A DNA stretch of 53,990 bases from the NCBI GenBank assembly GCA_018710985.1, contig DVIV01000007.1, positions 1 to 53,990 of the forward strand, given 5' to 3'. Of the stretch, positions 1 to 53,990 are shown piece by piece. Each line of letters begins with the position of its first letter. Within the stretch, counting starts at the first letter, position 1. Both the position numbers and the translations under genes were made by a program. The notes under the pieces are model-generated. The model made no database searches and was not told where the DNA came from. It saw only the letters and a program-made list of their open reading frames with translations. This DNA comes from Candidatus Limiplasma pullicola. GTDB taxonomy: Bacteria; Bacillota; Clostridia; Christensenellales; Aristaeellaceae.

Positions 1-10
1 GCTGAACGCG

Positions 11-56
11 CCGCGCCGCCCGGCCCCATTGCAGGGAGACGGGCGGCGCGGTTTTT
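11..56 (+). terminator. Rho-independent terminator of an upstream plus-strand gene
   Basis: The 12-nt arm CCGCGCCGCCCG at 11-22 is the exact complement of CGGGCGGCGCGG at 40-51. The hairpin is followed by five T residues. It closes a plus-strand transcription unit lying left of the window and faces the minus-strand operon ending at 105. Confidence 0.85.
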
Positions 57-57
57 C

Positions 58-74
58 ATATTATCCAATAATAT
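58..74. repeat. AT-rich perfect inverted repeat
   Basis: ATATTAT at 58-64 and ATAATAT at 68-74 form a perfect 7-bp inverted repeat around CCA. It sits between the 3' end of the minus-strand operon and the GC-rich terminator at 11-56. It could be a weak hairpin closing the operon or a protein-binding site; nothing nearby decides between them. Confidence 0.4.
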
Positions 75-104
75 TCCCGGCATCTTTTCCCAACGCCGTC
101 TTCC

Positions 105-1331
105 TTATAAGACACCCGGCGCGACCCAATAGGGATGCGGGGCTTCCGTCCACAGCGGCATGGACATTCCTCCGGGATCAAAGGCGATTTTGCCTGCTCT
201 GATGGTCATGGCGCATTCCAGCTTCCATTGTCCGTCCAAGCGTGCATTGCCGCAGTCCGTGTAACTGTAGTGTCCTTTACGTAGCCGGAGTACGGCAATG
301 TCTGCGCAGTTACCGATTGAAAGGCTGCCCGGGCCTGAAAGGCCAAATTGTCTTGCTGGATGTACTGTTACCCTAGCAATGGTTTCTTCCAGCGGCATAC
401 CGATGCACATATACTTAGACATCACGTTGAGCAGATTCAGAGCCGCACCATGGATATTGTCCATATACAAATCCGTTGAAAGGCTATCTGGTCCAAAACC
501 CTGCTGATAAGCCGGAACGGCATTTCGGAACCAAAAGCTGCCAGCCCCATGCCCTAGATCAAATTTCAATCCGCGCTTCCTAGCCTCATGCAGAAAACCG
601 CTCACTTTTCCTTTGGTGTCGAGCACCGGAAACTGCTGTGCATACATATGGGTATGAATGTCTCCCGGACGCATTCTCTGCAGTAGTCCTTCATAGGGAC
701 GATCTACCGGCCAAGGGAAAAAATCGAACATGCAGGGCTTGCCACAGCGTTCCCCAGCCTCAATAGCCGCATCCACAGATGTCCATGGCGGATGCTCCTT
801 GGTAAAGGGTTTTTGTGTCCAATAGTGCGCTGTTTTAATTGCTACAATAATGTCCGGATAAGCGTTGGCAATCTCCGCGGCCACAGCAGCGTTCATTTCA
901 GCCGGTGTCTGTTCGGACTCCATGCGCACCATACCACCCGCCGCAATATTGAGCATTGCCAGCACGCGCACCTCCGAACGGTCGATGACCTGCTCCTTGA
1001 AATGCATGAAATCGCGCCAGCCGCATGTGCCTGCATCAATAACCGTCGTTACGCCCGCTTGAATCATATGTGCATCGGCATTAATGTTATACAGTTTATC
1101 GGGCGTCTCCGGGAATGTCGGATACACATGGCAGTGGCAATCAATTAGGCCAGGCGTTACAATGCACCCGCTAACATCAACTGTCTTCTGGGCATTTTCA
1201 CCAATATCAGGTGCAATCAAGACGATTTTTCCATCTCGAATCGCCACATCGCGAACACCGTCAACATGGTTTGCAGGATCAATCACATGTCCGTTTTTCA
1301 AGAGCAGTTCAAAGGATTCCATCCCATACAT
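105..1331 (-). CDS. Amidohydrolase-superfamily metallohydrolase (cog3964 / EF0837 type)
   Basis: This 408-aa cytosolic metal-dependent hydrolase is the last gene of the catabolic operon. It has the amidohydrolase hallmarks: HxH at H66/H68, a candidate carbamylated lysine K166 in AIKTAHY, histidines at H226/H228 and H261, and the catalytic aspartate D287 in STDLY. The first ATG is preceded by GAGGTG with 7-nt spacing and lies 19 nt after the GH2 stop, so it is chosen over the ATG three codons later. Relatives are often misannotated as dihydroorotases and are commonly encoded with SelA-like PLP enzymes, as here. Characterised relatives remove acyl groups from alpha-substituted carboxylates. A deacylase step on an N-acylated amino-sugar acid is therefore plausible but inferred. 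Confidence 0.85.
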   Translation of the reverse strand: MYGMESFELLLKNGHVIDPANHVDGVRDVAIRDGKIVLIAPDIGENAQKTVDVSGCIVTPGLIDCHCHVYPTFPETPDKLYNINADAHMIQAGVTTVIDAGTCGWRDFMHFKEQVIDRSEVRVLAMLNIAAGGMVRMESEQTPAEMNAAVAAEIANAYPDIIVAIKTAHYWTQKPFTKEHPPWTSVDAAIEAGERCGKPCMFDFFPWPVDRPYEGLLQRMRPGDIHTHMYAQQFPVLDTKGKVSGFLHEARKRGLKFDLGHGAGSFWFRNAVPAYQQGFGPDSLSTDLYMDNIHGAALNLLNVMSKYMCIGMPLEETIARVTVHPARQFGLSGPGSLSIGNCADIAVLRLRKGHYSYTDCGNARLDGQWKLECAMTIRAGKIAFDPGGMSMPLWTEAPHPYWVAPGVL

Positions 1332-1350
1332 ACCGTTTCACCTCGTTCAC

Positions 1351-3807
1351 TTACATAGTCAGCTCATAGGCCTGGGAATTTAGTGCTTTAAGGAACAGTT
1401 TTCTTTGTATCAGTGGTTTTCCCCACAGCACACTGAGGCGGATAATACGCTTTGTATGCGGCGCCATGTGGAAATAGTTGTCTGACACATCCAGTCCTTC
1501 CATCTCTCCGTCAAGCTTCACCATATCTGCAAACACATCTGTTTGGATTTCAACGCTATTGCTTTCCATCTTCACCTGCAGTTGTGCCGGCGGAAAGGCC
1601 AGATCCTTGTGCTGCGCAAAAAAGCGAAACTGCGGCCTATCCTGTCCTTCAAGGTAGGCCGAAAGATAATACTGTCTTGGACGGTTGGCAATGATCACGT
1701 TGGGATAAAAGCGTCCACCTACAGCCAGTTTTTTAAGGCACTTCCTTTCCCCCGGCTTAAGCACCGCTGTTAATTTTCCTTCATAGGCAACATAGCCAAG
1801 AAAACTTCCAACCTGCACATTCATCGTCACCTGTCTGACATTACCACTGTCATTTGCACACCAGATTTCCGATACAACATCATCCACAGCAAGAATGCTT
1901 GCTGCCACAGATGCAAAGCTCTGCTTTACAGCAAAATATGCTGCTTTGGGAATCAGGTCCACATCAATGATACTCCAGCTTTGTACAGGGCAACAGTCGT
2001 TATGCTGCCATACCAGCGCCCCACCGCAGCGCGGAAAGCGCCGCCGGAAATGCTCACAGGCAAAGGCCAGCGCCTCCGCCTGGACCAGCATCGTCAGATC
2101 CACATACTCCTCTATGGTCTTGGGTTCGCCCACATGTGTACGCAGGTAGTACCACATGCGTTCCAAGTCTTGATCACGGTTAAAGTAGCGGAAAGCAAAA
2201 TCATTTAGTTTCACCTTCTGTCCGCAGCCTTTACGAACCGTAGCGAGTACAGGGGAGGCATGGATACCAAATTCACTTGCAAAAGTTGTTTGATCCTCGG
2301 CATATGCGGTATAGGGCAAATCTTTGAACCAGACATCCCAGTTATGCCGGTCATAGCTGTCCTGACCGTTCATCTGTTTCTCACCCCACGGAGAGGAGGG
2401 AAGATAGCAACGTTCAGGATCCAGATGTTTGAGCCACTGAGGTATCCATTCCTCAAACAATCTGCGTCCATACATAGGACGTTGGAGAGCAATCTTCTGA
2501 CAGAGCATCTCGCTTTCTACATTTCCGATCCACATGGCGATGCAGGGATGGCCAGCCAGCCTGGAAACGACCTTTTCTACCTCTTCTCGGACGGCACTGA
2601 CAAACTGCGGGTCAAAATCCGGATACTCACCACAGGCAAACATGAAGTACTGCCATACCAACAGTCCCATTTCATCACAGGCGTTGTAGAATGCATCGCT
2701 TTCATACACACCGCCTCCCCAGACGCTGATCAGATTCATACCGGCACTTTGCGCCATTTCGACCAGTCGGCGGTATACGCCATCCTTTACACCCGAAAGT
2801 CGGTTAGATACGGGTACCCAGTTTGCTCCACGCGCACAGAGCGGTTTGCCATTGAGGCGAATAACGAAGCAATTTTCGCCGTTTTCAAGGGTTGTCTGCA
2901 TCTCGATGACGCGCACGCCCAGCCGGCATAGCCGTTGATCCTGAATTTGGCCCTGTGCAATCAGCTCGCATTCTGCCGTATAGAGATAGGGCTGTCCCAG
3001 ATCGTGAGTCCACCACAGACGAGGGTTAGAAAGTTCGATTGTCGTTTCCGAAACGTCGGTGGTCATTTGTGCGACCACTCTTCCCTGGTCATCGCGTATG
3101 GAAAATCGATAAGCCCAATCTCCCTCCGGTGCATGAAGGCACTGAGCAGATAGACGGATTAGCGCCGATTTACCCTCTGGTGTCAAATTCGTCGTCACCG
3201 CTTGGAAACCGTTCAGCAGGCCGTTTTCCTCCATCACCAGATAAACGGGTTTCCATATGCCTACCGTGAGTACGCGGGGAGTCCAATCCCAGCCAAAGGT
3301 ATAACCCGCTTTACGCGCATAGGCGCGGTCCGTCGAATAATTGATCCAGAAACCTTCCGGCAGTTTTTTTTTGGCACACTCGGCATGCACGGGGTAAAAG
3401 CATACGATCAGATCGTTTTCTCCTACTCGGGCATAAGGTCCTATGTCCAGCGTATGCGACACGAGCATATTTTCGCAACGAGCCACAAATGTACCGTTGA
3501 GGTAGATTTCCGCAAAGGTGTCCAATCCCTCAAATCTGAGCCAAGGATATCCCTTTCCAACTTGGAGGGAGCAGCGGTATACCCAAACCCGCTCCTCTAC
3601 CCAGTAGCATAACTCATCGTTGGCTCCGACGGCCGGATCACTGATTCGCCCATGACGAATCAAGGCTGAATGCACATCCTCACAGGCATATGTGTCTATC
3701 CATCCCACATCCGGCGCCACGCCGACCAGCACCTTTTCCACATTGAATTCAGAGCTGTCAAACCCGCCAAGTTTCCATTGGTTTTGGATCAAAATCTCCG
3801 TTTTCAT
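1351..3807 (-). CDS. Glycoside hydrolase family 2, beta-mannosidase-like
   Basis: This 818-aa protein has the usual GH2 layout: jelly-roll sugar-binding domain (about 1-190), Ig-like domain (about 195-300), TIM barrel (about 300-620) and C-terminal beta domains. The TIM-barrel motifs resemble beta-mannosidases. The nucleophile is E512 in SEFG and the acid/base is E431 in WIGNVESE. Mannosidases normally read GNNE there, so the Asn before the acid/base is replaced by V430. In clan GH-A that Asn contacts the 2-OH of the sugar, so the substrate may be altered at C2, for example a 2-acetamido or 2-amino mannoside (inference). There is no signal peptide, so it acts in the cytosol on imported glycosides. 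The start follows AAGGA upstream of ATG at 3807. It lies 13 nt after the lactonase gene. Confidence 0.88.
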   Translation of the reverse strand: MKTEILIQNQWKLGGFDSSEFNVEKVLVGVAPDVGWIDTYACEDVHSALIRHGRISDPAVGANDELCYWVEERVWVYRCSLQVGKGYPWLRFEGLDTFAEIYLNGTFVARCENMLVSHTLDIGPYARVGENDLIVCFYPVHAECAKKKLPEGFWINYSTDRAYARKAGYTFGWDWTPRVLTVGIWKPVYLVMEENGLLNGFQAVTTNLTPEGKSALIRLSAQCLHAPEGDWAYRFSIRDDQGRVVAQMTTDVSETTIELSNPRLWWTHDLGQPYLYTAECELIAQGQIQDQRLCRLGVRVIEMQTTLENGENCFVIRLNGKPLCARGANWVPVSNRLSGVKDGVYRRLVEMAQSAGMNLISVWGGGVYESDAFYNACDEMGLLVWQYFMFACGEYPDFDPQFVSAVREEVEKVVSRLAGHPCIAMWIGNVESEMLCQKIALQRPMYGRRLFEEWIPQWLKHLDPERCYLPSSPWGEKQMNGQDSYDRHNWDVWFKDLPYTAYAEDQTTFASEFGIHASPVLATVRKGCGQKVKLNDFAFRYFNRDQDLERMWYYLRTHVGEPKTIEEYVDLTMLVQAEALAFACEHFRRRFPRCGGALVWQHNDCCPVQSWSIIDVDLIPKAAYFAVKQSFASVAASILAVDDVVSEIWCANDSGNVRQVTMNVQVGSFLGYVAYEGKLTAVLKPGERKCLKKLAVGGRFYPNVIIANRPRQYYLSAYLEGQDRPQFRFFAQHKDLAFPPAQLQVKMESNSVEIQTDVFADMVKLDGEMEGLDVSDNYFHMAPHTKRIIRLSVLWGKPLIQRKLFLKALNSQAYELTM

Positions 3808-3820
3808 TCAGCTTCTATCC

Positions 3821-4780
3821 TTATTTAATTTCAATAGCGCTGGATGCACCAGACAATTCGGTTTGCGCCTTTGCTATCAATTTTCCCTCCTCCAAGGCAA
3901 AGAATTGTACATTGTTGCTGCGCTGATTCATGGAAAGTACCGTTGAAGCGTCCGATGATACAGCCAGCGAACGCGGAAACTGTCCATTAAGGGGCGTTTC
4001 CCCCAGCTTCTTCATTCCGGATCCACTCGTATCAAAAAGGGAGATAGAATCTGGACCACGGTTTGGAATTAACAACAGACCACTGACCGTAAGACATGCC
4101 GCGCCGGGATAGTTGTTTTTCGGAAGTTTCCAGGTATGGAGCACAGAAAGCAAATTCGGATCCATCTCCAAAAAACTGGGATCGCTTTCGTTCACCACAT
4201 AAATACGTCCACTACATGGATCAAAAAGGATTTGCCGGGGTGCGGTGCCTTCACGCATGGGAACCACACGAACCAGTTTCCCGTCCTGCGGCTTGTAGAT
4301 AAGCAGGCAGTCCAGCCCTACATCCGCGCAATAAAGCCTATTGTCCGGACCGGTAACCGACCAGTGTGCATGTGGTGTTTTATTGGACCCATCGTCGTTG
4401 CGTACGCACCATTTGACTTCCTTCAACGCATCGTCCACGCAGAAAAGATGACCGCTCGCCCAGCATGCGCCATAGATATGGCCTGCATGCTGCGAAAGAT
4501 GACATAGTCCATAAGCGCCCTCAACCGAAATTCGTTTGCCCGTTTCAATCTTACCGTTACCAACAGAAAGCTCCACAATGGTTGCCGCCACGTCGGGCTC
4601 ATGCACTTCAAATGCTGCAAATACTCTGCCACCATCCGAAATTAGGTAGGACGGGTTTTGTCCAATCGCTGTGTGCGCCTCCGTGACGACCTTTCCTGAC
4701 TGCGGATTATAGCAAAGGAGCTTCACATCGGGTTCGCCTTCAGCGGAGTAGCCGCTTACCAGCCAACGCTGTTCCTTCAT
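3821..4780 (-). CDS. Lactonase-family beta-propeller protein (6-phosphogluconolactonase-like)
   Basis: This 319-aa protein matches the seven-bladed beta-propeller lactonase family that includes the Pgl/YkgB 6-phosphogluconolactonases. Recognisable signatures are QNPSYL, TPHAHWS, ADVGLD, GTAPRQ, NRGPDSIS and FPRSL, spread at about 45-residue intervals as expected for repeated blades. It would hydrolyse a sugar lactone to the sugar acid, the step expected after a Gfo/Idh/MocA or SDR dehydrogenase oxidises C1. Its ATG overlaps the stop of the preceding RidA gene as ATGA, so the two are translationally coupled. The family and fold are clear; the exact lactone is not. Confidence 0.85.
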   Translation of the reverse strand: MKEQRWLVSGYSAEGEPDVKLLCYNPQSGKVVTEAHTAIGQNPSYLISDGGRVFAAFEVHEPDVAATIVELSVGNGKIETGKRISVEGAYGLCHLSQHAGHIYGACWASGHLFCVDDALKEVKWCVRNDDGSNKTPHAHWSVTGPDNRLYCADVGLDCLLIYKPQDGKLVRVVPMREGTAPRQILFDPCSGRIYVVNESDPSFLEMDPNLLSVLHTWKLPKNNYPGAACLTVSGLLLIPNRGPDSISLFDTSGSGMKKLGETPLNGQFPRSLAVSSDASTVLSMNQRSNNVQFFALEEGKLIAKAQTELSGASSAIEIK

Positions 4781-5250
4781 GTGCGCTTCACCTCTACAAT
4801 TACTTCAAACTCACACGGAATGTTTCCGTTTGGCAAATTATGTGTCCCCATGACCGTACGGGCATGATAGCCGCGCTCCTCAAGTGCCGCCATGATCGTA
4901 TCGGAAAAACCATCCATGACATATTCCAGGTCATCGAACCCTTCTGTACAATTCACCAGTGCAAACACCTTGATGAACCGGCTGACAAAATCCAAACTTC
5001 CCAACGTATCTTTGAGCACACCTAAAATGATCTTGGCACATTCCCGGGCAGCCTGATAGCCTTCCTCGCGGCTTAGATCAGAGCCGATCCTACCCTTAAA
5101 AATCGGCTCACCCGATACTTGGTCCTCGGGTCCATGACCGGAGATGTAGAGCAGATCATCCACCCACCTTAGCAGCACAATACCGCGTTTTTTTGCATAA
5201 GTGGGCTCCTGTACCCGTCCATCGGCAATATATTGATGAATCCTGTCCAT
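4777..5250 (-). CDS. RidA/YjgF-family protein (first of two)
   Basis: This 157-aa member of the RidA (YjgF/YER057c/UK114) family belongs to the longer bacterial subgroup of about 155 residues. RidA enzymes hydrolyse reactive enamines and imines released by PLP-dependent lyases and dehydratases. The conserved active-site arginine is in HARTVMG and the C-terminal conserved glutamate in CEFEV. The start at 5250 is chosen because GGAGA lies 6-9 nt upstream and homology begins there; upstream in-frame codons run into the neighbouring RidA gene. The stop overlaps the lactonase ATG. A SelA-like PLP lyase is encoded four genes upstream, which suggests that this protein clears its unstable product (inference). 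Confidence 0.88.
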   Translation of the reverse strand: MDRIHQYIADGRVQEPTYAKKRGIVLLRWVDDLLYISGHGPEDQVSGEPIFKGRIGSDLSREEGYQAARECAKIILGVLKDTLGSLDFVSRFIKVFALVNCTEGFDDLEYVMDGFSDTIMAALEERGYHARTVMGTHNLPNGNIPCEFEVIVEVKRT

Positions 5251-5275
5251 TGTGCGATCTCCTCTCTCGCTGCTC

Positions 5276-5743
5276 TTATTTTCGAATGCGGACGATCGCT
5301 TCCACCGAAACCGCAGCGCCCATCGGCAGCGAATATGCGCCCATTGCCGATCTGGCATGCTGGCCTCTTCGGCCAAACACCTCCACCATCAAATCGGAAA
5401 AGCCGTTGATAACTGCAGGCTGGTCGCAAAAGTCTCCGGCACTGTTAACCAGTCCCAAAATCTTAACGAAGTAGTCCACGCGATCCAACTCGCCGATATG
5501 ATCCTTAATGGTGGCAATCACATTCAAGCCACAAAGTCTCGCTGCCTGGTATCCGTCCTCAAGAGTCAACTCGCGTCCGACCTTTCCTACATATACCGGT
5601 TTTCCCTCCACATCAACCGGCAGTTGTGCAGAAATATAGAGCATATCATCCTTAAGAACAGCGTCAACCTTGCCCGTTCCCTTCCTGTCGCGAATCGGCA
5701 GTTCGATTCCCAGTCTTTCCAGCCGGATTCCGGTTTCACTCAT
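5276..5743 (-). CDS. RidA/YjgF-family protein (second of two)
   Basis: This 155-aa paralogue lies 25 nt before the other RidA gene. It shares the GYQAAR, LGxLD, NGFSD and RGxHAR blocks but is clearly diverged. The conserved arginine is in QHARSAMG and the conserved glutamate in SVEAIV. The start at 5743 (MSETGI) has AAGGAG about 11 nt upstream. An earlier in-frame ATG at 5788 would overlap the epimerase gene and lacks a better site. RidA proteins are trimers with active sites at subunit interfaces, so two co-translated paralogues could form mixed trimers or take different imine substrates. That is inference. Confidence 0.88.
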   Translation of the reverse strand: MSETGIRLERLGIELPIRDRKGTGKVDAVLKDDMLYISAQLPVDVEGKPVYVGKVGRELTLEDGYQAARLCGLNVIATIKDHIGELDRVDYFVKILGLVNSAGDFCDQPAVINGFSDLMVEVFGRRGQHARSAMGAYSLPMGAAVSVEAIVRIRK

Positions 5744-5769
5744 GTTGGCTTCCACTCCTTTTTTGATGT

Positions 5770-7005
5770 TTACATATTGTGCAGGCATTGTTCAAACAGG
5801 TTACTAAGCATGGCAGCACAGCGAACTACATGATAAGGGCCCTTGTTCTCCATACCTTTATCTGTCCTGATTACACGATTGTCCGAGCTCAGCGCAGCAT
5901 ACCATTCCCCCATCTGATGATCGCGGAAATGCTGATCGACGTAGGCATGCAACTGTCCAAAGCGCTGGAAATGCATCTCGTTAGCGTTATAGATCGCACT
6001 GATGGCCAGTGCGTTAAGCCCCTCAGCTTGTGCCCACCAAATTTTATCATTCCAGTGAACGATAGTGCCGTAATAATCTTCAGTTTCAAAGCCCTCCCGC
6101 GGCTTTCCTCCCTCTACATCGCACAGGAGTCGCAAGCCACCGTTGGCTTTGTCCCATCCCTTTTCCCAGATCCAATCCAACACTGTCTCCGCTCGTTGCA
6201 GATATGCTGACTGATCATACATTTTGCCGGCTTTCATCAGGAACCAGCACGATTCCAGCGCGTGGCCGGGGTCCATCAGACGCCCCTGGCCCATGGGTAC
6301 GGGTTGGTACTGTTCATCCAAGGTTTCAAACACCGCTTGATACGTGTCGTTTTCAAAACCACACATGATTTTTTCAGCATAGTCTTGAGCCTGTCTGCGA
6401 TAGCGGGGACCAAAAACCTGTTCAGACTCCATAGCACACAGCAACATCATAAAATGCAGTGCGTGAATGCGTCTACCCTCTGCCATTCCTTCCGAAACCA
6501 TCAGGGCCTCATCCTGTGCGTTGTGCAAAAGCGCATCCATCGCTTCACGCGCAAAAGTCACCTGTGCCTGCGTCCGGTGATCGCCCAGTGCGGCAAGGTA
6601 TTCCAGATATCCTTTCACGCTAAAGGCGTCATTAAAAATAGAACGGGAACCATCCAGAACTCCTCCCCGACGATCCATCAGGCTATTGAAGCGATAGTCT
6701 CCCTGATGGGCATAGCGCAGCAGCCAATCTGCACCTGCCTCAGCCAACGCCAGCCAGTCCTCACGCCTTTCGACGGTATTGTACAGATTGGCAAAGGTGT
6801 AGGTATTCCGACCTACAAACCATCCTGATTTGATATCCTTCAGTCGCTTTCCCTCCCGATCAAAGCAGGAAAAGAAACCGCCACATTCGCGGTCATAAAC
6901 CCTGTTTTGCCAAAACGGAATCAGATCATCCAAAAGTTCCTGGCGATAGTAGGCGGCATATGTCTCGATTTCTTTGCGATGATTTTGTAAAAATGCCTGA
7001 TTCAT
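5770..7005 (-). CDS. N-acylglucosamine 2-epimerase (AGE) family sugar epimerase
   Basis: This 411-aa protein is a cytosolic (alpha/alpha)6-barrel epimerase. AGE signatures are visible: RNTYTFANLYN near the N terminus, DPGHALESCWFLM in the middle, and HWNDKIWWAQAEGL with its catalytic-type histidine toward the end. AGE enzymes interconvert N-acyl-glucosamine and N-acyl-mannosamine; relatives epimerise mannose or cellobiose at C2. The start at 7005 is chosen because its ATGA overlaps the kinase stop and GGGAGGGAG precedes it by about 8 nt. The ATG at 7023 lies upstream of that ribosome-binding site. With a GH2 mannosidase-like enzyme and an amino-sugar kinase in the same unit, a ManNAc/GlcNAc-type interconversion is the likely role. 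Confidence 0.88.
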   Translation of the reverse strand: MNQAFLQNHRKEIETYAAYYRQELLDDLIPFWQNRVYDRECGGFFSCFDREGKRLKDIKSGWFVGRNTYTFANLYNTVERREDWLALAEAGADWLLRYAHQGDYRFNSLMDRRGGVLDGSRSIFNDAFSVKGYLEYLAALGDHRTQAQVTFAREAMDALLHNAQDEALMVSEGMAEGRRIHALHFMMLLCAMESEQVFGPRYRRQAQDYAEKIMCGFENDTYQAVFETLDEQYQPVPMGQGRLMDPGHALESCWFLMKAGKMYDQSAYLQRAETVLDWIWEKGWDKANGGLRLLCDVEGGKPREGFETEDYYGTIVHWNDKIWWAQAEGLNALAISAIYNANEMHFQRFGQLHAYVDQHFRDHQMGEWYAALSSDNRVIRTDKGMENKGPYHVVRCAAMLSNLFEQCLHNM

Positions 7006-8015
7006 CCCTTTTCTCCCTCCCATACTGGCGGCTGAAACTCACGCATTCTAATAGTCAGACGCTCCGCATCCCCATATGCAAGGCAGCTGGAAAGCTGTCT
7101 CAACGCGCAGAGAACGGCCCCTTCCACAGGTTCCCTGTCTAGAATCATCACACGTGCTTCTGGGCAATATCGATGGATTTCCGCTCGATAGGCATCTACA
7201 AGTGCCTGACAGGTCCCTTTGCAGTAAATGGATCCAGCCAAGACCACCGGCAGTGACTTATGTTCCATACCTGCATATTTGATCATGCGTCCTGTCATAC
7301 CAGCCTGTATCCGACCGGCATCCGCAAGGATGTCGCGAGCTACACCGTCTCCGTCATTTGCTAGTTCATCCAGTAGTCGGGGAAGCTCGAAGCCATATTG
7401 GTAGGTAAATCCGCTCTCCATCACGCGCTGCGCAAGCTCATCCAGTGTTTTACAGCCGCAGCAAGCGGCCACATGGCTTTCCAGAAGGGTAGGATCACCC
7501 GTGTGCTCATGGCTCATAAAGGCAGCATTGAGCGCGCAGTCGCACAGCATCCGTCCTCCGCCGAAATTTCCCAGCGGATAACGATTAGCCCGCATACAAA
7601 GTCGTTGTCCGTTGCTCATCAAAACGCCCGTATTATGTCCCGTACCGCAAATGGAAATGGCTCCACGGGCTTCGCTGGTCTGAGCAAAAAAAGCTATCCA
7701 CAAATCGTTTTCAACGGTATGGGGCACAGCACCCAGCAACGTATGACGTAGGGCCGCCTCCAGGCGCTCCCGATCCTTTTCGGTATCTATGCCTGCAAGG
7801 GCCATATGGACATGGCCGATCTGTTCCAGTGGAATATTGGCATGTTCGGCCAAGAAACAAATACCTGCCAGCAGACGTTTCACCGTCTGCTCCATGCCGC
7901 TTAAATCATGGTTGGTACAGCCATTACGGAACTTCATCACCAGCCGTCCCTGCTCATCCGCAAGAGCGTACATGGTTTTGGTTCCGCCTCCATCAATTCC
8001 AATTACATATCTCAC
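7002..8015 (-). CDS. BadF/BadG-type ATPase, N-acetylglucosamine kinase-like
   Basis: This 337-aa ASKHA-fold kinase begins with the phosphate loop DGGGTKT (residues 8-14). It continues with the second phosphate motif CGTGHNTG and the glycine-rich NFGGGRMLCD segment typical of bacterial and eukaryotic GlcNAc kinases of the BadF/BadG/BcrA/BcrD family. It should phosphorylate an amino sugar or amino-sugar acid at O6 using ATP. The start is a GTG at 8015 overlapping the stop of the PLP-lyase gene as GTGA, with GGGGAG upstream, so the two are coupled. Whether the substrate is free amino sugar, ManNAc or glucosaminate cannot be told from sequence. Confidence 0.85.
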   Translation of the reverse strand: MRYVIGIDGGGTKTMYALADEQGRLVMKFRNGCTNHDLSGMEQTVKRLLAGICFLAEHANIPLEQIGHVHMALAGIDTEKDRERLEAALRHTLLGAVPHTVENDLWIAFFAQTSEARGAISICGTGHNTGVLMSNGQRLCMRANRYPLGNFGGGRMLCDCALNAAFMSHEHTGDPTLLESHVAACCGCKTLDELAQRVMESGFTYQYGFELPRLLDELANDGDGVARDILADAGRIQAGMTGRMIKYAGMEHKSLPVVLAGSIYCKGTCQALVDAYRAEIHRYCPEARVMILDREPVEGAVLCALRQLSSCLAYGDAERLTIRMREFQPPVWEGEKG

Positions 8016-9115
8016 AGCTCTACTCCCCGAAAGTACGCCACCAGCGCAGATGCAACTGTTTGAGCCTCCTCATTGCTCAGGTTCAACGGGCTGATGTAGA
8101 GGCTATTCTCTGCTCTGTCGCAACCAACATAGATTCGTCTCTCCAGCATATGCCACGCTACTTCTCCGGCGCTGTACCCCTGCGGCATTTCCACTACCAG
8201 CCTAGGATAGGTCTGTCCCACGGGTCCATAGGGCATGATGTGAGTCATTATTCCCTCGCGAGTCAGCACATCAGCTATCAATCGATTGATGATCTCCAGA
8301 GTGCGCCGGTGAGTCTCATGATCCATTTCCATATACTTTTTGAGTGCAATCCATAGTCCTACCACAGCTTCACGCGATGTTTTGCAAGCCCGGCAAACAC
8401 CATGCGCAGGTGCGCCGAAGCGATGGCAGTCTTCGATCCATTCCTTTTTTCCTACCATCAGCCCACTGTCTTGGGGACCACAAAGGGTCTTTCCACCACT
8501 GAAAATCACCAGTTCGGCCCCCTTGCGTGCAATTTCCCAAAGGTTGCTGATTGGCGGAAGCTGCGCCGCTGCATCTACCACCACGGGAACTCCACGTGCA
8601 TGCGCAATTTCAATTGTCTTTTCCAAAGAAAGGGAAGCCCGCCGGTATTGGCTGTTGATAAAATAAAAAACACCAGCCGTCTTTTCTGTGATGGCTCCCA
8701 CAAGATCGCTTTCCAGCGTTTCATCCGCATCACCTACCAAGACCACCTTGGCGCCCGATGCCAAAATAGCGGCATCGTAAGCGTTATGCTGAGCATGCAA
8801 GACGATGATCTCATCTGCTCCGGAAGTTCGGGGAAGACGCATATAGCGGAACAAATCACCCTGTGCAAGACAAGTTGCTGCCGCTAACTGCAAAGCGCCT
8901 GCTGCGCCATTGGTCACGTAGGCCGCCTCGTTGTGCGTCATCTGTGCTATCTTTTCTCCTACGGCCCGCTGCAGTTGAGCAAAATCTACAAAGTGCTGCG
9001 ATACCTGCCGCATCGCCTCAAAGCATTCCGGCGGCATGCGGCTTCCCCCATAGACGGTATAAGTGTCATGTGCGTTGATGTAGCCATCTATTCCAAGCTC
9101 CGCAAAGATATCCAT
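8012..9115 (-). CDS. SelA-like PLP-dependent lyase (D-glucosaminate-6-phosphate ammonia-lyase DgaE type)
   Basis: This 367-aa fold-type I PLP enzyme resembles SelA but belongs to the DgaE/EF0838 group. The expected PLP lysine is K209 in FSGGKTLCGPQDSG and the ring-nitrogen aspartate is D181 in VVVDAAAQ. The N-terminal GGSRMPPE, VGEKIAQMT and YVTNGAAGAL segments match DgaE-type proteins. DgaE converts D-glucosaminate-6-phosphate to 2-keto-3-deoxygluconate-6-phosphate and ammonia through an enamine/imine. The start at 9115 has GGAGGAA just upstream and lies 14 nt after the GH4 stop; in-frame codons further up overlap GH4. The partner KDPG aldolase (DgaF) is not in the window. No selenocysteine machinery is nearby, so a SelA role is unlikely. 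Confidence 0.82.
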   Translation of the reverse strand: MDIFAELGIDGYINAHDTYTVYGGSRMPPECFEAMRQVSQHFVDFAQLQRAVGEKIAQMTHNEAAYVTNGAAGALQLAAATCLAQGDLFRYMRLPRTSGADEIIVLHAQHNAYDAAILASGAKVVLVGDADETLESDLVGAITEKTAGVFYFINSQYRRASLSLEKTIEIAHARGVPVVVDAAAQLPPISNLWEIARKGAELVIFSGGKTLCGPQDSGLMVGKKEWIEDCHRFGAPAHGVCRACKTSREAVVGLWIALKKYMEMDHETHRRTLEIINRLIADVLTREGIMTHIMPYGPVGQTYPRLVVEMPQGYSAGEVAWHMLERRIYVGCDRAENSLYISPLNLSNEEAQTVASALVAYFRGVEL

Positions 9116-9129
9116 GTACTTCCTCCGCC

Positions 9130-10431
9130 TCAGTCCAGATTGATTTCGTCGGGGAACCATTCCCTGGCTCGCTCCACCACCATTGTAGCGTTTTCAAATC
9201 CATGCACCAGAGGATGATTCAGCAGAGCACATACCGCTAGTTCTCTGCTGCGCTCTACCGCTGCGCGCACGGTCAACCGCTCATACTGCTTTACGGTCTT
9301 GACCAGACCGGCCATCTTCTCAGGCAATGTACCGTAGGTAAGCGGTTCCACTCCGTTTTGGTCCACCCGACAATTGGTTTCAATCACATCATCTTCTGCA
9401 AGATCCTTTACTGCGCCGCAGTTTGAGGTGTTGACTACCAGTTCCTTAGGTGCAACGCCTGCCAACGCTTCAATGATGTCCAGCGCTGCAAAGCTGTACA
9501 GCGATCCACCGCGCCGCGAAACCTCTTGTGGAACGTCGAAAACGTTTTCATTTTTATATAAAGAAAAAATGTTTTCATTGATTTGCCTGACCTGCACAGC
9601 GCGACATACCCGGTTCTTTTTCCACTCCTCCTCCTGTTTTTTGCGCATTTGATCCTCAAAATAGTAATACTGCAGATATGGAGAAGGGAGTGCTCCCAGC
9701 ACGCCGGCCAATTCCCCCACGCCGCTAGCCTTGGGAATGTTTTTCATCAGCGTGGCGTTTTCGCCCAAAAGCTGAATCACCTCTGACAGTCTATCGTTTC
9801 CATGCACGCGAACAGCAGTAATAAAACTAAGGTGATTAAGACCGACAAACTGGCACCACACTTCGCTTTTCTCCAGGCCCAGTACACCTGCAACGTCGTT
9901 GATCATGTTAATTGGCACATTGCACAAACCTACGCAACGAATACCGCCATACTTTTTCAGCGCTTCAGTGACGATGCCAGAGGGATTGGTAAAGTTCACC
10001 AGCCATGCCTGCGGGCAGATTTGTTCCATGTCGCGGGCAATATCCAAGGCGACGGGAATGGTGCGCAATGCATTGACAAATCCACCCACACCCGTCGTTT
10101 CCTGTCCAATCAGGCCCAGTTCCATTCCAAGGCGTTCATCCTTCTCGCGTGCCTGCAGACGTCCCACACGAATCTGGCTGATGACAAAATCAGTGTTTTC
10201 CAAAGCTGCCTTACGGTCCAATGTCAGATATAGGTGGGTTTTGTAACCATGCTTTTGGAACATTCTTTGGGCCAGTCCCATAACTAGCTCCGCCTCGTGC
10301 CAGCCCTGTGGAATGTCCACCAGTACGATCTCCTCGAAGTGCAGACGTGGCTCTCTGAGAATCAATTCATGAAAAATCTCAGGAGTATAAACGCTGCCAG
10401 CACCAATTACCGTCAGTTTCATACCCGGCAT
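9130..10431 (-). CDS. Glycoside hydrolase family 4 (6-phospho-beta-glucosidase-like)
   Basis: This 433-aa GH4 enzyme is an NAD+- and Mn2+-dependent glycosidase working by oxidation-elimination. An N-terminal Rossmann motif, GAGS, is followed by GQETTGVGGF, NFTNPSG, the metal cysteine in GLCNVP (about C170) and the metal histidine in GLNHLSF (about H200). The GLIGQET block is typical of the 6-phospho-beta-glucosidase branch rather than melibiases. The start at 10431 is picked because GGAGG lies 8 nt upstream; the ATG at 10437 abuts the ribosome-binding site. GH4 enzymes can tolerate unusual sugars because chemistry begins by oxidation at C3. No phosphotransferase system genes are present, so the phosphorylated substrate would have to be made by the operon kinase or the substrate is not phosphorylated. 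Confidence 0.87.
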   Translation of the reverse strand: MPGMKLTVIGAGSVYTPEIFHELILREPRLHFEEIVLVDIPQGWHEAELVMGLAQRMFQKHGYKTHLYLTLDRKAALENTDFVISQIRVGRLQAREKDERLGMELGLIGQETTGVGGFVNALRTIPVALDIARDMEQICPQAWLVNFTNPSGIVTEALKKYGGIRCVGLCNVPINMINDVAGVLGLEKSEVWCQFVGLNHLSFITAVRVHGNDRLSEVIQLLGENATLMKNIPKASGVGELAGVLGALPSPYLQYYYFEDQMRKKQEEEWKKNRVCRAVQVRQINENIFSLYKNENVFDVPQEVSRRGGSLYSFAALDIIEALAGVAPKELVVNTSNCGAVKDLAEDDVIETNCRVDQNGVEPLTYGTLPEKMAGLVKTVKQYERLTVRAAVERSRELAVCALLNHPLVHGFENATMVVERAREWFPDEINLD

Positions 10432-10446
10432 GCTCATCTCCTCCCT

Positions 10447-11235
10447 CTATGGATGCGCCTTGATACTCGCTCCGCCATCGACAAACAAAGTCTGTCCTGT
10501 GATATATGTAGACATGTCGCTGGCAAAAAACAGTGCTGCATTGGCAATATCCTCCATCTGTCCGGGTTTAAGAGGCTGCATGCCGTCCAGCAAAGCCAAA
10601 AACGCCTCGCGCCTGGGGCCTTCTGGTTGGTCGCGTACCTCGTCCATTACGGTATCACTCATAATCAGTCCCGGACAAATGGTATTGACGCGCACGCCCG
10701 TACGTGCATAATCCAAGGCCATGGCACGGGCGGACGCATTCATGGCTCCCTTGGTTCCGGCATAGAGCGCATTGCCCGGCATGGTATATTCGCTGTGAAT
10801 GGAAGAAATGTTTATGATGCTACCACAGCCCCTTTCTACCATACCTGGCAGAAAGTGTCGTGCGAAACGCATGCCACTGATGTAATTGGTTTCTACCAAC
10901 CTAGCCATGGTTTCATCCTGCCAGGTATGGGCTGGACCGCGGGCGTTGACACCGACAGTGTTGACCAGAATATCTGCACCGCCAAACGCATCCTGCATTT
11001 TCTGACAAGCGTGCTCCGTTTCCTGTGCTTGAGATAGGTCGAAAACAAACCCAGCCGATGCCGGAGAATAACGCCGGATCTCCTCCATGGTGCCATGCAG
11101 AGAAGTTTCATTGCGCCCACCTACCAGCACCACCGCACCCTGCTTTGCAAACAGGAGAGCGATCGCTTTGCCAATCCCCCTTGCTCCCGTGGTTATAATC
11201 GCCCGCTTGCCTGCGAGCATTTGCTGATAATTCAT
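10447..11235 (-). CDS. Short-chain dehydrogenase/reductase
   Basis: This 262-aa classical SDR has the cofactor motif TGARGIG (about 16-22), the NTVG segment, the catalytic triad S145-Y158-K162 in SSIHSEY and YAGTK, and the C-terminal YITGQTLFVDGG typical of FabG/gluconate-5-dehydrogenase-like enzymes. An arginine follows the glycine motif region (GGRNE), which favours NADP(H). The start at 11235 has AAGGAG 5 nt upstream; an upstream in-frame extension would overlap the LacI gene. It probably oxidises or reduces a hydroxyl of the sugar or sugar acid handled by the operon. The substrate is unknown. Confidence 0.87.
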   Translation of the reverse strand: MNYQQMLAGKRAIITTGARGIGKAIALLFAKQGAVVLVGGRNETSLHGTMEEIRRYSPASAGFVFDLSQAQETEHACQKMQDAFGGADILVNTVGVNARGPAHTWQDETMARLVETNYISGMRFARHFLPGMVERGCGSIINISSIHSEYTMPGNALYAGTKGAMNASARAMALDYARTGVRVNTICPGLIMSDTVMDEVRDQPEGPRREAFLALLDGMQPLKPGQMEDIANAALFFASDMSTYITGQTLFVDGGASIKAHP

Positions 11236-11251
11236 AACGGCTCCTTCAAAC

Positions 11252-12280
11252 CTAGGGTCGCCAAAAACACACACTTTGTTTTTCAACAACCCTGGTTCCA
11301 TAGACTTTTTTGATGGGAAAGCTCACTCTGTCACACAGTTGATCTACCAACAGGCGGATGCTGTCATACCCGATTTGAAATAACGGCTGTTCCACCGAAG
11401 TAATCTCAGGACCGGGATACTTTTCCGGTAAGATGGCTTGATTGTCAAATCCCATTACTGAAATATCCTCCGGAACCCTCAGCCCGGCGTTAAGTGCCGC
11501 ACGCACGGCATAGCTGGCGATGGCATCATCCGAGCAGAAAACGGCTGTAGGACGATCCTTCTGCTGCAATAACGTATTCATGCTGTTGTAGCCCGTGCTG
11601 TATTCCGCCATGGTATACTGAACGCTTCCATCACGCAGTTCCAACCCGTTGCTGTGCATGCAGTCCACAAAGCCATTGAATCGGTCGATCATAACCCTGC
11701 GGTTAAGATTGCCGCAAATGTGAGCGATATTGGTGTGTCCATGGTCAATCAGATACTGCGTAGCCAAACGAGCGCCGCCAACGTTATCGATCAGCAGTTT
11801 GTTGCATTCTAGATTGGGAAGATCGTTTTCAATCAGCAGGTAACGGACGGCATTTTCGTAGCTCATGTAGCGGGTGAGCTCCTTATCGCTAAGGTAAGAG
11901 CCATAGAGTACCACGCCATCCACCATGCCTTTGTTGAGATACTGAATGTACTTCTCCTTAACGGCTACATCACCGTTCATTACGCTGCAAAAGATAACAT
12001 TATAACTGGTCTGCTGCGCGCCGGTTTCAAAGCCTCGGATGAGATCATGAAAAAAGGGATCGTGCAGATTGTTAACAATAACGCCTATGGTTTCCGTGTG
12101 GCGCTTGACAAGCGCACGCGCAGCCTGATTGGGCATATATCCCAAATCTTTGATGGCCTGCTCCACCTGTTTGCGTCGCTCGTCCCGAACGCTTTGAGGG
12201 CTGTTGATCACCCTGGAAACCGTTGCAAGGGAGACACCAGCCGCATTGGCCACGTCTCGGATCGTTACAATCTTTTCCAC
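11252..12280 (-). CDS. LacI-family transcriptional regulator
   Basis: This 342-aa repressor has the N-terminal LacI helix-turn-helix and hinge helix (VTIRDVANAAGVSLATVS, then a PNQAARAL hinge) followed by a periplasmic-binding-protein-like effector domain with typical TIGVIV, DGVVLYG, HGHTNIAHI and PTAVFCSDD blocks. The start is set at the GTG at 12280, with GGAG 9 nt upstream; the earlier TTG lies in the ribosome-binding site. It is the seventh gene of the operon and not divergent from it, so it probably represses its own synthesis. A LacI/cre-type palindrome at 18,865-18,880 is its likely operator. The effector is probably a pathway intermediate. Confidence 0.92.
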   Translation of the reverse strand: MEKIVTIRDVANAAGVSLATVSRVINSPQSVRDERRKQVEQAIKDLGYMPNQAARALVKRHTETIGVIVNNLHDPFFHDLIRGFETGAQQTSYNVIFCSVMNGDVAVKEKYIQYLNKGMVDGVVLYGSYLSDKELTRYMSYENAVRYLLIENDLPNLECNKLLIDNVGGARLATQYLIDHGHTNIAHICGNLNRRVMIDRFNGFVDCMHSNGLELRDGSVQYTMAEYSTGYNSMNTLLQQKDRPTAVFCSDDAIASYAVRAALNAGLRVPEDISVMGFDNQAILPEKYPGPEITSVEQPLFQIGYDSIRLLVDQLCDRVSFPIKKVYGTRVVEKQSVCFWRP

Positions 12281-12319
12281 GCCTGAACTCTCCAAATCAC
12301 AGATTCTATCTTCTTATGC

Positions 12320-13465
12320 TCAGAAGACATAACGCGTGGTGTGATCCTCATCGAGCATATGAAGCACTTTTTGCTCATCAACCTCTATCCCCAGTCCGGG
12401 TCCTTCCGGAAGGACGTAGGCACCATTGCGCGTTACAATCGGTTTGGCCAGAGGATCCTCTGCATGTGCATGATAGGTTGAATCTATCGGCAGTTTCAAG
12501 GCCTCTAGCGCGCATACCGTCTGAACGATGGCAGCCGTCTTAATCCCCATATCCCAAGCGCAGTGATGCGCCAGAGGTAAGTTAGCAGCTTGGGCGATAT
12601 GTGCCAGCTTGACCAGTTCCGATATGCCGCCAATGGATTCCATATCTACAACTGCAGCATCCACAGCACAGTTACGAATGGCGTTAAATAGCCCGCCGGG
12701 GATGTAGCAATCTTCATTAATGGCGACTGGCACGCGGCAACGCTGGCGCAGTACAGCGTAATCCATCAGGTCGTTGCAGCGCAGGGGCTGCTCCACATAC
12801 TGCAGACGGCAATCCTCCACCGCACCGACATAGGCGACCGCCTGAGTCATATCGTAACCCTGGTTCATATCTACCCGGATATCCATTTCATCGCCTGCCA
12901 GCGTGCGTAGCATATGAGTGCGATGAATATCCTCCAGGACATCGTTGCCTCCCTTGGTTTTGATGGTAGCGTATCCCTCCTCGCGTAGCTGAGCCATTTT
13001 TTCGGCCAATTGCCCGTCATCCATCATTCCCATAGCATAGGCTATGGGCGCGCAGGAGCGCACCGCACCTCCCAACAACACATGAACTGGCTTTTTGGTA
13101 GCCTTGCCCATAATATCCCACAGTGCCATCTCCACGCCGCTTATGAAATGGAGCATATTGATATCCGGATTATACAGCGAATCCACACGTGTCTTGATCC
13201 GATTGATATCAAAAGGATCTTGACCAATCACTGCCGGACGGATCACCTCGTCCAATAACGCATTGGTCAGCTTGAGGGTAAGAATCATATTCATCTCGCC
13301 CCAGCCAATAATGCCATCGTCTGTAGTCACCTTATACAAAGCGCTGGTAGCGGATGTTGTTCCAGCGCCGCTGTCGCGACTCCCGCGGTACGGTGCAATC
13401 CCTCCATTTTCAATCGGCACTACGGCTGTACGAATGGGATACATTACGATATCCATGACTTTCAT
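12320..13465 (-). CDS. Enolase-superfamily enzyme (mandelate racemase / sugar-acid dehydratase type)
   Basis: This 381-aa enzyme has the enolase-superfamily capping domain and a C-terminal TIM barrel. Visible catalytic elements are the KxK motif K169/K171 in TIKTKGG, Mg2+ ligands D199 (RVDMNQ), E225 (YVEQPL) and E251 (INED), and H300/H301 in LAHHCAWDMG. This is the mandelate-racemase subgroup pattern, which includes many sugar-acid dehydratases and epimerases. The start at 13465 has AAGGGGG 7 nt upstream. In this operon dehydration or epimerisation of the aldonate made by the lactonase is the simplest guess. The exact reaction cannot be assigned from sequence. Confidence 0.85.
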   Translation of the reverse strand: MKVMDIVMYPIRTAVVPIENGGIAPYRGSRDSGAGTTSATSALYKVTTDDGIIGWGEMNMILTLKLTNALLDEVIRPAVIGQDPFDINRIKTRVDSLYNPDINMLHFISGVEMALWDIMGKATKKPVHVLLGGAVRSCAPIAYAMGMMDDGQLAEKMAQLREEGYATIKTKGGNDVLEDIHRTHMLRTLAGDEMDIRVDMNQGYDMTQAVAYVGAVEDCRLQYVEQPLRCNDLMDYAVLRQRCRVPVAINEDCYIPGGLFNAIRNCAVDAAVVDMESIGGISELVKLAHIAQAANLPLAHHCAWDMGIKTAAIVQTVCALEALKLPIDSTYHAHAEDPLAKPIVTRNGAYVLPEGPGLGIEVDEQKVLHMLDEDHTTRYVF

Positions 13466-13499
13466 TGTACAACCCCCTTGGTTGCCTGTCAAGTCTATC

Positions 13500-13555
13500 C
13501 AACCCGCAAGCCCGCTCCCTGTCTGGTTTTTGGCAGAGGCGGGCTGCGGATGAGC
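13500..13555 (-). other. Intercistronic hairpin before the enolase-superfamily gene
   Basis: On the minus strand GCAGCCCGC and GCGGGCTTGC can pair, with one bulge, across a loop of about 20 nt inside the 104-nt gap between the oxidoreductase and the enolase-superfamily gene. No T-run follows, so it is more likely an RNA-stability or processing structure than a terminator. Confidence 0.35.
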
Positions 13556-13569
13556 CTTGCCAAAAGGAT

Positions 13570-14673
13570 TTACAAGAGAATTTCTCTTCCATCCTTAGCG
13601 GAACGCAGAAGAGCTTCTACTACGCGTACCTGCTCAATGCCACCTTCCAGCGTCGTCAAGGGAGACATCGGGTCCTCCTCACCGTCAAAGCTGTCGGCAT
13701 AGATGCAAATGCCGCTATTCCAGTCAAAACCATTTCCGTTGTCACATTCGCGCATTACGACCGCATAGCCGCCCGTCTGCCCACAAGGTTCCACTGATGC
13801 GGTATATCCGCATTCCGCCAGACGTTCGCGCGCCTTTTCCGCCTTCGCCTCACCGGCATCTACCACGAAGCTCAGACCCTGCTGACACTGGAAGCCACCG
13901 GTCTTATTGAAGATGAATCCACCCTGCGTGCCGGTAAACTGCATGTAGTTTTCACACAGCTTGTCGATGCGTTTGGTCCATTCTGTCTTCAAGCGGATGG
14001 TCAGACCACCATCATAGGTGAGGAAGCAGTCCATATAATCCACATCCGAACCGATGATGCTCTTCCTACCGATGGCATAGACCTTGATTACCTTTTGTCC
14101 GAACAAGAACGTGAGAAGGTCCACAGCATGGCTAAGCAAAAAGAATGCAGGAGAAGAGATGGATGCAAAATGGCGACTATCCTTGCCCCACAGCTGAAGA
14201 GGCACATCGATGGAATCATCAATGCGGAATTCACCATATTCGGGCCTACCGATATAGTTTTCCTTCACCAACAGCCGAATGGAACGATCCAGCGGGTAAA
14301 AACGGTTGGGAAACAGCACCTTGATCACCGTACCGGAAGCCTGCGCGGCCTTCTGTACCTCCAGTGCATCCGCAAGGGTTGTGCACAACGGTTTTTCGGA
14401 AATCACGTAAGGTACCCTGTGCGCACAGGCAGAGAGCAGCGGTTCCTTGTGATAAGGATCCTGCGTGGCTACCACCACAAGGTCAATCGCTTCATTTTCA
14501 AACATTTCATCATAGTTTGAATAGGCATGTGCACCGTTTGCTGCAGCCCACGTTTGCGCCTTTTCAGGCTTGATATCGCACACTGCCACTACACGCGTGC
14601 TTTCATGCGAGTGCAAGCGATCCGCATGTTGTGTGCCCAGAAGTCCCATTCCGATTACCGCACAGTTTTTCAT
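13570..14673 (-). CDS. Gfo/Idh/MocA-family oxidoreductase
   Basis: This 367-aa NAD(P)-dependent dehydrogenase has an N-terminal Rossmann fold (GMGLLGTQHA), the conserved EKP motif at 93-95 (ISEKPL) and the catalytic-type HAVD in the C-terminal domain. Family members oxidise or reduce sugar hydroxyls, inositols or the anomeric carbon of sugars. It lies 7 nt after the second permease gene, with AAAGGA upstream of ATG 14673. A 104-nt gap separates it from the enolase-superfamily gene. It could oxidise the imported sugar to a lactone that the beta-propeller protein then opens (inference). Confidence 0.86.
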   Translation of the reverse strand: MKNCAVIGMGLLGTQHADRLHSHESTRVVAVCDIKPEKAQTWAAANGAHAYSNYDEMFENEAIDLVVVATQDPYHKEPLLSACAHRVPYVISEKPLCTTLADALEVQKAAQASGTVIKVLFPNRFYPLDRSIRLLVKENYIGRPEYGEFRIDDSIDVPLQLWGKDSRHFASISSPAFFLLSHAVDLLTFLFGQKVIKVYAIGRKSIIGSDVDYMDCFLTYDGGLTIRLKTEWTKRIDKLCENYMQFTGTQGGFIFNKTGGFQCQQGLSFVVDAGEAKAEKARERLAECGYTASVEPCGQTGGYAVVMRECDNGNGFDWNSGICIYADSFDGEEDPMSPLTTLEGGIEQVRVVEALLRSAKDGREILL

Positions 14674-14680
14674 ACCCTGT

Positions 14681-15535
14681 TCATCCTTTCACTGATCCTG
14701 AAGTAAGGCCCTTGATAAAGTATTTATTACAGAAAAGGAATACCAGCAGCACAGGGAACGAAATCACAACCGCTGCGCTCATCATTCCTCCCCAGTCGAT
14801 AATAAACTGTCCCTTGAATTCTTTGATCGCCACCGCCAGTGTTTTATACTTCGCGCTGTTGACAAAGTTCATGGAGAACATAAATTCTTCCCACGTGTTT
14901 AGGAAAGCGAAGATACCTGCTGTCACCAAGCCGGGCGCTGAATTGGGCATCACGACTCTGAACATGGCACCAATCCGGCTACATCCGTCGATCATAGCTG
15001 CTTCATCCATCTCCTCAGGAATGGAGCGGAAGAAGGCAGTCATGGTAAGCACCGCCATTGGCATATTTACAGCCAAATTGGTTATAATGTTGACACGGTA
15101 TGTATCGATAAATCCAATGGCAGAATAGATTTTGAAAAGTGGCACCAGCAGCACGACGGCTGGCATCATCTGCCCAAACAGAAGACTCGTAGACAGGGCC
15201 TTGCCGCCGGGAAGCGCAAAACGCGCGAAACCATAGGCAGCAAAGGATGCAATCAGGATGACCAGTGCAGTGGTGGTGCTAGAAATCAGCAGGCTGTTAA
15301 AAAAGGCTCTAGGCACGGTGGTTTCAAACAGAACGCGATGATAATTCTCAAACGAGGGATGCTCAACGACGAAGGAGGGCGGAAGGCTAAAAATCTCGCT
15401 GGCGTCCTTGAGCGAGGAAATGAACATCCACAGCGCTGGAAACAATGCTACAACAATCACCGCCGCAAGGATAATATATCCGGCAACAGCCGGAAGAATC
15501 CTATGGGTACCAGGCTTTTGAGGCTTTGCTTTCAT
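14681..15535 (-). CDS. CUT1 sugar ABC transporter permease (MalG type)
   Basis: This 284-aa membrane protein has about six transmembrane helices and the ATPase-contacting EAA loop DEAAMIDGCSRIGAMFRVVMP near residue 185, typical of MalG/MsmG permeases. Its ATG overlaps the stop of the partner permease (ATGA). With the MalF-type permease and the binding protein it forms the importer feeding the operon. No ATPase gene is in this unit, so a shared MsmX/UgpC-type ATPase encoded elsewhere must energise it (known for this family; inferred here). Confidence 0.92.
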   Translation of the reverse strand: MKAKPQKPGTHRILPAVAGYIILAAVIVVALFPALWMFISSLKDASEIFSLPPSFVVEHPSFENYHRVLFETTVPRAFFNSLLISSTTTALVILIASFAAYGFARFALPGGKALSTSLLFGQMMPAVVLLVPLFKIYSAIGFIDTYRVNIITNLAVNMPMAVLTMTAFFRSIPEEMDEAAMIDGCSRIGAMFRVVMPNSAPGLVTAGIFAFLNTWEEFMFSMNFVNSAKYKTLAVAIKEFKGQFIIDWGGMMSAAVVISFPVLLVFLFCNKYFIKGLTSGSVKG

Positions 15536-16431
15536 CTTTCCTGATCCCTCCCTATAACGAATTTGTTATAGAGCAGCGCGACGATTGCCGTAAAAGCAAA
15601 TAGTACGGTGGAGGCTGCACTTGCCTTGCCCAAATTGTAGCTCTTGAAATAGGTACGGTAAATATAGAGAGAAAGGATCTCCGTCATATGGGCGGGGCCG
15701 CCCTCTGTGAGAACATAGATAAACGTAAACGCATTCATCGTCCAGATAGTCAGCAGCAGGATGATCGTATTACAAGTCGGTGCAATAGCCGGAAGCTTGA
15801 CATGCCAAAAGACCTGCAGGCTATTGGCTCCGTCGATCACCGCAGCTTCCTTCTGATCGTCGGAAACGTTTTTCAGCGCTGCTTCGGTCATCAGGATGAC
15901 AAAGGGCGACATCTTCCAAACATTGATAATAATTGCGGCCATCATAGCTGTATCTGCAGACGATAGCCAACCCACGCTCTGGGAAATTACTCCGATGTCC
16001 TTTAGCACTTGGTTGATGATGCCGAAATCCGAATGATACATCCATTGCCACACCAGGGCACTCACCACACCGGGAAGTACCCATGGCACCATCAACGCGA
16101 TGCGCAATCCCGATTTGCCACGAATGCAGTCCATGTTGAGAACGTTAGCAATCAGAAAGCCAATAAGAAATTGAAATACTACGCTGCCGATTGTCCAGGT
16201 AATGGTGTTGCGAATAGAAAGGACAAAAATGCTGTCGCTGAATATGCTCTGAAAGTTTTTCAGTCCTGCAAAGTCCCACTGATTGTTATAAATATTAACC
16301 TTAAACAGGCTAGACACCAACGTATAGATCAGGGGAACCAGCATAACCAGAGTTACCACCAGCAAAGCCGGCAGAATATAGAGATAGTTGCCTAGTTTCA
16401 AACGTTTGATTTGGATAAGGTTTTTCTGCAT
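15532..16431 (-). CDS. CUT1 sugar ABC transporter permease (MalF type)
   Basis: This 299-aa membrane protein has six predicted helices, beginning with YILPALLVVTLVMLVPLIY, and the EAA loop KEAAVIDGANSLQVFWHVKLP. The GPAHMTEILSLYIYRTYF segment is typical of MalF-like CUT1 permeases. The start at 16431 is preferred because GGAG lies about 10 nt upstream; the ATG at 16440 is only 1 nt from the ribosome-binding site. It is translationally coupled to the MalG-type gene and separated from the binding-protein gene by a gap that contains a strong hairpin. Confidence 0.9.
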   Translation of the reverse strand: MQKNLIQIKRLKLGNYLYILPALLVVTLVMLVPLIYTLVSSLFKVNIYNNQWDFAGLKNFQSIFSDSIFVLSIRNTITWTIGSVVFQFLIGFLIANVLNMDCIRGKSGLRIALMVPWVLPGVVSALVWQWMYHSDFGIINQVLKDIGVISQSVGWLSSADTAMMAAIIINVWKMSPFVILMTEAALKNVSDDQKEAAVIDGANSLQVFWHVKLPAIAPTCNTIILLLTIWTMNAFTFIYVLTEGGPAHMTEILSLYIYRTYFKSYNLGKASAASTVLFAFTAIVALLYNKFVIGRDQER

Positions 16432-16494
16432 GGTCAGCATTCTCCTTTTGAGGCTGCGCCGCGCAGATGCGCTTGGACAGCGGCTTGGGTGAAA

Positions 16495-16525
16495 TTCCCG
16501 TCCCAGAGTGCCTCCGGGACGGGAA
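16495..16525 (-). other. Intercistronic hairpin downstream of the sugar-binding protein gene
   Basis: TTCCCGTCCC at 16495-16504 and GGGACGGGAA at 16516-16525 are perfect 10-bp complements with an 11-nt loop; only a short T-run follows on the minus strand. Such structures between binding-protein and permease genes typically act as leaky terminators or 3' stabilisers, giving more binding protein than permease. The hairpin is seen; the effect is inferred. Confidence 0.65.
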
Positions 16526-16548
16526 ACAGTTCTGACAGAAATACCATT

Positions 16549-17805
16549 TTACTGAGCCAGAAGATCGTTGACCTGCGCCTCGGCATCCGCCAGAGCGGTG
16601 GCGGCATCCTTCATGCCGGCCAGAACAGCCTGAGACTCATTGTAAATGATGTCGGTTATGGCGTTCATATTGATGTTGCCAGGCACAGGTTTGCCGTATT
16701 CAAGCGCATCGACAAAGGGTTTGAGATCGCCGCTGGTATAGGAAGGATCAGTGGCAGAACCACGGTTGGCCGACAGAGTATCAGAGAACACGACCGCGTT
16801 TTCGGCATTGGTTAGCCAAGCGCTGAAGAGGAAAGCGGCATCTCGCTCAGCTTCCTCGCAAGCGGTTGTTATGCCCAGGTCCCATCCGCCAGCCTGCGCC
16901 TTGGCGGGATACTTATCGCTGAATACGGGAACCGTGGAGAAGCCCAGCTGGATATCAGGATTTGCCTCGTAAATGGCCTCAAGGTCATAGGAAGCGGACA
17001 TATACATACCCAGCTTACCTTCCGCAAAAAGGTTACGGTTAGTGGTATTGTCGTTTTCAAGGCAGGAGGAGGGCACAATTCCCTCTTTCAGGTACATGTC
17101 GGCCCAGAATTGCAACGCCTCTACACCTTCGGGAGTATTAAAAGCCGCTGCGGTCTGGTCCTCATTGAGCAGTTCCACCCCATTGGAGAACATCAGGGTG
17201 TATACCTGAGCGGTGCAATTGCCGCTACCATAGCCACACAGGCCGAATCCATAGATGCCGTCACCCAAGGCAGTGATAGCCTTTCCATATTCCACCACGT
17301 CGGCCCAGGTCTCCGGAGCTTTTTCGGGATCCAAGCCAGCTTTTTCAAAGATCTCCTTGTTGTAGATGATCGTCATGACCTCGGTACGATACGGAATCGC
17401 ATAGTGTTTTCCATCTACCAACCCGGTTTCCAGACTGCCTTCATAGTAGGTTTCTTCCAGATCAATGCCATGTTTTTCCGCCAGCTCATCCACGTTGATC
17501 AAATAGCCCATCTTGGCATAGGGAATACACCAGGCAATAGCCATATCAATGATGTCGGGCATTGTGCCGGACATCATAGACGCAAGATACTTATCTTCCA
17601 TGCCATCCCAGGGATTATATTCGAAGGTAACGTTGATGTTGGGGTAGGTCTTTTGGAATTCTGCAAGCAATTCCTCCATCTTACCATCGTTCCAGGTGCC
17701 GGTCCACATCGTCAAATCGGCGGAGATTGAAGTATCCTCTGCCAGACTTGTACCGATCGTAAGCAGCATCATCGCAGCGAGCAACAGACTTACCAGTTTT
17801 TTCAT
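16549..17805 (-). CDS. CUT1 extracellular sugar-binding protein
   Basis: This 418-aa family-1 solute-binding protein (MalE type) has a Sec signal (MKKLV, then LLAAMMLLTIG) with a likely signal-peptidase I site after SLA at residue 22. There is no lipobox cysteine, which is unusual for a monoderm where such proteins are normally lipoproteins. The mature part shows LTMWTGTW, MPDIIDM and the YNKEIFEKAGLD block found in sugar-binding proteins. AAAGGAGG precedes ATG 17805. It would capture the operon's sugar or oligosaccharide outside the membrane. Confidence 0.9.
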   Translation of the reverse strand: MKKLVSLLLAAMMLLTIGTSLAEDTSISADLTMWTGTWNDGKMEELLAEFQKTYPNINVTFEYNPWDGMEDKYLASMMSGTMPDIIDMAIAWCIPYAKMGYLINVDELAEKHGIDLEETYYEGSLETGLVDGKHYAIPYRTEVMTIIYNKEIFEKAGLDPEKAPETWADVVEYGKAITALGDGIYGFGLCGYGSGNCTAQVYTLMFSNGVELLNEDQTAAAFNTPEGVEALQFWADMYLKEGIVPSSCLENDNTTNRNLFAEGKLGMYMSASYDLEAIYEANPDIQLGFSTVPVFSDKYPAKAQAGGWDLGITTACEEAERDAAFLFSAWLTNAENAVVFSDTLSANRGSATDPSYTSGDLKPFVDALEYGKPVPGNINMNAITDIIYNESQAVLAGMKDAATALADAEAQVNDLLAQ

Positions 17806-17857
17806 TGGGTATGCCTCCTTTTATAATGTTTTTTTGATGCCCAAGCAAGGTGGTTAT

Positions 17858-18838
17858 TTACAGCGCTATGCGCTGTCCGGTTCTAACTGATTCGCACTCT
17901 TTTTCGACCATGAAAATGGTATTGCGTGCACTTTGAGGAGTAACTGCTGTTTTTTCAATTCGCCCTGCAATCCAGTCCACAAACTCCGTCAGTTCCTGAT
18001 AAACACCCACAATCTCGGAAGGGACCCCTTCAAGCGTTTCCAGTTGTGCCGTAAACGGTTCTGTTCTGGATGGATAACAGGTGACCACGCCATTTTTGTA
18101 CTCCAACGTTCCATGCTCAAAAGCAGCCAGATACCCCCCTGCCCATGGAAGGGTAGAATCATTCCAGCCGCCAAGTGCCGACACCGCAAAACCTTTCCCA
18201 TGGTACAAATAATGCGTATTGATATAGCTCATATGGATTTCGGGCCGTTCGCTGCCCACGCTGTCTACAGCATCCGGCAGTCCAAAAAGATAGTTGACCA
18301 TATCTGTATCATGGATGTGCATTTCATAACAGACCATTTTACACAGGTCCGGATTAAGATACCAAGATCCCTCCGGATGCATTCCGTACTGGCGCGTCAG
18401 TGAAAGATAGCACAGTTTTCCATAGCGCTGATCGTCAATACATGCTTTGAGAAATCTGTACTCCGGCCAGTACCTGAGCACCTGTCCCACCATGAGTTTG
18501 ACACCGCTGTGAGCAGCTCTTGCGATCATTTCGTCCGCTTCCCGGCACGTGTGAGCCATTGGCTTTTCACAAAACACATGCAACCCTCTGTCAATGCATT
18601 TTAGCGCATAGTCCGTATGCAAAAACGAAGGCACGCAGATATCCACTGCGTCAGGCTGTTCGTGTTCCAGCATCTCATCCAAGCTATGGTAGGCTCTGCA
18701 GTTCATTTGTTTGGCATAGCGCTGCGCGATTTCCAGGTTAGCATCGACAATCGCCATCACCTCAAGTCCTTTGACGTAAGGAAAGGCCTGAATATGATTG
18801 GCACCCATTCCGCCTGCTCCAACCAATGTGATCTTCAT
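17858..18838 (-). CDS. Gfo/Idh/MocA-family oxidoreductase, first gene of the operon
   Basis: This 326-aa NAD(P)-dependent oxidoreductase has the Rossmann motif GAGGMGANH, the EKP motif at 91-93 (CEKPMAH) and the catalytic-type MHIHDTD block. It is only distantly related to the second family member in the same operon. GAGGAG lies 8-9 nt before ATG 18838. It is the first gene after the promoter at 18,894-18,922, about 50 nt downstream of the predicted transcription start. Its position before the transporter genes suggests an early step on the imported sugar, but the substrate is unknown. Confidence 0.88.
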   Translation of the reverse strand: MKITLVGAGGMGANHIQAFPYVKGLEVMAIVDANLEIAQRYAKQMNCRAYHSLDEMLEHEQPDAVDICVPSFLHTDYALKCIDRGLHVFCEKPMAHTCREADEMIARAAHSGVKLMVGQVLRYWPEYRFLKACIDDQRYGKLCYLSLTRQYGMHPEGSWYLNPDLCKMVCYEMHIHDTDMVNYLFGLPDAVDSVGSERPEIHMSYINTHYLYHGKGFAVSALGGWNDSTLPWAGGYLAAFEHGTLEYKNGVVTCYPSRTEPFTAQLETLEGVPSEIVGVYQELTEFVDWIAGRIEKTAVTPQSARNTIFMVEKECESVRTGQRIAL

Positions 18839-18864
18839 AATATATCTCCTCTACCAGCCATAAA

Positions 18865-18880
18865 TTGAAAACGTTTTCAA
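18865..18880. promoter_or_regulatory. LacI-family/cre-type operator
   Basis: TTGAAAACGTTTTCAA is a perfect 16-bp palindrome with a central CG. It contains TGAAAACGTTTTCA, which matches the catabolite-response-element pattern TGWAANCGNTNWCA and LacI-family operators in general. It starts about 7 nt after the predicted transcription start, a position that blocks elongation or open-complex formation. The ligand could be the operon's own LacI protein, CcpA, or both. Confidence 0.8.
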
Positions 18881-18893
18881 ATTTGTTGAATTT

Positions 18894-18922
18894 ATTATAT
18901 ATTGCATATAGCAGATTGTCAA
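18894..18922 (-). promoter_or_regulatory. Sigma-A promoter of the 17-gene catabolic operon
   Basis: On the minus strand TTGACA (18917-18922) and TATAAT (18894-18899) are separated by exactly 17 nt, a full consensus vegetative promoter. Transcription would begin near 18,887 and run into the operator at 18,865-18,880. No other strong promoter was seen inside the operon. Confidence 0.88.
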
Positions 18923-18975
18923 TAGTATTTTCGATTTTTATGCTTATAAAGTTTTTATAAAGAATAAAATCACTA

Positions 18976-18999
18976 TGTAAACAAATGATATCGTTTACA
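18976..18999. promoter_or_regulatory. Second upstream operator-like inverted repeat
   Basis: TGTAAAC (18976-18982) and GTTTACA (18993-18999) form an inverted repeat. Its right part reads TGATATCGTTTACA, a one-mismatch match to the cre/LacI pattern with a central CG. Its centre lies 120 bp from the centre of the operator at 18,865-18,880. Paired sites at such a distance could support repressor looping (inference). An ACATTT-TC-AAATGT repeat follows at 18,997-19,010. Confidence 0.5.
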
Positions 19000-19099
19000 T
19001 TTTCAAATGTGAAAAATCCAGTTTTTACCAAGCCTTCGGCGTTTTCTTGCGGACCGGATTTTCCTCTCCGTCTCTCCTCGTCTCAATCTGCGTTATATG

Positions 19100-19108
19100 T
19101 GTTATAAT
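19100..19108 (+). promoter_or_regulatory. Extended -10 promoter of the alcohol dehydrogenase gene
   Basis: TGTTATAAT at 19100-19108 is an extended -10 element with a perfect TATAAT; the -35 region near 19,080 is poor. It lies about 44 nt before the start codon. The 313-nt divergent region 18839-19151 holds this promoter, the operon promoter and the two operator-like sites, and no evident gene. Confidence 0.65.
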
Positions 19109-19151
19109 AGATCATCATCCTATATTCTTGAACCGAAAGGAGCCATATGCC

Positions 19152-20189
19152 ATGCTCGCCTATACCTATGTCAGCCGGGGACGCTTCGAACTGATTGAGA
19201 AACCCCGTCCCATCCTTCAGGACAGCCGGGACGCCATCGTGCGCGTCACGCTGGCCAGCATCTGCTCCAGCGACCTGCACATCCGACGTGGAAGCGTGCC
19301 CAGGGCTGTGCCCGGCATCACTGTGGGGCATGAAATGGTGGGCGTGGTGGAGGAAACCGGATCGGACGTCACCCGCGTCAAGCCCGGTGACCGCGTGACC
19401 GTAAACGTGGAAACGTTCTGCGGCGAATGCTATTTCTGCCGGCACGGCTGGGTCAACAACTGCACCGACCCCAACGGCGGATGGGCGCTTGGCTGCCGCA
19501 TCGACGGCGGGCAGGCGGAATATGTACGCGTGCCCTATGCCGACCAGGGGCTGGACCGGATTCCCTCCTCCGTGACGGATGAGCAGGCCCTTCTGGTGGG
19601 CGATGTGCTGGCAACCGGCTATTGGGCCGCGCAGATTGCGGACATCGGGCCGGAGGATACCGTGCTCATCATCGGTGCGGGGCCCACGGGGCTGTGCACG
19701 CTGCAATGCGTGCTGCTGCTCCATCCCCGCCGGGTGATCGTGTGCGACACGGACCCGCTGCGCCTGGCCTTCGTTCGCCGGCACCATCCGGACGTGCTCA
19801 CCACACCGCCGGAGGGGCTGGAAGCCTTTGTCCGCGAGCACTCGGACCATGGCGGGGCAGACGCGGTGCTGGAGGTGGCCGGGACGCCCGACACCTTCCG
19901 CATGGCGTGGACCTGCGCGCGTCCCAACGCCACCGTGACCGTCGTAGCCCTCTATGACGGCCCGCAAACCCTGCCCTTGCCCGATATGTACGGAAAAAAC
20001 CTGATTTTCAAAACCGGCGGAGTGGACGGATGCCACTGCGCCGAAACCCTGCGTCTGATCGAACAGGGCAAAATTGATACCACGCCGCTGATCACCCATC
20101 GCTGCACGCTGGCCGGTATCGAGGAAGGCTACCGCATCTTTGAAAACCGGCTGGACGGGGTTATCAAGGTGGCGGTAACGTCCCGGTAA
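19152..20189 (+). CDS. Zinc-dependent medium-chain alcohol/sorbitol-type dehydrogenase
   Basis: This 345-aa NAD(P)-dependent dehydrogenase has the catalytic-zinc residues C38 and H60-E61 (CSSDLH, VGHE), the four-cysteine structural-zinc lobe C90, C93, C96 and C104, and the Rossmann motif GAGPTGL. The pattern matches threonine/sorbitol/alcohol dehydrogenases; substrates are often polyols or sugar alcohols. AAAGGAG lies 9 nt before ATG 19152; the ATG five bases earlier is out of frame. It faces away from the low-GC operon, is GC-rich, and converges with the MATE gene with only 7 nt between stop codons. Confidence 0.9.
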   Translation: MLAYTYVSRGRFELIEKPRPILQDSRDAIVRVTLASICSSDLHIRRGSVPRAVPGITVGHEMVGVVEETGSDVTRVKPGDRVTVNVETFCGECYFCRHGWVNNCTDPNGGWALGCRIDGGQAEYVRVPYADQGLDRIPSSVTDEQALLVGDVLATGYWAAQIADIGPEDTVLIIGAGPTGLCTLQCVLLLHPRRVIVCDTDPLRLAFVRRHHPDVLTTPPEGLEAFVREHSDHGGADAVLEVAGTPDTFRMAWTCARPNATVTVVALYDGPQTLPLPDMYGKNLIFKTGGVDGCHCAETLRLIEQGKIDTTPLITHRCTLAGIEEGYRIFENRLDGVIKVAVTSR

Positions 20190-20196
20190 ACCGCCC

Positions 20197-21579
20197 TCAC
20201 GCCTCCAGCTTCGCCTTGCCGATGCTGCGTTTAAGCCACCCGCCCTTGAGATAGTAGATCACAAACAGCACCGACGTGACCGACCACGTGATGGGATAGC
20301 TCAGCAGCACCACCGTGAGGCTGTGGTAGGCAGGCGCCACGCCCATCACCCACACCACGCGCAGGAGGCACACGCCCGTGAGCGTAAGCAGGGTGGGAAT
20401 CAGCGAATCGCCCGTGCCGCGCACCGCGCCGGCCAGCACCTCGATGCAGATGTAGGTGACATAGGTGGGCACCAGCAGGCGCAGGATCTGCATGCCCAGC
20501 GCTACCACCTGCGCGTCATCGGTAAACAGCCGGTAAAGCGACTCGCCCAGCAGAAGGAAAAAGCCGCTCATCAGCAGCGTGGCGCAGAAGGTCATCAACA
20601 GGCACACGCGCACGCTTCGGCGCATGCGGTCGTACTTGCCCGCGCCGAAGTTCTGTCCCACAAAGGTGGTGATGGATACGCCAAAGGCGTTAATCATCAT
20701 CCAGTACAGGCCGTCGAGCTTGCCATAGGCCGTATAGGCGGCCACGATATCGGTGCCGAAGGCGTTGATGCTGGCCTGGATGATGATGTTGGATAGCGAG
20801 TACATGACCGATTGCAGCCCAGCCGGAAAGCCGATGCGCACGATGCGGTCCAGCAGGTTGCCGTAGAAGCGGATTTTCCTGGGCTCCAGTCGGTAGGCCT
20901 GATGCGAGCGAAGCAACGTGATCACCACCAGCACGGCGCTGACCGTCTGGGAAATAATCGTTGCCAGCGCGGCGCCGGCAACGCCCATCTCCAGGCCCAC
21001 CACCAGCAGCACGTCCAGCACGATGTTGACCATGCAGGCGCTGATAAGGAAGTACAGCGGCCGCCGGGAATCGCCCACGGCGCGAAGCAAACCTGCGCCT
21101 ACGTTATAGATGAGGGAAGGGATCATGCCGGCGAAATAGATGCGCACATACACCTCGGCATGGACCAGCACATCCGCCGGAGTGCCCATCCAGCGGAGAA
21201 TCACAGGCGAAAACGCGATTCCCAGCACCGTGAACAGCGCTCCGCCCGCCAGCGCCAGCGCCGCGGCGGTATGCACCGCCTGGCTGACCTCGCGGTCACG
21301 CCGCCCGCCGAAAAACTGGGAGAGGATGACCGTCGCGCCGGAGGACAGGCCCACGAAGAAGCCCACCACCAGGTTGACCAGCGTGCCCGTGGCTCCACCG
21401 ACAGCAGCCAGCGCCTCCTTGCCGACGAATTTGCCCACGATAACGGCATCCGCCGTGTTGTAGAGCTGCTGGAAGAAGGTCCCCAGCAAAATGGGGAAGA
21501 AAAATGCCAGCAGGTTTTTCCAGATCACGCCTTCGGTGATGCTGTTGTGACCAAGCTCATGCTGCCTTCGAAACGCCAT
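20197..21579 (-). CDS. MATE-family efflux transporter
   Basis: This 460-aa membrane protein has the twelve-helix MATE architecture. Characteristic segments include PILLGTFFQQLYNTADAVIV near the N terminus, GxxSGATVILSQFFGGRR, and in the second half FPAGLQSVMYSLSNIIIQ with FGTDIVAAYTAYGKLD. MATE proteins export cationic drugs or metabolites by Na+ or H+ antiport. AGGAGG precedes ATG 21579. It is the last gene of the purC-capE-GNAT-MATE unit; there is a 52-nt gap after the GNAT gene. The exported substrate is unknown. Confidence 0.92.
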   Translation of the reverse strand: MAFRRQHELGHNSITEGVIWKNLLAFFFPILLGTFFQQLYNTADAVIVGKFVGKEALAAVGGATGTLVNLVVGFFVGLSSGATVILSQFFGGRRDREVSQAVHTAAALALAGGALFTVLGIAFSPVILRWMGTPADVLVHAEVYVRIYFAGMIPSLIYNVGAGLLRAVGDSRRPLYFLISACMVNIVLDVLLVVGLEMGVAGAALATIISQTVSAVLVVITLLRSHQAYRLEPRKIRFYGNLLDRIVRIGFPAGLQSVMYSLSNIIIQASINAFGTDIVAAYTAYGKLDGLYWMMINAFGVSITTFVGQNFGAGKYDRMRRSVRVCLLMTFCATLLMSGFFLLLGESLYRLFTDDAQVVALGMQILRLLVPTYVTYICIEVLAGAVRGTGDSLIPTLLTLTGVCLLRVVWVMGVAPAYHSLTVVLLSYPITWSVTSVLFVIYYLKGGWLKRSIGKAKLEA

Positions 21580-21631
21580 GTGTCCTTCCTCCTGCAAAGC
21601 CTGTGTGTCGTCGCGGATGCCGCGTTTTGGG

Positions 21632-22423
21632 TCATGCGGGGTACAGCTCCCACGCGTCATAGGGGCCGGCGATACGATAGCCCAGCCGGGCGGCCAGCGC
21701 GGCGGATTCGGGATTGGCCGCGTCCCAGCTCGGATAGAGGCCCCGGTCGAGGCATCGGAGAATCAGCCGGGCGCAGCAGGCCAGGGCAATGCCCCGCCGC
21801 CGCATATCCCGCCTTGTTTCCACCTGGAGCTCGATGCCGCCGCTCCAGCAGATATAGGACGAGGCTCCGCCCACCAGCTCGCCATTGCACACGGCGGCCA
21901 TGCCCAGCCCGCGGGCAAGAAAGTCCTCCTCGCTGCGAAACTGTTCGCAGAAGGAGCGCGACCACGGCGCAGCCATGGCCATGCGGTAGGTTTCCCGATC
22001 AAACGGACATACCCGGACTTCCGGGGGCGCGGCATCGGCAAAACGCGCGAGGCGGCTTCGGTCAAAATCTTCGCCGCCCTTATGAAAGGCGTATCGCCGC
22101 GTAGGCGACGCGTCGCCGCCAAAGACGGCGGGCGCCAGCGCCGAGAGCGCGGGGTCGCGCGCCACGAGGATGGCATAGCGCCCTGCCCGTTCCTGCTTCC
22201 AGGCGCGAAGCAGGCTTTCGGCGCTGCGGGTGCTGCGCGACGAAAGAAACAGAAAGTCCGCGCACTCCACCAGCGCGCCGCCGGGGGCATCCTCAAGCGT
22301 CCAGACGTTTCCCATGCTTCCTTCCAGGGCGGAGACGATCATCATCTCCATCCAGTGTGCAAAAAGGGGCGCGGACTGCGCCCGCGCCCATGCCCCTTCG
22401 GCCCGGATCAGCTCCTGTCCCAT
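21632..22423 (-). CDS. GNAT-family N-acetyltransferase
   Basis: This 263-aa protein has a C-terminal GNAT fold of the GNAT_acetyltran (PF12746-like) group. The acetyl-CoA-binding motif reads QVETRRDMRRRGIA and the downstream LYPSWDAANPESAALAARLGY block is typical of this group. The N-terminal 100 residues are less conserved. It overlaps the capE stop by 16 nt with GGAGG 10 nt before ATG 22423, so it is probably co-translated. The acceptor is unknown; neighbours suggest a small molecule or sugar-nucleotide-linked function, but this is weak. Confidence 0.82.
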   Translation of the reverse strand: MGQELIRAEGAWARAQSAPLFAHWMEMMIVSALEGSMGNVWTLEDAPGGALVECADFLFLSSRSTRSAESLLRAWKQERAGRYAILVARDPALSALAPAVFGGDASPTRRYAFHKGGEDFDRSRLARFADAAPPEVRVCPFDRETYRMAMAAPWSRSFCEQFRSEEDFLARGLGMAAVCNGELVGGASSYICWSGGIELQVETRRDMRRRGIALACCARLILRCLDRGLYPSWDAANPESAALAARLGYRIAGPYDAWELYPA

Positions 22424-23439
22424 GTGGCGAGCGCCTCCTGAATGTAGTCCAGCGAAAGCAGCTTTTCCTTCACCTGCTCCACGTCCAGCAATCGGGTGTT
22501 GCTGGAGTTAAACTCGGTCAGGAGGTTTCGGTCCTGCTCGCCGGCAACCACGTATTTGTCATAGTTGAGGTCGCGGGCATCCGAAGGGACGCGGTAAAAA
22601 TCGCCCATATCCTCGGCATGCGTACATTCCTCGTTGGTCAAAAGCGTCTCATACATCTTCTCGCCGTGGCGGATACCGATAATCCGCACGGGGTGCTCCG
22701 GCGCGTGGAACACCTCTTTGACGGCCTGGGCCAGCACACCGATGGTGCAGGCAGGGGCCTTTTTGACCAGAATATCCCCGCTGTGGGCATGCTCAAAGGC
22801 AAACAGCACCAGCTCCACGGCCTCTTCCAGGCTCATGATGAAGCGCGTCATGTCCGGGCTGGTTACGGTGAGGGGCTGTCCCGAGCGGATCTGGTCGATA
22901 AACAGCGGAATCACCGAGCCGCGCGAGCACATGACGTTCCCGTAGCGCGTGCCGCAGATGAGCGTGCGCTCGGGGCTGACGGTGCGGGCCTTGGCCACAA
23001 ACACCTTCTCCATCATGGCCTTGGAGGTGCCCATGGCGTTGACGGGGTAGGCCGCCTTGTCGGTGGAGAGGCAAATGACCTTGCGCACACCCTCTTCAAT
23101 GCAGGCGGTGAGCACATTGTCCGCGCCCAGCACATTGGTCTTGACGGCCTCGATGGGGAAGAATTCGCAGGAGGGCACCTGTTTGAGCGCTGCCGCATGA
23201 AAGAGATAATCCACGCCATGAATGGCGTTTTTCACGCTGGCCAGCTCACGCACGTCGCCGATGTAGTATTTGATTTTATCATTCTGATAATGATGACGCA
23301 TGTCATCCTGTTTTTTTTCATCCCGGCTGAAAATGCGGATTTCACCGATATCCGTGTCCAAAAAGCGCTTGAGCACCGCCTCGCCAAAGGAGCCGGTGCC
23401 GCCGGTGATCATCAGCGTTTTGCCGCTGAAGGGCGTCAT
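22408..23439 (-). CDS. capE: UDP-N-acetylglucosamine 4,6-dehydratase/5-epimerase (CapE/WbjB/FnlA type)
   Basis: This 343-aa extended SDR closely resembles CapE/WbjB/FnlA. It has the NAD motif TGGTGSFG (about 13-20), IFSRDEKKQDDMR, AAALKQVPSCEFFPIEAVKTNVLG, LSTDKAAYPVNAMGTSKAMMEK and SSNTRLLDVEQ near the end. These inverting enzymes carry a Met-x3-Lys in place of Tyr-x3-Lys, and NAMGTSK shows it. The product is a UDP-2,6-dideoxy-4-keto hexose for surface polysaccharides such as those with L-FucNAc. The usual partners CapF and CapG are absent here. The gene starts 4 nt after purC with GGAGG upstream. Confidence 0.88.
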   Translation of the reverse strand: MTPFSGKTLMITGGTGSFGEAVLKRFLDTDIGEIRIFSRDEKKQDDMRHHYQNDKIKYYIGDVRELASVKNAIHGVDYLFHAAALKQVPSCEFFPIEAVKTNVLGADNVLTACIEEGVRKVICLSTDKAAYPVNAMGTSKAMMEKVFVAKARTVSPERTLICGTRYGNVMCSRGSVIPLFIDQIRSGQPLTVTSPDMTRFIMSLEEAVELVLFAFEHAHSGDILVKKAPACTIGVLAQAVKEVFHAPEHPVRIIGIRHGEKMYETLLTNEECTHAEDMGDFYRVPSDARDLNYDKYVVAGEQDRNLLTEFNSSNTRLLDVEQVKEKLLSLDYIQEALATWDRS

Positions 23440-23443
23440 AGGG

Positions 23444-24178
23444 TCATTCCTCCTCGGTATTCTTCAGCACATTGCCCGTCAGACGGTGCAGCACCTCGCG
23501 GTACGCCTCCTCCACGTCGCCCAGGTCATGCCGGAAACGGTCGATATCCAGCGGCTCATGGGTACGCGCATCCCAGAAGCGGCACGTATCGGGCGATACC
23601 TCGTCCGCCAGCAGGATTTCGCCATGAAAGCGGCCAAATTCCAGCTTGAAATCAATCAGCTCAATGTTGATTTCCCGCATGCATTCGCTCAGGATGTCAT
23701 TGACCCGCAGGCTCATTTCCTCCATGCGGTGCATCTCGTCGGCCGTGGCGATATCCATGGCGGTGATGTGCGTCAGGTTCACCAGCGGGTCCTCCAGCTC
23801 AGGGTCCTTGAGGCAGTATTCCACCACGGTGTTTTTCAGCCGCGTGCCGTCCGGATATCCGATGCGCTTGGCCAGGCTTCCGGCCACAATGTTGCGCACC
23901 TTGATGGTCACGGGGATAATCTCCACCCGCTTGATCAGCGAGCAGCGGTTGTCGATACGCCGGATAAAGTGATTGGGCACGCCCTTCTGGGTCAGCAGCG
24001 TAAACATGTATTCACAGATCAGGTTGTTGATCTCGCCCTTGCCGATGATGCGCCCGCGCTTGAGGCCATGGAAGGCAAAGGTCTCGTCCCGGTAATAGAC
24101 TACCGCCTCGTCGGGGTTTTCGGTGGCGTAGAGGCGCTTTCCCTTTCCCTCGGCGATCATGTTGGTAATGCTGTTCAT
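23444..24178 (-). CDS. purC: Phosphoribosylaminoimidazole-succinocarboxamide (SAICAR) synthase
   Basis: This 244-aa enzyme joins CAIR and aspartate using ATP in purine synthesis. It shows the N-terminal GKGKRLYAT, the signature VEIIPVTIKVRNIVAGSLAK and the second signature ELIDFKLEFGR, followed by LADEVSPDTCRFWD. Length is normal. GGAGGAAG precedes ATG 24178; the longer in-frame extension overlaps the promoter. It heads a four-gene unit with capE, GNAT and MATE rather than lying in a pur operon, which is unusual. Confidence 0.96.
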   Translation of the reverse strand: MNSITNMIAEGKGKRLYATENPDEAVVYYRDETFAFHGLKRGRIIGKGEINNLICEYMFTLLTQKGVPNHFIRRIDNRCSLIKRVEIIPVTIKVRNIVAGSLAKRIGYPDGTRLKNTVVEYCLKDPELEDPLVNLTHITAMDIATADEMHRMEEMSLRVNDILSECMREINIELIDFKLEFGRFHGEILLADEVSPDTCRFWDARTHEPLDIDRFRHDLGDVEEAYREVLHRLTGNVLKNTEEE

Positions 24179-24217
24179 GCTTCCTCCTCGCCATCCCGCG
24201 TGATATGGTTTCGACTT

Positions 24218-24246
24218 ATTGTAACACGCTTCGACACCATGCGCAA
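24218..24246 (-). promoter_or_regulatory. Sigma-A promoter for purC-capE-GNAT-MATE
   Basis: On the minus strand TTGCGC (24241-24246) and TACAAT (24218-24223) are separated by 17 nt, about 40 nt before purC. No purine riboswitch or PurR-box pair was recognised in the short leader. Confidence 0.65.
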
Positions 24247-24324
24247 GCACGCACATAAAGCCCGTCTGAAATCCTATTATTTATCTCCATAAGAAGCAAT
24301 ATACTACTATTTGTATTTTTATAA

Positions 24325-24353
24325 TTGACATTTAATTGCATAAATGTTACAAT
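24325..24353 (+). promoter_or_regulatory. Sigma-A promoter for the RpiR regulator gene
   Basis: TTGACA at 24325-24330 and TACAAT at 24348-24353 are separated by exactly 17 nt, about 50 nt before the GTG start. The region between the two divergent promoters is strongly AT-rich. Confidence 0.82.
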
Positions 24354-24404
24354 CAATACATCCCAAAACAACTTGCTTATTAATAGGTAAGGAGAGGGGT
24401 TGCT

Positions 24405-25202
24405 GTGAAGTACGAGGACATTTTCGCCGCCATCAGCCGCCGGTACGGCACGTTTACCCGTATGGAGCAAAGCATAGCGGATTATGTGCTCGAACATGGA
24501 AAAGACGTTCTGGGCATGAGCATCAGCGCCCTGGCACAGGAATGCAATGTCGTGGACAGCACCGTATTCCGCTTCTGCCGCACGCTTGGCGTAAGCGGCT
24601 ACCGTGATTTCCGCACGGCGCTGGCCGTGAGCCTGTGCGCCCGGGAACAGGCCAGCGATCCGCCCATAGCGGAGGACGACCCGGTTTCTGTTCAGGTCAG
24701 GCATATTTATGACAGCTGCCTCAACGCGCTGCGCGAAACCTACCAGCTGCTCCAGCCTCATCAGCTGGACGAGCTTGTTCGCCGGCTGATGCTGGCGGAC
24801 CGTATTCTTGTGATTGGGGCGGGGAAATCGCTGGTATCAACGTTCAACGCCTACCGCCAGCTGATGCTTGCCATGCCAAAGGTGCACTGTGCGCTCAACG
24901 CACACGAGCAGCGTCGGCTCTGCGCCACGGTGACAGCCAGGGATGCGGTCATCCTGTTTGTGCAAGGCGACGCCCCTGCCTTTCTGACGGATCTGGCCAG
25001 ACTGGTCCGCAGCAGGGGATGCTACCTGATCCTGATTTCACCGTTGGCCAAAATGTCATTGAGTGTTCTGGCGGACAGCACGCTTCTGTGCGGCGGATTC
25101 GGCGGGGCTGGCACTGCAGTAAGCGCGCAGGCCTTTTTGATTGAGCTGATTTACCGGCTCTATCTGCAGCGGTTGGAAAACGCGCGGCGTGCGCTGATGT
25201 AG
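24405..25202 (+). CDS. RpiR-family (HTH_6 + SIS) transcriptional regulator
   Basis: This 265-aa regulator has an N-terminal RpiR helix-turn-helix (about 1-75; QSIADYVLEHG, MSISALAQECNVVDSTVFRF, GYRDFR) and a C-terminal SIS sugar-phosphate-binding domain (about 115-245; RILVIGAGKS, DAVILFVQGD). RpiR proteins sense phosphosugars and control sugar or amino-sugar catabolism. The start is a GTG at 24405 with AAGGAG upstream. It is a single-gene unit with its own promoter and terminator and does not adjoin an obvious target, though it could act on distant amino-sugar genes. Confidence 0.9.
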   Translation: MKYEDIFAAISRRYGTFTRMEQSIADYVLEHGKDVLGMSISALAQECNVVDSTVFRFCRTLGVSGYRDFRTALAVSLCAREQASDPPIAEDDPVSVQVRHIYDSCLNALRETYQLLQPHQLDELVRRLMLADRILVIGAGKSLVSTFNAYRQLMLAMPKVHCALNAHEQRRLCATVTARDAVILFVQGDAPAFLTDLARLVRSRGCYLILISPLAKMSLSVLADSTLLCGGFGGAGTAVSAQAFLIELIYRLYLQRLENARRALM

Positions 25203-25235
25203 CGAAACGACCGCTTATCCTGTTTCGGGGGGACG

Positions 25236-25261
25236 GCGGCGGCCTGGTGCCGCTGCTTTTT
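25236..25261 (+). terminator. Rho-independent terminator of the RpiR gene
   Basis: GCGGCGGC (25236-25243) pairs with GCCGCTGC (25249-25256) across a 5-nt loop with one G-T pair, followed by five T residues. It lies 33 nt after the RpiR stop. Confidence 0.8.
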
Positions 25262-25282
25262 GTTCACTGCGCAAGAATTCAG

Positions 25283-25311
25283 TAAACAGCGGGTCCTTTT
25301 TGTGCTATGCT
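25283..25311 (+). promoter_or_regulatory. Probable promoter of the AraC-GNAT and MFS genes
   Basis: TAAACA (25283-25288) and TATGCT (25306-25311) are 17 nt apart, and the -10 is preceded by TGC as an extended -10. It lies 34 nt before the start codon of the AraC-GNAT fusion gene. Confidence 0.5.
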
Positions 25312-25344
25312 AAGCGGAGAACACCGGCAGGAAGGAGCAGCGGC

Positions 25345-26163
25345 ATGGAAAGCGACCGGCTGGGGATGATCGGCGCAGCCCTCGACTTCATCGAAAGGCA
25401 TCTGGAGGACGATATCGCACTTGAGGATGTGGCACGGGCGGCGCACTATTCCAAATATTATCTGCACCGGGCGTTTTCCAGCGTGTTGTGCACCTCTCTG
25501 TACCAGTATATCCGCCGGAGACGGCTGACCGAAGCGGCACGCCGCCTGATCTGTTCTCAGGCTTCCCTGACGGACCTGGCGCTGGCTGCGGGCTACCAAA
25601 GCCAGCAGGCTTTTGGCGACGCCTTCTGCGCCATGTACAAATGTCCTCCGGCAGAATACCGGCGGCTGCACGTTTTCTATCCGCTGCAGCTTCCCATCCG
25701 CCTGCACCCGCAAGCGGCTCTCTCCGGCATCCGTCCGGCGGCAGAAAGCGACATTCCAGCCTGGATGACGCTTCTTTCCCAGGTGGTGGACGGATATCCC
25801 CGGCTGGATGAGGCGGAGCACATGGCCTGGCTCAAGGCGCGCATCGCGCGGGAAGAGGCGCTCCTTCTCATCAGCGGCGGCGAGGCGGTCGGCGCGGTCG
25901 GTTTCTGCCGCAGCACCGGCTGCATCGACTATCTGGGCGTTCATCCGCAGGAGCGCGCGCTGGACGTGTCCGCACAATTGCTTCAGGCTGTCCGGGTCCG
26001 GCTCTCCCCACTGCTCCATCTGAACCTGACCACCTTCCGGGAACGCGACCCGGCGGACCCTGGCTACCGCAGCGAATGGAAGCGCCTGGGGTTTCAGGAA
26101 GGCGAGCTGCTGGTGGAATTCGGCTACCCCACCCAGCGCATGATCGGTCCCGTATGCGGCTAG
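25345..26163 (+). CDS. AraC-family DNA-binding domain fused to an acetyltransferase-like domain
   Basis: This 272-aa protein starts with a complete AraC/XylS two-helix-turn-helix DNA-binding domain (about 1-105: DIALEDVARAAHYSKYYLHR, LTDLALAAGYQSQQAFGDAF, CPPAEYRR). The C-terminal half (about 120-270) reads as a GNAT acetyltransferase-like domain (GIRPAAESDIPAWMTLL, AVGAVGFCR, LGVHPQERALDVSAQLLQ, WKRLGF). AAGGAG is 7 nt before ATG 25345. It is followed after 9 nt by an MFS exporter gene, so it probably controls that exporter. The GNAT part could act enzymatically or merely sense a ligand; this is not decidable here. Confidence 0.83.
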   Translation: MESDRLGMIGAALDFIERHLEDDIALEDVARAAHYSKYYLHRAFSSVLCTSLYQYIRRRRLTEAARRLICSQASLTDLALAAGYQSQQAFGDAFCAMYKCPPAEYRRLHVFYPLQLPIRLHPQAALSGIRPAAESDIPAWMTLLSQVVDGYPRLDEAEHMAWLKARIAREEALLLISGGEAVGAVGFCRSTGCIDYLGVHPQERALDVSAQLLQAVRVRLSPLLHLNLTTFRERDPADPGYRSEWKRLGFQEGELLVEFGYPTQRMIGPVCG

Positions 26164-26172
26164 GAGGCACGG

Positions 26173-27378
26173 ATGCAGCTGAAAGAAAACTGGAAATTTC
26201 GCGCTGCGCTGTTTCTGATCAGCCAGAGCATCACCCTTTTCGGCTCCACGCTGGTGCAGATGGCCATTGTGTGGTATGCCACAATTGCAACGGGTTCGGG
26301 GGCATGGGTCGCTGCCTTCAGCGTCTGCTCCTATCTGCCCCAGTTTGCGGTTTCCTTCGTCGGCGGCGTGTGGGCGGACCGCTTTCCCCGCAGGCTGCTG
26401 ATCGCGGGGGCTGATCTGGGCATCGCAGGCGTGACGCTGATCATGATTTTTCTTATGCCCGTGTTCTCCGAAGGACCCGAGCTGCTGCCCGTTCTGCTGA
26501 TGCTGTCGTTGATTCGCTCCGTGGGCGCGGGCATTCAGACGCCGGCGGTCAGCGCCACGCTGCCCCTTCTGGCCCCGGAGGACAGGCGTATGCGCTTCAA
26601 CGGCATCAACGCCGCCATGCAATCGGCGGTGCAGTTTGCCGCGCCGGCAGCAGCCGGCGCTGTGCTTGCAGCCGGCACGCTGCAATCCACCCTCTGGCTG
26701 GACGTGGGCACCGCCGCCCTGGGCGTGGCGCTGCTTCTGCGCGTGCCGATGCCCGCCGCCGCAAAGGGTTCGGCGTCCGATTCCCTGTGGCGGTCCCTGC
26801 GGGGCGGCGTGGCCTACACCGTGCGTGAACGGGCGGTAAGCCGGCTGCTGGCCATCTATGGCGCGTTTGTGTTCTTCTGCGTGCCCGGCGGCTTTCTGGC
26901 TGGGCTGCATGTGAGCCGCACCTTTGGCGACAGCTACGGCTATCTGACTGTCACGGAGCTGGCCGGCTTCGCCGGCATGACGGCCGGCGGCCTTCTCATG
27001 GGCCTGTGGGGCGGCTTTTCACAGAAGGAACGCACGCTGCGGACAGGCCTGGCAGCGTTCGGCGCGCTGTCCGTCCTCATGGGATTCGCAGCCCGCTTCG
27101 ACGCCTATCTGGCGCTGATGGCGCTCTATGGCGTGGCGCTGACCACGGTGCAGACCGCCGTTTCCACCCTGCTGCAGGAGCGTTCCGCGCCCGCCATGCA
27201 GGGGCGCGTGTTCGGACTGATGAGCGCGGTCTATTCGATCTGCATGCCGCTGGGAATGGCGGTGTTTGGCCTGCTGGCGGACCGGATACCGCTTTGGTGC
27301 CTGATGACCGCATCCGGCGCGGCGCTGCTGATCCAGGCGGGAGCGGAGGCGTTTGTCCAGCTGCGGCGCCGCGGCTGA
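26173..27378 (+). CDS. MFS transporter, drug/macrolide-efflux-like
   Basis: This 401-aa protein has about twelve hydrophobic helices and the MFS motif A between helices 2 and 3 (GGVWADRFPRRLL). The overall pattern, including SQSITLFGSTLVQMAIVWY at the start and LLQERSAPAMQGRVFGLMSA near helix 10, matches the MefA-type efflux group. AGGAGG is 5 nt before ATG 26173, and only 9 nt separate it from the AraC-GNAT gene. It probably exports a toxic small molecule recognised by that regulator (inference). Confidence 0.88.
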   Translation: MQLKENWKFRAALFLISQSITLFGSTLVQMAIVWYATIATGSGAWVAAFSVCSYLPQFAVSFVGGVWADRFPRRLLIAGADLGIAGVTLIMIFLMPVFSEGPELLPVLLMLSLIRSVGAGIQTPAVSATLPLLAPEDRRMRFNGINAAMQSAVQFAAPAAAGAVLAAGTLQSTLWLDVGTAALGVALLLRVPMPAAAKGSASDSLWRSLRGGVAYTVRERAVSRLLAIYGAFVFFCVPGGFLAGLHVSRTFGDSYGYLTVTELAGFAGMTAGGLLMGLWGGFSQKERTLRTGLAAFGALSVLMGFAARFDAYLALMALYGVALTTVQTAVSTLLQERSAPAMQGRVFGLMSAVYSICMPLGMAVFGLLADRIPLWCLMTASGAALLIQAGAEAFVQLRRRG

Positions 27379-27452
27379 ACAAGCAAATGAGGCCTCCTTG
27401 CCCGCGACCGTTTTTCTGATGTTCTTCCGCTTCCTAAAATTGCCGTCACCGG

Positions 27453-27481
27453 TTTACAGAAAATAAGGACTGTGATATAAT
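27453..27481 (+). promoter_or_regulatory. Sigma-A promoter of the SBP-ATPase-permease operon
   Basis: TTTACA at 27453-27458 and TATAAT at 27476-27481 are 17 nt apart, with TGA directly before the -10 as an extended element. It lies 65 nt before the binding-protein start, in a 168-nt gap after the MFS gene. No clear terminator for the MFS gene was seen. Confidence 0.8.
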
Positions 27482-27546
27482 AACAAAAAAGCTTCTAGTC
27501 CTTGCTTACACAGAACCGGCAAGCGAAAAAAGGAGGATTTCCAGGT

Positions 27547-28755
27547 ATGAAAAAGGTCTTTTCTGTCGTTCTTGCACTATTGATGGTCCTGAGCGTATGC
27601 TCTTTTGCCAGCGCGGAGGGAAAGGATTACAGCGGCTATACCATCCGCATCTACTCCAACTCCAACTCCACCGAACGCGCCACCTGGCTGGAAAACGCCG
27701 CCAAGGCTGCGGGCTTCACCATCTCCCTGGATGACAACAGCGTCATCTCCGGCGACACCGCCGCCATCCAGGCCGCCAACGAGAACAAGGACGGCGACAT
27801 CATCTTCGGCCTCAACGAAACCCGCTGGTCCCAGCTGGTCAACGGCACCTATGAGAACCTCAAGGTGATGGACTGGACCCCCACCTGGGCCGACGAGGTG
27901 GGCGAGTACAAGTACGACGGCAAGGCCTACGGCCTGGTCATCCAGAACGTGCTGATGCTCTACCGCACCGACGAACTGGGCACCAACGGCGAGACCCTGA
28001 GCTTTGAGCACTGGGCCGACATCGTGGACTGCGGCTACACCTGGTACCGCCAGGGCAAGGTGGGCGGCACCACCAACTCCAACATCAACAGCGCCATGCT
28101 CTTCCCCTTCGCCGATCCCGAATCCCCCGCGGGCGGCATCTCCGTGGAAGGCTGGAAGACCCTGTGGAACTACTGCCAGAACGGCATCTACACCGGCGAC
28201 AGCTACGGCTTTGATCCGCTGAACCGCGGTGAGGTGCAGGTCTCCACCTTCTACTCCAGCTCTCTCTACGGCAACGTGGACAGCGCGGCCGACAGCTCCG
28301 AGCATCCGCTGCTGGGCACCCTGGAGCCGGAAAACTGGGCGCTGGTAGACATCGCTGACGGCACTTACTACATCGCCGAGTACCTGGGCATCTTGGACCG
28401 CGAGGGCCGCACCGCCGAGGAAACCGAGGCTGTGGTCGCCTTCGCCGAGTGGTTCGGCTCCGCCGATACGCAGGCCGAGTGGGCGGACGAGTTTGACTCC
28501 TTCCCCTGCAACACCGCCGCCGTGGCCGAGATCTATGACGAGACCCCCGCGATCTATACGATCAAGAACTTCGCGCTGGAGACCGTCGAAGGCACCGACA
28601 TGACCTACGCCGAATATGTGGGCGAGCATTCCAGCGAATGGACCAACATCATGACCAACCTAGGCTTCTACTGGGCCGACAACAGCGCCGCTCCCACCGA
28701 GCCCGACTGGGATAACCTGGACTGGTCCGTGCTGACGCAGGCTGCCGGCGAGTGA
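27547..28755 (+). CDS. ABC transporter solute-binding protein, iron/thiamine/polyamine type
   Basis: This 402-aa exported binding protein has a signal peptide (MKKVFSVVLALLMVLS) with a signal-peptidase I site after ASA near residue 23. The cysteine in LSVCS has Val at -1 and does not form a convincing lipobox. The mature part carries the two-lobe pattern of the FbpA/TbpA group, with DGTYYIAEYLGIL followed by AVVAFAEWFGSADTQAEWA near the C terminus. AAGGAGG precedes ATG 27547; the upstream in-frame ATG has no site. Neighbouring ATPase and fused permease complete the importer. Ligand candidates are Fe3+, thiamine, phosphonates or polyamines; none is proven. Confidence 0.85.
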   Translation: MKKVFSVVLALLMVLSVCSFASAEGKDYSGYTIRIYSNSNSTERATWLENAAKAAGFTISLDDNSVISGDTAAIQAANENKDGDIIFGLNETRWSQLVNGTYENLKVMDWTPTWADEVGEYKYDGKAYGLVIQNVLMLYRTDELGTNGETLSFEHWADIVDCGYTWYRQGKVGGTTNSNINSAMLFPFADPESPAGGISVEGWKTLWNYCQNGIYTGDSYGFDPLNRGEVQVSTFYSSSLYGNVDSAADSSEHPLLGTLEPENWALVDIADGTYYIAEYLGILDREGRTAEETEAVVAFAEWFGSADTQAEWADEFDSFPCNTAAVAEIYDETPAIYTIKNFALETVEGTDMTYAEYVGEHSSEWTNIMTNLGFYWADNSAAPTEPDWDNLDWSVLTQAAGE

Positions 28756-28789
28756 CGCTTTGAGCCGGCATCAGCCGGAAAAGGCATCT

Positions 28790-28852
28790 TTCTCAATAAG
28801 CGATGTGGCGGGCCTGAAGCCATCGGGCTCGCCATATCCATATTCTCAATAA
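28790..28852 (+). repeat. Direct repeat TTCTCAATAA flanking a strong intercistronic hairpin
   Basis: TTCTCAATAA occurs at 28790-28799 and again at 28843-28852. Between the copies GATGTGGCGGGCC (28802-28814) and GGCTCGCCATATC (28826-28838) form a 13-bp stem with two G-T pairs and an 11-nt loop. No T-run follows. As in the sugar operon, the structure sits right after the binding-protein gene and may raise its mRNA stability relative to the ATPase and permease genes. Confidence 0.6.
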
Positions 28853-28869
28853 AGGGGGCTGTCGGCCGC

Positions 28870-29883
<1,014 letters not shown>

Positions 29884-29895
29884 GGGGGCGGCCGC

Positions 29896-31803
29896 ATGAA
29901 CGCAAAGGCTTCCTCATGGTTCAAGCCAAACCTGCTGGCCAAGACGTTTGGCATCGCGTTTTTCGTCTATCTGTTCTTCGGCTTCATGCTTCTGCCATGC
30001 CTCAACACGTTGACGCAGATCTTTACCGTCAAAAACGCCGACGGCGTGACCGACCCCTTGGCCGTCATCCGCTTCTTCTTCGCGGGCAATATGCCCAAGT
30101 ACGTGTGGAATTCGCTCAAGCTGGCGCTGTGCCTGGTGGTGACGGTCAACATCGTGGGCGTGAGCATCGTGCTTCTGACGGAATACTTTGACATCAAGGG
30201 CGCGAAGATCCTGCGGCTGGGCTACATGACCACGCTGATCTATTCCGGCGTGGCGCTGGTGACGGGCTACCTGTTCCTCTATGACAGCGACGGCATTCTG
30301 ACCACCTGGCTGTATGAAATGTTCCCCAATATGGACCGCAACTGGTTCTCGGGCTTCAACGCGGTGCTGTTCACGATGACGTTTGCCTGCACGTCCAACC
30401 ACGCGCTGTTTCTGAGAAACGCCATCCGCGGCATTGACTACAACACCGTGGAGGCGGCGCGCAACATGGGCGCCAAGCCCTTCAAGGTGCTGCTTCGCGT
30501 GGTATTCCCCACGCTGATTCCCACGATGTTTTCCCTCACCGTCATGACCTTCATCACGGGCCTGTGCGCCATGAGCGCCCCCACGCTGCTGGGCTATGAC
30601 TCCATCAACCCGGAAATTGTCCGTCTGGCGGGCTCCTCCATAGCGGACGAGGCGTTCCCGCAGGCCCGCGCGGCGCTGCTCTCCATTTTGCTGGCCATGT
30701 TCACCATCATTTTGCTCACGGTGCTGTCCAACTACGAGCGAAAGGGACATTATCTCAGCGTCAGCAAAACCAAGGCCAAGCTCGTCAAGCAGAAGATCAC
30801 CAACCCCGTGGCCAATGTATTTGCGCACATCTACGCCTATGTGCTGTTCATCATCTACATGACGCCAGTGGTCATGATCATTCTTTTCGCCTTCCAGAAC
30901 TATCCCGCCATTCGCTCCAAGACACTCAGCCTGAGCGACTTTACTTTCATCAACTTCTTTGGCTCGCAGGACTACGAGTTCATGACCAACCGCGGCAAGC
31001 TCAAAACGCGCCCGGACGCTATCTCCGGTCTGTTCGCCAATTCGGACACCGTGGGCGGCATCCGGCTGAGCTTCGTGCTTTCGGCCCTTGCGGCAGCACT
31101 GGCCTGCGTGATCGTGGTGGTGGCGGTCAACTACATCTTTAAGAACCGCGGCAAAAAGCGCTCCACCGTGCTGGAATACAGCCTGCTGTTCCCCTGGCTG
31201 CTTCCCACCATCCTGATCTGCTATTCCTACCGCACGTTCTTCAACTCCGAGGATGTGTGGTATGTGTTCAACACCAATCTCTACATGCGCGACAACGTAA
31301 GGTTCCTCATCATCATGGCCTATACGGTGGTGAAGCTGCCATTTGCCCTGCGCATGATCAAGGCGGCGTTCTACGCCATCGACGAGGAGCTGGAGGACGC
31401 GGCGCGCAACCTTGGCGCAAGCGGGCTGTTCACCTTCCTCAAGGTGAAGCTGCCCATTGTGCTGCCAAGCGTGCTGGCGGTATTCGCGCTGAACTTCAAC
31501 GCCCTCTTTACGGAATATGACATGTCCGCCACGTTCCATTCCAGCTATGGCAAGACCTATGCCATGGTGATTCAGAACATGTGCGCCGAGGAGGGCCGCG
31601 ACGGCTACAACGTCAACGCTTCCGGCCGCAGGTGCGCATCCACGGTGTTCATCATGCTGGTGAGCGGGCTGATTCTCTACCTGGTCTACGGCGTGGGCGC
31701 GAGGGACCTGGCCGACCGTCTGGCCCTCAAGGAGAAGCGGCGAAAACGCCGCGAAAAGATCGTGGCCCGCTTGCGGGGCACGGGAGAAAAGGCCGCGGCC
31801 TAG
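29896..31803 (+). CDS. Fused two-domain ABC transporter permease (FbpB type)
   Basis: This 635-aa membrane protein contains two BPD_transp_1 permease domains in one chain. There are about twelve helices and two EAA loops: TVEAARNMGAKPFKVLLRVV in the first half and ELEDAARNLGASGLFTFLKV in the second. Such fusion is typical of iron (FbpB) and thiamine (ThiP) importers. A positively charged tail (KEKRRKRREK) ends the protein. ATG 29896 follows GGGGGCGG, 12 nt after the ATPase gene. A strong terminator follows. Confidence 0.92.
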   Translation: MNAKASSWFKPNLLAKTFGIAFFVYLFFGFMLLPCLNTLTQIFTVKNADGVTDPLAVIRFFFAGNMPKYVWNSLKLALCLVVTVNIVGVSIVLLTEYFDIKGAKILRLGYMTTLIYSGVALVTGYLFLYDSDGILTTWLYEMFPNMDRNWFSGFNAVLFTMTFACTSNHALFLRNAIRGIDYNTVEAARNMGAKPFKVLLRVVFPTLIPTMFSLTVMTFITGLCAMSAPTLLGYDSINPEIVRLAGSSIADEAFPQARAALLSILLAMFTIILLTVLSNYERKGHYLSVSKTKAKLVKQKITNPVANVFAHIYAYVLFIIYMTPVVMIILFAFQNYPAIRSKTLSLSDFTFINFFGSQDYEFMTNRGKLKTRPDAISGLFANSDTVGGIRLSFVLSALAAALACVIVVVAVNYIFKNRGKKRSTVLEYSLLFPWLLPTILICYSYRTFFNSEDVWYVFNTNLYMRDNVRFLIIMAYTVVKLPFALRMIKAAFYAIDEELEDAARNLGASGLFTFLKVKLPIVLPSVLAVFALNFNALFTEYDMSATFHSSYGKTYAMVIQNMCAEEGRDGYNVNASGRRCASTVFIMLVSGLILYLVYGVGARDLADRLALKEKRRKRREKIVARLRGTGEKAAA

Positions 31804-31808
31804 CGCGC

Positions 31809-31844
31809 GGGCGGCATGGCGGATGCCATGCCGCCCTTCCTTTT
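31809..31844 (+). terminator. Rho-independent terminator of the ABC importer operon
   Basis: GGGCGGCATGGC (31809-31820) pairs perfectly with GCCATGCCGCCC (31825-31836) across a 4-nt loop, followed by TTCCTTTT. It begins 5 nt after the permease stop. Confidence 0.9.
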
Positions 31845-31858
31845 CCGTTCGGACGACG

Positions 31859-31897
31859 AAAAGAGCCGCCGCGTCATTTTCGCGCGACGGCTCTTTT
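31859..31897. terminator. Bidirectional terminator between the ABC operon and rpsU
   Basis: AAAAGAGCCG (31859-31868) and CGGCTCTTTT (31888-31897) form a perfect stem, extended inward by four more pairs after one mismatch. A-tracts and T-tracts on both flanks allow it to stop transcription from either side. It serves rpsU on the minus strand and backs up the terminator at 31809-31844. Confidence 0.85.
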
Positions 31898-31911
31898 GGA
31901 TTGCGTATGAA

Positions 31912-32085
31912 TCAGTACTTGCGCTTGCGTGCAGCTTCAGCCTTTTTCTTGCGTTTTACGCTGGGCTTTTCATAATGCTCACGCTTGCGAGCCTCTGCCA
32001 AAACACCTGTGCGAGCACATTGACGTTTGAACCGCTTCAGAGCGCTTTCCAGGGATTCATTCTCGCGGATGCGTACCTCGGACAC
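31912..32085 (-). CDS. rpsU: Small ribosomal subunit protein bS21
   Basis: This 57-aa basic protein reads as bS21. It begins [20 protein letters not shown], has the central [20 protein letters not shown] and ends AARKRKY. It binds the 30S platform and helps mRNA engagement. The start is a GTG at 32085 with GGGGAGGG six nucleotides upstream. It has its own consensus-like promoter and terminator and follows the HIT gene, as in many Bacillota where rpsU ends the hrcA-dnaK-prmA-mtaB block. Confidence 0.95.
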
Positions 32086-32156
32086 TGCTATCCCTCCCCT
32101 CGCTCATCTCGCCTGTCGCCTTGATCGTGTCAAGGGCATATGGCGACCATACGTCT

Positions 32157-32185
32157 ATTATAGCGCTTATCCGTCAAGCCGTCAA
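32157..32185 (-). promoter_or_regulatory. Sigma-A promoter of rpsU
   Basis: On the minus strand TTGACG (32180-32185) and TATAAT (32157-32162) are 17 nt apart. Transcription would start near 32,150, giving a leader of about 65 nt before the GTG. Confidence 0.85.
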
Positions 32186-32234
32186 CCATTTATTTTGAAC
32201 GAAACGTAAACTTCATGGCCGGCGCTTTGGCGCG

Positions 32235-32579
32235 TCACGCCATGCGCTCTGACAGCTTCTCCCCGCCCAGCACGTGGTAATGCATGTGCTTCACGGTCTG
32301 GCAGGCATTCTCCCCGCAGTTGTTGACGATGCGGTAGCCGCCCTCCTCCAGGCCCAGCTGCTTTGCCACCCTGGCGCAGGTGCGCAGGCAGGCGGCCAGC
32401 TCGTGATCAGACAGGTCGGCGTTGTGCGCCACGTCGGGGGTATGCTTCTTGCTCACCACCAGCACATGCGTGGAAGCCTGGGGGTTGATGTCGTAAAAAG
32501 CGTAGGTGTCCTCATCCTCATAAACCTTTTTGGACGGGATCTCCCCCGCGATGATCTTGCAGAACAGACAATCGGTCAT
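32235..32579 (-). CDS. HIT-family nucleotide hydrolase (HinT type)
   Basis: This 114-aa protein has the histidine-triad motif HMHYHVLGG near the C terminus and the N-terminal CLFCKIIAGEIPSKKVYED typical of HinT. HinT-like proteins hydrolyse adenosine phosphoramidates such as aminoacyl-AMP or lysyl-AMP. AAAGGAGAGG lies just before ATG 32579; in-frame codons further upstream run through mtaB and are not real. The gene is 26 nt after mtaB and ends the translation-related block before rpsU. Confidence 0.93.
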   Translation of the reverse strand: MTDCLFCKIIAGEIPSKKVYEDEDTYAFYDINPQASTHVLVVSKKHTPDVAHNADLSDHELAACLRTCARVAKQLGLEEGGYRIVNNCGENACQTVKHMHYHVLGGEKLSERMA

Positions 32580-32605
32580 GTCAATCCTCTCCTTTTGCTT
32601 GTTGC

Positions 32606-33907
32606 TTATGGCAGGTATTCTACAACCGTGCCCGCCATTCCTTCTTCGGTAAGCGTGTCCAGACGCACCATGGCCAGCGCGCCGGGCCGTCCGTCCCGCA
32701 CGCACACATGGACGTATTCCGGCGTGTAGCCCTCCGCTCCGCCACCCGGCAGCGCCTCTTCCAGGAGCACAGGCACGCACTGTCCAAGGAAGCCCTCGCG
32801 GTAGCGGCGCGACAGTTCGCCGCCCAGCGCAATCAGCCGGTGAACGCGCTGAGCCTTGACCGCCTCCGCCACCTGGCCGTCCATGGTAGCGGCCGGCGTG
32901 CCCTCGCGCGGGCTGTAGGGAAACACATGCAGGCGGCTGAAGCCCACCCGCTCGCAGAAATCCAGCGTTTCCTGAAATTCGGCCTCCGTCTCGCCGGGAA
33001 ACCCCACGATCACATCGGTCGTGAAGGCGGCAAGGGGCCACATGCCCCGGATGCGCGCCACGGCCTCCAGAAACTGGCGGGTGTTGTAGCCGCGCTTCAT
33101 GCGGGCAAGCACCGCGTCGCTGCCGCTTTGCAGCGCGAGGTGGAACTGCGGGCACAGCTGCGGCAAAGCGCCCAGTGCCTCCACAAAGGCCTGCGTTGCC
33201 ACGCGCGGTTCCAGCGAACCCAGGCGGATGCGGCGCACGCCCGGCGCTCCGCACGCGGCTTCCACGGCGTTTGCCAGCGAGGGGCGGCCCGGCAGGTCGC
33301 GGCCATAGCTGGTCAGGTGAATGCCGGTCAGCACCAGCTCCTGAAAGCCCGCCTGAGAAAGCGCCTCCGCCTCCCGGCGAATCTCCTCCAGCGGCCGGGA
33401 CCGCACGCCGCCGCGCACGCTGGGAATGATGCAGTAGGTGCAATGGTTATCACAGCCCTCCTGAATCTTCATCACGGCGCGGGTATGGCCCTCGTGGCTG
33501 TGAATGGTCAGCGGCTCATAGGGCGCGTTGCTCACGCCCTCCACCGCCACCATCTGCACGCCCTCGCGCACGGCCTGCTCCAGCAGCTCCACCACCCTTG
33601 CGCGGTACTGCGTCCCCAGAATGAGCCTCGCGCCTGTTTCGCGCAGGGCCTCGCCCATGCGCTGGGCCAGGCAGCCGGTCACCACCAGCTCCGCGCCGGG
33701 ATTGCGCCGGCGACAGCGGCGGATGGCCTGCAGGCTCTTTTTATCCCCTGTGCCGGTCACGGTACAGGTATTGACCACATACACGTCCGCCGGCGCGCCT
33801 GCGGGCGCCACGGTATATCCGTGCTGCTCGAACTGCTCCAGCATCGCCTGGCTGTCATATTGGTTGACCTTACAGCCCAGCGTGGTAAAGCATACGGTCT
33901 TTTGCAT
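32606..33907 (-). CDS. mtaB: tRNA t6A37 methylthiotransferase
   Basis: This 433-aa radical-SAM enzyme adds a methylthio group to C2 of t6A37 in tRNAs reading ANN codons. It shows the N-terminal UPF0004 [4Fe-4S] cysteines (TLGCKVNQYDS, NTCTVT, VTGCLAQR), the radical-SAM cluster CDNHCTYCIIP, RSRP, a TIM-barrel core and a C-terminal TRAM-like domain (EGYTPEYVHV). The MtaB branch is indicated by LGCKVNQYD and GCDNHCTYC. It lies 21 nt after rsmE. AAGGAG is 13 nt before ATG 33907, a rather long spacing. Confidence 0.94.
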   Translation of the reverse strand: MQKTVCFTTLGCKVNQYDSQAMLEQFEQHGYTVAPAGAPADVYVVNTCTVTGTGDKKSLQAIRRCRRRNPGAELVVTGCLAQRMGEALRETGARLILGTQYRARVVELLEQAVREGVQMVAVEGVSNAPYEPLTIHSHEGHTRAVMKIQEGCDNHCTYCIIPSVRGGVRSRPLEEIRREAEALSQAGFQELVLTGIHLTSYGRDLPGRPSLANAVEAACGAPGVRRIRLGSLEPRVATQAFVEALGALPQLCPQFHLALQSGSDAVLARMKRGYNTRQFLEAVARIRGMWPLAAFTTDVIVGFPGETEAEFQETLDFCERVGFSRLHVFPYSPREGTPAATMDGQVAEAVKAQRVHRLIALGGELSRRYREGFLGQCVPVLLEEALPGGGAEGYTPEYVHVCVRDGRPGALAMVRLDTLTEEGMAGTVVEYLP

Positions 33908-33928
33908 GCGTTTGCTTTCGCTCCTTTA

Positions 33929-34669
33929 TCACATTTCGCCCAGAGCGGCCCACAATACGCTCAGGGCGCACAGGCCTGCCGTCTCCGTACGCAGGATGCG
34001 CGGCCCCAGCGTTACGCTGACCGCGCCCGTCTCGCGCAGGGCCTCCCATTCCTCCGGGGCAATGCCGCCCTCCGGTCCGATGACGATGGCCACCCCGCCC
34101 GGCAAACCGCGCTCTGCCATAAATCCGGCCACCGCCCGGCTCATGGGCATGGCGTGTTCTTCCTCCCAGGCGGTCAGCAGCAGGTCCGGAGGGTCGCTTT
34201 TCAGCGCCTCCAGCGCCTGTCGGAAGCTCCGCAAAGGCGCGACTTCCGGCACATGCGCGCGGCCGCTCTGCTTGGCCGCCTCCAGCGCGATGCGCGAGAG
34301 GCGCTCGCGGCGGCTTGCCTTGTCCCCACGCGTCACGCATCGCGCCATCTCCACAGGCCACAGCGCCCATGCACCCAGCTCCGTGGCCTTTTGGGCAATC
34401 CATTCCAGCTTGTCCGCCTTGGGCAGGCCCTGGATCAGCGTGACCTTCGCGCACGGCTCCGGCGAGGGGAGCGCTTCCAGCACGCGCGCCTCGCACGCAC
34501 GGTCGTTCACGGTCTCCAGCCTCGCGCTCCACAGCGCCTGTCCATCCAGCAGTACGATTTCCTCGCCGGGGCGCAGGCGCAAAACGCGCGCGGCATGCGC
34601 GCTTTCCTCCGGCGAAAATACGGCCAGCTCCCCTGCCGCCGCGGGGCGCTCCACATAAAAGCGATGCAT
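33929..34669 (-). CDS. rsmE: 16S rRNA (uracil-1498-N3)-methyltransferase
   Basis: This 246-aa SPOUT-class methyltransferase begins MHRFYVE, has KADKLEWIAQKATELG in the middle and the knotted SAM-binding region VIGPEGGIAPEEWEAL with LGPRILRTETA near the C terminus. These are RsmE signatures. It methylates U1498 of 16S rRNA. Its ATG overlaps the prmA stop as TGATG, so the two are coupled. The gene order prmA-rsmE-mtaB is common in Bacillota. Confidence 0.95.
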   Translation of the reverse strand: MHRFYVERPAAAGELAVFSPEESAHAARVLRLRPGEEIVLLDGQALWSARLETVNDRACEARVLEALPSPEPCAKVTLIQGLPKADKLEWIAQKATELGAWALWPVEMARCVTRGDKASRRERLSRIALEAAKQSGRAHVPEVAPLRSFRQALEALKSDPPDLLLTAWEEEHAMPMSRAVAGFMAERGLPGGVAIVIGPEGGIAPEEWEALRETGAVSVTLGPRILRTETAGLCALSVLWAALGEM

Positions 34670-35616
34670 CACGCCGCCTCGTTTCTGAGCGCCAGCGCGA
34701 CCCACTCGCCCTTTTCCAGGCGGTCCGCGACGGCGTAGCCCGCCGCCAGCGCAGCGTCCAACACGTCCTGCTCCCGCTCGCGGATGATGCCGGAGCAGAT
34801 CAAAAGCCCGCCCTTTGCCAGATGGCGGGTGAGCGGCGCGGCCAGCATGCGGATGGCGTCGGCCACGATGTTGGCCACGGCCAGGTCGCAGGGCATGGCC
34901 TCGCTTTTGCACAGGTCGCCCTCCACGGCGCGCACGCGGTCCTCCACATGATTCAAAGCGATATTTTCACGCGCCACCTTGACCGCTGCGGGGTCGATAT
35001 CGATGGCCAGCACCTCTCTGGCGCCCAGACGCGCCGCCGCGATGGCCAGAATGCCGCTGCCGGTGCCCACATCCATGACGCGCATATCGCCTTTGAGGTG
35101 CTTTTCGAGCAGCTGCATGCACATGTTGGTCGTCTCGTGCGTGCCGGTGCCGAACGCCATGCCGGGGTCCAGCTCAATGATCAGGTCCTCCGGCCTGGGC
35201 TGATACGCCTCCCAGGTGGGCTTGACGACCAGATGCGTGCCGATGCGGAAGGGCTTGTAATACTTTTTCCAGTTTTCGGACCAGTCCTCGTCCTTGACGC
35301 CGCTCAGCTCCAGGCGCAGGGTGCCCAGGTCCGCGCCGCCCTGCGCGCGCAGCTGCTCCAGCTGGGCGCGTACGGCATCAATCGTTTCCCGTTCCTTTTC
35401 CCCGCGCTCAAACCACGCCTTGACCAGCACATCGTCGGGCATGGCGTCGATCATGGCGGGGTCATACAATTCCCAGTACACGCCCGGCTGGCGGGGGTCG
35501 GGCACATCCGCGCGGTCCACGATTTCGCATCCCGCCGCGCCCAGCGCCATCATTTCATCGCTGACCAGGTCGCTTCCAAAGGTGGTGGTATGCACCACCG
35601 CTTCCAGCCATTCCAC
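34669..35616 (-). CDS. prmA: Ribosomal protein L11 methyltransferase
   Basis: This 315-aa SAM-dependent enzyme trimethylates ribosomal protein uL11. The N-terminal substrate-binding domain is followed by the Rossmann-like domain with DPGMAFGTGTHETT, MDVGTGSGILAIAAARLG and DLAVANIVADAI. The start is set at a GTG (35616) because GGAGG lies 9 nt upstream and family members begin near this point; the ATG six codons earlier contains the ribosome-binding site. It follows dnaJ after a strong hairpin. Confidence 0.94.
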   Translation of the reverse strand: MEWLEAVVHTTTFGSDLVSDEMMALGAAGCEIVDRADVPDPRQPGVYWELYDPAMIDAMPDDVLVKAWFERGEKERETIDAVRAQLEQLRAQGGADLGTLRLELSGVKDEDWSENWKKYYKPFRIGTHLVVKPTWEAYQPRPEDLIIELDPGMAFGTGTHETTNMCMQLLEKHLKGDMRVMDVGTGSGILAIAAARLGAREVLAIDIDPAAVKVARENIALNHVEDRVRAVEGDLCKSEAMPCDLAVANIVADAIRMLAAPLTRHLAKGGLLICSGIIREREQDVLDAALAAGYAVADRLEKGEWVALALRNEAA

Positions 35617-35644
35617 CGTAAGGCACCTCCGCATCTTCTTGGGT

Positions 35645-35683
35645 CCAAAAGCGCCCAGGGCGCCTGGCGCCTTGGGCTTTTGG
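35645..35683 (-). terminator. Hairpin between dnaJ and prmA (attenuator or partial terminator)
   Basis: CCAAAAGC (35645-35652) and GCTTTTGG (35676-35683) close a long stem with inner GGCGCC pairing. It starts 3 nt past the dnaJ stop. No separate T-run follows on the minus strand, so read-through into prmA is likely and the structure may lower expression of the downstream genes or protect dnaJ mRNA. Confidence 0.65.
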
Positions 35684-35685
35684 GG

Positions 35686-36807
35686 TCAGTTGTTGAATAT
35701 TTCCTTAATCTTGTCGGCGAAGGTTTTGCGTCCTTCGTATTCCTTGCCGCCCAGGCTCTGTTCCAGCTGGCGGAGCAGGTCCTTCTGCCGTTCATTCAGC
35801 TTGCGGGGAACCTCCACATGCACGGTCAGGATAAGGTCGCCCTTGAGGCCGTTCTTCAGGGAAGGAATGCCCTGCCCCTTGATGCGGAACTGCGCGCCCG
35901 TCTGCGTGCCTTCGGGGATGCGCTGCTTCACGGGTTTCTCCAGCGTGGGCACGTCGATTTCCGCGCCCAGAGCCGCCTGGGTGATGCTGATGGGCATATC
36001 CAGGAGAATGTTGTTTCCGTCGCGCTTGAACAGCCGGTGCGGCTTGACGGTGACGGTGATGTAGAGATCGCCCGCGGGACCGCCGCGCATGCCGGGCTCG
36101 CCCTCGCCGCGCTTGACCAGGCTCACGCCGTCCTGAATGCCGGCGGGAATGCGCAGCTTAAGGCTGCGTTTGCGCCGCACATGGCCGGTGCCGCTGCAGG
36201 TCTGGCAGCGGTCCTTGATGATCTTGCCCTCGCCGTGGCAGGTGGGACAGGTACGGACCGTGACCATGAAGCCGCCGCCCGTGCGCACCTGGCCCGAACC
36301 CTTACAGGTGGGACAGGTCTGGGGCTGGGTGCCGGGCTTGGCGCCCGTGCCGCCGCAGGCGTCGCAGTTTTCGTTGCGGAAGAAATCGACCGTCTTTTCG
36401 CAGCCGAAAGCCGCCTCTTCAAAGGTGATGGTGATGCGGTGCTGCAGGTCGTTGCCCTGAACGGGGCCAGCCCGGCGCGCGCCGCCGCCCATGCCGCCAA
36501 AGAAGGTATCGAAAATGCTTTCAAAGCCGCCCATGCCGCCAAAGCCGCTGAAATCAAACCCGCCTGCTCCGCCGCCGCCCATCTGCGGTCCGTCGAAGCC
36601 GAACTGGTCGTAGCGTTTGCGCTTTTCGGGGTCGCTGAGGACCTCATTGGCCTCGTTGAGCTCCTTGAAGCGCTCCTCGGCGTTTTTGTCGTTGGGGTGC
36701 AGGTCGGGATGGCATTCCTTGGCCTTCTTGCGGTACGCGCTCTTGATTTCAGCCTCGGAGGCATCCTTGCTTACGCCCAGCACCTCGTAATAATCGCGCT
36801 TTGCCAA
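35686..36807 (-). CDS. dnaJ: Chaperone protein DnaJ
   Basis: This 373-aa type-I Hsp40 has the J domain with HPD (about 34-36), a Gly/Phe-rich linker, four zinc-finger repeats (CDACGGTG, CPTCKGSG, CPTCHGEG, CQTCSGTG) and the C-terminal substrate-binding domains. It delivers unfolded substrates to DnaK and stimulates its ATPase. The start codon is TTG at 36807, with AGGTGAG just upstream and no better ATG, so translation may be tuned below DnaK. It is 117 nt downstream of dnaK with a hairpin between. Confidence 0.97.
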   Translation of the reverse strand: MAKRDYYEVLGVSKDASEAEIKSAYRKKAKECHPDLHPNDKNAEERFKELNEANEVLSDPEKRKRYDQFGFDGPQMGGGGAGGFDFSGFGGMGGFESIFDTFFGGMGGGARRAGPVQGNDLQHRITITFEEAAFGCEKTVDFFRNENCDACGGTGAKPGTQPQTCPTCKGSGQVRTGGGFMVTVRTCPTCHGEGKIIKDRCQTCSGTGHVRRKRSLKLRIPAGIQDGVSLVKRGEGEPGMRGGPAGDLYITVTVKPHRLFKRDGNNILLDMPISITQAALGAEIDVPTLEKPVKQRIPEGTQTGAQFRIKGQGIPSLKNGLKGDLILTVHVEVPRKLNERQKDLLRQLEQSLGGKEYEGRKTFADKIKEIFNN

Positions 36808-36854
36808 AAGCTCACCTACTTACTTTCAAAACATGCGGTATATACAGACCGAAT

Positions 36855-36900
36855 GCCCCGGCGCGCGTGCGGGAGGGGGCTCCCTCCCCCGCGCCGGGGC
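36855..36900 (-). other. Strong hairpin between dnaK and dnaJ
   Basis: GCCCCGGCGC (36855-36864) pairs with GCGCCGGGGC (36891-36900), with a further GGGAGGG/CCCTCCC stem inside. There is no T-run. Hairpins here are common in Bacillota heat-shock operons as processing or stability sites that keep DnaK in excess over DnaJ; that role is inferred for this one. Confidence 0.65.
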
Positions 36901-36924
36901 TCAACGGGGCCATGGGGTCCCGGA

Positions 36925-38739
36925 TTACTTCACTTCCGCGTCGGCGTCGATGGTGCCGTCGTCGTTGACCTGCGGGCCCTCGCCGGTGCCGGCGCCGGGC
37001 TGGCCACCCTCCTGCTGGTAGATCTTGCCAAAGATCTGATAGACCTTCTGGGTCATGCTCTCCATGGCATTCTTGATGGCTTCGGTGTCGCCGCCCTCAC
37101 GGACCTTCTTGAACTCGTCGATCTCGTGCTGCACGGTCTCCTTGTCGGCGCTGTCGAGCTCGTCGCCGTTTTCACGCAGCTGCTTCTCCATCTCGTAGAT
37201 GAGGGTATCCGCGCGGTTCTGGATCTCAACCTCTTCCTTGCGCTTCTTATCCTGCTCGGCGTACTGCTCGGCTTCCTTCACGCGCTGGTTGATCTCCTCC
37301 TCGGTCATGTTGGTGGAGGCGGTGATGGTGATCTTCTGCTCGTTGCCGGTGCCCTTGTCCTTGGCGCTGACGTTCACGATGCCGTTGCGGTCGATGTTGA
37401 AGGTAACCTCGATCTGCGGCACGCCACGCGGCGCGGCGGGGATACCGGTCAGCTGGAAGCGGCCCAGCGTCTTGTTGTCGTAAGCCATGGGACGCTCGCC
37501 CTGCAGCACGTGGATTTCAACGGCGGTCTGGCCGTCAGCCGCGGTGGAGAACACCTGCGACTTGCTGGTGGGGATGGTGGTGTTGCGCTCGATGAGCTTG
37601 GTGAAGATGTGGCCCTCGGTTTCAAGGCCCAGGCTCAGAGGCGTCACGTCCAGGAGCAGCACGTCCTTGACCTCGCCGCCCAGCACGCCGGCCTGAATGG
37701 CAGCGCCCACAGCCACGCACTCATCAGGGTTGATGCCCTTGAAGGGGTCCTTGTTGGTGATCTTCTTCACAGCCGCCTGCACAGCCGGAATACGGGTGGA
37801 GCCGCCCACCAGGATGACCTTGTCGATCTGGTCAGGGGTGAGGTTGGCATCCTTGAGCGCCTTGTTCACGGGGCCGATGGTCTTTTCGACCAGGTCGGCG
37901 GTCAGCTCGTCAAACTTGGCGCGGGTAAGGGTCATATCCAGGTGCTTGGGGCCGGTGGCGTCGCTGGTGATGAAGGGCAGGTTGATGTTGGTGGACATCA
38001 CGCCGGACAGGTCGATCTTGGCCTTCTCGGCAGCCTCTTTCAGACGCTGGTACGCCATCTTGTCCTGGCGCAGGTCGATGCCGTTTTCCTTCTTGAAGGT
38101 GTCGGCCACATAGTTGATGATGCGCTCGTCGAAGTCATCGCCGCCCAGGCGGGTATCGCCGTTGGTAGCCAGCACTTCAAACACGCCGTCGCCGATCTCC
38201 AGGAGGCTGACATCGAACGTGCCGCCGCCCAGGTCATACACCAGAATCTTCTGGCCGCCCTCCTTGTCCAGGCCATAGGCCAGGGACGCGGCGGTAGGCT
38301 CGTTGATGATGCGCAGCACTTCCAGGCCCGCGATGCGGCCCGCGTCCTTGGTCGCCTGGCGCTGGCTGTCGCTGAAGTAAGCGGGCACGGTGATGACAGC
38401 CTGGGTGACGGTTTCACCCAGGTAGCTCTCGGCGTCCGCCTTGAGCTTCTGCAGGATCATGGCGCTGATTTCCTGCGGGGTGTAGTCCTTGCCGTCGATG
38501 GAAACCTTGTGCGCGGTGCCCATCTCACGCTTGATGGAGATGACGGTGCGGTCGGGGTTGGTGATGGCCTGACGCTTGGCGATCTGGCCCACCAGACGCT
38601 CGCCGTCCTTGGTGAAGGCGACCACGGAAGGCGTGGTGCGCGCGCCCTCGGCGTTGGGGATGACGGTGGGTTCGCCGCCTTCCATGACGGCTACACAGCT
38701 ATTGGTAGTACCCAGGTCGATACCGATGATCTTAGACAT
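36925..38739 (-). CDS. dnaK: Chaperone protein DnaK (Hsp70)
   Basis: This 604-aa Hsp70 has the actin-like ATPase domain starting [20 protein letters not shown], the phosphate motif [13 protein letters not shown], the linker [13 protein letters not shown] and a C-terminal substrate-binding domain and lid. The tail is short and acidic (DADAEVK). GAGGAGG lies about 10 nt before ATG 38739; the earlier in-frame start has no site. It follows grpE by 102 nt and is under CIRCE/HrcA control as part of the hrcA-grpE-dnaK-dnaJ unit. Confidence 0.98.
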
Positions 38740-38841
38740 ATGCTTTATCCTCCTCAAAATGCTTGCGCGCTTGCGCAAATTTGGTAATTGCCGGTTTGAT
38801 GTATGTAAAGCGGCCGCGCCGCCTGTCGGGGAAAAAGGCCG

Positions 38842-39483
38842 TTATTCGGGGACGACTTTCACCATCGCGTGGCGAAGCACCGCGCCCTCCATCTGATAGC
38901 CCTTGAGCAGAACCTCGCAGACCGTGCCGGGTTCGCCGTCCTCCGGCGCGCCCTGCATCACCGCGTTTTCCAGGTTGGGATCGAACCTTTCGCCCTTGCG
39001 GCTGATGGGGGTGATGCCGCGCTTTTCAAACGCTTCACACATCTGCCTCAGCACCATTTCCACGCCGCTCTTCAGGGAATCTCCCTCGCCGGCGCTTTCG
39101 CCCGCGGCGGCAATGGCGCGCTCCAGGTTGTCGATGACCGGCAGAAGCGTCGTCGCAAATGCCCGCGCCCCGTCGTCAAAGGCCTCCTTGCGGACGTTCT
39201 GGTTGCGGCGGCGGAAGTTTTCGAAATCCGCCTGCACGCGCTGAGCCATGGCCAGGTATTCTTCCTGCTTGGCAACGGCGGCGGCCAGCGCCTCGGCCGC
39301 CTCAGCTGCGGCGGTGTCCTTGGCCATTTCCTCCTTGGCCTGCTCGTGAGCCTCGTCGGCGTCCGTGGCGGTTTCCACGGCCGCTTCCATGGTTTCGACA
39401 GCCTCCTCCGCCTCGCTGGTCAGCGGCTTTTGCGTAACGTCCTGCATGGTGTCCCCTCTTTGCTTTCTTTTCTTCTTTGCCAT
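38842..39483 (-). CDS. grpE: Nucleotide exchange factor GrpE
   Basis: This 213-aa protein releases ADP from DnaK. It has an acidic, alanine- and glutamate-rich N-terminal helix of about 100 residues, then the GrpE core with RVQADFENFRRRNQ, LLPVIDNLERAI and the beta-wing NAVMQGAPEDGEPGTVCEVLLKGY split over the C terminus. AAGGAG is 7 nt before ATG 39483, only 4 nt after the hrcA stop, so the two genes are translationally linked. Confidence 0.96.
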   Translation of the reverse strand: MAKKKRKQRGDTMQDVTQKPLTSEAEEAVETMEAAVETATDADEAHEQAKEEMAKDTAAAEAAEALAAAVAKQEEYLAMAQRVQADFENFRRRNQNVRKEAFDDGARAFATTLLPVIDNLERAIAAAGESAGEGDSLKSGVEMVLRQMCEAFEKRGITPISRKGERFDPNLENAVMQGAPEDGEPGTVCEVLLKGYQMEGAVLRHAMVKVVPE

Positions 39484-39487
39484 ATTG

Positions 39488-40516
39488 TTACTCCTTGTCC
39501 CGCCCAAGCAGGTCGGTGAGCTGCTTGCCCATGGCGCTGAGCACGCTGAGTACCCGTCCGTACTGCATGCGCGTGGGGCCGATGACGCCAATGGTGCCAT
39601 GGGTGTTGTCGCTCAGGCGGTAGGTGGCCGTGACCAGCGAGCAGTCCTCCAGTTCCGGAATCCCGGTTTCAGGACCGATGCGCACGGTAAAGGCCATCTC
39701 GCCGTGGTTTTCCATCAGCTTGAGCAGCTTTTCCTTGGTTTCCAGGACGCTTAAAAAGCACTTTGCCTTTTCCACGTCCGAATACTCCGGAAAGTTGAGG
39801 ATGTTGCTGGCGCCGCCCAGGGTGAGCTTGGCCTTGCCGCCCTCGCTGTCCACCGCGTCCAGAAATTCCGCCACGCCGCTGAGTACCTGGCGTTCGGCGC
39901 GCATGTCGCGCTCCGTTTCCTTGATCAGGGCCAGGGCCTCGCTGAGCGTATGACCGCCGAGGCGCTCGGTCAGCGTGCGGCTGACGGCATAGAGCGCGTC
40001 GGCGTCCATGTCGCTGCCGACACGGATCACGGAATCGCGCATGATGCCGCCGTCGGTGACGATCACCAGCAACGCGCTCTGGCTGCTGACCGGCACCAGC
40101 TGCAGCGTGCGGATGCGAAGCTCCGCGCCCTTGGGACTCATCACCAGCGAGGTGTAGTGCGTCAGCCCTGACAGCACCTGCGCCGCCCGGCTGATCACGT
40201 CCTCCATCTGCTGCGCGCGGTTGGTAAAGTAGGCGCGCACATCGGCGGCGTCGCCGGTGCGGATGGAGCCGTTCTTGAGCAGCTGGTCCACATACAGCCG
40301 GTACGCTTTCGCGCTGGGGATACGCCCCGCGCTCACGTGCGGCTGATCCAGATACCCCAGCTCCTCCAGATCGCTCATCTCGTTGCGGATGGTCGCCGAG
40401 CTCAGGCCCATCTCATACTTTTTGGAGATGGTGCGGCTGCCCACCGGAATGGCGGTCAGGATATAGTCGTCGATGATCGCCTGCAAAATGCGGAACTTAC
40501 GCGCGTCCATCGTCAT
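39488..40516 (-). CDS. hrcA: Heat-inducible transcription repressor HrcA
   Basis: This 342-aa repressor binds CIRCE and shuts off the dnaK operon until GroEL is titrated by misfolded protein. It shows the winged helix (KFRILQAIIDDYI, PVGSRTISKKYEMGLSSAT, MSDLEELGYL), PHVSAGRIPSAKAYR and the C-terminal IGPTRMQYGRVLSVL. ATG 40516 has GGGAGG 8 nt upstream. It is the first gene after the promoter and CIRCE, so it is autoregulated. Confidence 0.97.
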   Translation of the reverse strand: MTMDARKFRILQAIIDDYILTAIPVGSRTISKKYEMGLSSATIRNEMSDLEELGYLDQPHVSAGRIPSAKAYRLYVDQLLKNGSIRTGDAADVRAYFTNRAQQMEDVISRAAQVLSGLTHYTSLVMSPKGAELRIRTLQLVPVSSQSALLVIVTDGGIMRDSVIRVGSDMDADALYAVSRTLTERLGGHTLSEALALIKETERDMRAERQVLSGVAEFLDAVDSEGGKAKLTLGGASNILNFPEYSDVEKAKCFLSVLETKEKLLKLMENHGEMAFTVRIGPETGIPELEDCSLVTATYRLSDNTHGTIGVIGPTRMQYGRVLSVLSAMGKQLTDLLGRDKE

Positions 40517-40558
40517 CCTTTCCACCTCCCTGTCGGTCTGAATCGCATTTCCGGGTTG

Positions 40559-40585
40559 TTAGCACTCGTTAAGGTCGAGTGCTAA
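40559..40585. promoter_or_regulatory. CIRCE element (HrcA operator)
   Basis: TTAGCACTC (40559-40567), nine bases, then GAGTGCTAA (40577-40585) is an exact match to the CIRCE consensus. It lies 9 nt downstream of the -10 and 42 nt before hrcA, where bound HrcA would block transcription. Confidence 0.98.
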
Positions 40586-40594
40586 CACATGCAT

Positions 40595-40623
40595 ATCATA
40601 TGCCAGCGCCCCCTGTTTGTCAA
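40595..40623 (-). promoter_or_regulatory. Sigma-A promoter of the hrcA-grpE-dnaK-dnaJ operon
   Basis: On the minus strand TTGACA (40618-40623) and TATGAT (40595-40600) are 17 nt apart and precede the CIRCE element. This is the expected vegetative promoter of a CIRCE-controlled operon. Confidence 0.88.
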
Positions 40624-40657
40624 GTGCTTTTGAAATTTTCTCGTTCAAATTCAACAT

Positions 40658-40687
40658 TTGTTCATAATCGGTCCGGCATGGTACAAT
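40658..40687 (+). promoter_or_regulatory. Probable promoter of the WYL regulator gene
   Basis: TTGTTC (40658-40663) and TACAAT (40682-40687) are 18 nt apart. The -10 covers an in-frame ATG at 40686, which therefore cannot be the start codon of the downstream gene. Confidence 0.6.
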
Positions 40688-40712
40688 GGATGCGGGAAGG
40701 GGGCGCATCGCC

Positions 40713-41972
40713 TTGAAATCAAGCCGTCTGTTTCAGATCGTCTATGAGCTGATGAGCGGGGGACGCATCACTGCGCCGGAGCTGGCGCAGCGGCTGGAGG
40801 TGTCGGTACGCACCATCTACCGCGATGTGGACGCCCTGTGTCAGGCAGGCGTGCCTATCGTGACCGGGCAGGGCCAGGGCGGGGGCATCCGGCTGATGGA
40901 CGGCTTCGTGCTGGACCGCGCGCTGATGAGCGCGGCGGAGCAGGAGCGGCTGATGCTGGCGGTGAGGGCGCTATCCAGCGCCACCGGCGACAGCGGCGAG
41001 CTGCTGCAAAAGCTGGGCGCGCTGTTTCGCGCGCCCGGGGCGGACTGGCTGTCGGTCGATCTGGACCGCTGGGGGCAGACGGGCAAGCGGGACACGCGCT
41101 TTGATGCGCTCCGCCAGGCCATTTTGGAAAAGCGGGTGCTGGCCTTTGACTATGCGGGTGCGAATGGCCTGCGCGCCCGGCGCGTCCGGCCGGCCCGCCT
41201 GTGCTTCAAGTCCTCGGCGTGGTACCTGCAGGCGGTCTGTCTGGAGCGTCAGGAGTGGCGCACCTTCAAGCTCACCCGTATGAGCGGCCTGCGCCTGACC
41301 GACGAACGCTTTTCGGATACGCTCATTCCTCCGCCGATCGAGCCGGCGTCCGGCGGTCCCTCCGAATGCACGGTAACCCTGCGCTTTCCGGCGGGCGCAG
41401 CTTTTCGCGTATGCGACGAGTTTGCCAGCGAATCCATACAGGCCAATGAGGACGGTTCCCTCACCGTGACCGCGCGCATGCCGCTGGCGGATGGTTGGCT
41501 GTACAGCTATCTTTTGTCCTTTGGCGGCGCGGCCGAGGTGCTCTCCCCGCCGCAGGTACGCAGGGGACTCGCCTGCTTTGCGCGGACGGCCTCTGAACGC
41601 TATCAAAAAGATTTGCCGCAGGGTGCAAACCTGACACAGGATGTCAGGTTTGAGGTGCTATCCTATGCCTGTCCCCCGGAGGATCAACCAGACGAACAGG
41701 AGGCGGAAGCATTGGAACAGACGTTTTGTCAAAGCTGCGGCATGCCCCTCACCGGCGCCCCGCAGGAGCTGGGCACCGAGAAGGACGGCACCCCCAATCC
41801 CGAGTACTGCACCTACTGCTACCAGAACGGAACCTTCACCCGCGAGTGCACCATGCAGGAGATGATCGATTTCTGTGCGCCCATCATGGCCCAAAGCCAT
41901 CCGGGCATGACCGAGGCGGAGGCGGCCGCGCGGATGCAGCGTTTCTTTCCGCAGCTCAAGCGCTGGAAATGA
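40713..41972 (+). CDS. DeoR-type HTH / WYL-domain regulator fused to a C-terminal zinc ribbon
   Basis: This 419-aa protein starts with an HTH_11 DNA-binding domain (KSSRLFQIVYELMSGG, VSVRTIYRDVDAL), continues with a WYL ligand-binding domain (about 125-320, RVLAFDYAGANG, RPARLCFKSSAWYLQAVCL) and ends with a Zn_ribbon_2-like domain (about 335-419: FCQSCGMPL, NPEYCTYCYQNG, then MQEMIDFCAPIM). The start is a TTG at 40713 with AAGGGGG 9 nt upstream. An internal in-frame TTG at 41712 has its own AGGAGG 8 nt before it, so the zinc-ribbon part could also be made alone. A target gene is not evident. Confidence 0.85.
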   Translation: MKSSRLFQIVYELMSGGRITAPELAQRLEVSVRTIYRDVDALCQAGVPIVTGQGQGGGIRLMDGFVLDRALMSAAEQERLMLAVRALSSATGDSGELLQKLGALFRAPGADWLSVDLDRWGQTGKRDTRFDALRQAILEKRVLAFDYAGANGLRARRVRPARLCFKSSAWYLQAVCLERQEWRTFKLTRMSGLRLTDERFSDTLIPPPIEPASGGPSECTVTLRFPAGAAFRVCDEFASESIQANEDGSLTVTARMPLADGWLYSYLLSFGGAAEVLSPPQVRRGLACFARTASERYQKDLPQGANLTQDVRFEVLSYACPPEDQPDEQEAEALEQTFCQSCGMPLTGAPQELGTEKDGTPNPEYCTYCYQNGTFTRECTMQEMIDFCAPIMAQSHPGMTEAEAAARMQRFFPQLKRWK

Positions 41973-42001
41973 ATAAGGAAAGCTGATCTATAAGGCACAG
42001 G

Positions 42002-42035
42002 AAAGGGAGAGCGTCCGCTGGACGTTCTCCCTTTT
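42002..42035. terminator. Bidirectional terminator between the WYL and DUF3021 genes
   Basis: GGGAGAGCGTCC (42005-42016) pairs with GGACGTTCTCCC (42020-42031) across a 3-nt loop with one G-T pair. AAA and TTTT tracts flank it, so it can stop both converging transcripts. Confidence 0.88.
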
Positions 42036-42038
42036 CCG

Positions 42039-42494
42039 TCAGTTTTCCCCATGCACCCGCCGGTTCATGCGGCGGATTTTTCCTCTCAGCGTCAGATATT
42101 GCACCGCCCAGGCCACCGCGAAGATGCCCGCAAAAACGCCTGTGTAAAGCGCCACTCCGCCCGCACTGTGCTCCATCCAGCCGCACACCCAGGCTATAGG
42201 CAGCATTACCAGAGCCGTTATGGCAAAATAGATGGCGGATTGTTTCAAAAAGCTCCAGCGCTCCATTTCCCAGATCAGCGAGCACATGGCAAACGCTGCG
42301 CCCAGCACACCGCACAACACAGCCTGCAGGCCCACCGCTCCCGCCTCGCTGCCTGCCAGCGCGGTCAATTCGGGCATGCAGGCCACATACCGACCCTGCC
42401 CCCAGCCCAGTGAAATGACGATAGTAATCAGATACCCCATGGCCATGCCCAGCGGGACGCCCAGCAGGCCGCGCAAAAGCGCCTTTTTCTTCAC
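42039..42494 (-). CDS. DUF3021-family membrane protein, partner of the LytTR regulator
   Basis: This 151-aa protein has four hydrophobic helices (about 8-27, 55-75, 83-103, 110-130) and a basic C terminus, matching DUF3021. DUF3021 proteins are commonly encoded directly after a small LytTR DNA-binding protein and are thought to inhibit it at the membrane. The start is set at a GTG (42494) with AAGGAGG 8 nt upstream; the earlier TTG overlaps that site. It lies 25 nt after the LytTR gene. Confidence 0.85.
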   Translation of the reverse strand: MKKKALLRGLLGVPLGMAMGYLITIVISLGWGQGRYVACMPELTALAGSEAGAVGLQAVLCGVLGAAFAMCSLIWEMERWSFLKQSAIYFAITALVMLPIAWVCGWMEHSAGGVALYTGVFAGIFAVAWAVQYLTLRGKIRRMNRRVHGEN

Positions 42495-42519
42495 GGCTGT
42501 TTCCTCCTTGTCCAATCGT

Positions 42520-42954
42520 CTAAATGCCCAGCACCTGACGAATCTTGGAGACGTATCGCCGGGAAACCCAGGCCGCCGTGCCGTCCTCCAGCGTTACGCG
42601 AATGGTGCCGGCCAGGTTCAGGTCAAAGCCCCTGGCCTTGCCGAGGTTGATGATTTCCGAGTGCGATATGCGAACGAAGCGGGACCGATCCAGCCTGTTT
42701 TCCAGCTCATAGAGCCGCATACGCACGACATATTCCCCCTCTACCGTGCTCACGTACACCTTGCCGCCAGCGGCATAGGCGCGCAGAATTCCGGCCGGGT
42801 CGAGAATGGCGGCCTTTTCGTCCCGAAATCCCATGAGCATTCTGGGCGCCTCCAGCTTTTCCAGCATTGCGGCGATCTCCCCGGTCATCCGGTCGGTATG
42901 GACCACGATTCTGGGCTCCGTGCAGGCAGGGTCGATCTGGATGTCGATGCGCAC
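42520..42954 (-). CDS. LytTR-domain DNA-binding regulator
   Basis: This 144-aa protein has a C-terminal LytTR DNA-binding domain (about 45-144: YVSTVEGEYVVRMRLYELE, RFVRISHSEIINL, VSRRYVSKIRQVLG) with no receiver domain. Such short LytTR proteins paired with a DUF3021 membrane protein form regulatory systems that often control their own operon and bacteriocin, competence or stress genes. The start is a GTG at 42954 with a purine-rich ribosome-binding region. The signal and targets here are unknown. Confidence 0.88.
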   Translation of the reverse strand: MRIDIQIDPACTEPRIVVHTDRMTGEIAAMLEKLEAPRMLMGFRDEKAAILDPAGILRAYAAGGKVYVSTVEGEYVVRMRLYELENRLDRSRFVRISHSEIINLGKARGFDLNLAGTIRVTLEDGTAAWVSRRYVSKIRQVLGI

Positions 42955-42977
42955 CTACCTTCCCCCCTTCCGCATCC

Positions 42978-43007
42978 AGTATAGAGACTTGGGAGGATAC
43001 CATGCAA
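42978..43007 (-). promoter_or_regulatory. Probable promoter of the LytTR-DUF3021 pair
   Basis: On the minus strand TTGCAT (43002-43007) and TATACT (42978-42983) are 18 nt apart, 24 nt before the GTG start. LytTR proteins often bind direct repeats just upstream of such a promoter; I could not identify a clear pair. Confidence 0.55.
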
Positions 43008-43057
43008 CCTTTTTGGTACAATCGGTCGCAACAGCGGTTCAACCGGCAGACATGGAA

Positions 43058-43094
43058 AATCGCCCGGCAGAGTCTTGTCTCCAACCGGGCGATT
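43058..43094 (-). terminator. Rho-independent terminator of the methyltransferase gene
   Basis: AATCGCCCGG (43058-43067) and CCGGGCGATT (43085-43094) are perfect 10-bp complements with a 17-nt loop. On the minus strand the stem ends in TTTT. It lies 31 nt after the methyltransferase stop. Confidence 0.82.
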
Positions 43095-43125
43095 TGCGAC
43101 TTTTTGTTCTGCTATGCGATTTCTG

Positions 43126-43743
43126 TTACAGAAGCTCCCCGCCGCGTACGCCGTCCAGTTCAGGCTTGCGCTTCCAGGCGGTCATCACGCCCGTGCCCAG
43201 CCCTGTGCGCTGCCAGCTCACCTCTTCAAACGACAGGTCCGACAGCCGGCTTTGCAGCTTGCAGCGGTTCACGGCCGCGCTCTCCGCGCCCGCGTTCATC
43301 CAGCGGCGTAGCGCGTTCATCGCTGCGGGCCAGCACGCCGTTCCCAGCACCAGCTGTCCGCCGGGCTTGAGCACGCGAAGCACTTCGCTGAGCATGCGCT
43401 CAAGCGCGTCCGCTTCCCCCTTCCACTGCATCAGCACCGTATCAAAGGCATCCTCGCGCCAGGGAATATCCCCCATCGGCGCATAGACGATATCGCAGCT
43501 CTGCAGCCGCGCACGGGCAGCCCGCACATCCTCCATGTCGGCAGATACCCCGCACACCTCGCACTGCATGTTGCGGCGCAGGTATTCGGCGATCAGACCC
43601 CGTCCCACGCAGGCATCCAGCACACGGTCCTCAGGGTCCACCACGGCCCATCGGAGCATGGCTTTTTCCAATGCGTTCAGCCGTGGACATGCTTTGACGG
43701 ACAGCTCACCGGATACGGTTTTGCCTTGTACCTTGGTGATCAT
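43126..43743 (-). CDS. Class I SAM-dependent methyltransferase
   Basis: This 205-aa protein has a Methyltransf_11-like fold: motif I VLDACVGRGLIAEYLRRN, the acidic loop GVSADMEDV, motif IV AFDTVLMQWKGEAD and post-motif LRVLKPGGQLVLGTA. The glycine-rich motif reads DACVGRG rather than DxGxGxG, so SAM binding may be slightly altered. GAGGAGG is 5 nt before ATG 43743. It is a single-gene unit with its own promoter and terminator. The substrate is not recognisable. Confidence 0.82.
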   Translation of the reverse strand: MITKVQGKTVSGELSVKACPRLNALEKAMLRWAVVDPEDRVLDACVGRGLIAEYLRRNMQCEVCGVSADMEDVRAARARLQSCDIVYAPMGDIPWREDAFDTVLMQWKGEADALERMLSEVLRVLKPGGQLVLGTACWPAAMNALRRWMNAGAESAAVNRCKLQSRLSDLSFEEVSWQRTGLGTGVMTAWKRKPELDGVRGGELL

Positions 43744-43783
43744 GTGCGTCCTCCTCAGCCATTCTGTTTCCTGTCACGTAGCT

Positions 43784-43792
43784 ATTATATCA
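43784..43792 (-). promoter_or_regulatory. Extended -10 promoter of the methyltransferase gene
   Basis: On the minus strand TGATATAAT (43792-43784) is an extended -10 with a perfect TATAAT; the -35 region is weak. It lies about 40 nt before the start codon, in the 92-nt gap after the ABC permease gene. Confidence 0.6.
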
Positions 43793-43835
43793 CAGAATTG
43801 CTAAGAATGCACGTACTTTTGTAACATTTTGTTTA

Positions 43836-45509
43836 TTATTTTGAATACTCTCGTAAACAATAAGTAACGGATGCCTTGCGGGACAGCACCAGCCACAGCG
43901 CCGCATCCAGCACGATCAAAAGGAGAAGATCCACGCCAATCGCCGCGCTGACCGGCCATCCCCAGATGACCATCAGCACCGCCGCCCCCACCAGCGCCGC
44001 AATGATGATCATTCCGCCAAACATGCTGATCATGGCGTTCATGCTCTGCTTCACGGCCTCGGTCTCGGTCTTCCACTTCAGCTTGGGGTGATACACATCC
44101 AACAGCAGGCTGATGAGGCACCACAGCAGCGAAAACACCTGCGATACGGCCAGCGCGCCCAGCGTTTCCAGCCACATGCCGGGCAGCAGCACCCACAGCG
44201 CCACCGCGCTCACCAGCGCAGAAGCCAGGTTGAAGGTCATGCCCATCAGTAGCTTGGCGCCCAGCTGCACCTTACCCGCAACGGGATAGATGCGCCGCAT
44301 GTCATGCCGCGCGCCTTCGCGCGAAACGGCGGTGGATACGGCCAGCCCCATGGTGCAGGTCAGCGCCAGGAAACCTGTGGCGCAGGCCAGATAGACGCCT
44401 CCGGGCACGAACTGCACCACGACCTGGGAAAGCGCCATCCCATCCGTTTCACGGCCGATACCGATCGCCGCCACGACCAGCAGCACCGGAAACATCACCG
44501 CGCCGGTGAGGCAGTTGGTGGCATAGGTGGGCACGGTGAGCACCTCGCGCACCTCCTGACGGTACAGCGCCCAGAAGGGGCTGTGCACGCGCCAGCCCGA
44601 AGCCCGGCGGCGCGCGCCGCTGTTGACGCGCTGGATGATCTCCGCCTGCCTGAGCGCCAGGCGCATGTATCCGCCTCCGCACAGCGCCACCACCAGCGCC
44701 AGCGCGGCAATGGACACGCCAGCGTACAGGGCTGCCTGCCCCCACGCGTACAGGCCCGAGGCGGTAGCTGCCGTCGTGAGCCACTGCAGCGGCGGGAACG
44801 CGCCCAGCACCAGCTCGGTCAGCGATCCGCTGCCCAGCAGCAGGCCGGCGGCAACCTGGGCCAGCTCGCCCTCATCCATATTCATGTTGATGCTCATTTC
44901 AGCGCCCACAATGGCGGCCACCAGCACGAAGGTCATCACCGTGGTCACGCCCTCGCGCCGCTTCCACAGCGCACTGATGCGGATGAGGGCAAAGGCCAGC
45001 AGCGTGGTGACCGCCACCGGAATGCCCGGCACGAACAGCGTGCCCAGGAGGGAACGAACATAGTAGTCCGCCGCAGCGCCCGTTTCCACCCCGTAGCGAA
45101 TGAGCAGCGGCAGGCACACCAGCACCGTCAGTCCCGTTTCTCCGGCCAGCACGGTGGCCAGCTTGGCCAGGAGCACCCCCCGCGAGGGAATGGGCAGCGC
45201 GCCCACAAACGCGCTGTCCCGGCCGAAAAACAGCAGGCTGATCACATAGAAAAAGCTGTAGATCAGCGTCATCAGCGTACAGGCCAGAAAAGCAAGGGCA
45301 ATCACAGCCTGAGGCTCGCCCATGGCCCTGGCCTGGTCGTACATCACCATTTCAAACAGCACAGCCATGGCAAAGAGAAGCACCACCAAAACGGCCATCC
45401 CGGTCCACCCGAGCATCGCCTTCCAGGCCGCCTGTCCCTCGCGCCTGCGTCCGCCGGGCCGAAGCGCCATCAGGCGGTCGCGCATCAGCAGCTTCCAATA
45501 GGCCAGCAT
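43836..45509 (-). CDS. ABC exporter membrane subunit
   Basis: This 557-aa protein has about twelve to fourteen hydrophobic segments spread over its length, alternating with short loops, and no recognised soluble domain. It lies directly after an ABC-2-type ATPase gene (stop and start codons 3 nt apart), so it is almost certainly the membrane partner of that ATPase. The loop SFFYVISLLFFGRDSAFVGA and the ending CLREYSK are typical of large ABC-2-like exporter subunits. The substrate is unknown. Confidence 0.82.
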   Translation of the reverse strand: MLAYWKLLMRDRLMALRPGGRRREGQAAWKAMLGWTGMAVLVVLLFAMAVLFEMVMYDQARAMGEPQAVIALAFLACTLMTLIYSFFYVISLLFFGRDSAFVGALPIPSRGVLLAKLATVLAGETGLTVLVCLPLLIRYGVETGAAADYYVRSLLGTLFVPGIPVAVTTLLAFALIRISALWKRREGVTTVMTFVLVAAIVGAEMSINMNMDEGELAQVAAGLLLGSGSLTELVLGAFPPLQWLTTAATASGLYAWGQAALYAGVSIAALALVVALCGGGYMRLALRQAEIIQRVNSGARRRASGWRVHSPFWALYRQEVREVLTVPTYATNCLTGAVMFPVLLVVAAIGIGRETDGMALSQVVVQFVPGGVYLACATGFLALTCTMGLAVSTAVSREGARHDMRRIYPVAGKVQLGAKLLMGMTFNLASALVSAVALWVLLPGMWLETLGALAVSQVFSLLWCLISLLLDVYHPKLKWKTETEAVKQSMNAMISMFGGMIIIAALVGAAVLMVIWGWPVSAAIGVDLLLLIVLDAALWLVLSRKASVTYCLREYSK

Positions 45510-45512
45510 GCC

Positions 45513-46241
45513 TTATTCCCCCTTCTTCTCCACCAGCTCCAGGAAGACTTCCTCCAGGCTTGAATCGTCCCCATGGCGGAGCTCGTCCAGCGTGCCAAAG
45601 GCAATCAGCCTGCCCTGCTTGATGATGCCGATCTCATCGCACAGGCGCTCGGCCACATCCAGCACATGGGTGGAGAAAAACACCGTGCGGCCGCTGTCGG
45701 CATGCCGGCGCATCTCCTCCTTGAGCATGAACACGCTCTGCGGGTCCAGACCCACCATGGGTTCATCCAGCACCCAGATGCTGGGCTCATGGATGAGCGC
45801 GCCGGTGATGGCCAGCTTTTGCTTCATGCCGCGGGAATAGCCTCGAATTTGCTGGTTGGCGGCGTCCTCCAGCTCAAACAGCGCCAGGTATTTTTCGATA
45901 TGCCGCTTGCGGCTCGCCGCGTCCACGCCGTAGAGATCGGCCATGAAATTGAGGTAATCCATGCCGGTCAGGCGTTCGTACATATCAAAGGCGTCGGGCA
46001 CATAGCCAAAGCTGCGCTTGGCCGCAATGGGATCGCGCGCCATGTCGATGCCGTTGAGCAGCACGCGCCCGCTGTCGGGCGAAAGAATGCCGGTGAGCAG
46101 CTTGATGGTGGTGGTTTTTCCGGCGCCGTTGGGGCCGATAAACCCGAATACCTTGCCATCCTCTATCTGCATATTCAGGCCGTCCACAGCCTTCACCTTG
46201 CCCCCGGCATAGGTCTTGGTCACGTTTTCAAACTGGATCAT
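45513..46241 (-). CDS. ABC exporter ATP-binding protein (ABC-2/EcsA type)
   Basis: This 242-aa ATPase has Walker A GPNGAGKTTT (about 37-46), the Q-loop-region GYVPDAFDMYERLTG, the variant signature YSRGMKQK, Walker B WVLDEPMVGLDP and the switch histidine in FFSTHVLDVAERL. The YSRGM signature is common in ABC-2 exporters. AGGAGG is about 11 nt before ATG 46241, and an earlier in-frame ATG lies in the promoter region. It forms an exporter with the 557-aa membrane protein downstream. Confidence 0.93.
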   Translation of the reverse strand: MIQFENVTKTYAGGKVKAVDGLNMQIEDGKVFGFIGPNGAGKTTTIKLLTGILSPDSGRVLLNGIDMARDPIAAKRSFGYVPDAFDMYERLTGMDYLNFMADLYGVDAASRKRHIEKYLALFELEDAANQQIRGYSRGMKQKLAITGALIHEPSIWVLDEPMVGLDPQSVFMLKEEMRRHADSGRTVFFSTHVLDVAERLCDEIGIIKQGRLIAFGTLDELRHGDDSSLEEVFLELVEKKGE

Positions 46242-46286
46242 GGTTTTCCATTCCTCCTGATAAGGGTTTTCCCGGTTTGCAGGCAC

Positions 46287-46315
46287 AGTATAACGCCTCT
46301 CGCGACGAAAGGAAA
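46287..46315 (-). promoter_or_regulatory. Possible promoter of the ABC exporter genes
   Basis: On the minus strand TATACT (46287-46292) is a good -10, and TTTCCT (46310-46315), 17 nt away, is a weak -35. The start codon follows about 46 nt downstream. The weak -35 and the adjacent palindrome suggest regulated use. Confidence 0.45.
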
Positions 46316-46317
46316 GT

Positions 46318-46335
46318 GGAAAATGCACGTTTTCC
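46318..46335. promoter_or_regulatory. Palindrome next to the ABC exporter promoter
   Basis: GGAAAA (46318-46323) and TTTTCC (46330-46335) form an inverted repeat around TGCACG, placed 2 bp upstream of the -35. The size and position suit a dimeric regulator, but no regulator gene adjoins it. Confidence 0.4.
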
Positions 46336-46536
46336 GCTTCCCCGCCTCTCAATGCCGCGCCTTTTTGACTGAACGTCTGTTTCTGCCTGCGTGCAGTGCA
46401 TGCATATCATGAAACTCTTTGCGTCTTCTTAGCAATCCGCCATTTTCCGAAGTTTCCCCATTCTGATCCAGGTGTTTGCCAGAAAGACAATCCGCATGGT
46501 TTTTCAATAAAAAATCCGTGTATTCTTCACACCTGC

Positions 46537-46567
46537 TTGACAAAACGTCCATTTCCGTTACTATATT
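46537..46567 (+). promoter_or_regulatory. Sigma-A promoter of the atp operon
   Basis: TTGACA at 46537-46542 is a perfect -35. The -10 is ambiguous: TACTAT at 46559-46564 (16-nt spacer) or TATATT at 46562-46567 (19-nt spacer). It lies about 30-35 nt before atpI. Confidence 0.72.
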
Positions 46568-46594
46568 ATATATAGTAGGAAAGAAGGTGATGTC

Positions 46595-47068
46595 ATGAAG
46601 ATACAGCCGGCGGTGCGTACAGAAACCGCCAGGATTGCAATGGGCACGGCATGTTTATCCCTTGTGATGCTGCTGGTATTCGCGCTGCTGGGCCGGCTGG
46701 ACGTGACGGTCGTTCTGGGGACGCTATGGGGCGCAGGCGCGGCGATCCTCAACTTTTTTTTGATGGCGTTAAGCGTGCAGCGCGCCGCCGAAAGTATGAA
46801 CGGCGTCACGCTTCCGCCGGAGCCGCTGGATGAAAACGGCGACCCCGATCCGGATGCTCCGCCTCAGCCTCCCGCGCCGGAGGTGCAGCGCGCCAAGCAC
46901 CGTATGCAGCTGTCCTACACGGGACGGATGCTGCTGCTGGTGGGCGTGGCCATCGTGGCGCTGACCGCGCCGTGTTTCCATCCGGTGGCGGCGGCGCTTG
47001 CGCTGCTGTTTCCGCGCCTGGTGATCTTTTTGCGGGGATTTGTCAAGCCAAAGAACAAGGAGGCCTGA
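46595..47068 (+). CDS. atpI: ATP synthase accessory protein I-like
   Basis: This 157-aa membrane protein has two helical hairpins (about 15-60 and 108-148) and lies directly upstream of atpB, as atpI does in many Bacillota operons. AtpI helps c-ring assembly or Mg2+ supply. Sequence similarity is weak, so the call rests mostly on topology and position. An unusual acidic, proline-rich loop (about 73-96: PPEPLDENGDPDPDAPP and following) separates the hairpins and makes it longer than usual. GAAGGTGAT precedes ATG 46595. Confidence 0.72.
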   Translation: MKIQPAVRTETARIAMGTACLSLVMLLVFALLGRLDVTVVLGTLWGAGAAILNFFLMALSVQRAAESMNGVTLPPEPLDENGDPDPDAPPQPPAPEVQRAKHRMQLSYTGRMLLLVGVAIVALTAPCFHPVAAALALLFPRLVIFLRGFVKPKNKEA

Positions 47069-47968
47069 ATGCCGATGAAACGGGACGCGAAGGCGCGCGT
47101 AGTCGATTGGCTGCTGGTGGCGCTGATGGTATTGCCCTTTGTACTGAGCATGACCCTGAAGGTTCTGTTGAAGCCCGCCGGAGAGGGAATTTCCATCACG
47201 GGCGCGCAGGTGTATTTTACCATTCCCATGCCGGTGATGGATCTGCCCATCACGGAATCGCAGGTCAATTCCCTGATGGTGGTCCTCTCCATTTTGGGGC
47301 TGTGCCTGTACCTGACCCATGGCATTTCCGTGGCGCCCCATTCCAAGCGCCAGATCGTGGCTGAGTGGATTGTGGAAAAGGTGCAGAACCTGGTGAACAG
47401 CAACATGGGCGCGTATTTTTCCGCCTTTGCGCCGTTTATAGCCGGTATCATGTTTATCTCGGCGTTTTCCAGCCTGTCCAGCCTTTTGGGCCTGTTCCCG
47501 CCCACGTCGGATATGAACATTGTAGCCGGATGGGCCATACTGGTGTTCGTCCTTATTACCCATTACAAACTCAAGGGCGGCCTGCTGCCCTATGTGAAGG
47601 GATTCTTTGAACCGGTGTTCATCTTCGCGCCCTTCAACATTATCGGCGAGGTGGCCACCCCTGTCTCGATGTCCTTCCGTCATTACGGAAACGTCCTGTC
47701 CGGCATGGTCATCTCCACGCTGGTGGCCTATGCCCTGCAAAATCTCACCCGCATGCTGCTGGGCTGGCTGCCCGGCGTGCTGGGACAGTTCCCCTTTCTG
47801 CAGGTAGGCCTGCCGGCCATCCTGTCCCTGTACCTCGATATCTTCAGCGGGTTGATGCAAGCATTTATATTTGCCCTGCTCACCACAATCTACATATCCA
47901 CAGGTTTCCCGCAGGAGGAATATGAACGGCGCAAGGCAAAGCGCAAAAAAGCTTTGCATACCGCATAA
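47069..47968 (+). CDS. atpB: F-type ATP synthase subunit a
   Basis: This 299-aa membrane stator subunit carries the ion half-channels. The essential arginine is R204 in VSMSFRHYGNVLSG, followed by the conserved GQFPFLQVGLPAILSLYLDIFSGLMQAFIF helix split across the C terminus. The N-terminal part is longer and more divergent than in Escherichia coli, as in many Clostridia. AGGAGG lies 4-5 nt before ATG 47069, directly after the atpI stop. With the c ring it converts ion flow into rotation. Confidence 0.94.
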   Translation: MPMKRDAKARVVDWLLVALMVLPFVLSMTLKVLLKPAGEGISITGAQVYFTIPMPVMDLPITESQVNSLMVVLSILGLCLYLTHGISVAPHSKRQIVAEWIVEKVQNLVNSNMGAYFSAFAPFIAGIMFISAFSSLSSLLGLFPPTSDMNIVAGWAILVFVLITHYKLKGGLLPYVKGFFEPVFIFAPFNIIGEVATPVSMSFRHYGNVLSGMVISTLVAYALQNLTRMLLGWLPGVLGQFPFLQVGLPAILSLYLDIFSGLMQAFIFALLTTIYISTGFPQEEYERRKAKRKKALHTA

Positions 47969-48283
<315 letters not shown>

Positions 48284-48317
48284 TGCCCGAGCGCGGCGAT
48301 AGAGAGAGGCCGAACCA

Positions 48318-48827
48318 ATGAGCGTGCAATCTTTAGATATCATTTCCGTCAATCTATGGCAAATCCTCATCTCTCTTGCCAATCTGCTGATTATCACCTT
48401 TGTTCTCAAGCGCTTCCTGTTCAAACGCGTTCAGGCGGTCCTCACGGCCCGTCAGGAGCAGGTGAGCAAAATTTACGGCGAGGCGGAGGAAAGCCGTAAC
48501 GCCGCAGTCAGCATGAAGCAGGAGTATGAGGCGCGCCTGGCCTCCGCCCGCGAGGAAGCGGACGGGCTGGTGCGCACGGCTGTCGTGACGGCCCAGCGCA
48601 AGGGCGATCAGATTCTCGCCGAAGCGTCCGGTCAGGCCAGCCGACTCAAGCAGAAGGCCGAAGAGGAAATCGCCATGGAGCGCAGGCAGATGCTTACGGG
48701 CGTTCGGAAAGAGATTTCCGATCTGGCCGTGGGCATCGCCTCCAAAGTGGTCGAGCGTGAAATCCAGCCGAAGGATCACGAGGCCTTTGTGGACGAATTT
48801 ATCAGGAACGTGGGTGACGAAGCATGA
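48318..48827 (+). CDS. atpF: F-type ATP synthase subunit b
   Basis: This 169-aa subunit has one N-terminal transmembrane helix (LWQILISLANLLIITFVLKRFLF split at residues 13-36) and a long charged coiled coil rich in Glu, Arg and Ala, ending with the delta-binding region. It forms the peripheral stalk that holds the catalytic head. Its stop overlaps the atpH start (ATGA). Only one b gene is present, so the stalk is a homodimer. Confidence 0.93.
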   Translation: MSVQSLDIISVNLWQILISLANLLIITFVLKRFLFKRVQAVLTARQEQVSKIYGEAEESRNAAVSMKQEYEARLASAREEADGLVRTAVVTAQRKGDQILAEASGQASRLKQKAEEEIAMERRQMLTGVRKEISDLAVGIASKVVEREIQPKDHEAFVDEFIRNVGDEA

Positions 48828-49360
48828 CCGATCTGGCGGAGGAATACGGTAAAGGCCTGTATGATCTGACCGAGGAGGAGCATGTCTCCGAGGACGTGCT
48901 TTCGCAGCTTCGCGTGCTCAAGGGGCTTTTCCGCGACCAGCCGGATTTTATCCGCTTGCTTTGCAACATGTCGCTTGCAAAGGAAGAGCGCACCGCCATC
49001 TTGGACGGCGCGCTTCGCGGTCAGGTGCATCCCTACGTGCTGAATTTTCTCAAGATCCTGTGCGAGCGCGGGGCGCTGCACGAATTTGAGGGCTGCGTGA
49101 GCGCCTTCACCGCGCTGTACAACCAGGCGCACGGCATCGTTGAGGCCAGTGTGACGACGGGCGTTCCCCTGGAGGCTGAGCAGCGCACCCGTTTGATCGA
49201 CAAGCTGTCCGCCATGACGGGCAAGCGGATCGTGCTTTTGGAAAAGGTGGACCCCGGCGTGGTGGGCGGCGTTATGCTGGAGATGAACGGCAAGCGCTAC
49301 GACAACACGCTGCGCCACCGGCTGGAAGCCATCCACGCCGCCCTGACGGCGGAGGCGTGA
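48824..49360 (+). CDS. atpH: F-type ATP synthase subunit delta
   Basis: This 178-aa subunit links the b stalk to the alpha3beta3 head. The N-terminal helical bundle ([33 protein letters not shown]) is followed by the C-terminal OSCP-like domain with [32 protein letters not shown] and [12 protein letters not shown]. It is translationally coupled to atpF by a 4-nt overlap. Length is normal for the family. Confidence 0.94.
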
Positions 49361-49394
49361 GCCACGGCCTCATCTACTGAAAGCTGGTGATACT

Positions 49395-50912
49395 ATGCAG
49401 TTGAAACCCGAAGAGATCTCCAAGCTCATCAAAGAGCAGATCAAGCATTATGATAACCGCATCGCGCAGGACGACGTGGGCACCACCATCATGATCGGCG
49501 ACGGCATCGCGCGCGTGAGCGGTCTGGACAAGTGCATGGCCAACGAACTGGTGCAGTTCCCCAACGGCGCCTACGGCATGGCCCTGAACCTGGAAGAGAA
49601 CAGCGTCGCCGTGGTGATGCTGGGCGACGACGAGGACATCAAGGAAGGCGACGTCGTCCGCCGCACGGGCAAGGTGGTTTCCGTGCCCGTGGGCGAGAGT
49701 CTGATCGGCCGCGTGGTCAACGCCCTGGGCCAGCCCGTGGACGGCAAGGGGCCCGTGGACGCGAAGGAGTTCCGGCCCATTGAACGCAACGCTCCCGGCA
49801 TCATCGAGCGCAAGGGCGTGAGCGTGCCGCTGCAGACCGGCATCAAGGCCATCGACAGCATGATTCCCATCGGCCGCGGCCAGCGCGAGCTCATCATCGG
49901 CGACCGCCAGACCGGTAAAACCGTCATCGCTCTGGACACCATCATCAACCAGAAGGGCAAGGGCGTCATTTGCATCTACGTGGCCATCGGGCAGAAATGC
50001 TCCACCGTGGCCCAGCTGGTGGATACCCTGACGGCCTCCGGCGCGATGGATTACACCATCGTGGTCAGCGCCACCGCGTCCGAGCTTTCCCCGCTGCAGT
50101 ACATCGCGCCCTATTCCGGCTGCGCCATGGCGGAATACTTCATGGACCAGGGCAAGGACGTGCTGATCGTCTACGACGACCTGAGCAAGCACGCGGTTGC
50201 CTATCGCGCCCTCTCCCTGCTCATCCGCCGTCCTCCGGGACGCGAGGCCTATCCCGGCGACGTGTTCTACCTGCACAGCCGCCTTTTGGAGCGCGCCGCG
50301 CGGCTGGACCCCGAGCATGGCGGCGGTTCCATCACGGCCTTGCCCATCATTGAGACGCAGGCCGGCGACGTGTCCGCCTACATCCCCACCAACGTCATCT
50401 CCATCACCGACGGCCAGATCTTCCTGCTCACCGAGCTGTTCCATTCCGGCGTCATGCCCGCCGTGGACCCCGGTATCTCCGTCAGCCGCGTGGGCGGCAA
50501 CGCGCAGATCAAGGCCATGAAGAAGGTCGCCGGCAGCCTCAAGCTCCTCTACAGTCAGTACCGCGAATTGCAGGGCTTTGCGCAGTTCGGCTCCGACCTG
50601 GACGCCGATACCAAGGCCCGTCTGGCCCAGGGCCAGCGCATCGTGGAGGTGCTCAAGCAAAATCGCAGCCATCCCATCGCCGTGGAGGATCAGGTGTGCA
50701 TCTTCTACGCCGTAACCCGCGGCTTCCTCAAGGATGTGGAGGTTACCGACGTGGCCGAGTATGAGGACGGCCTCTACGAGCGCATGGCCGCCCAGCATGC
50801 GGACGTGCTGGAAGCCATCCGCACCACCGGCGATCTGAGCAAGGAGACCGAGGAGGCCCTTCGCGCCGCCCTGGACGCCTACACGAAGGATTTTCTCAAA
50901 AGCAAAAAGTAA
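49395..50912 (+). CDS. atpA: F-type ATP synthase subunit alpha
   Basis: This 505-aa subunit holds the non-catalytic nucleotide site. It has the P-loop GDRQTGKT (169-176), the Walker B-like [32 protein letters not shown] and the signature [26 protein letters not shown] precedes ATG 49395 and the N terminus [15 protein letters not shown] is typical of Bacillota. Codon use here is the normal GC-rich style with CCC and TCC/AGC, unlike the end of atpD. Confidence 0.97.
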
Positions 50913-50928
50913 GTAAGGAGGTTTCGCC

Positions 50929-53201
<2,273 letters not shown>

Positions 53202-53202
53202 T

Positions 53203-53604
53203 ATGGCTACCTTTCATCTCAAGGTGATGACGGTGGACCGCTGCTTTTACGACGATGAGGTGGACCGGATCGTCATTCGTACCACGCAGGGCGACGTCGG
53301 CATCCTGCCGAACCACGTTCCGTATATCGCGGCGATCGGCATCGGCGGGCTGACCATCTACAAGGATGGAGAAAAGCGCATGGCGGCGGTCGCTGGCGGG
53401 TTTGTGGATGTGTCCAGAGAGCAGACCGTGGTTCTCGCGCGTACTTGCGAATGGGCGGACGAGATCGACGTGCATCGTGCCGAGGAGGCCGCCGAGCGTG
53501 CGCGTGCTGCCCTTCAACAGAAGGAGAGCGCCCGCGAGTATGATCTGGCACAGGCCAGGCTGAAAAAGGCGGTCAACCGCATCCGCATTGCGGAGAACAA
53601 ATAG
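53203..53604 (+). CDS. atpC: F-type ATP synthase subunit epsilon
   Basis: This 133-aa subunit has the N-terminal beta sandwich (FHLKVMTVDRCFYDDEV, TTQGDVGILPNHVPYIAAI, AVAGGFVDVS) and the C-terminal helical hairpin (RAEEAAERARAALQQKES, LKKAVNRIRIAEN). It regulates and couples rotation. The ATG is one nucleotide after the atpD stop; AGGGGG lies upstream. It uses the same CCG/TCG/GCG-rich codons as the end of atpD, so it may share the origin of that segment. Confidence 0.94.
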   Translation: MATFHLKVMTVDRCFYDDEVDRIVIRTTQGDVGILPNHVPYIAAIGIGGLTIYKDGEKRMAAVAGGFVDVSREQTVVLARTCEWADEIDVHRAEEAAERARAALQQKESAREYDLAQARLKKAVNRIRIAENK

Positions 53605-53605
53605 G

Positions 53606-53642
53606 CAAAAAGCCGTCCGTTGCCTAAACGGGCGGCTTTTTT
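53606..53642 (+). terminator. Rho-independent terminator of the atp operon
   Basis: AAAAAGCCGTCCGTT pairs with AACGGGCGGCTTTTTT with one internal mismatch, and the right arm ends in six T residues. It starts right after the atpC stop. Confidence 0.9.
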
Positions 53643-53683
53643 CTGTATCGGGGAAACAGAAAGACAGAAAAGGGGAAATGGGA

Positions 53684-53990
53684 ATGAGGCAGACACGCGG
53701 GCAGATGTCCGAGTCCCTGCTGCTGGGCGCACTGCTCGCGGTGGCAGGCGGCTTTTTTGACGCATATACTTATATCTGCCGCGGCGGAGTATTCGCCAAT
53801 GCGCAGACGGGTAATATCGTGCTGCTGGGTTTGAAACTGGCCGAGCGGGAGTGGCTGCGCGCGCTGACCTATCTGCTGCCGATTCTGGCGTTTGCGCTGG
53901 GTGTGGTTCTGGCCGAGGTGATAAAACAGTATGGAAAGGCGCGGCAGACAGACGGCAAGGGGATGCACTGGCGGCAGTTCATCGTGCTGG
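53684..53990 (+). CDS. DUF1275 / YoaK-family membrane protein (partial, cut by the window end)
   Basis: About 102 residues are present and the frame is open to the window edge. The segment GGFFDAYTYICRGGVFANAQ followed by TGNIVLLG is the hallmark of the DUF1275/YoaK family, small integral membrane proteins with about six helices and unknown role. A second helix (YLLPILAFALGVVLAEVI) follows. ATG 53684 has AGGGGAAATGGGA upstream. It is not part of the atp operon, since a terminator separates them. Codon use resembles the end of atpD and atpC. Confidence 0.85.
   Translation, partial: MRQTRGQMSESLLLGALLAVAGGFFDAYTYICRGGVFANAQTGNIVLLGLKLAEREWLRALTYLLPILAFALGVVLAEVIKQYGKARQTDGKGMHWRQFIVL

What the first reader, a model, noticed from the sequence alone, without database searches (positions are those of the whole stretch)
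105..18838. Candidate oxidative amino-sugar catabolic operon with a DgaE-like lyase and RidA partners
Seen: a single LacI-controlled 17-gene unit with a CUT1 importer, GH2 and GH4 glycosidases, amino-sugar 2-epimerase, BadF-type kinase, two Gfo/Idh/MocA dehydrogenases, SDR, beta-propeller lactonase, enolase-superfamily enzyme, cog3964 amidohydrolase, SelA/DgaE-like PLP lyase and two RidA proteins. Established: lactonases open aldonolactones; DgaE deaminates glucosaminate-6-phosphate; RidA hydrolyses enamines/imines released by PLP lyases. Inference: the sugar is oxidised to a lactone, opened to an (N-acyl) amino-sugar acid, deacylated, phosphorylated and deaminated to a 2-keto-3-deoxy acid. 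NagA/NagB and a KDPG aldolase are missing, so the route is not the classical one.
Basis: partly seen in the sequence, partly recalled or inferred. Interest (0 to 1): 0.78.

Follow-up and report, generated by a model that had tools for sequence, protein, structure and literature searches.

The report
Operon for oxidative amino-sugar breakdown
A gut-type bacterium carries a 17-gene unit that probably imports an N-acetylated amino sugar, oxidises it to a sugar acid, strips off the acetyl and amino groups without first adding phosphate, and uses a conserved pair of 'repair' proteins for the deamination step; this is a plausible new variant of a rarely described route.

Summary
The 17 genes are there and form one compact minus-strand unit. 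A perfect sigma-70-type promoter is followed by a perfect LacI-type operator; similar sites occur in 4 of 13 related loci.

Comparison with 80 named loci and some unnamed ones shows a conserved core: SDR, DgaE-like lyase, RidA-like pair, cog3964 amidohydrolase, often with lactonase and 2-epimerase. The lyase is not DgaE: it lacks the His162/His163 proton-donor pair and two of three phosphate-site arginines. Its substrate is therefore probably the unphosphorylated amino-sugar acid, giving KDG. One relative has KDPG aldolase and a PfkB kinase just downstream; here both sit on another contig in a hexuronate cluster. NagA and a NagB-like gene are elsewhere too. The BadF-type kinase occurs with the GH4 6-phospho-glycosidase kin, so it more likely phosphorylates a disaccharide.

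My idea that a His-less lyase obliges a RidA partner is only weakly supported (Rid nearby: 2 of 18 SHH against 31 of 93 His-less, p=0.09).

Verdict: a new variant of a known kind. Substrate and every reaction remain inferred.

The parts
18894..18922 (-). sigma-70-type promoter TTGACA-17-TATAAT, 12 of 12
18865..18880 (.). LacI-type operator TTGAAAACGTTTTCAA, perfect palindrome
   Evidence: With up to 2 mismatches 3 places in the 2.78-Mb genome, only this one perfect; the reversed control pattern gave 2, so the count alone is not above control. 14-bp core with up to 2 mismatches: 2 in the window, shuffles mean 0.15, none of 100 with 2
9536..9551 (.). second operator-like site (2 mismatches) inside the GH4 gene
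17858..18838 (-). Gfo/Idh/MocA oxidoreductase 1 (P0017), accessory
16549..17805 (-). CUT1-type solute-binding protein (P0016)
15532..16440 (-). ABC permease 1 (P0015)
14681..15535 (-). ABC permease 2 (P0014)
13570..14673 (-). Gfo/Idh/MocA oxidoreductase 2 (P0013); 57% identical relative in L060 beside a related ABC importer (55-62%)
12320..13465 (-). enolase-superfamily acid-sugar dehydratase-like enzyme (P0012), accessory; start taken as ATG 13465
11252..12295 (-). LacI-family regulator (P0011)
10447..11235 (-). SDR dehydrogenase (P0010), core; proposed N-acylhexosamine 1-dehydrogenase; start taken as ATG 11235
9130..10437 (-). GH4 enzyme (P0009), kin of 6-phospho-beta-glucosidases
8012..9115 (-). 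DgaE-like PLP lyase (P0008), core; His162/His163 and two of three phosphate-site Args missing; start taken as ATG 9115
7002..8015 (-). BadF-type sugar kinase (P0007)
5770..7005 (-). N-acylglucosamine 2-epimerase-family enzyme (P0006); likely start ATG 7005, by count
5276..5743 (-). RidA-like protein 1 (P0005), core; start taken as ATG 5743
4777..5250 (-). RidA-like protein 2 (P0004), core; start taken as the ATG of MDRIH, 5250 by count
3821..4780 (-). seven-bladed beta-propeller lactonase (P0003)
1351..3807 (-). GH2 beta-mannosidase-type glycosidase (P0002)
105..1331 (-). cog3964-type amidohydrolase (P0001), core; proposed N-deacetylase
10..56 (+). hairpin followed by T run, terminator-like for a convergent gene beyond the contig end
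   Evidence: not among the sites listed by the scan

Best explanation
A LacI-controlled operon for oxidative, non-phosphorylative breakdown of an N-acetylhexosamine (GlcNAc or ManNAc) that arrives free or in a small beta-glycoside. Proposed order: (1) ABC import; (2) the glycoside is opened by GH2, or phosphorylated by the BadF kinase and then opened by the GH4 6-phospho-glycosidase; (3) the 2-epimerase-family enzyme interconverts ManNAc and GlcNAc; (4) the SDR oxidises C1 to the lactone; (5) the beta-propeller lactonase opens it to the N-acetyl-aminosugar acid; (6) the cog3964 amidohydrolase removes acetate; (7) the DgaE-like PLP lyase eliminates the 3-OH and hands the enamine/imine to the Rid pair, which releases NH3 and 2-keto-3-deoxygluconate (KDG); (8) KDG kinase and KDPG aldolase, encoded elsewhere in this genome, give pyruvate and glyceraldehyde-3-phosphate. 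Shown by computation: gene families, conserved linkage of the core, an operator at the promoter, loss of most of the phosphate site, presence of a KDPG aldolase and a KDG-type kinase in the genome. Inferred: every reaction, the order, and the substrate.
For: Core linkage: of 29 other cassette-clade loci, SDR 22, RidA1 19, RidA2 the same 19, cog3964 19, lactonase 12 (at 24% identity or more), epimerase 10; some contigs end right behind the lyase. The clade of 30 lyases has 99% SH-aLRT support in a quick tree. Three loci not in that set (L238-L240) also have the Rid pair, two of them with cog3964. Lyase: PLP Lys kept; DGL Arg332 is R in 20 of 20 SHH rows and 2 of 93 others (P0008 G); Arg346 15 of 20 against at most 2 of 93 (P0008 L); Arg301 kept. 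Product: L050 has KDPG aldolase and a PfkB kinase just downstream of the cassette; the own genome has both in a hexuronate cluster. Rid: the column I take as the imine-hydrolysis Arg is R in 46 of 46 (role of the Arg from PMC4433059, passages). cog3964: HxH, Lys, two His and Asp kept in 54-56 of 56. GH4 closest to 6-phospho-beta-glucosidases 5c3m/1s6y, E about 1e-98. The chemistry has a precedent in the ong pathway (PMC9537276, passages).
Confidence: 0.55

Rival explanations
1. One reading: the amino-sugar acid is phosphorylated by the BadF kinase and then deaminated as in DgaE, giving KDPG directly.
For: A kinase stands next to the lyase; P0008 shares 26% identity and fold with DGL; the kinase's best PDB hit is a MurNAc/GlcNAc kinase.
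Against: Two of three phosphate-site arginines are absent. The kinase is seen in only 2 of 29 related cassette loci, both with GH4, while lyase and Rid pair persist without it.
Confidence: 0.12
2. The core handles N-acyl-beta-hydroxy-D-amino acids or another non-sugar acyl amino acid, and the sugar genes are separate cargo.
For: cog3964 enzymes are recalled to act on N-acetyl-D-amino acids and acetyl-(R)-mandelate (recalled; the paper is not held). Many His-less lyases sit with cog3964 and no Rid gene (24 rows labelled cogonly).
Against: Lactonase (12 of 29), N-acylglucosamine 2-epimerase-family (10 of 29) and LacI (14 of 29) recur with the core; operator-like sites lie in or before such clusters in L046, L050, L060 and L065.
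Confidence: 0.18
3. The lyase is a Cap15-type PLP- and O2-dependent oxidative enzyme, not an ammonia lyase.
Against: Its closest relatives are largely gut and rumen Clostridia (titles), where O2-dependent catabolism is unlikely; the sequence score is higher for DGL than for 8t7j (121.8 against 108 bits); the Rid pair fits an elimination.
Confidence: 0.06
4. A neutral beta-mannoside/glucoside operon in which the MR-type dehydratase makes KDG from an aldonate, and the lyase and Rid pair are secondary.
For: GH2, GH4, two Gfo/Idh/MocA proteins, lactonase and an acid-sugar dehydratase-like enzyme are all present.
Against: Dehydratase and Gfo1 have no close relative in the 29 cassette loci, while lyase and Rid pair are the constant part; distant enolase-superfamily genes (19-27%) do stand in some.
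Confidence: 0.09

Closest known systems
ong pathway for chitin-derived GlcNAc1A in Pseudoalteromonas prydzensis ACAM 620 (PMC9537276, passages read)
   Same: Unphosphorylated N-acetyl-aminosugar acid is deacetylated, deaminated to KDG, then phosphorylated; a RidA-family gene (OngD) is essential for growth on GlcNAc1A, role unknown.
   Different: [quoted passage not shown] Here cog3964, a SelA/DgaE-fold lyase, a Rid pair, SDR plus lactonase for oxidation inside the cell, and LacI.
DgaE/DgaF D-glucosaminate pathway of Salmonella (DGL; PMC9529869, passages read)
   Same: Fold, PLP lysine, proposed beta-elimination of a 2-amino-sugar acid.
   Different: PTS import makes the 6-phosphate; DGL has His162/His163 and a three-Arg phosphate site, and no dedicated RidA gene is named in the passages read. 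P0008 lacks the His pair and two of the Args.
Predicted GlcNAc route of Natrarchaeobius (PMC12343721, passages read)
   Same: Genome-predicted oxidation to glucosaminate and a DgaE homologue; a RutC-family gene in the clusters (RutC as a Rid relative is recalled).
   Different: Deacetylation before oxidation, phosphorylation before deamination, archaeal CE14 enzymes.
Hexuronate cluster on contig C53 of the same genome
   Same: Holds the KDPG aldolase and KDG-type kinase that the operon lacks.
   Different: Has uronate isomerase and tagaturonate reductase, so starts from hexuronates; its own LacI- and IclR-like regulators (my reading).

Membership tests
[quoted passage not shown]
   147.8 and 172.6 bits. 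Weak test: none of 398 genomes of the phylum passes 600, and the 16 best rows of that search score 308-472
[quoted passage not shown]
   conservation as stated in PMC9529869
[quoted passage not shown]
   only Arg301 kept
[quoted passage not shown]
   [not shown]
ong-type GlcNAc1A pathway | OngB-type D-aminoacylase-like deacetylase | tested here: not met
   P0001 matches 8je0, 8wzy and 2ics over its length; the D-aminoacylases listed match only about residues 6-104
ong-type GlcNAc1A pathway | deacetylation and deamination of unphosphorylated acid to KDG | not testable with these tools
   needs enzyme assay
cog3964-type amidohydrolase | score above NF006689 (PRK09237) cut-off 371 | tested here: not met
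   367 bits, just below, aligned 6-383 of 408; metal-site residues kept
imine-hydrolysing Rid proteins (RidA, Rid1-Rid3) | conserved Arg required for imine hydrolysis | tested here: met
   R in 46 of 46 Rid-family ORFs of the first profile, both window copies included; that this column is the catalytic Arg is my reading of the HAR/PAR motif
GH4 6-phospho-beta-glucosidase group | closest solved relatives are named 6-phospho-beta-glucosidases | tested here: met
   5c3m, 1s6y E about 1e-98; alpha-glucosidase 1obb 3e-18
GlcNAc 2-epimerase family (PF07221) | Pfam gathering score 23.4 | tested here: met
   136.5 bits
N-acyl-D-glucosamine 2-epimerase (NF052547 equivalog) | cut-off 600 | tested here: not met
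   231.6 bits, best family, next is cellobiose epimerase 32.4; two His that I recall as catalytic align in 8bry
LacI regulation | palindromic CG-centred operator near the promoter, shared with orthologous clusters | tested here: met
   perfect site in the window; sites with up to 2 mismatches in 4 of 13 related loci

The most novel reading that the evidence does not exclude
The His-less lyase cannot protonate its own enamine, so the Rid pair is an on-pathway catalyst (perhaps a heteromer), not damage control. This would give an Arg-bearing Rid subgroup a physiological substrate: the enamine of a 2-amino-sugar acid.
Probability: 0.22. Interest if true: 0.75.

Novelty: new variant of a known kind. 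Interest (0 to 1): 0.55.

Why it matters
If right, gut Clostridia have a phosphate-free oxidative route for N-acetylhexosamines built from enzymes whose database names are selenium transferase, dihydroorotase and endoribonuclease. It would give a job to a group of cog3964 amidohydrolases and to a Rid pair. PMC4433059 (passages) says that nothing is known of the in vivo substrates of Rid1-Rid3, and the ong paper (passages) could not place its RidA protein. The core proteins can be tested together in vitro.

Tried and rejected
1. 'His-less lyase therefore RidA': with a narrow Rid profile the contrast looked absolute (0 of 20 SHH rows with a Rid gene within 8 kb). A broader profile found PF01042-type Rid genes beside two SHH lyases (L169, L170) and beside more His-less ones. 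The count became 2 of 18 against 31 of 93 (Fisher p=0.089); with at least 6 kb downstream 2 of 15 against 27 of 59 (p=0.036) (two duplicate SHH rows dropped before the count). Rows are related, so even 0.036 overstates it. I keep it as the novel case only.

2. Second promoter at 13492-13464: rejected because its -10 overlaps the start codon assigned to P0012.

3. 'Missing' KDPG aldolase and NagA/NagB as a sign of a new route: rejected, matches are elsewhere in the genome.

4. GH4-kinase coupling: GH4 and BadF are seen in the same 2 of the 19 Rid-pair loci, plus the window. The chance figure (1 in 1140) ignores relatedness and was set up after seeing the pattern. L240 has GH4 beside a Rid pair with no BadF on a 6.5-kb contig: against it, or truncation.

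5. A KDPG-aldolase profile was built out of frame and is void; repeated.

6. SDR identity: PDB search unspecific. The structural comparison sees only Foldseek's top 1000 chains.

7. Operator contrast: the 13 loci were listed after one search had shown where sites lie, and the 10 sites fall in only 4 of them (L046, L050, L060, L065); post hoc, so indicative only.

8. Literature: in the rows listed I saw no paper describing this cassette; two of these had 915 and 2,437 hits with 20 listed, only CC-licensed PMC is held, and two papers looked for are not held.

Full report
What is there. The window is contig C25 of a 2.78-Mb, 66-contig genome. Seventeen ORFs from 105 to 18838 lie on the minus strand in the order Gfo1, solute-binding protein, permease 1, permease 2, Gfo2, enolase-superfamily enzyme, LacI, SDR, GH4, DgaE-like lyase, BadF kinase, 2-epimerase family, RidA1, RidA2, lactonase, GH2, cog3964 amidohydrolase (families). 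Of 16 gaps 13 are under 30 bp.

Regulation. A 12-of-12 TTGACA-17-TATAAT (18922-18894) is followed by the perfect palindrome TTGAAAACGTTTTCAA at 18865-18880 and then the first gene. In the whole genome three places match with up to two mismatches: this one (perfect), one inside the GH4 gene (9536-9551) and one on contig C27; the control pattern gave two, so only the perfect match and its place are telling. In the window the 14-bp core with up to two mismatches occurs twice against a shuffled mean of 0.15. Over the other loci, sites with up to two mismatches number 10 in 13 loci with related cassettes (220 kb) against 3 in 90 other loci (1,346 kb); 20 block-shuffles of the 13, made by my own script, gave 0. 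The 13 were listed after one search had shown the sites, and the 10 sites lie in 4 of them: in L046, L050 and L065 one stands just before the LacI gene and others lie inside the cluster, in L060 one lies before the importer genes. A looser scan for CG-centred palindromes upstream of LacI found one or more in 9 of 14 loci and none in L047, L053, L056, L059 and L060; no chance control was run for it. I take this together as fair evidence that the LacI protein controls the unit.

The conserved core. An alignment of seven lyases was used to scan the collection of species genomes; of 497 confirmed stretches the best 80 were kept. Neighbourhoods show SDR, lyase, RidA1, RidA2 and cog3964 travelling together in Clostridia, often with lactonase and 2-epimerase. 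L058 and L065 carry most of the set including GH4 and BadF. In the 29 loci of the lyase clade other than the window: SDR 22, RidA1 19, RidA2 19 (the same 19), cog3964 19, LacI 14, lactonase 12, epimerase 10, GH2 3, GH4 2, BadF 2, Gfo2 1, KDPG aldolase and kinase 1, Gfo1 0, enolase-superfamily 0, at identity thresholds set in the script and anywhere in the locus. Distant Gfo and enolase-superfamily matches (19-28%) are not counted there but are shown. In the window's family 10 of 308 genomes, the own one included, hold a RidA1 of at least 58% identity, at 11 places, and at each of the 11 a second Rid match lies close behind. In the phylum sample 135 of 398 genomes have a RidA1 match at E up to 1e-15, the best outside the own genome 51-53% identical; two of those (L242, L243) show no other cassette gene, so Rid proteins of this kind also live elsewhere.

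Rid proteins. Both are PF14588-like (P0004 below Pfam's cut-off; its L065 counterpart above it). The column I take as the catalytic Arg is invariant in 46 of 46. That Rid1-Rid3 keep this Arg and have unknown in vivo substrates is from PMC4433059 (passages); which Rid subgroup PF14588 corresponds to I did not test. The idea that loss of His163 forces a Rid partner is not borne out as a rule (see Tried and rejected): 62 of 93 His-less lyases show no Rid gene within 8 kb, some of them on short flanks, and 2 of 18 SHH lyases do.

Fate of the product. In L050 (Candidatus Fournierella pullicola) the cassette is followed by an RraA-like ORF (my reading), a KDPG aldolase (PF01081) and a PfkB kinase. 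Among 104 loci searched the aldolase was found in L050, L072, L082 and L173. In the window's genome KDPG aldolase ('eda', above cut-off) and a kinase whose best models are KDG-kinase types (below cut-off) stand on C53 with uronate isomerase and tagaturonate reductase. NagA and a NagB-like gene are on C27 and C57.

GH4 and the kinase. P0009 is closest to 6-phospho-beta-glucosidases. The BadF kinase's best solved relative is a MurNAc/GlcNAc kinase. Their joint occurrence in the window, L058 and L065, which lie on different branches of the lyase tree, suggests a phosphorylate-then-cleave module for a disaccharide. The numbers are small and L240 does not fit unless truncated.

Precedent and novelty. 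The ong pathway (PMC9537276, passages) shows that an unphosphorylated GlcNAc1A to KDG route exists and needs a RidA-family protein of unknown role; its deacetylase and deaminase are of other families, and its substrate is made outside the cell. Here the oxidation would be intracellular. I saw no description of this cassette in the rows listed by nine searches of the held library (see Tried and rejected). Hence 'new variant of a known kind'. The substrate, the reactions and their order are inference.

Noticed in passing
window 34822-38787 (+): A 1321-aa ORF matches Pfam PF10712 'NAD-specific glutamate dehydrogenase' at 1e-158 but lies antisense to dnaK (36925-38778, HSP70 E 4e-253) and dnaJ; the match is best read as an antisense artefact.
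   Followed up: yes
window 35686-40525 (-): hrcA-grpE-dnaK-dnaJ heat-shock cluster in the same contig.
   Followed up: partly
L055, L059, L061, L062, L064, L066: A second cluster type: ABC importer whose first permease is 47-53% identical, a distant enolase-superfamily gene and a His-less lyase; Rid genes in one of the six, L066.
   Followed up: no
L169, L170: Two SHH-type lyases with an adjacent PF01042-type Rid gene (the type is my reading).
   Followed up: no
L040 and L041: Tandem pairs of divergent DgaE-family genes; in one of each pair the PLP lysine column holds Arg, so that copy may be inactive.
   Followed up: no
window 9536-9551: Operator-like site inside the GH4 gene; similar sites lie inside the clusters of L046, L050 and L065, some within SDR and epimerase genes, perhaps looping or roadblock sites.
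   Followed up: partly
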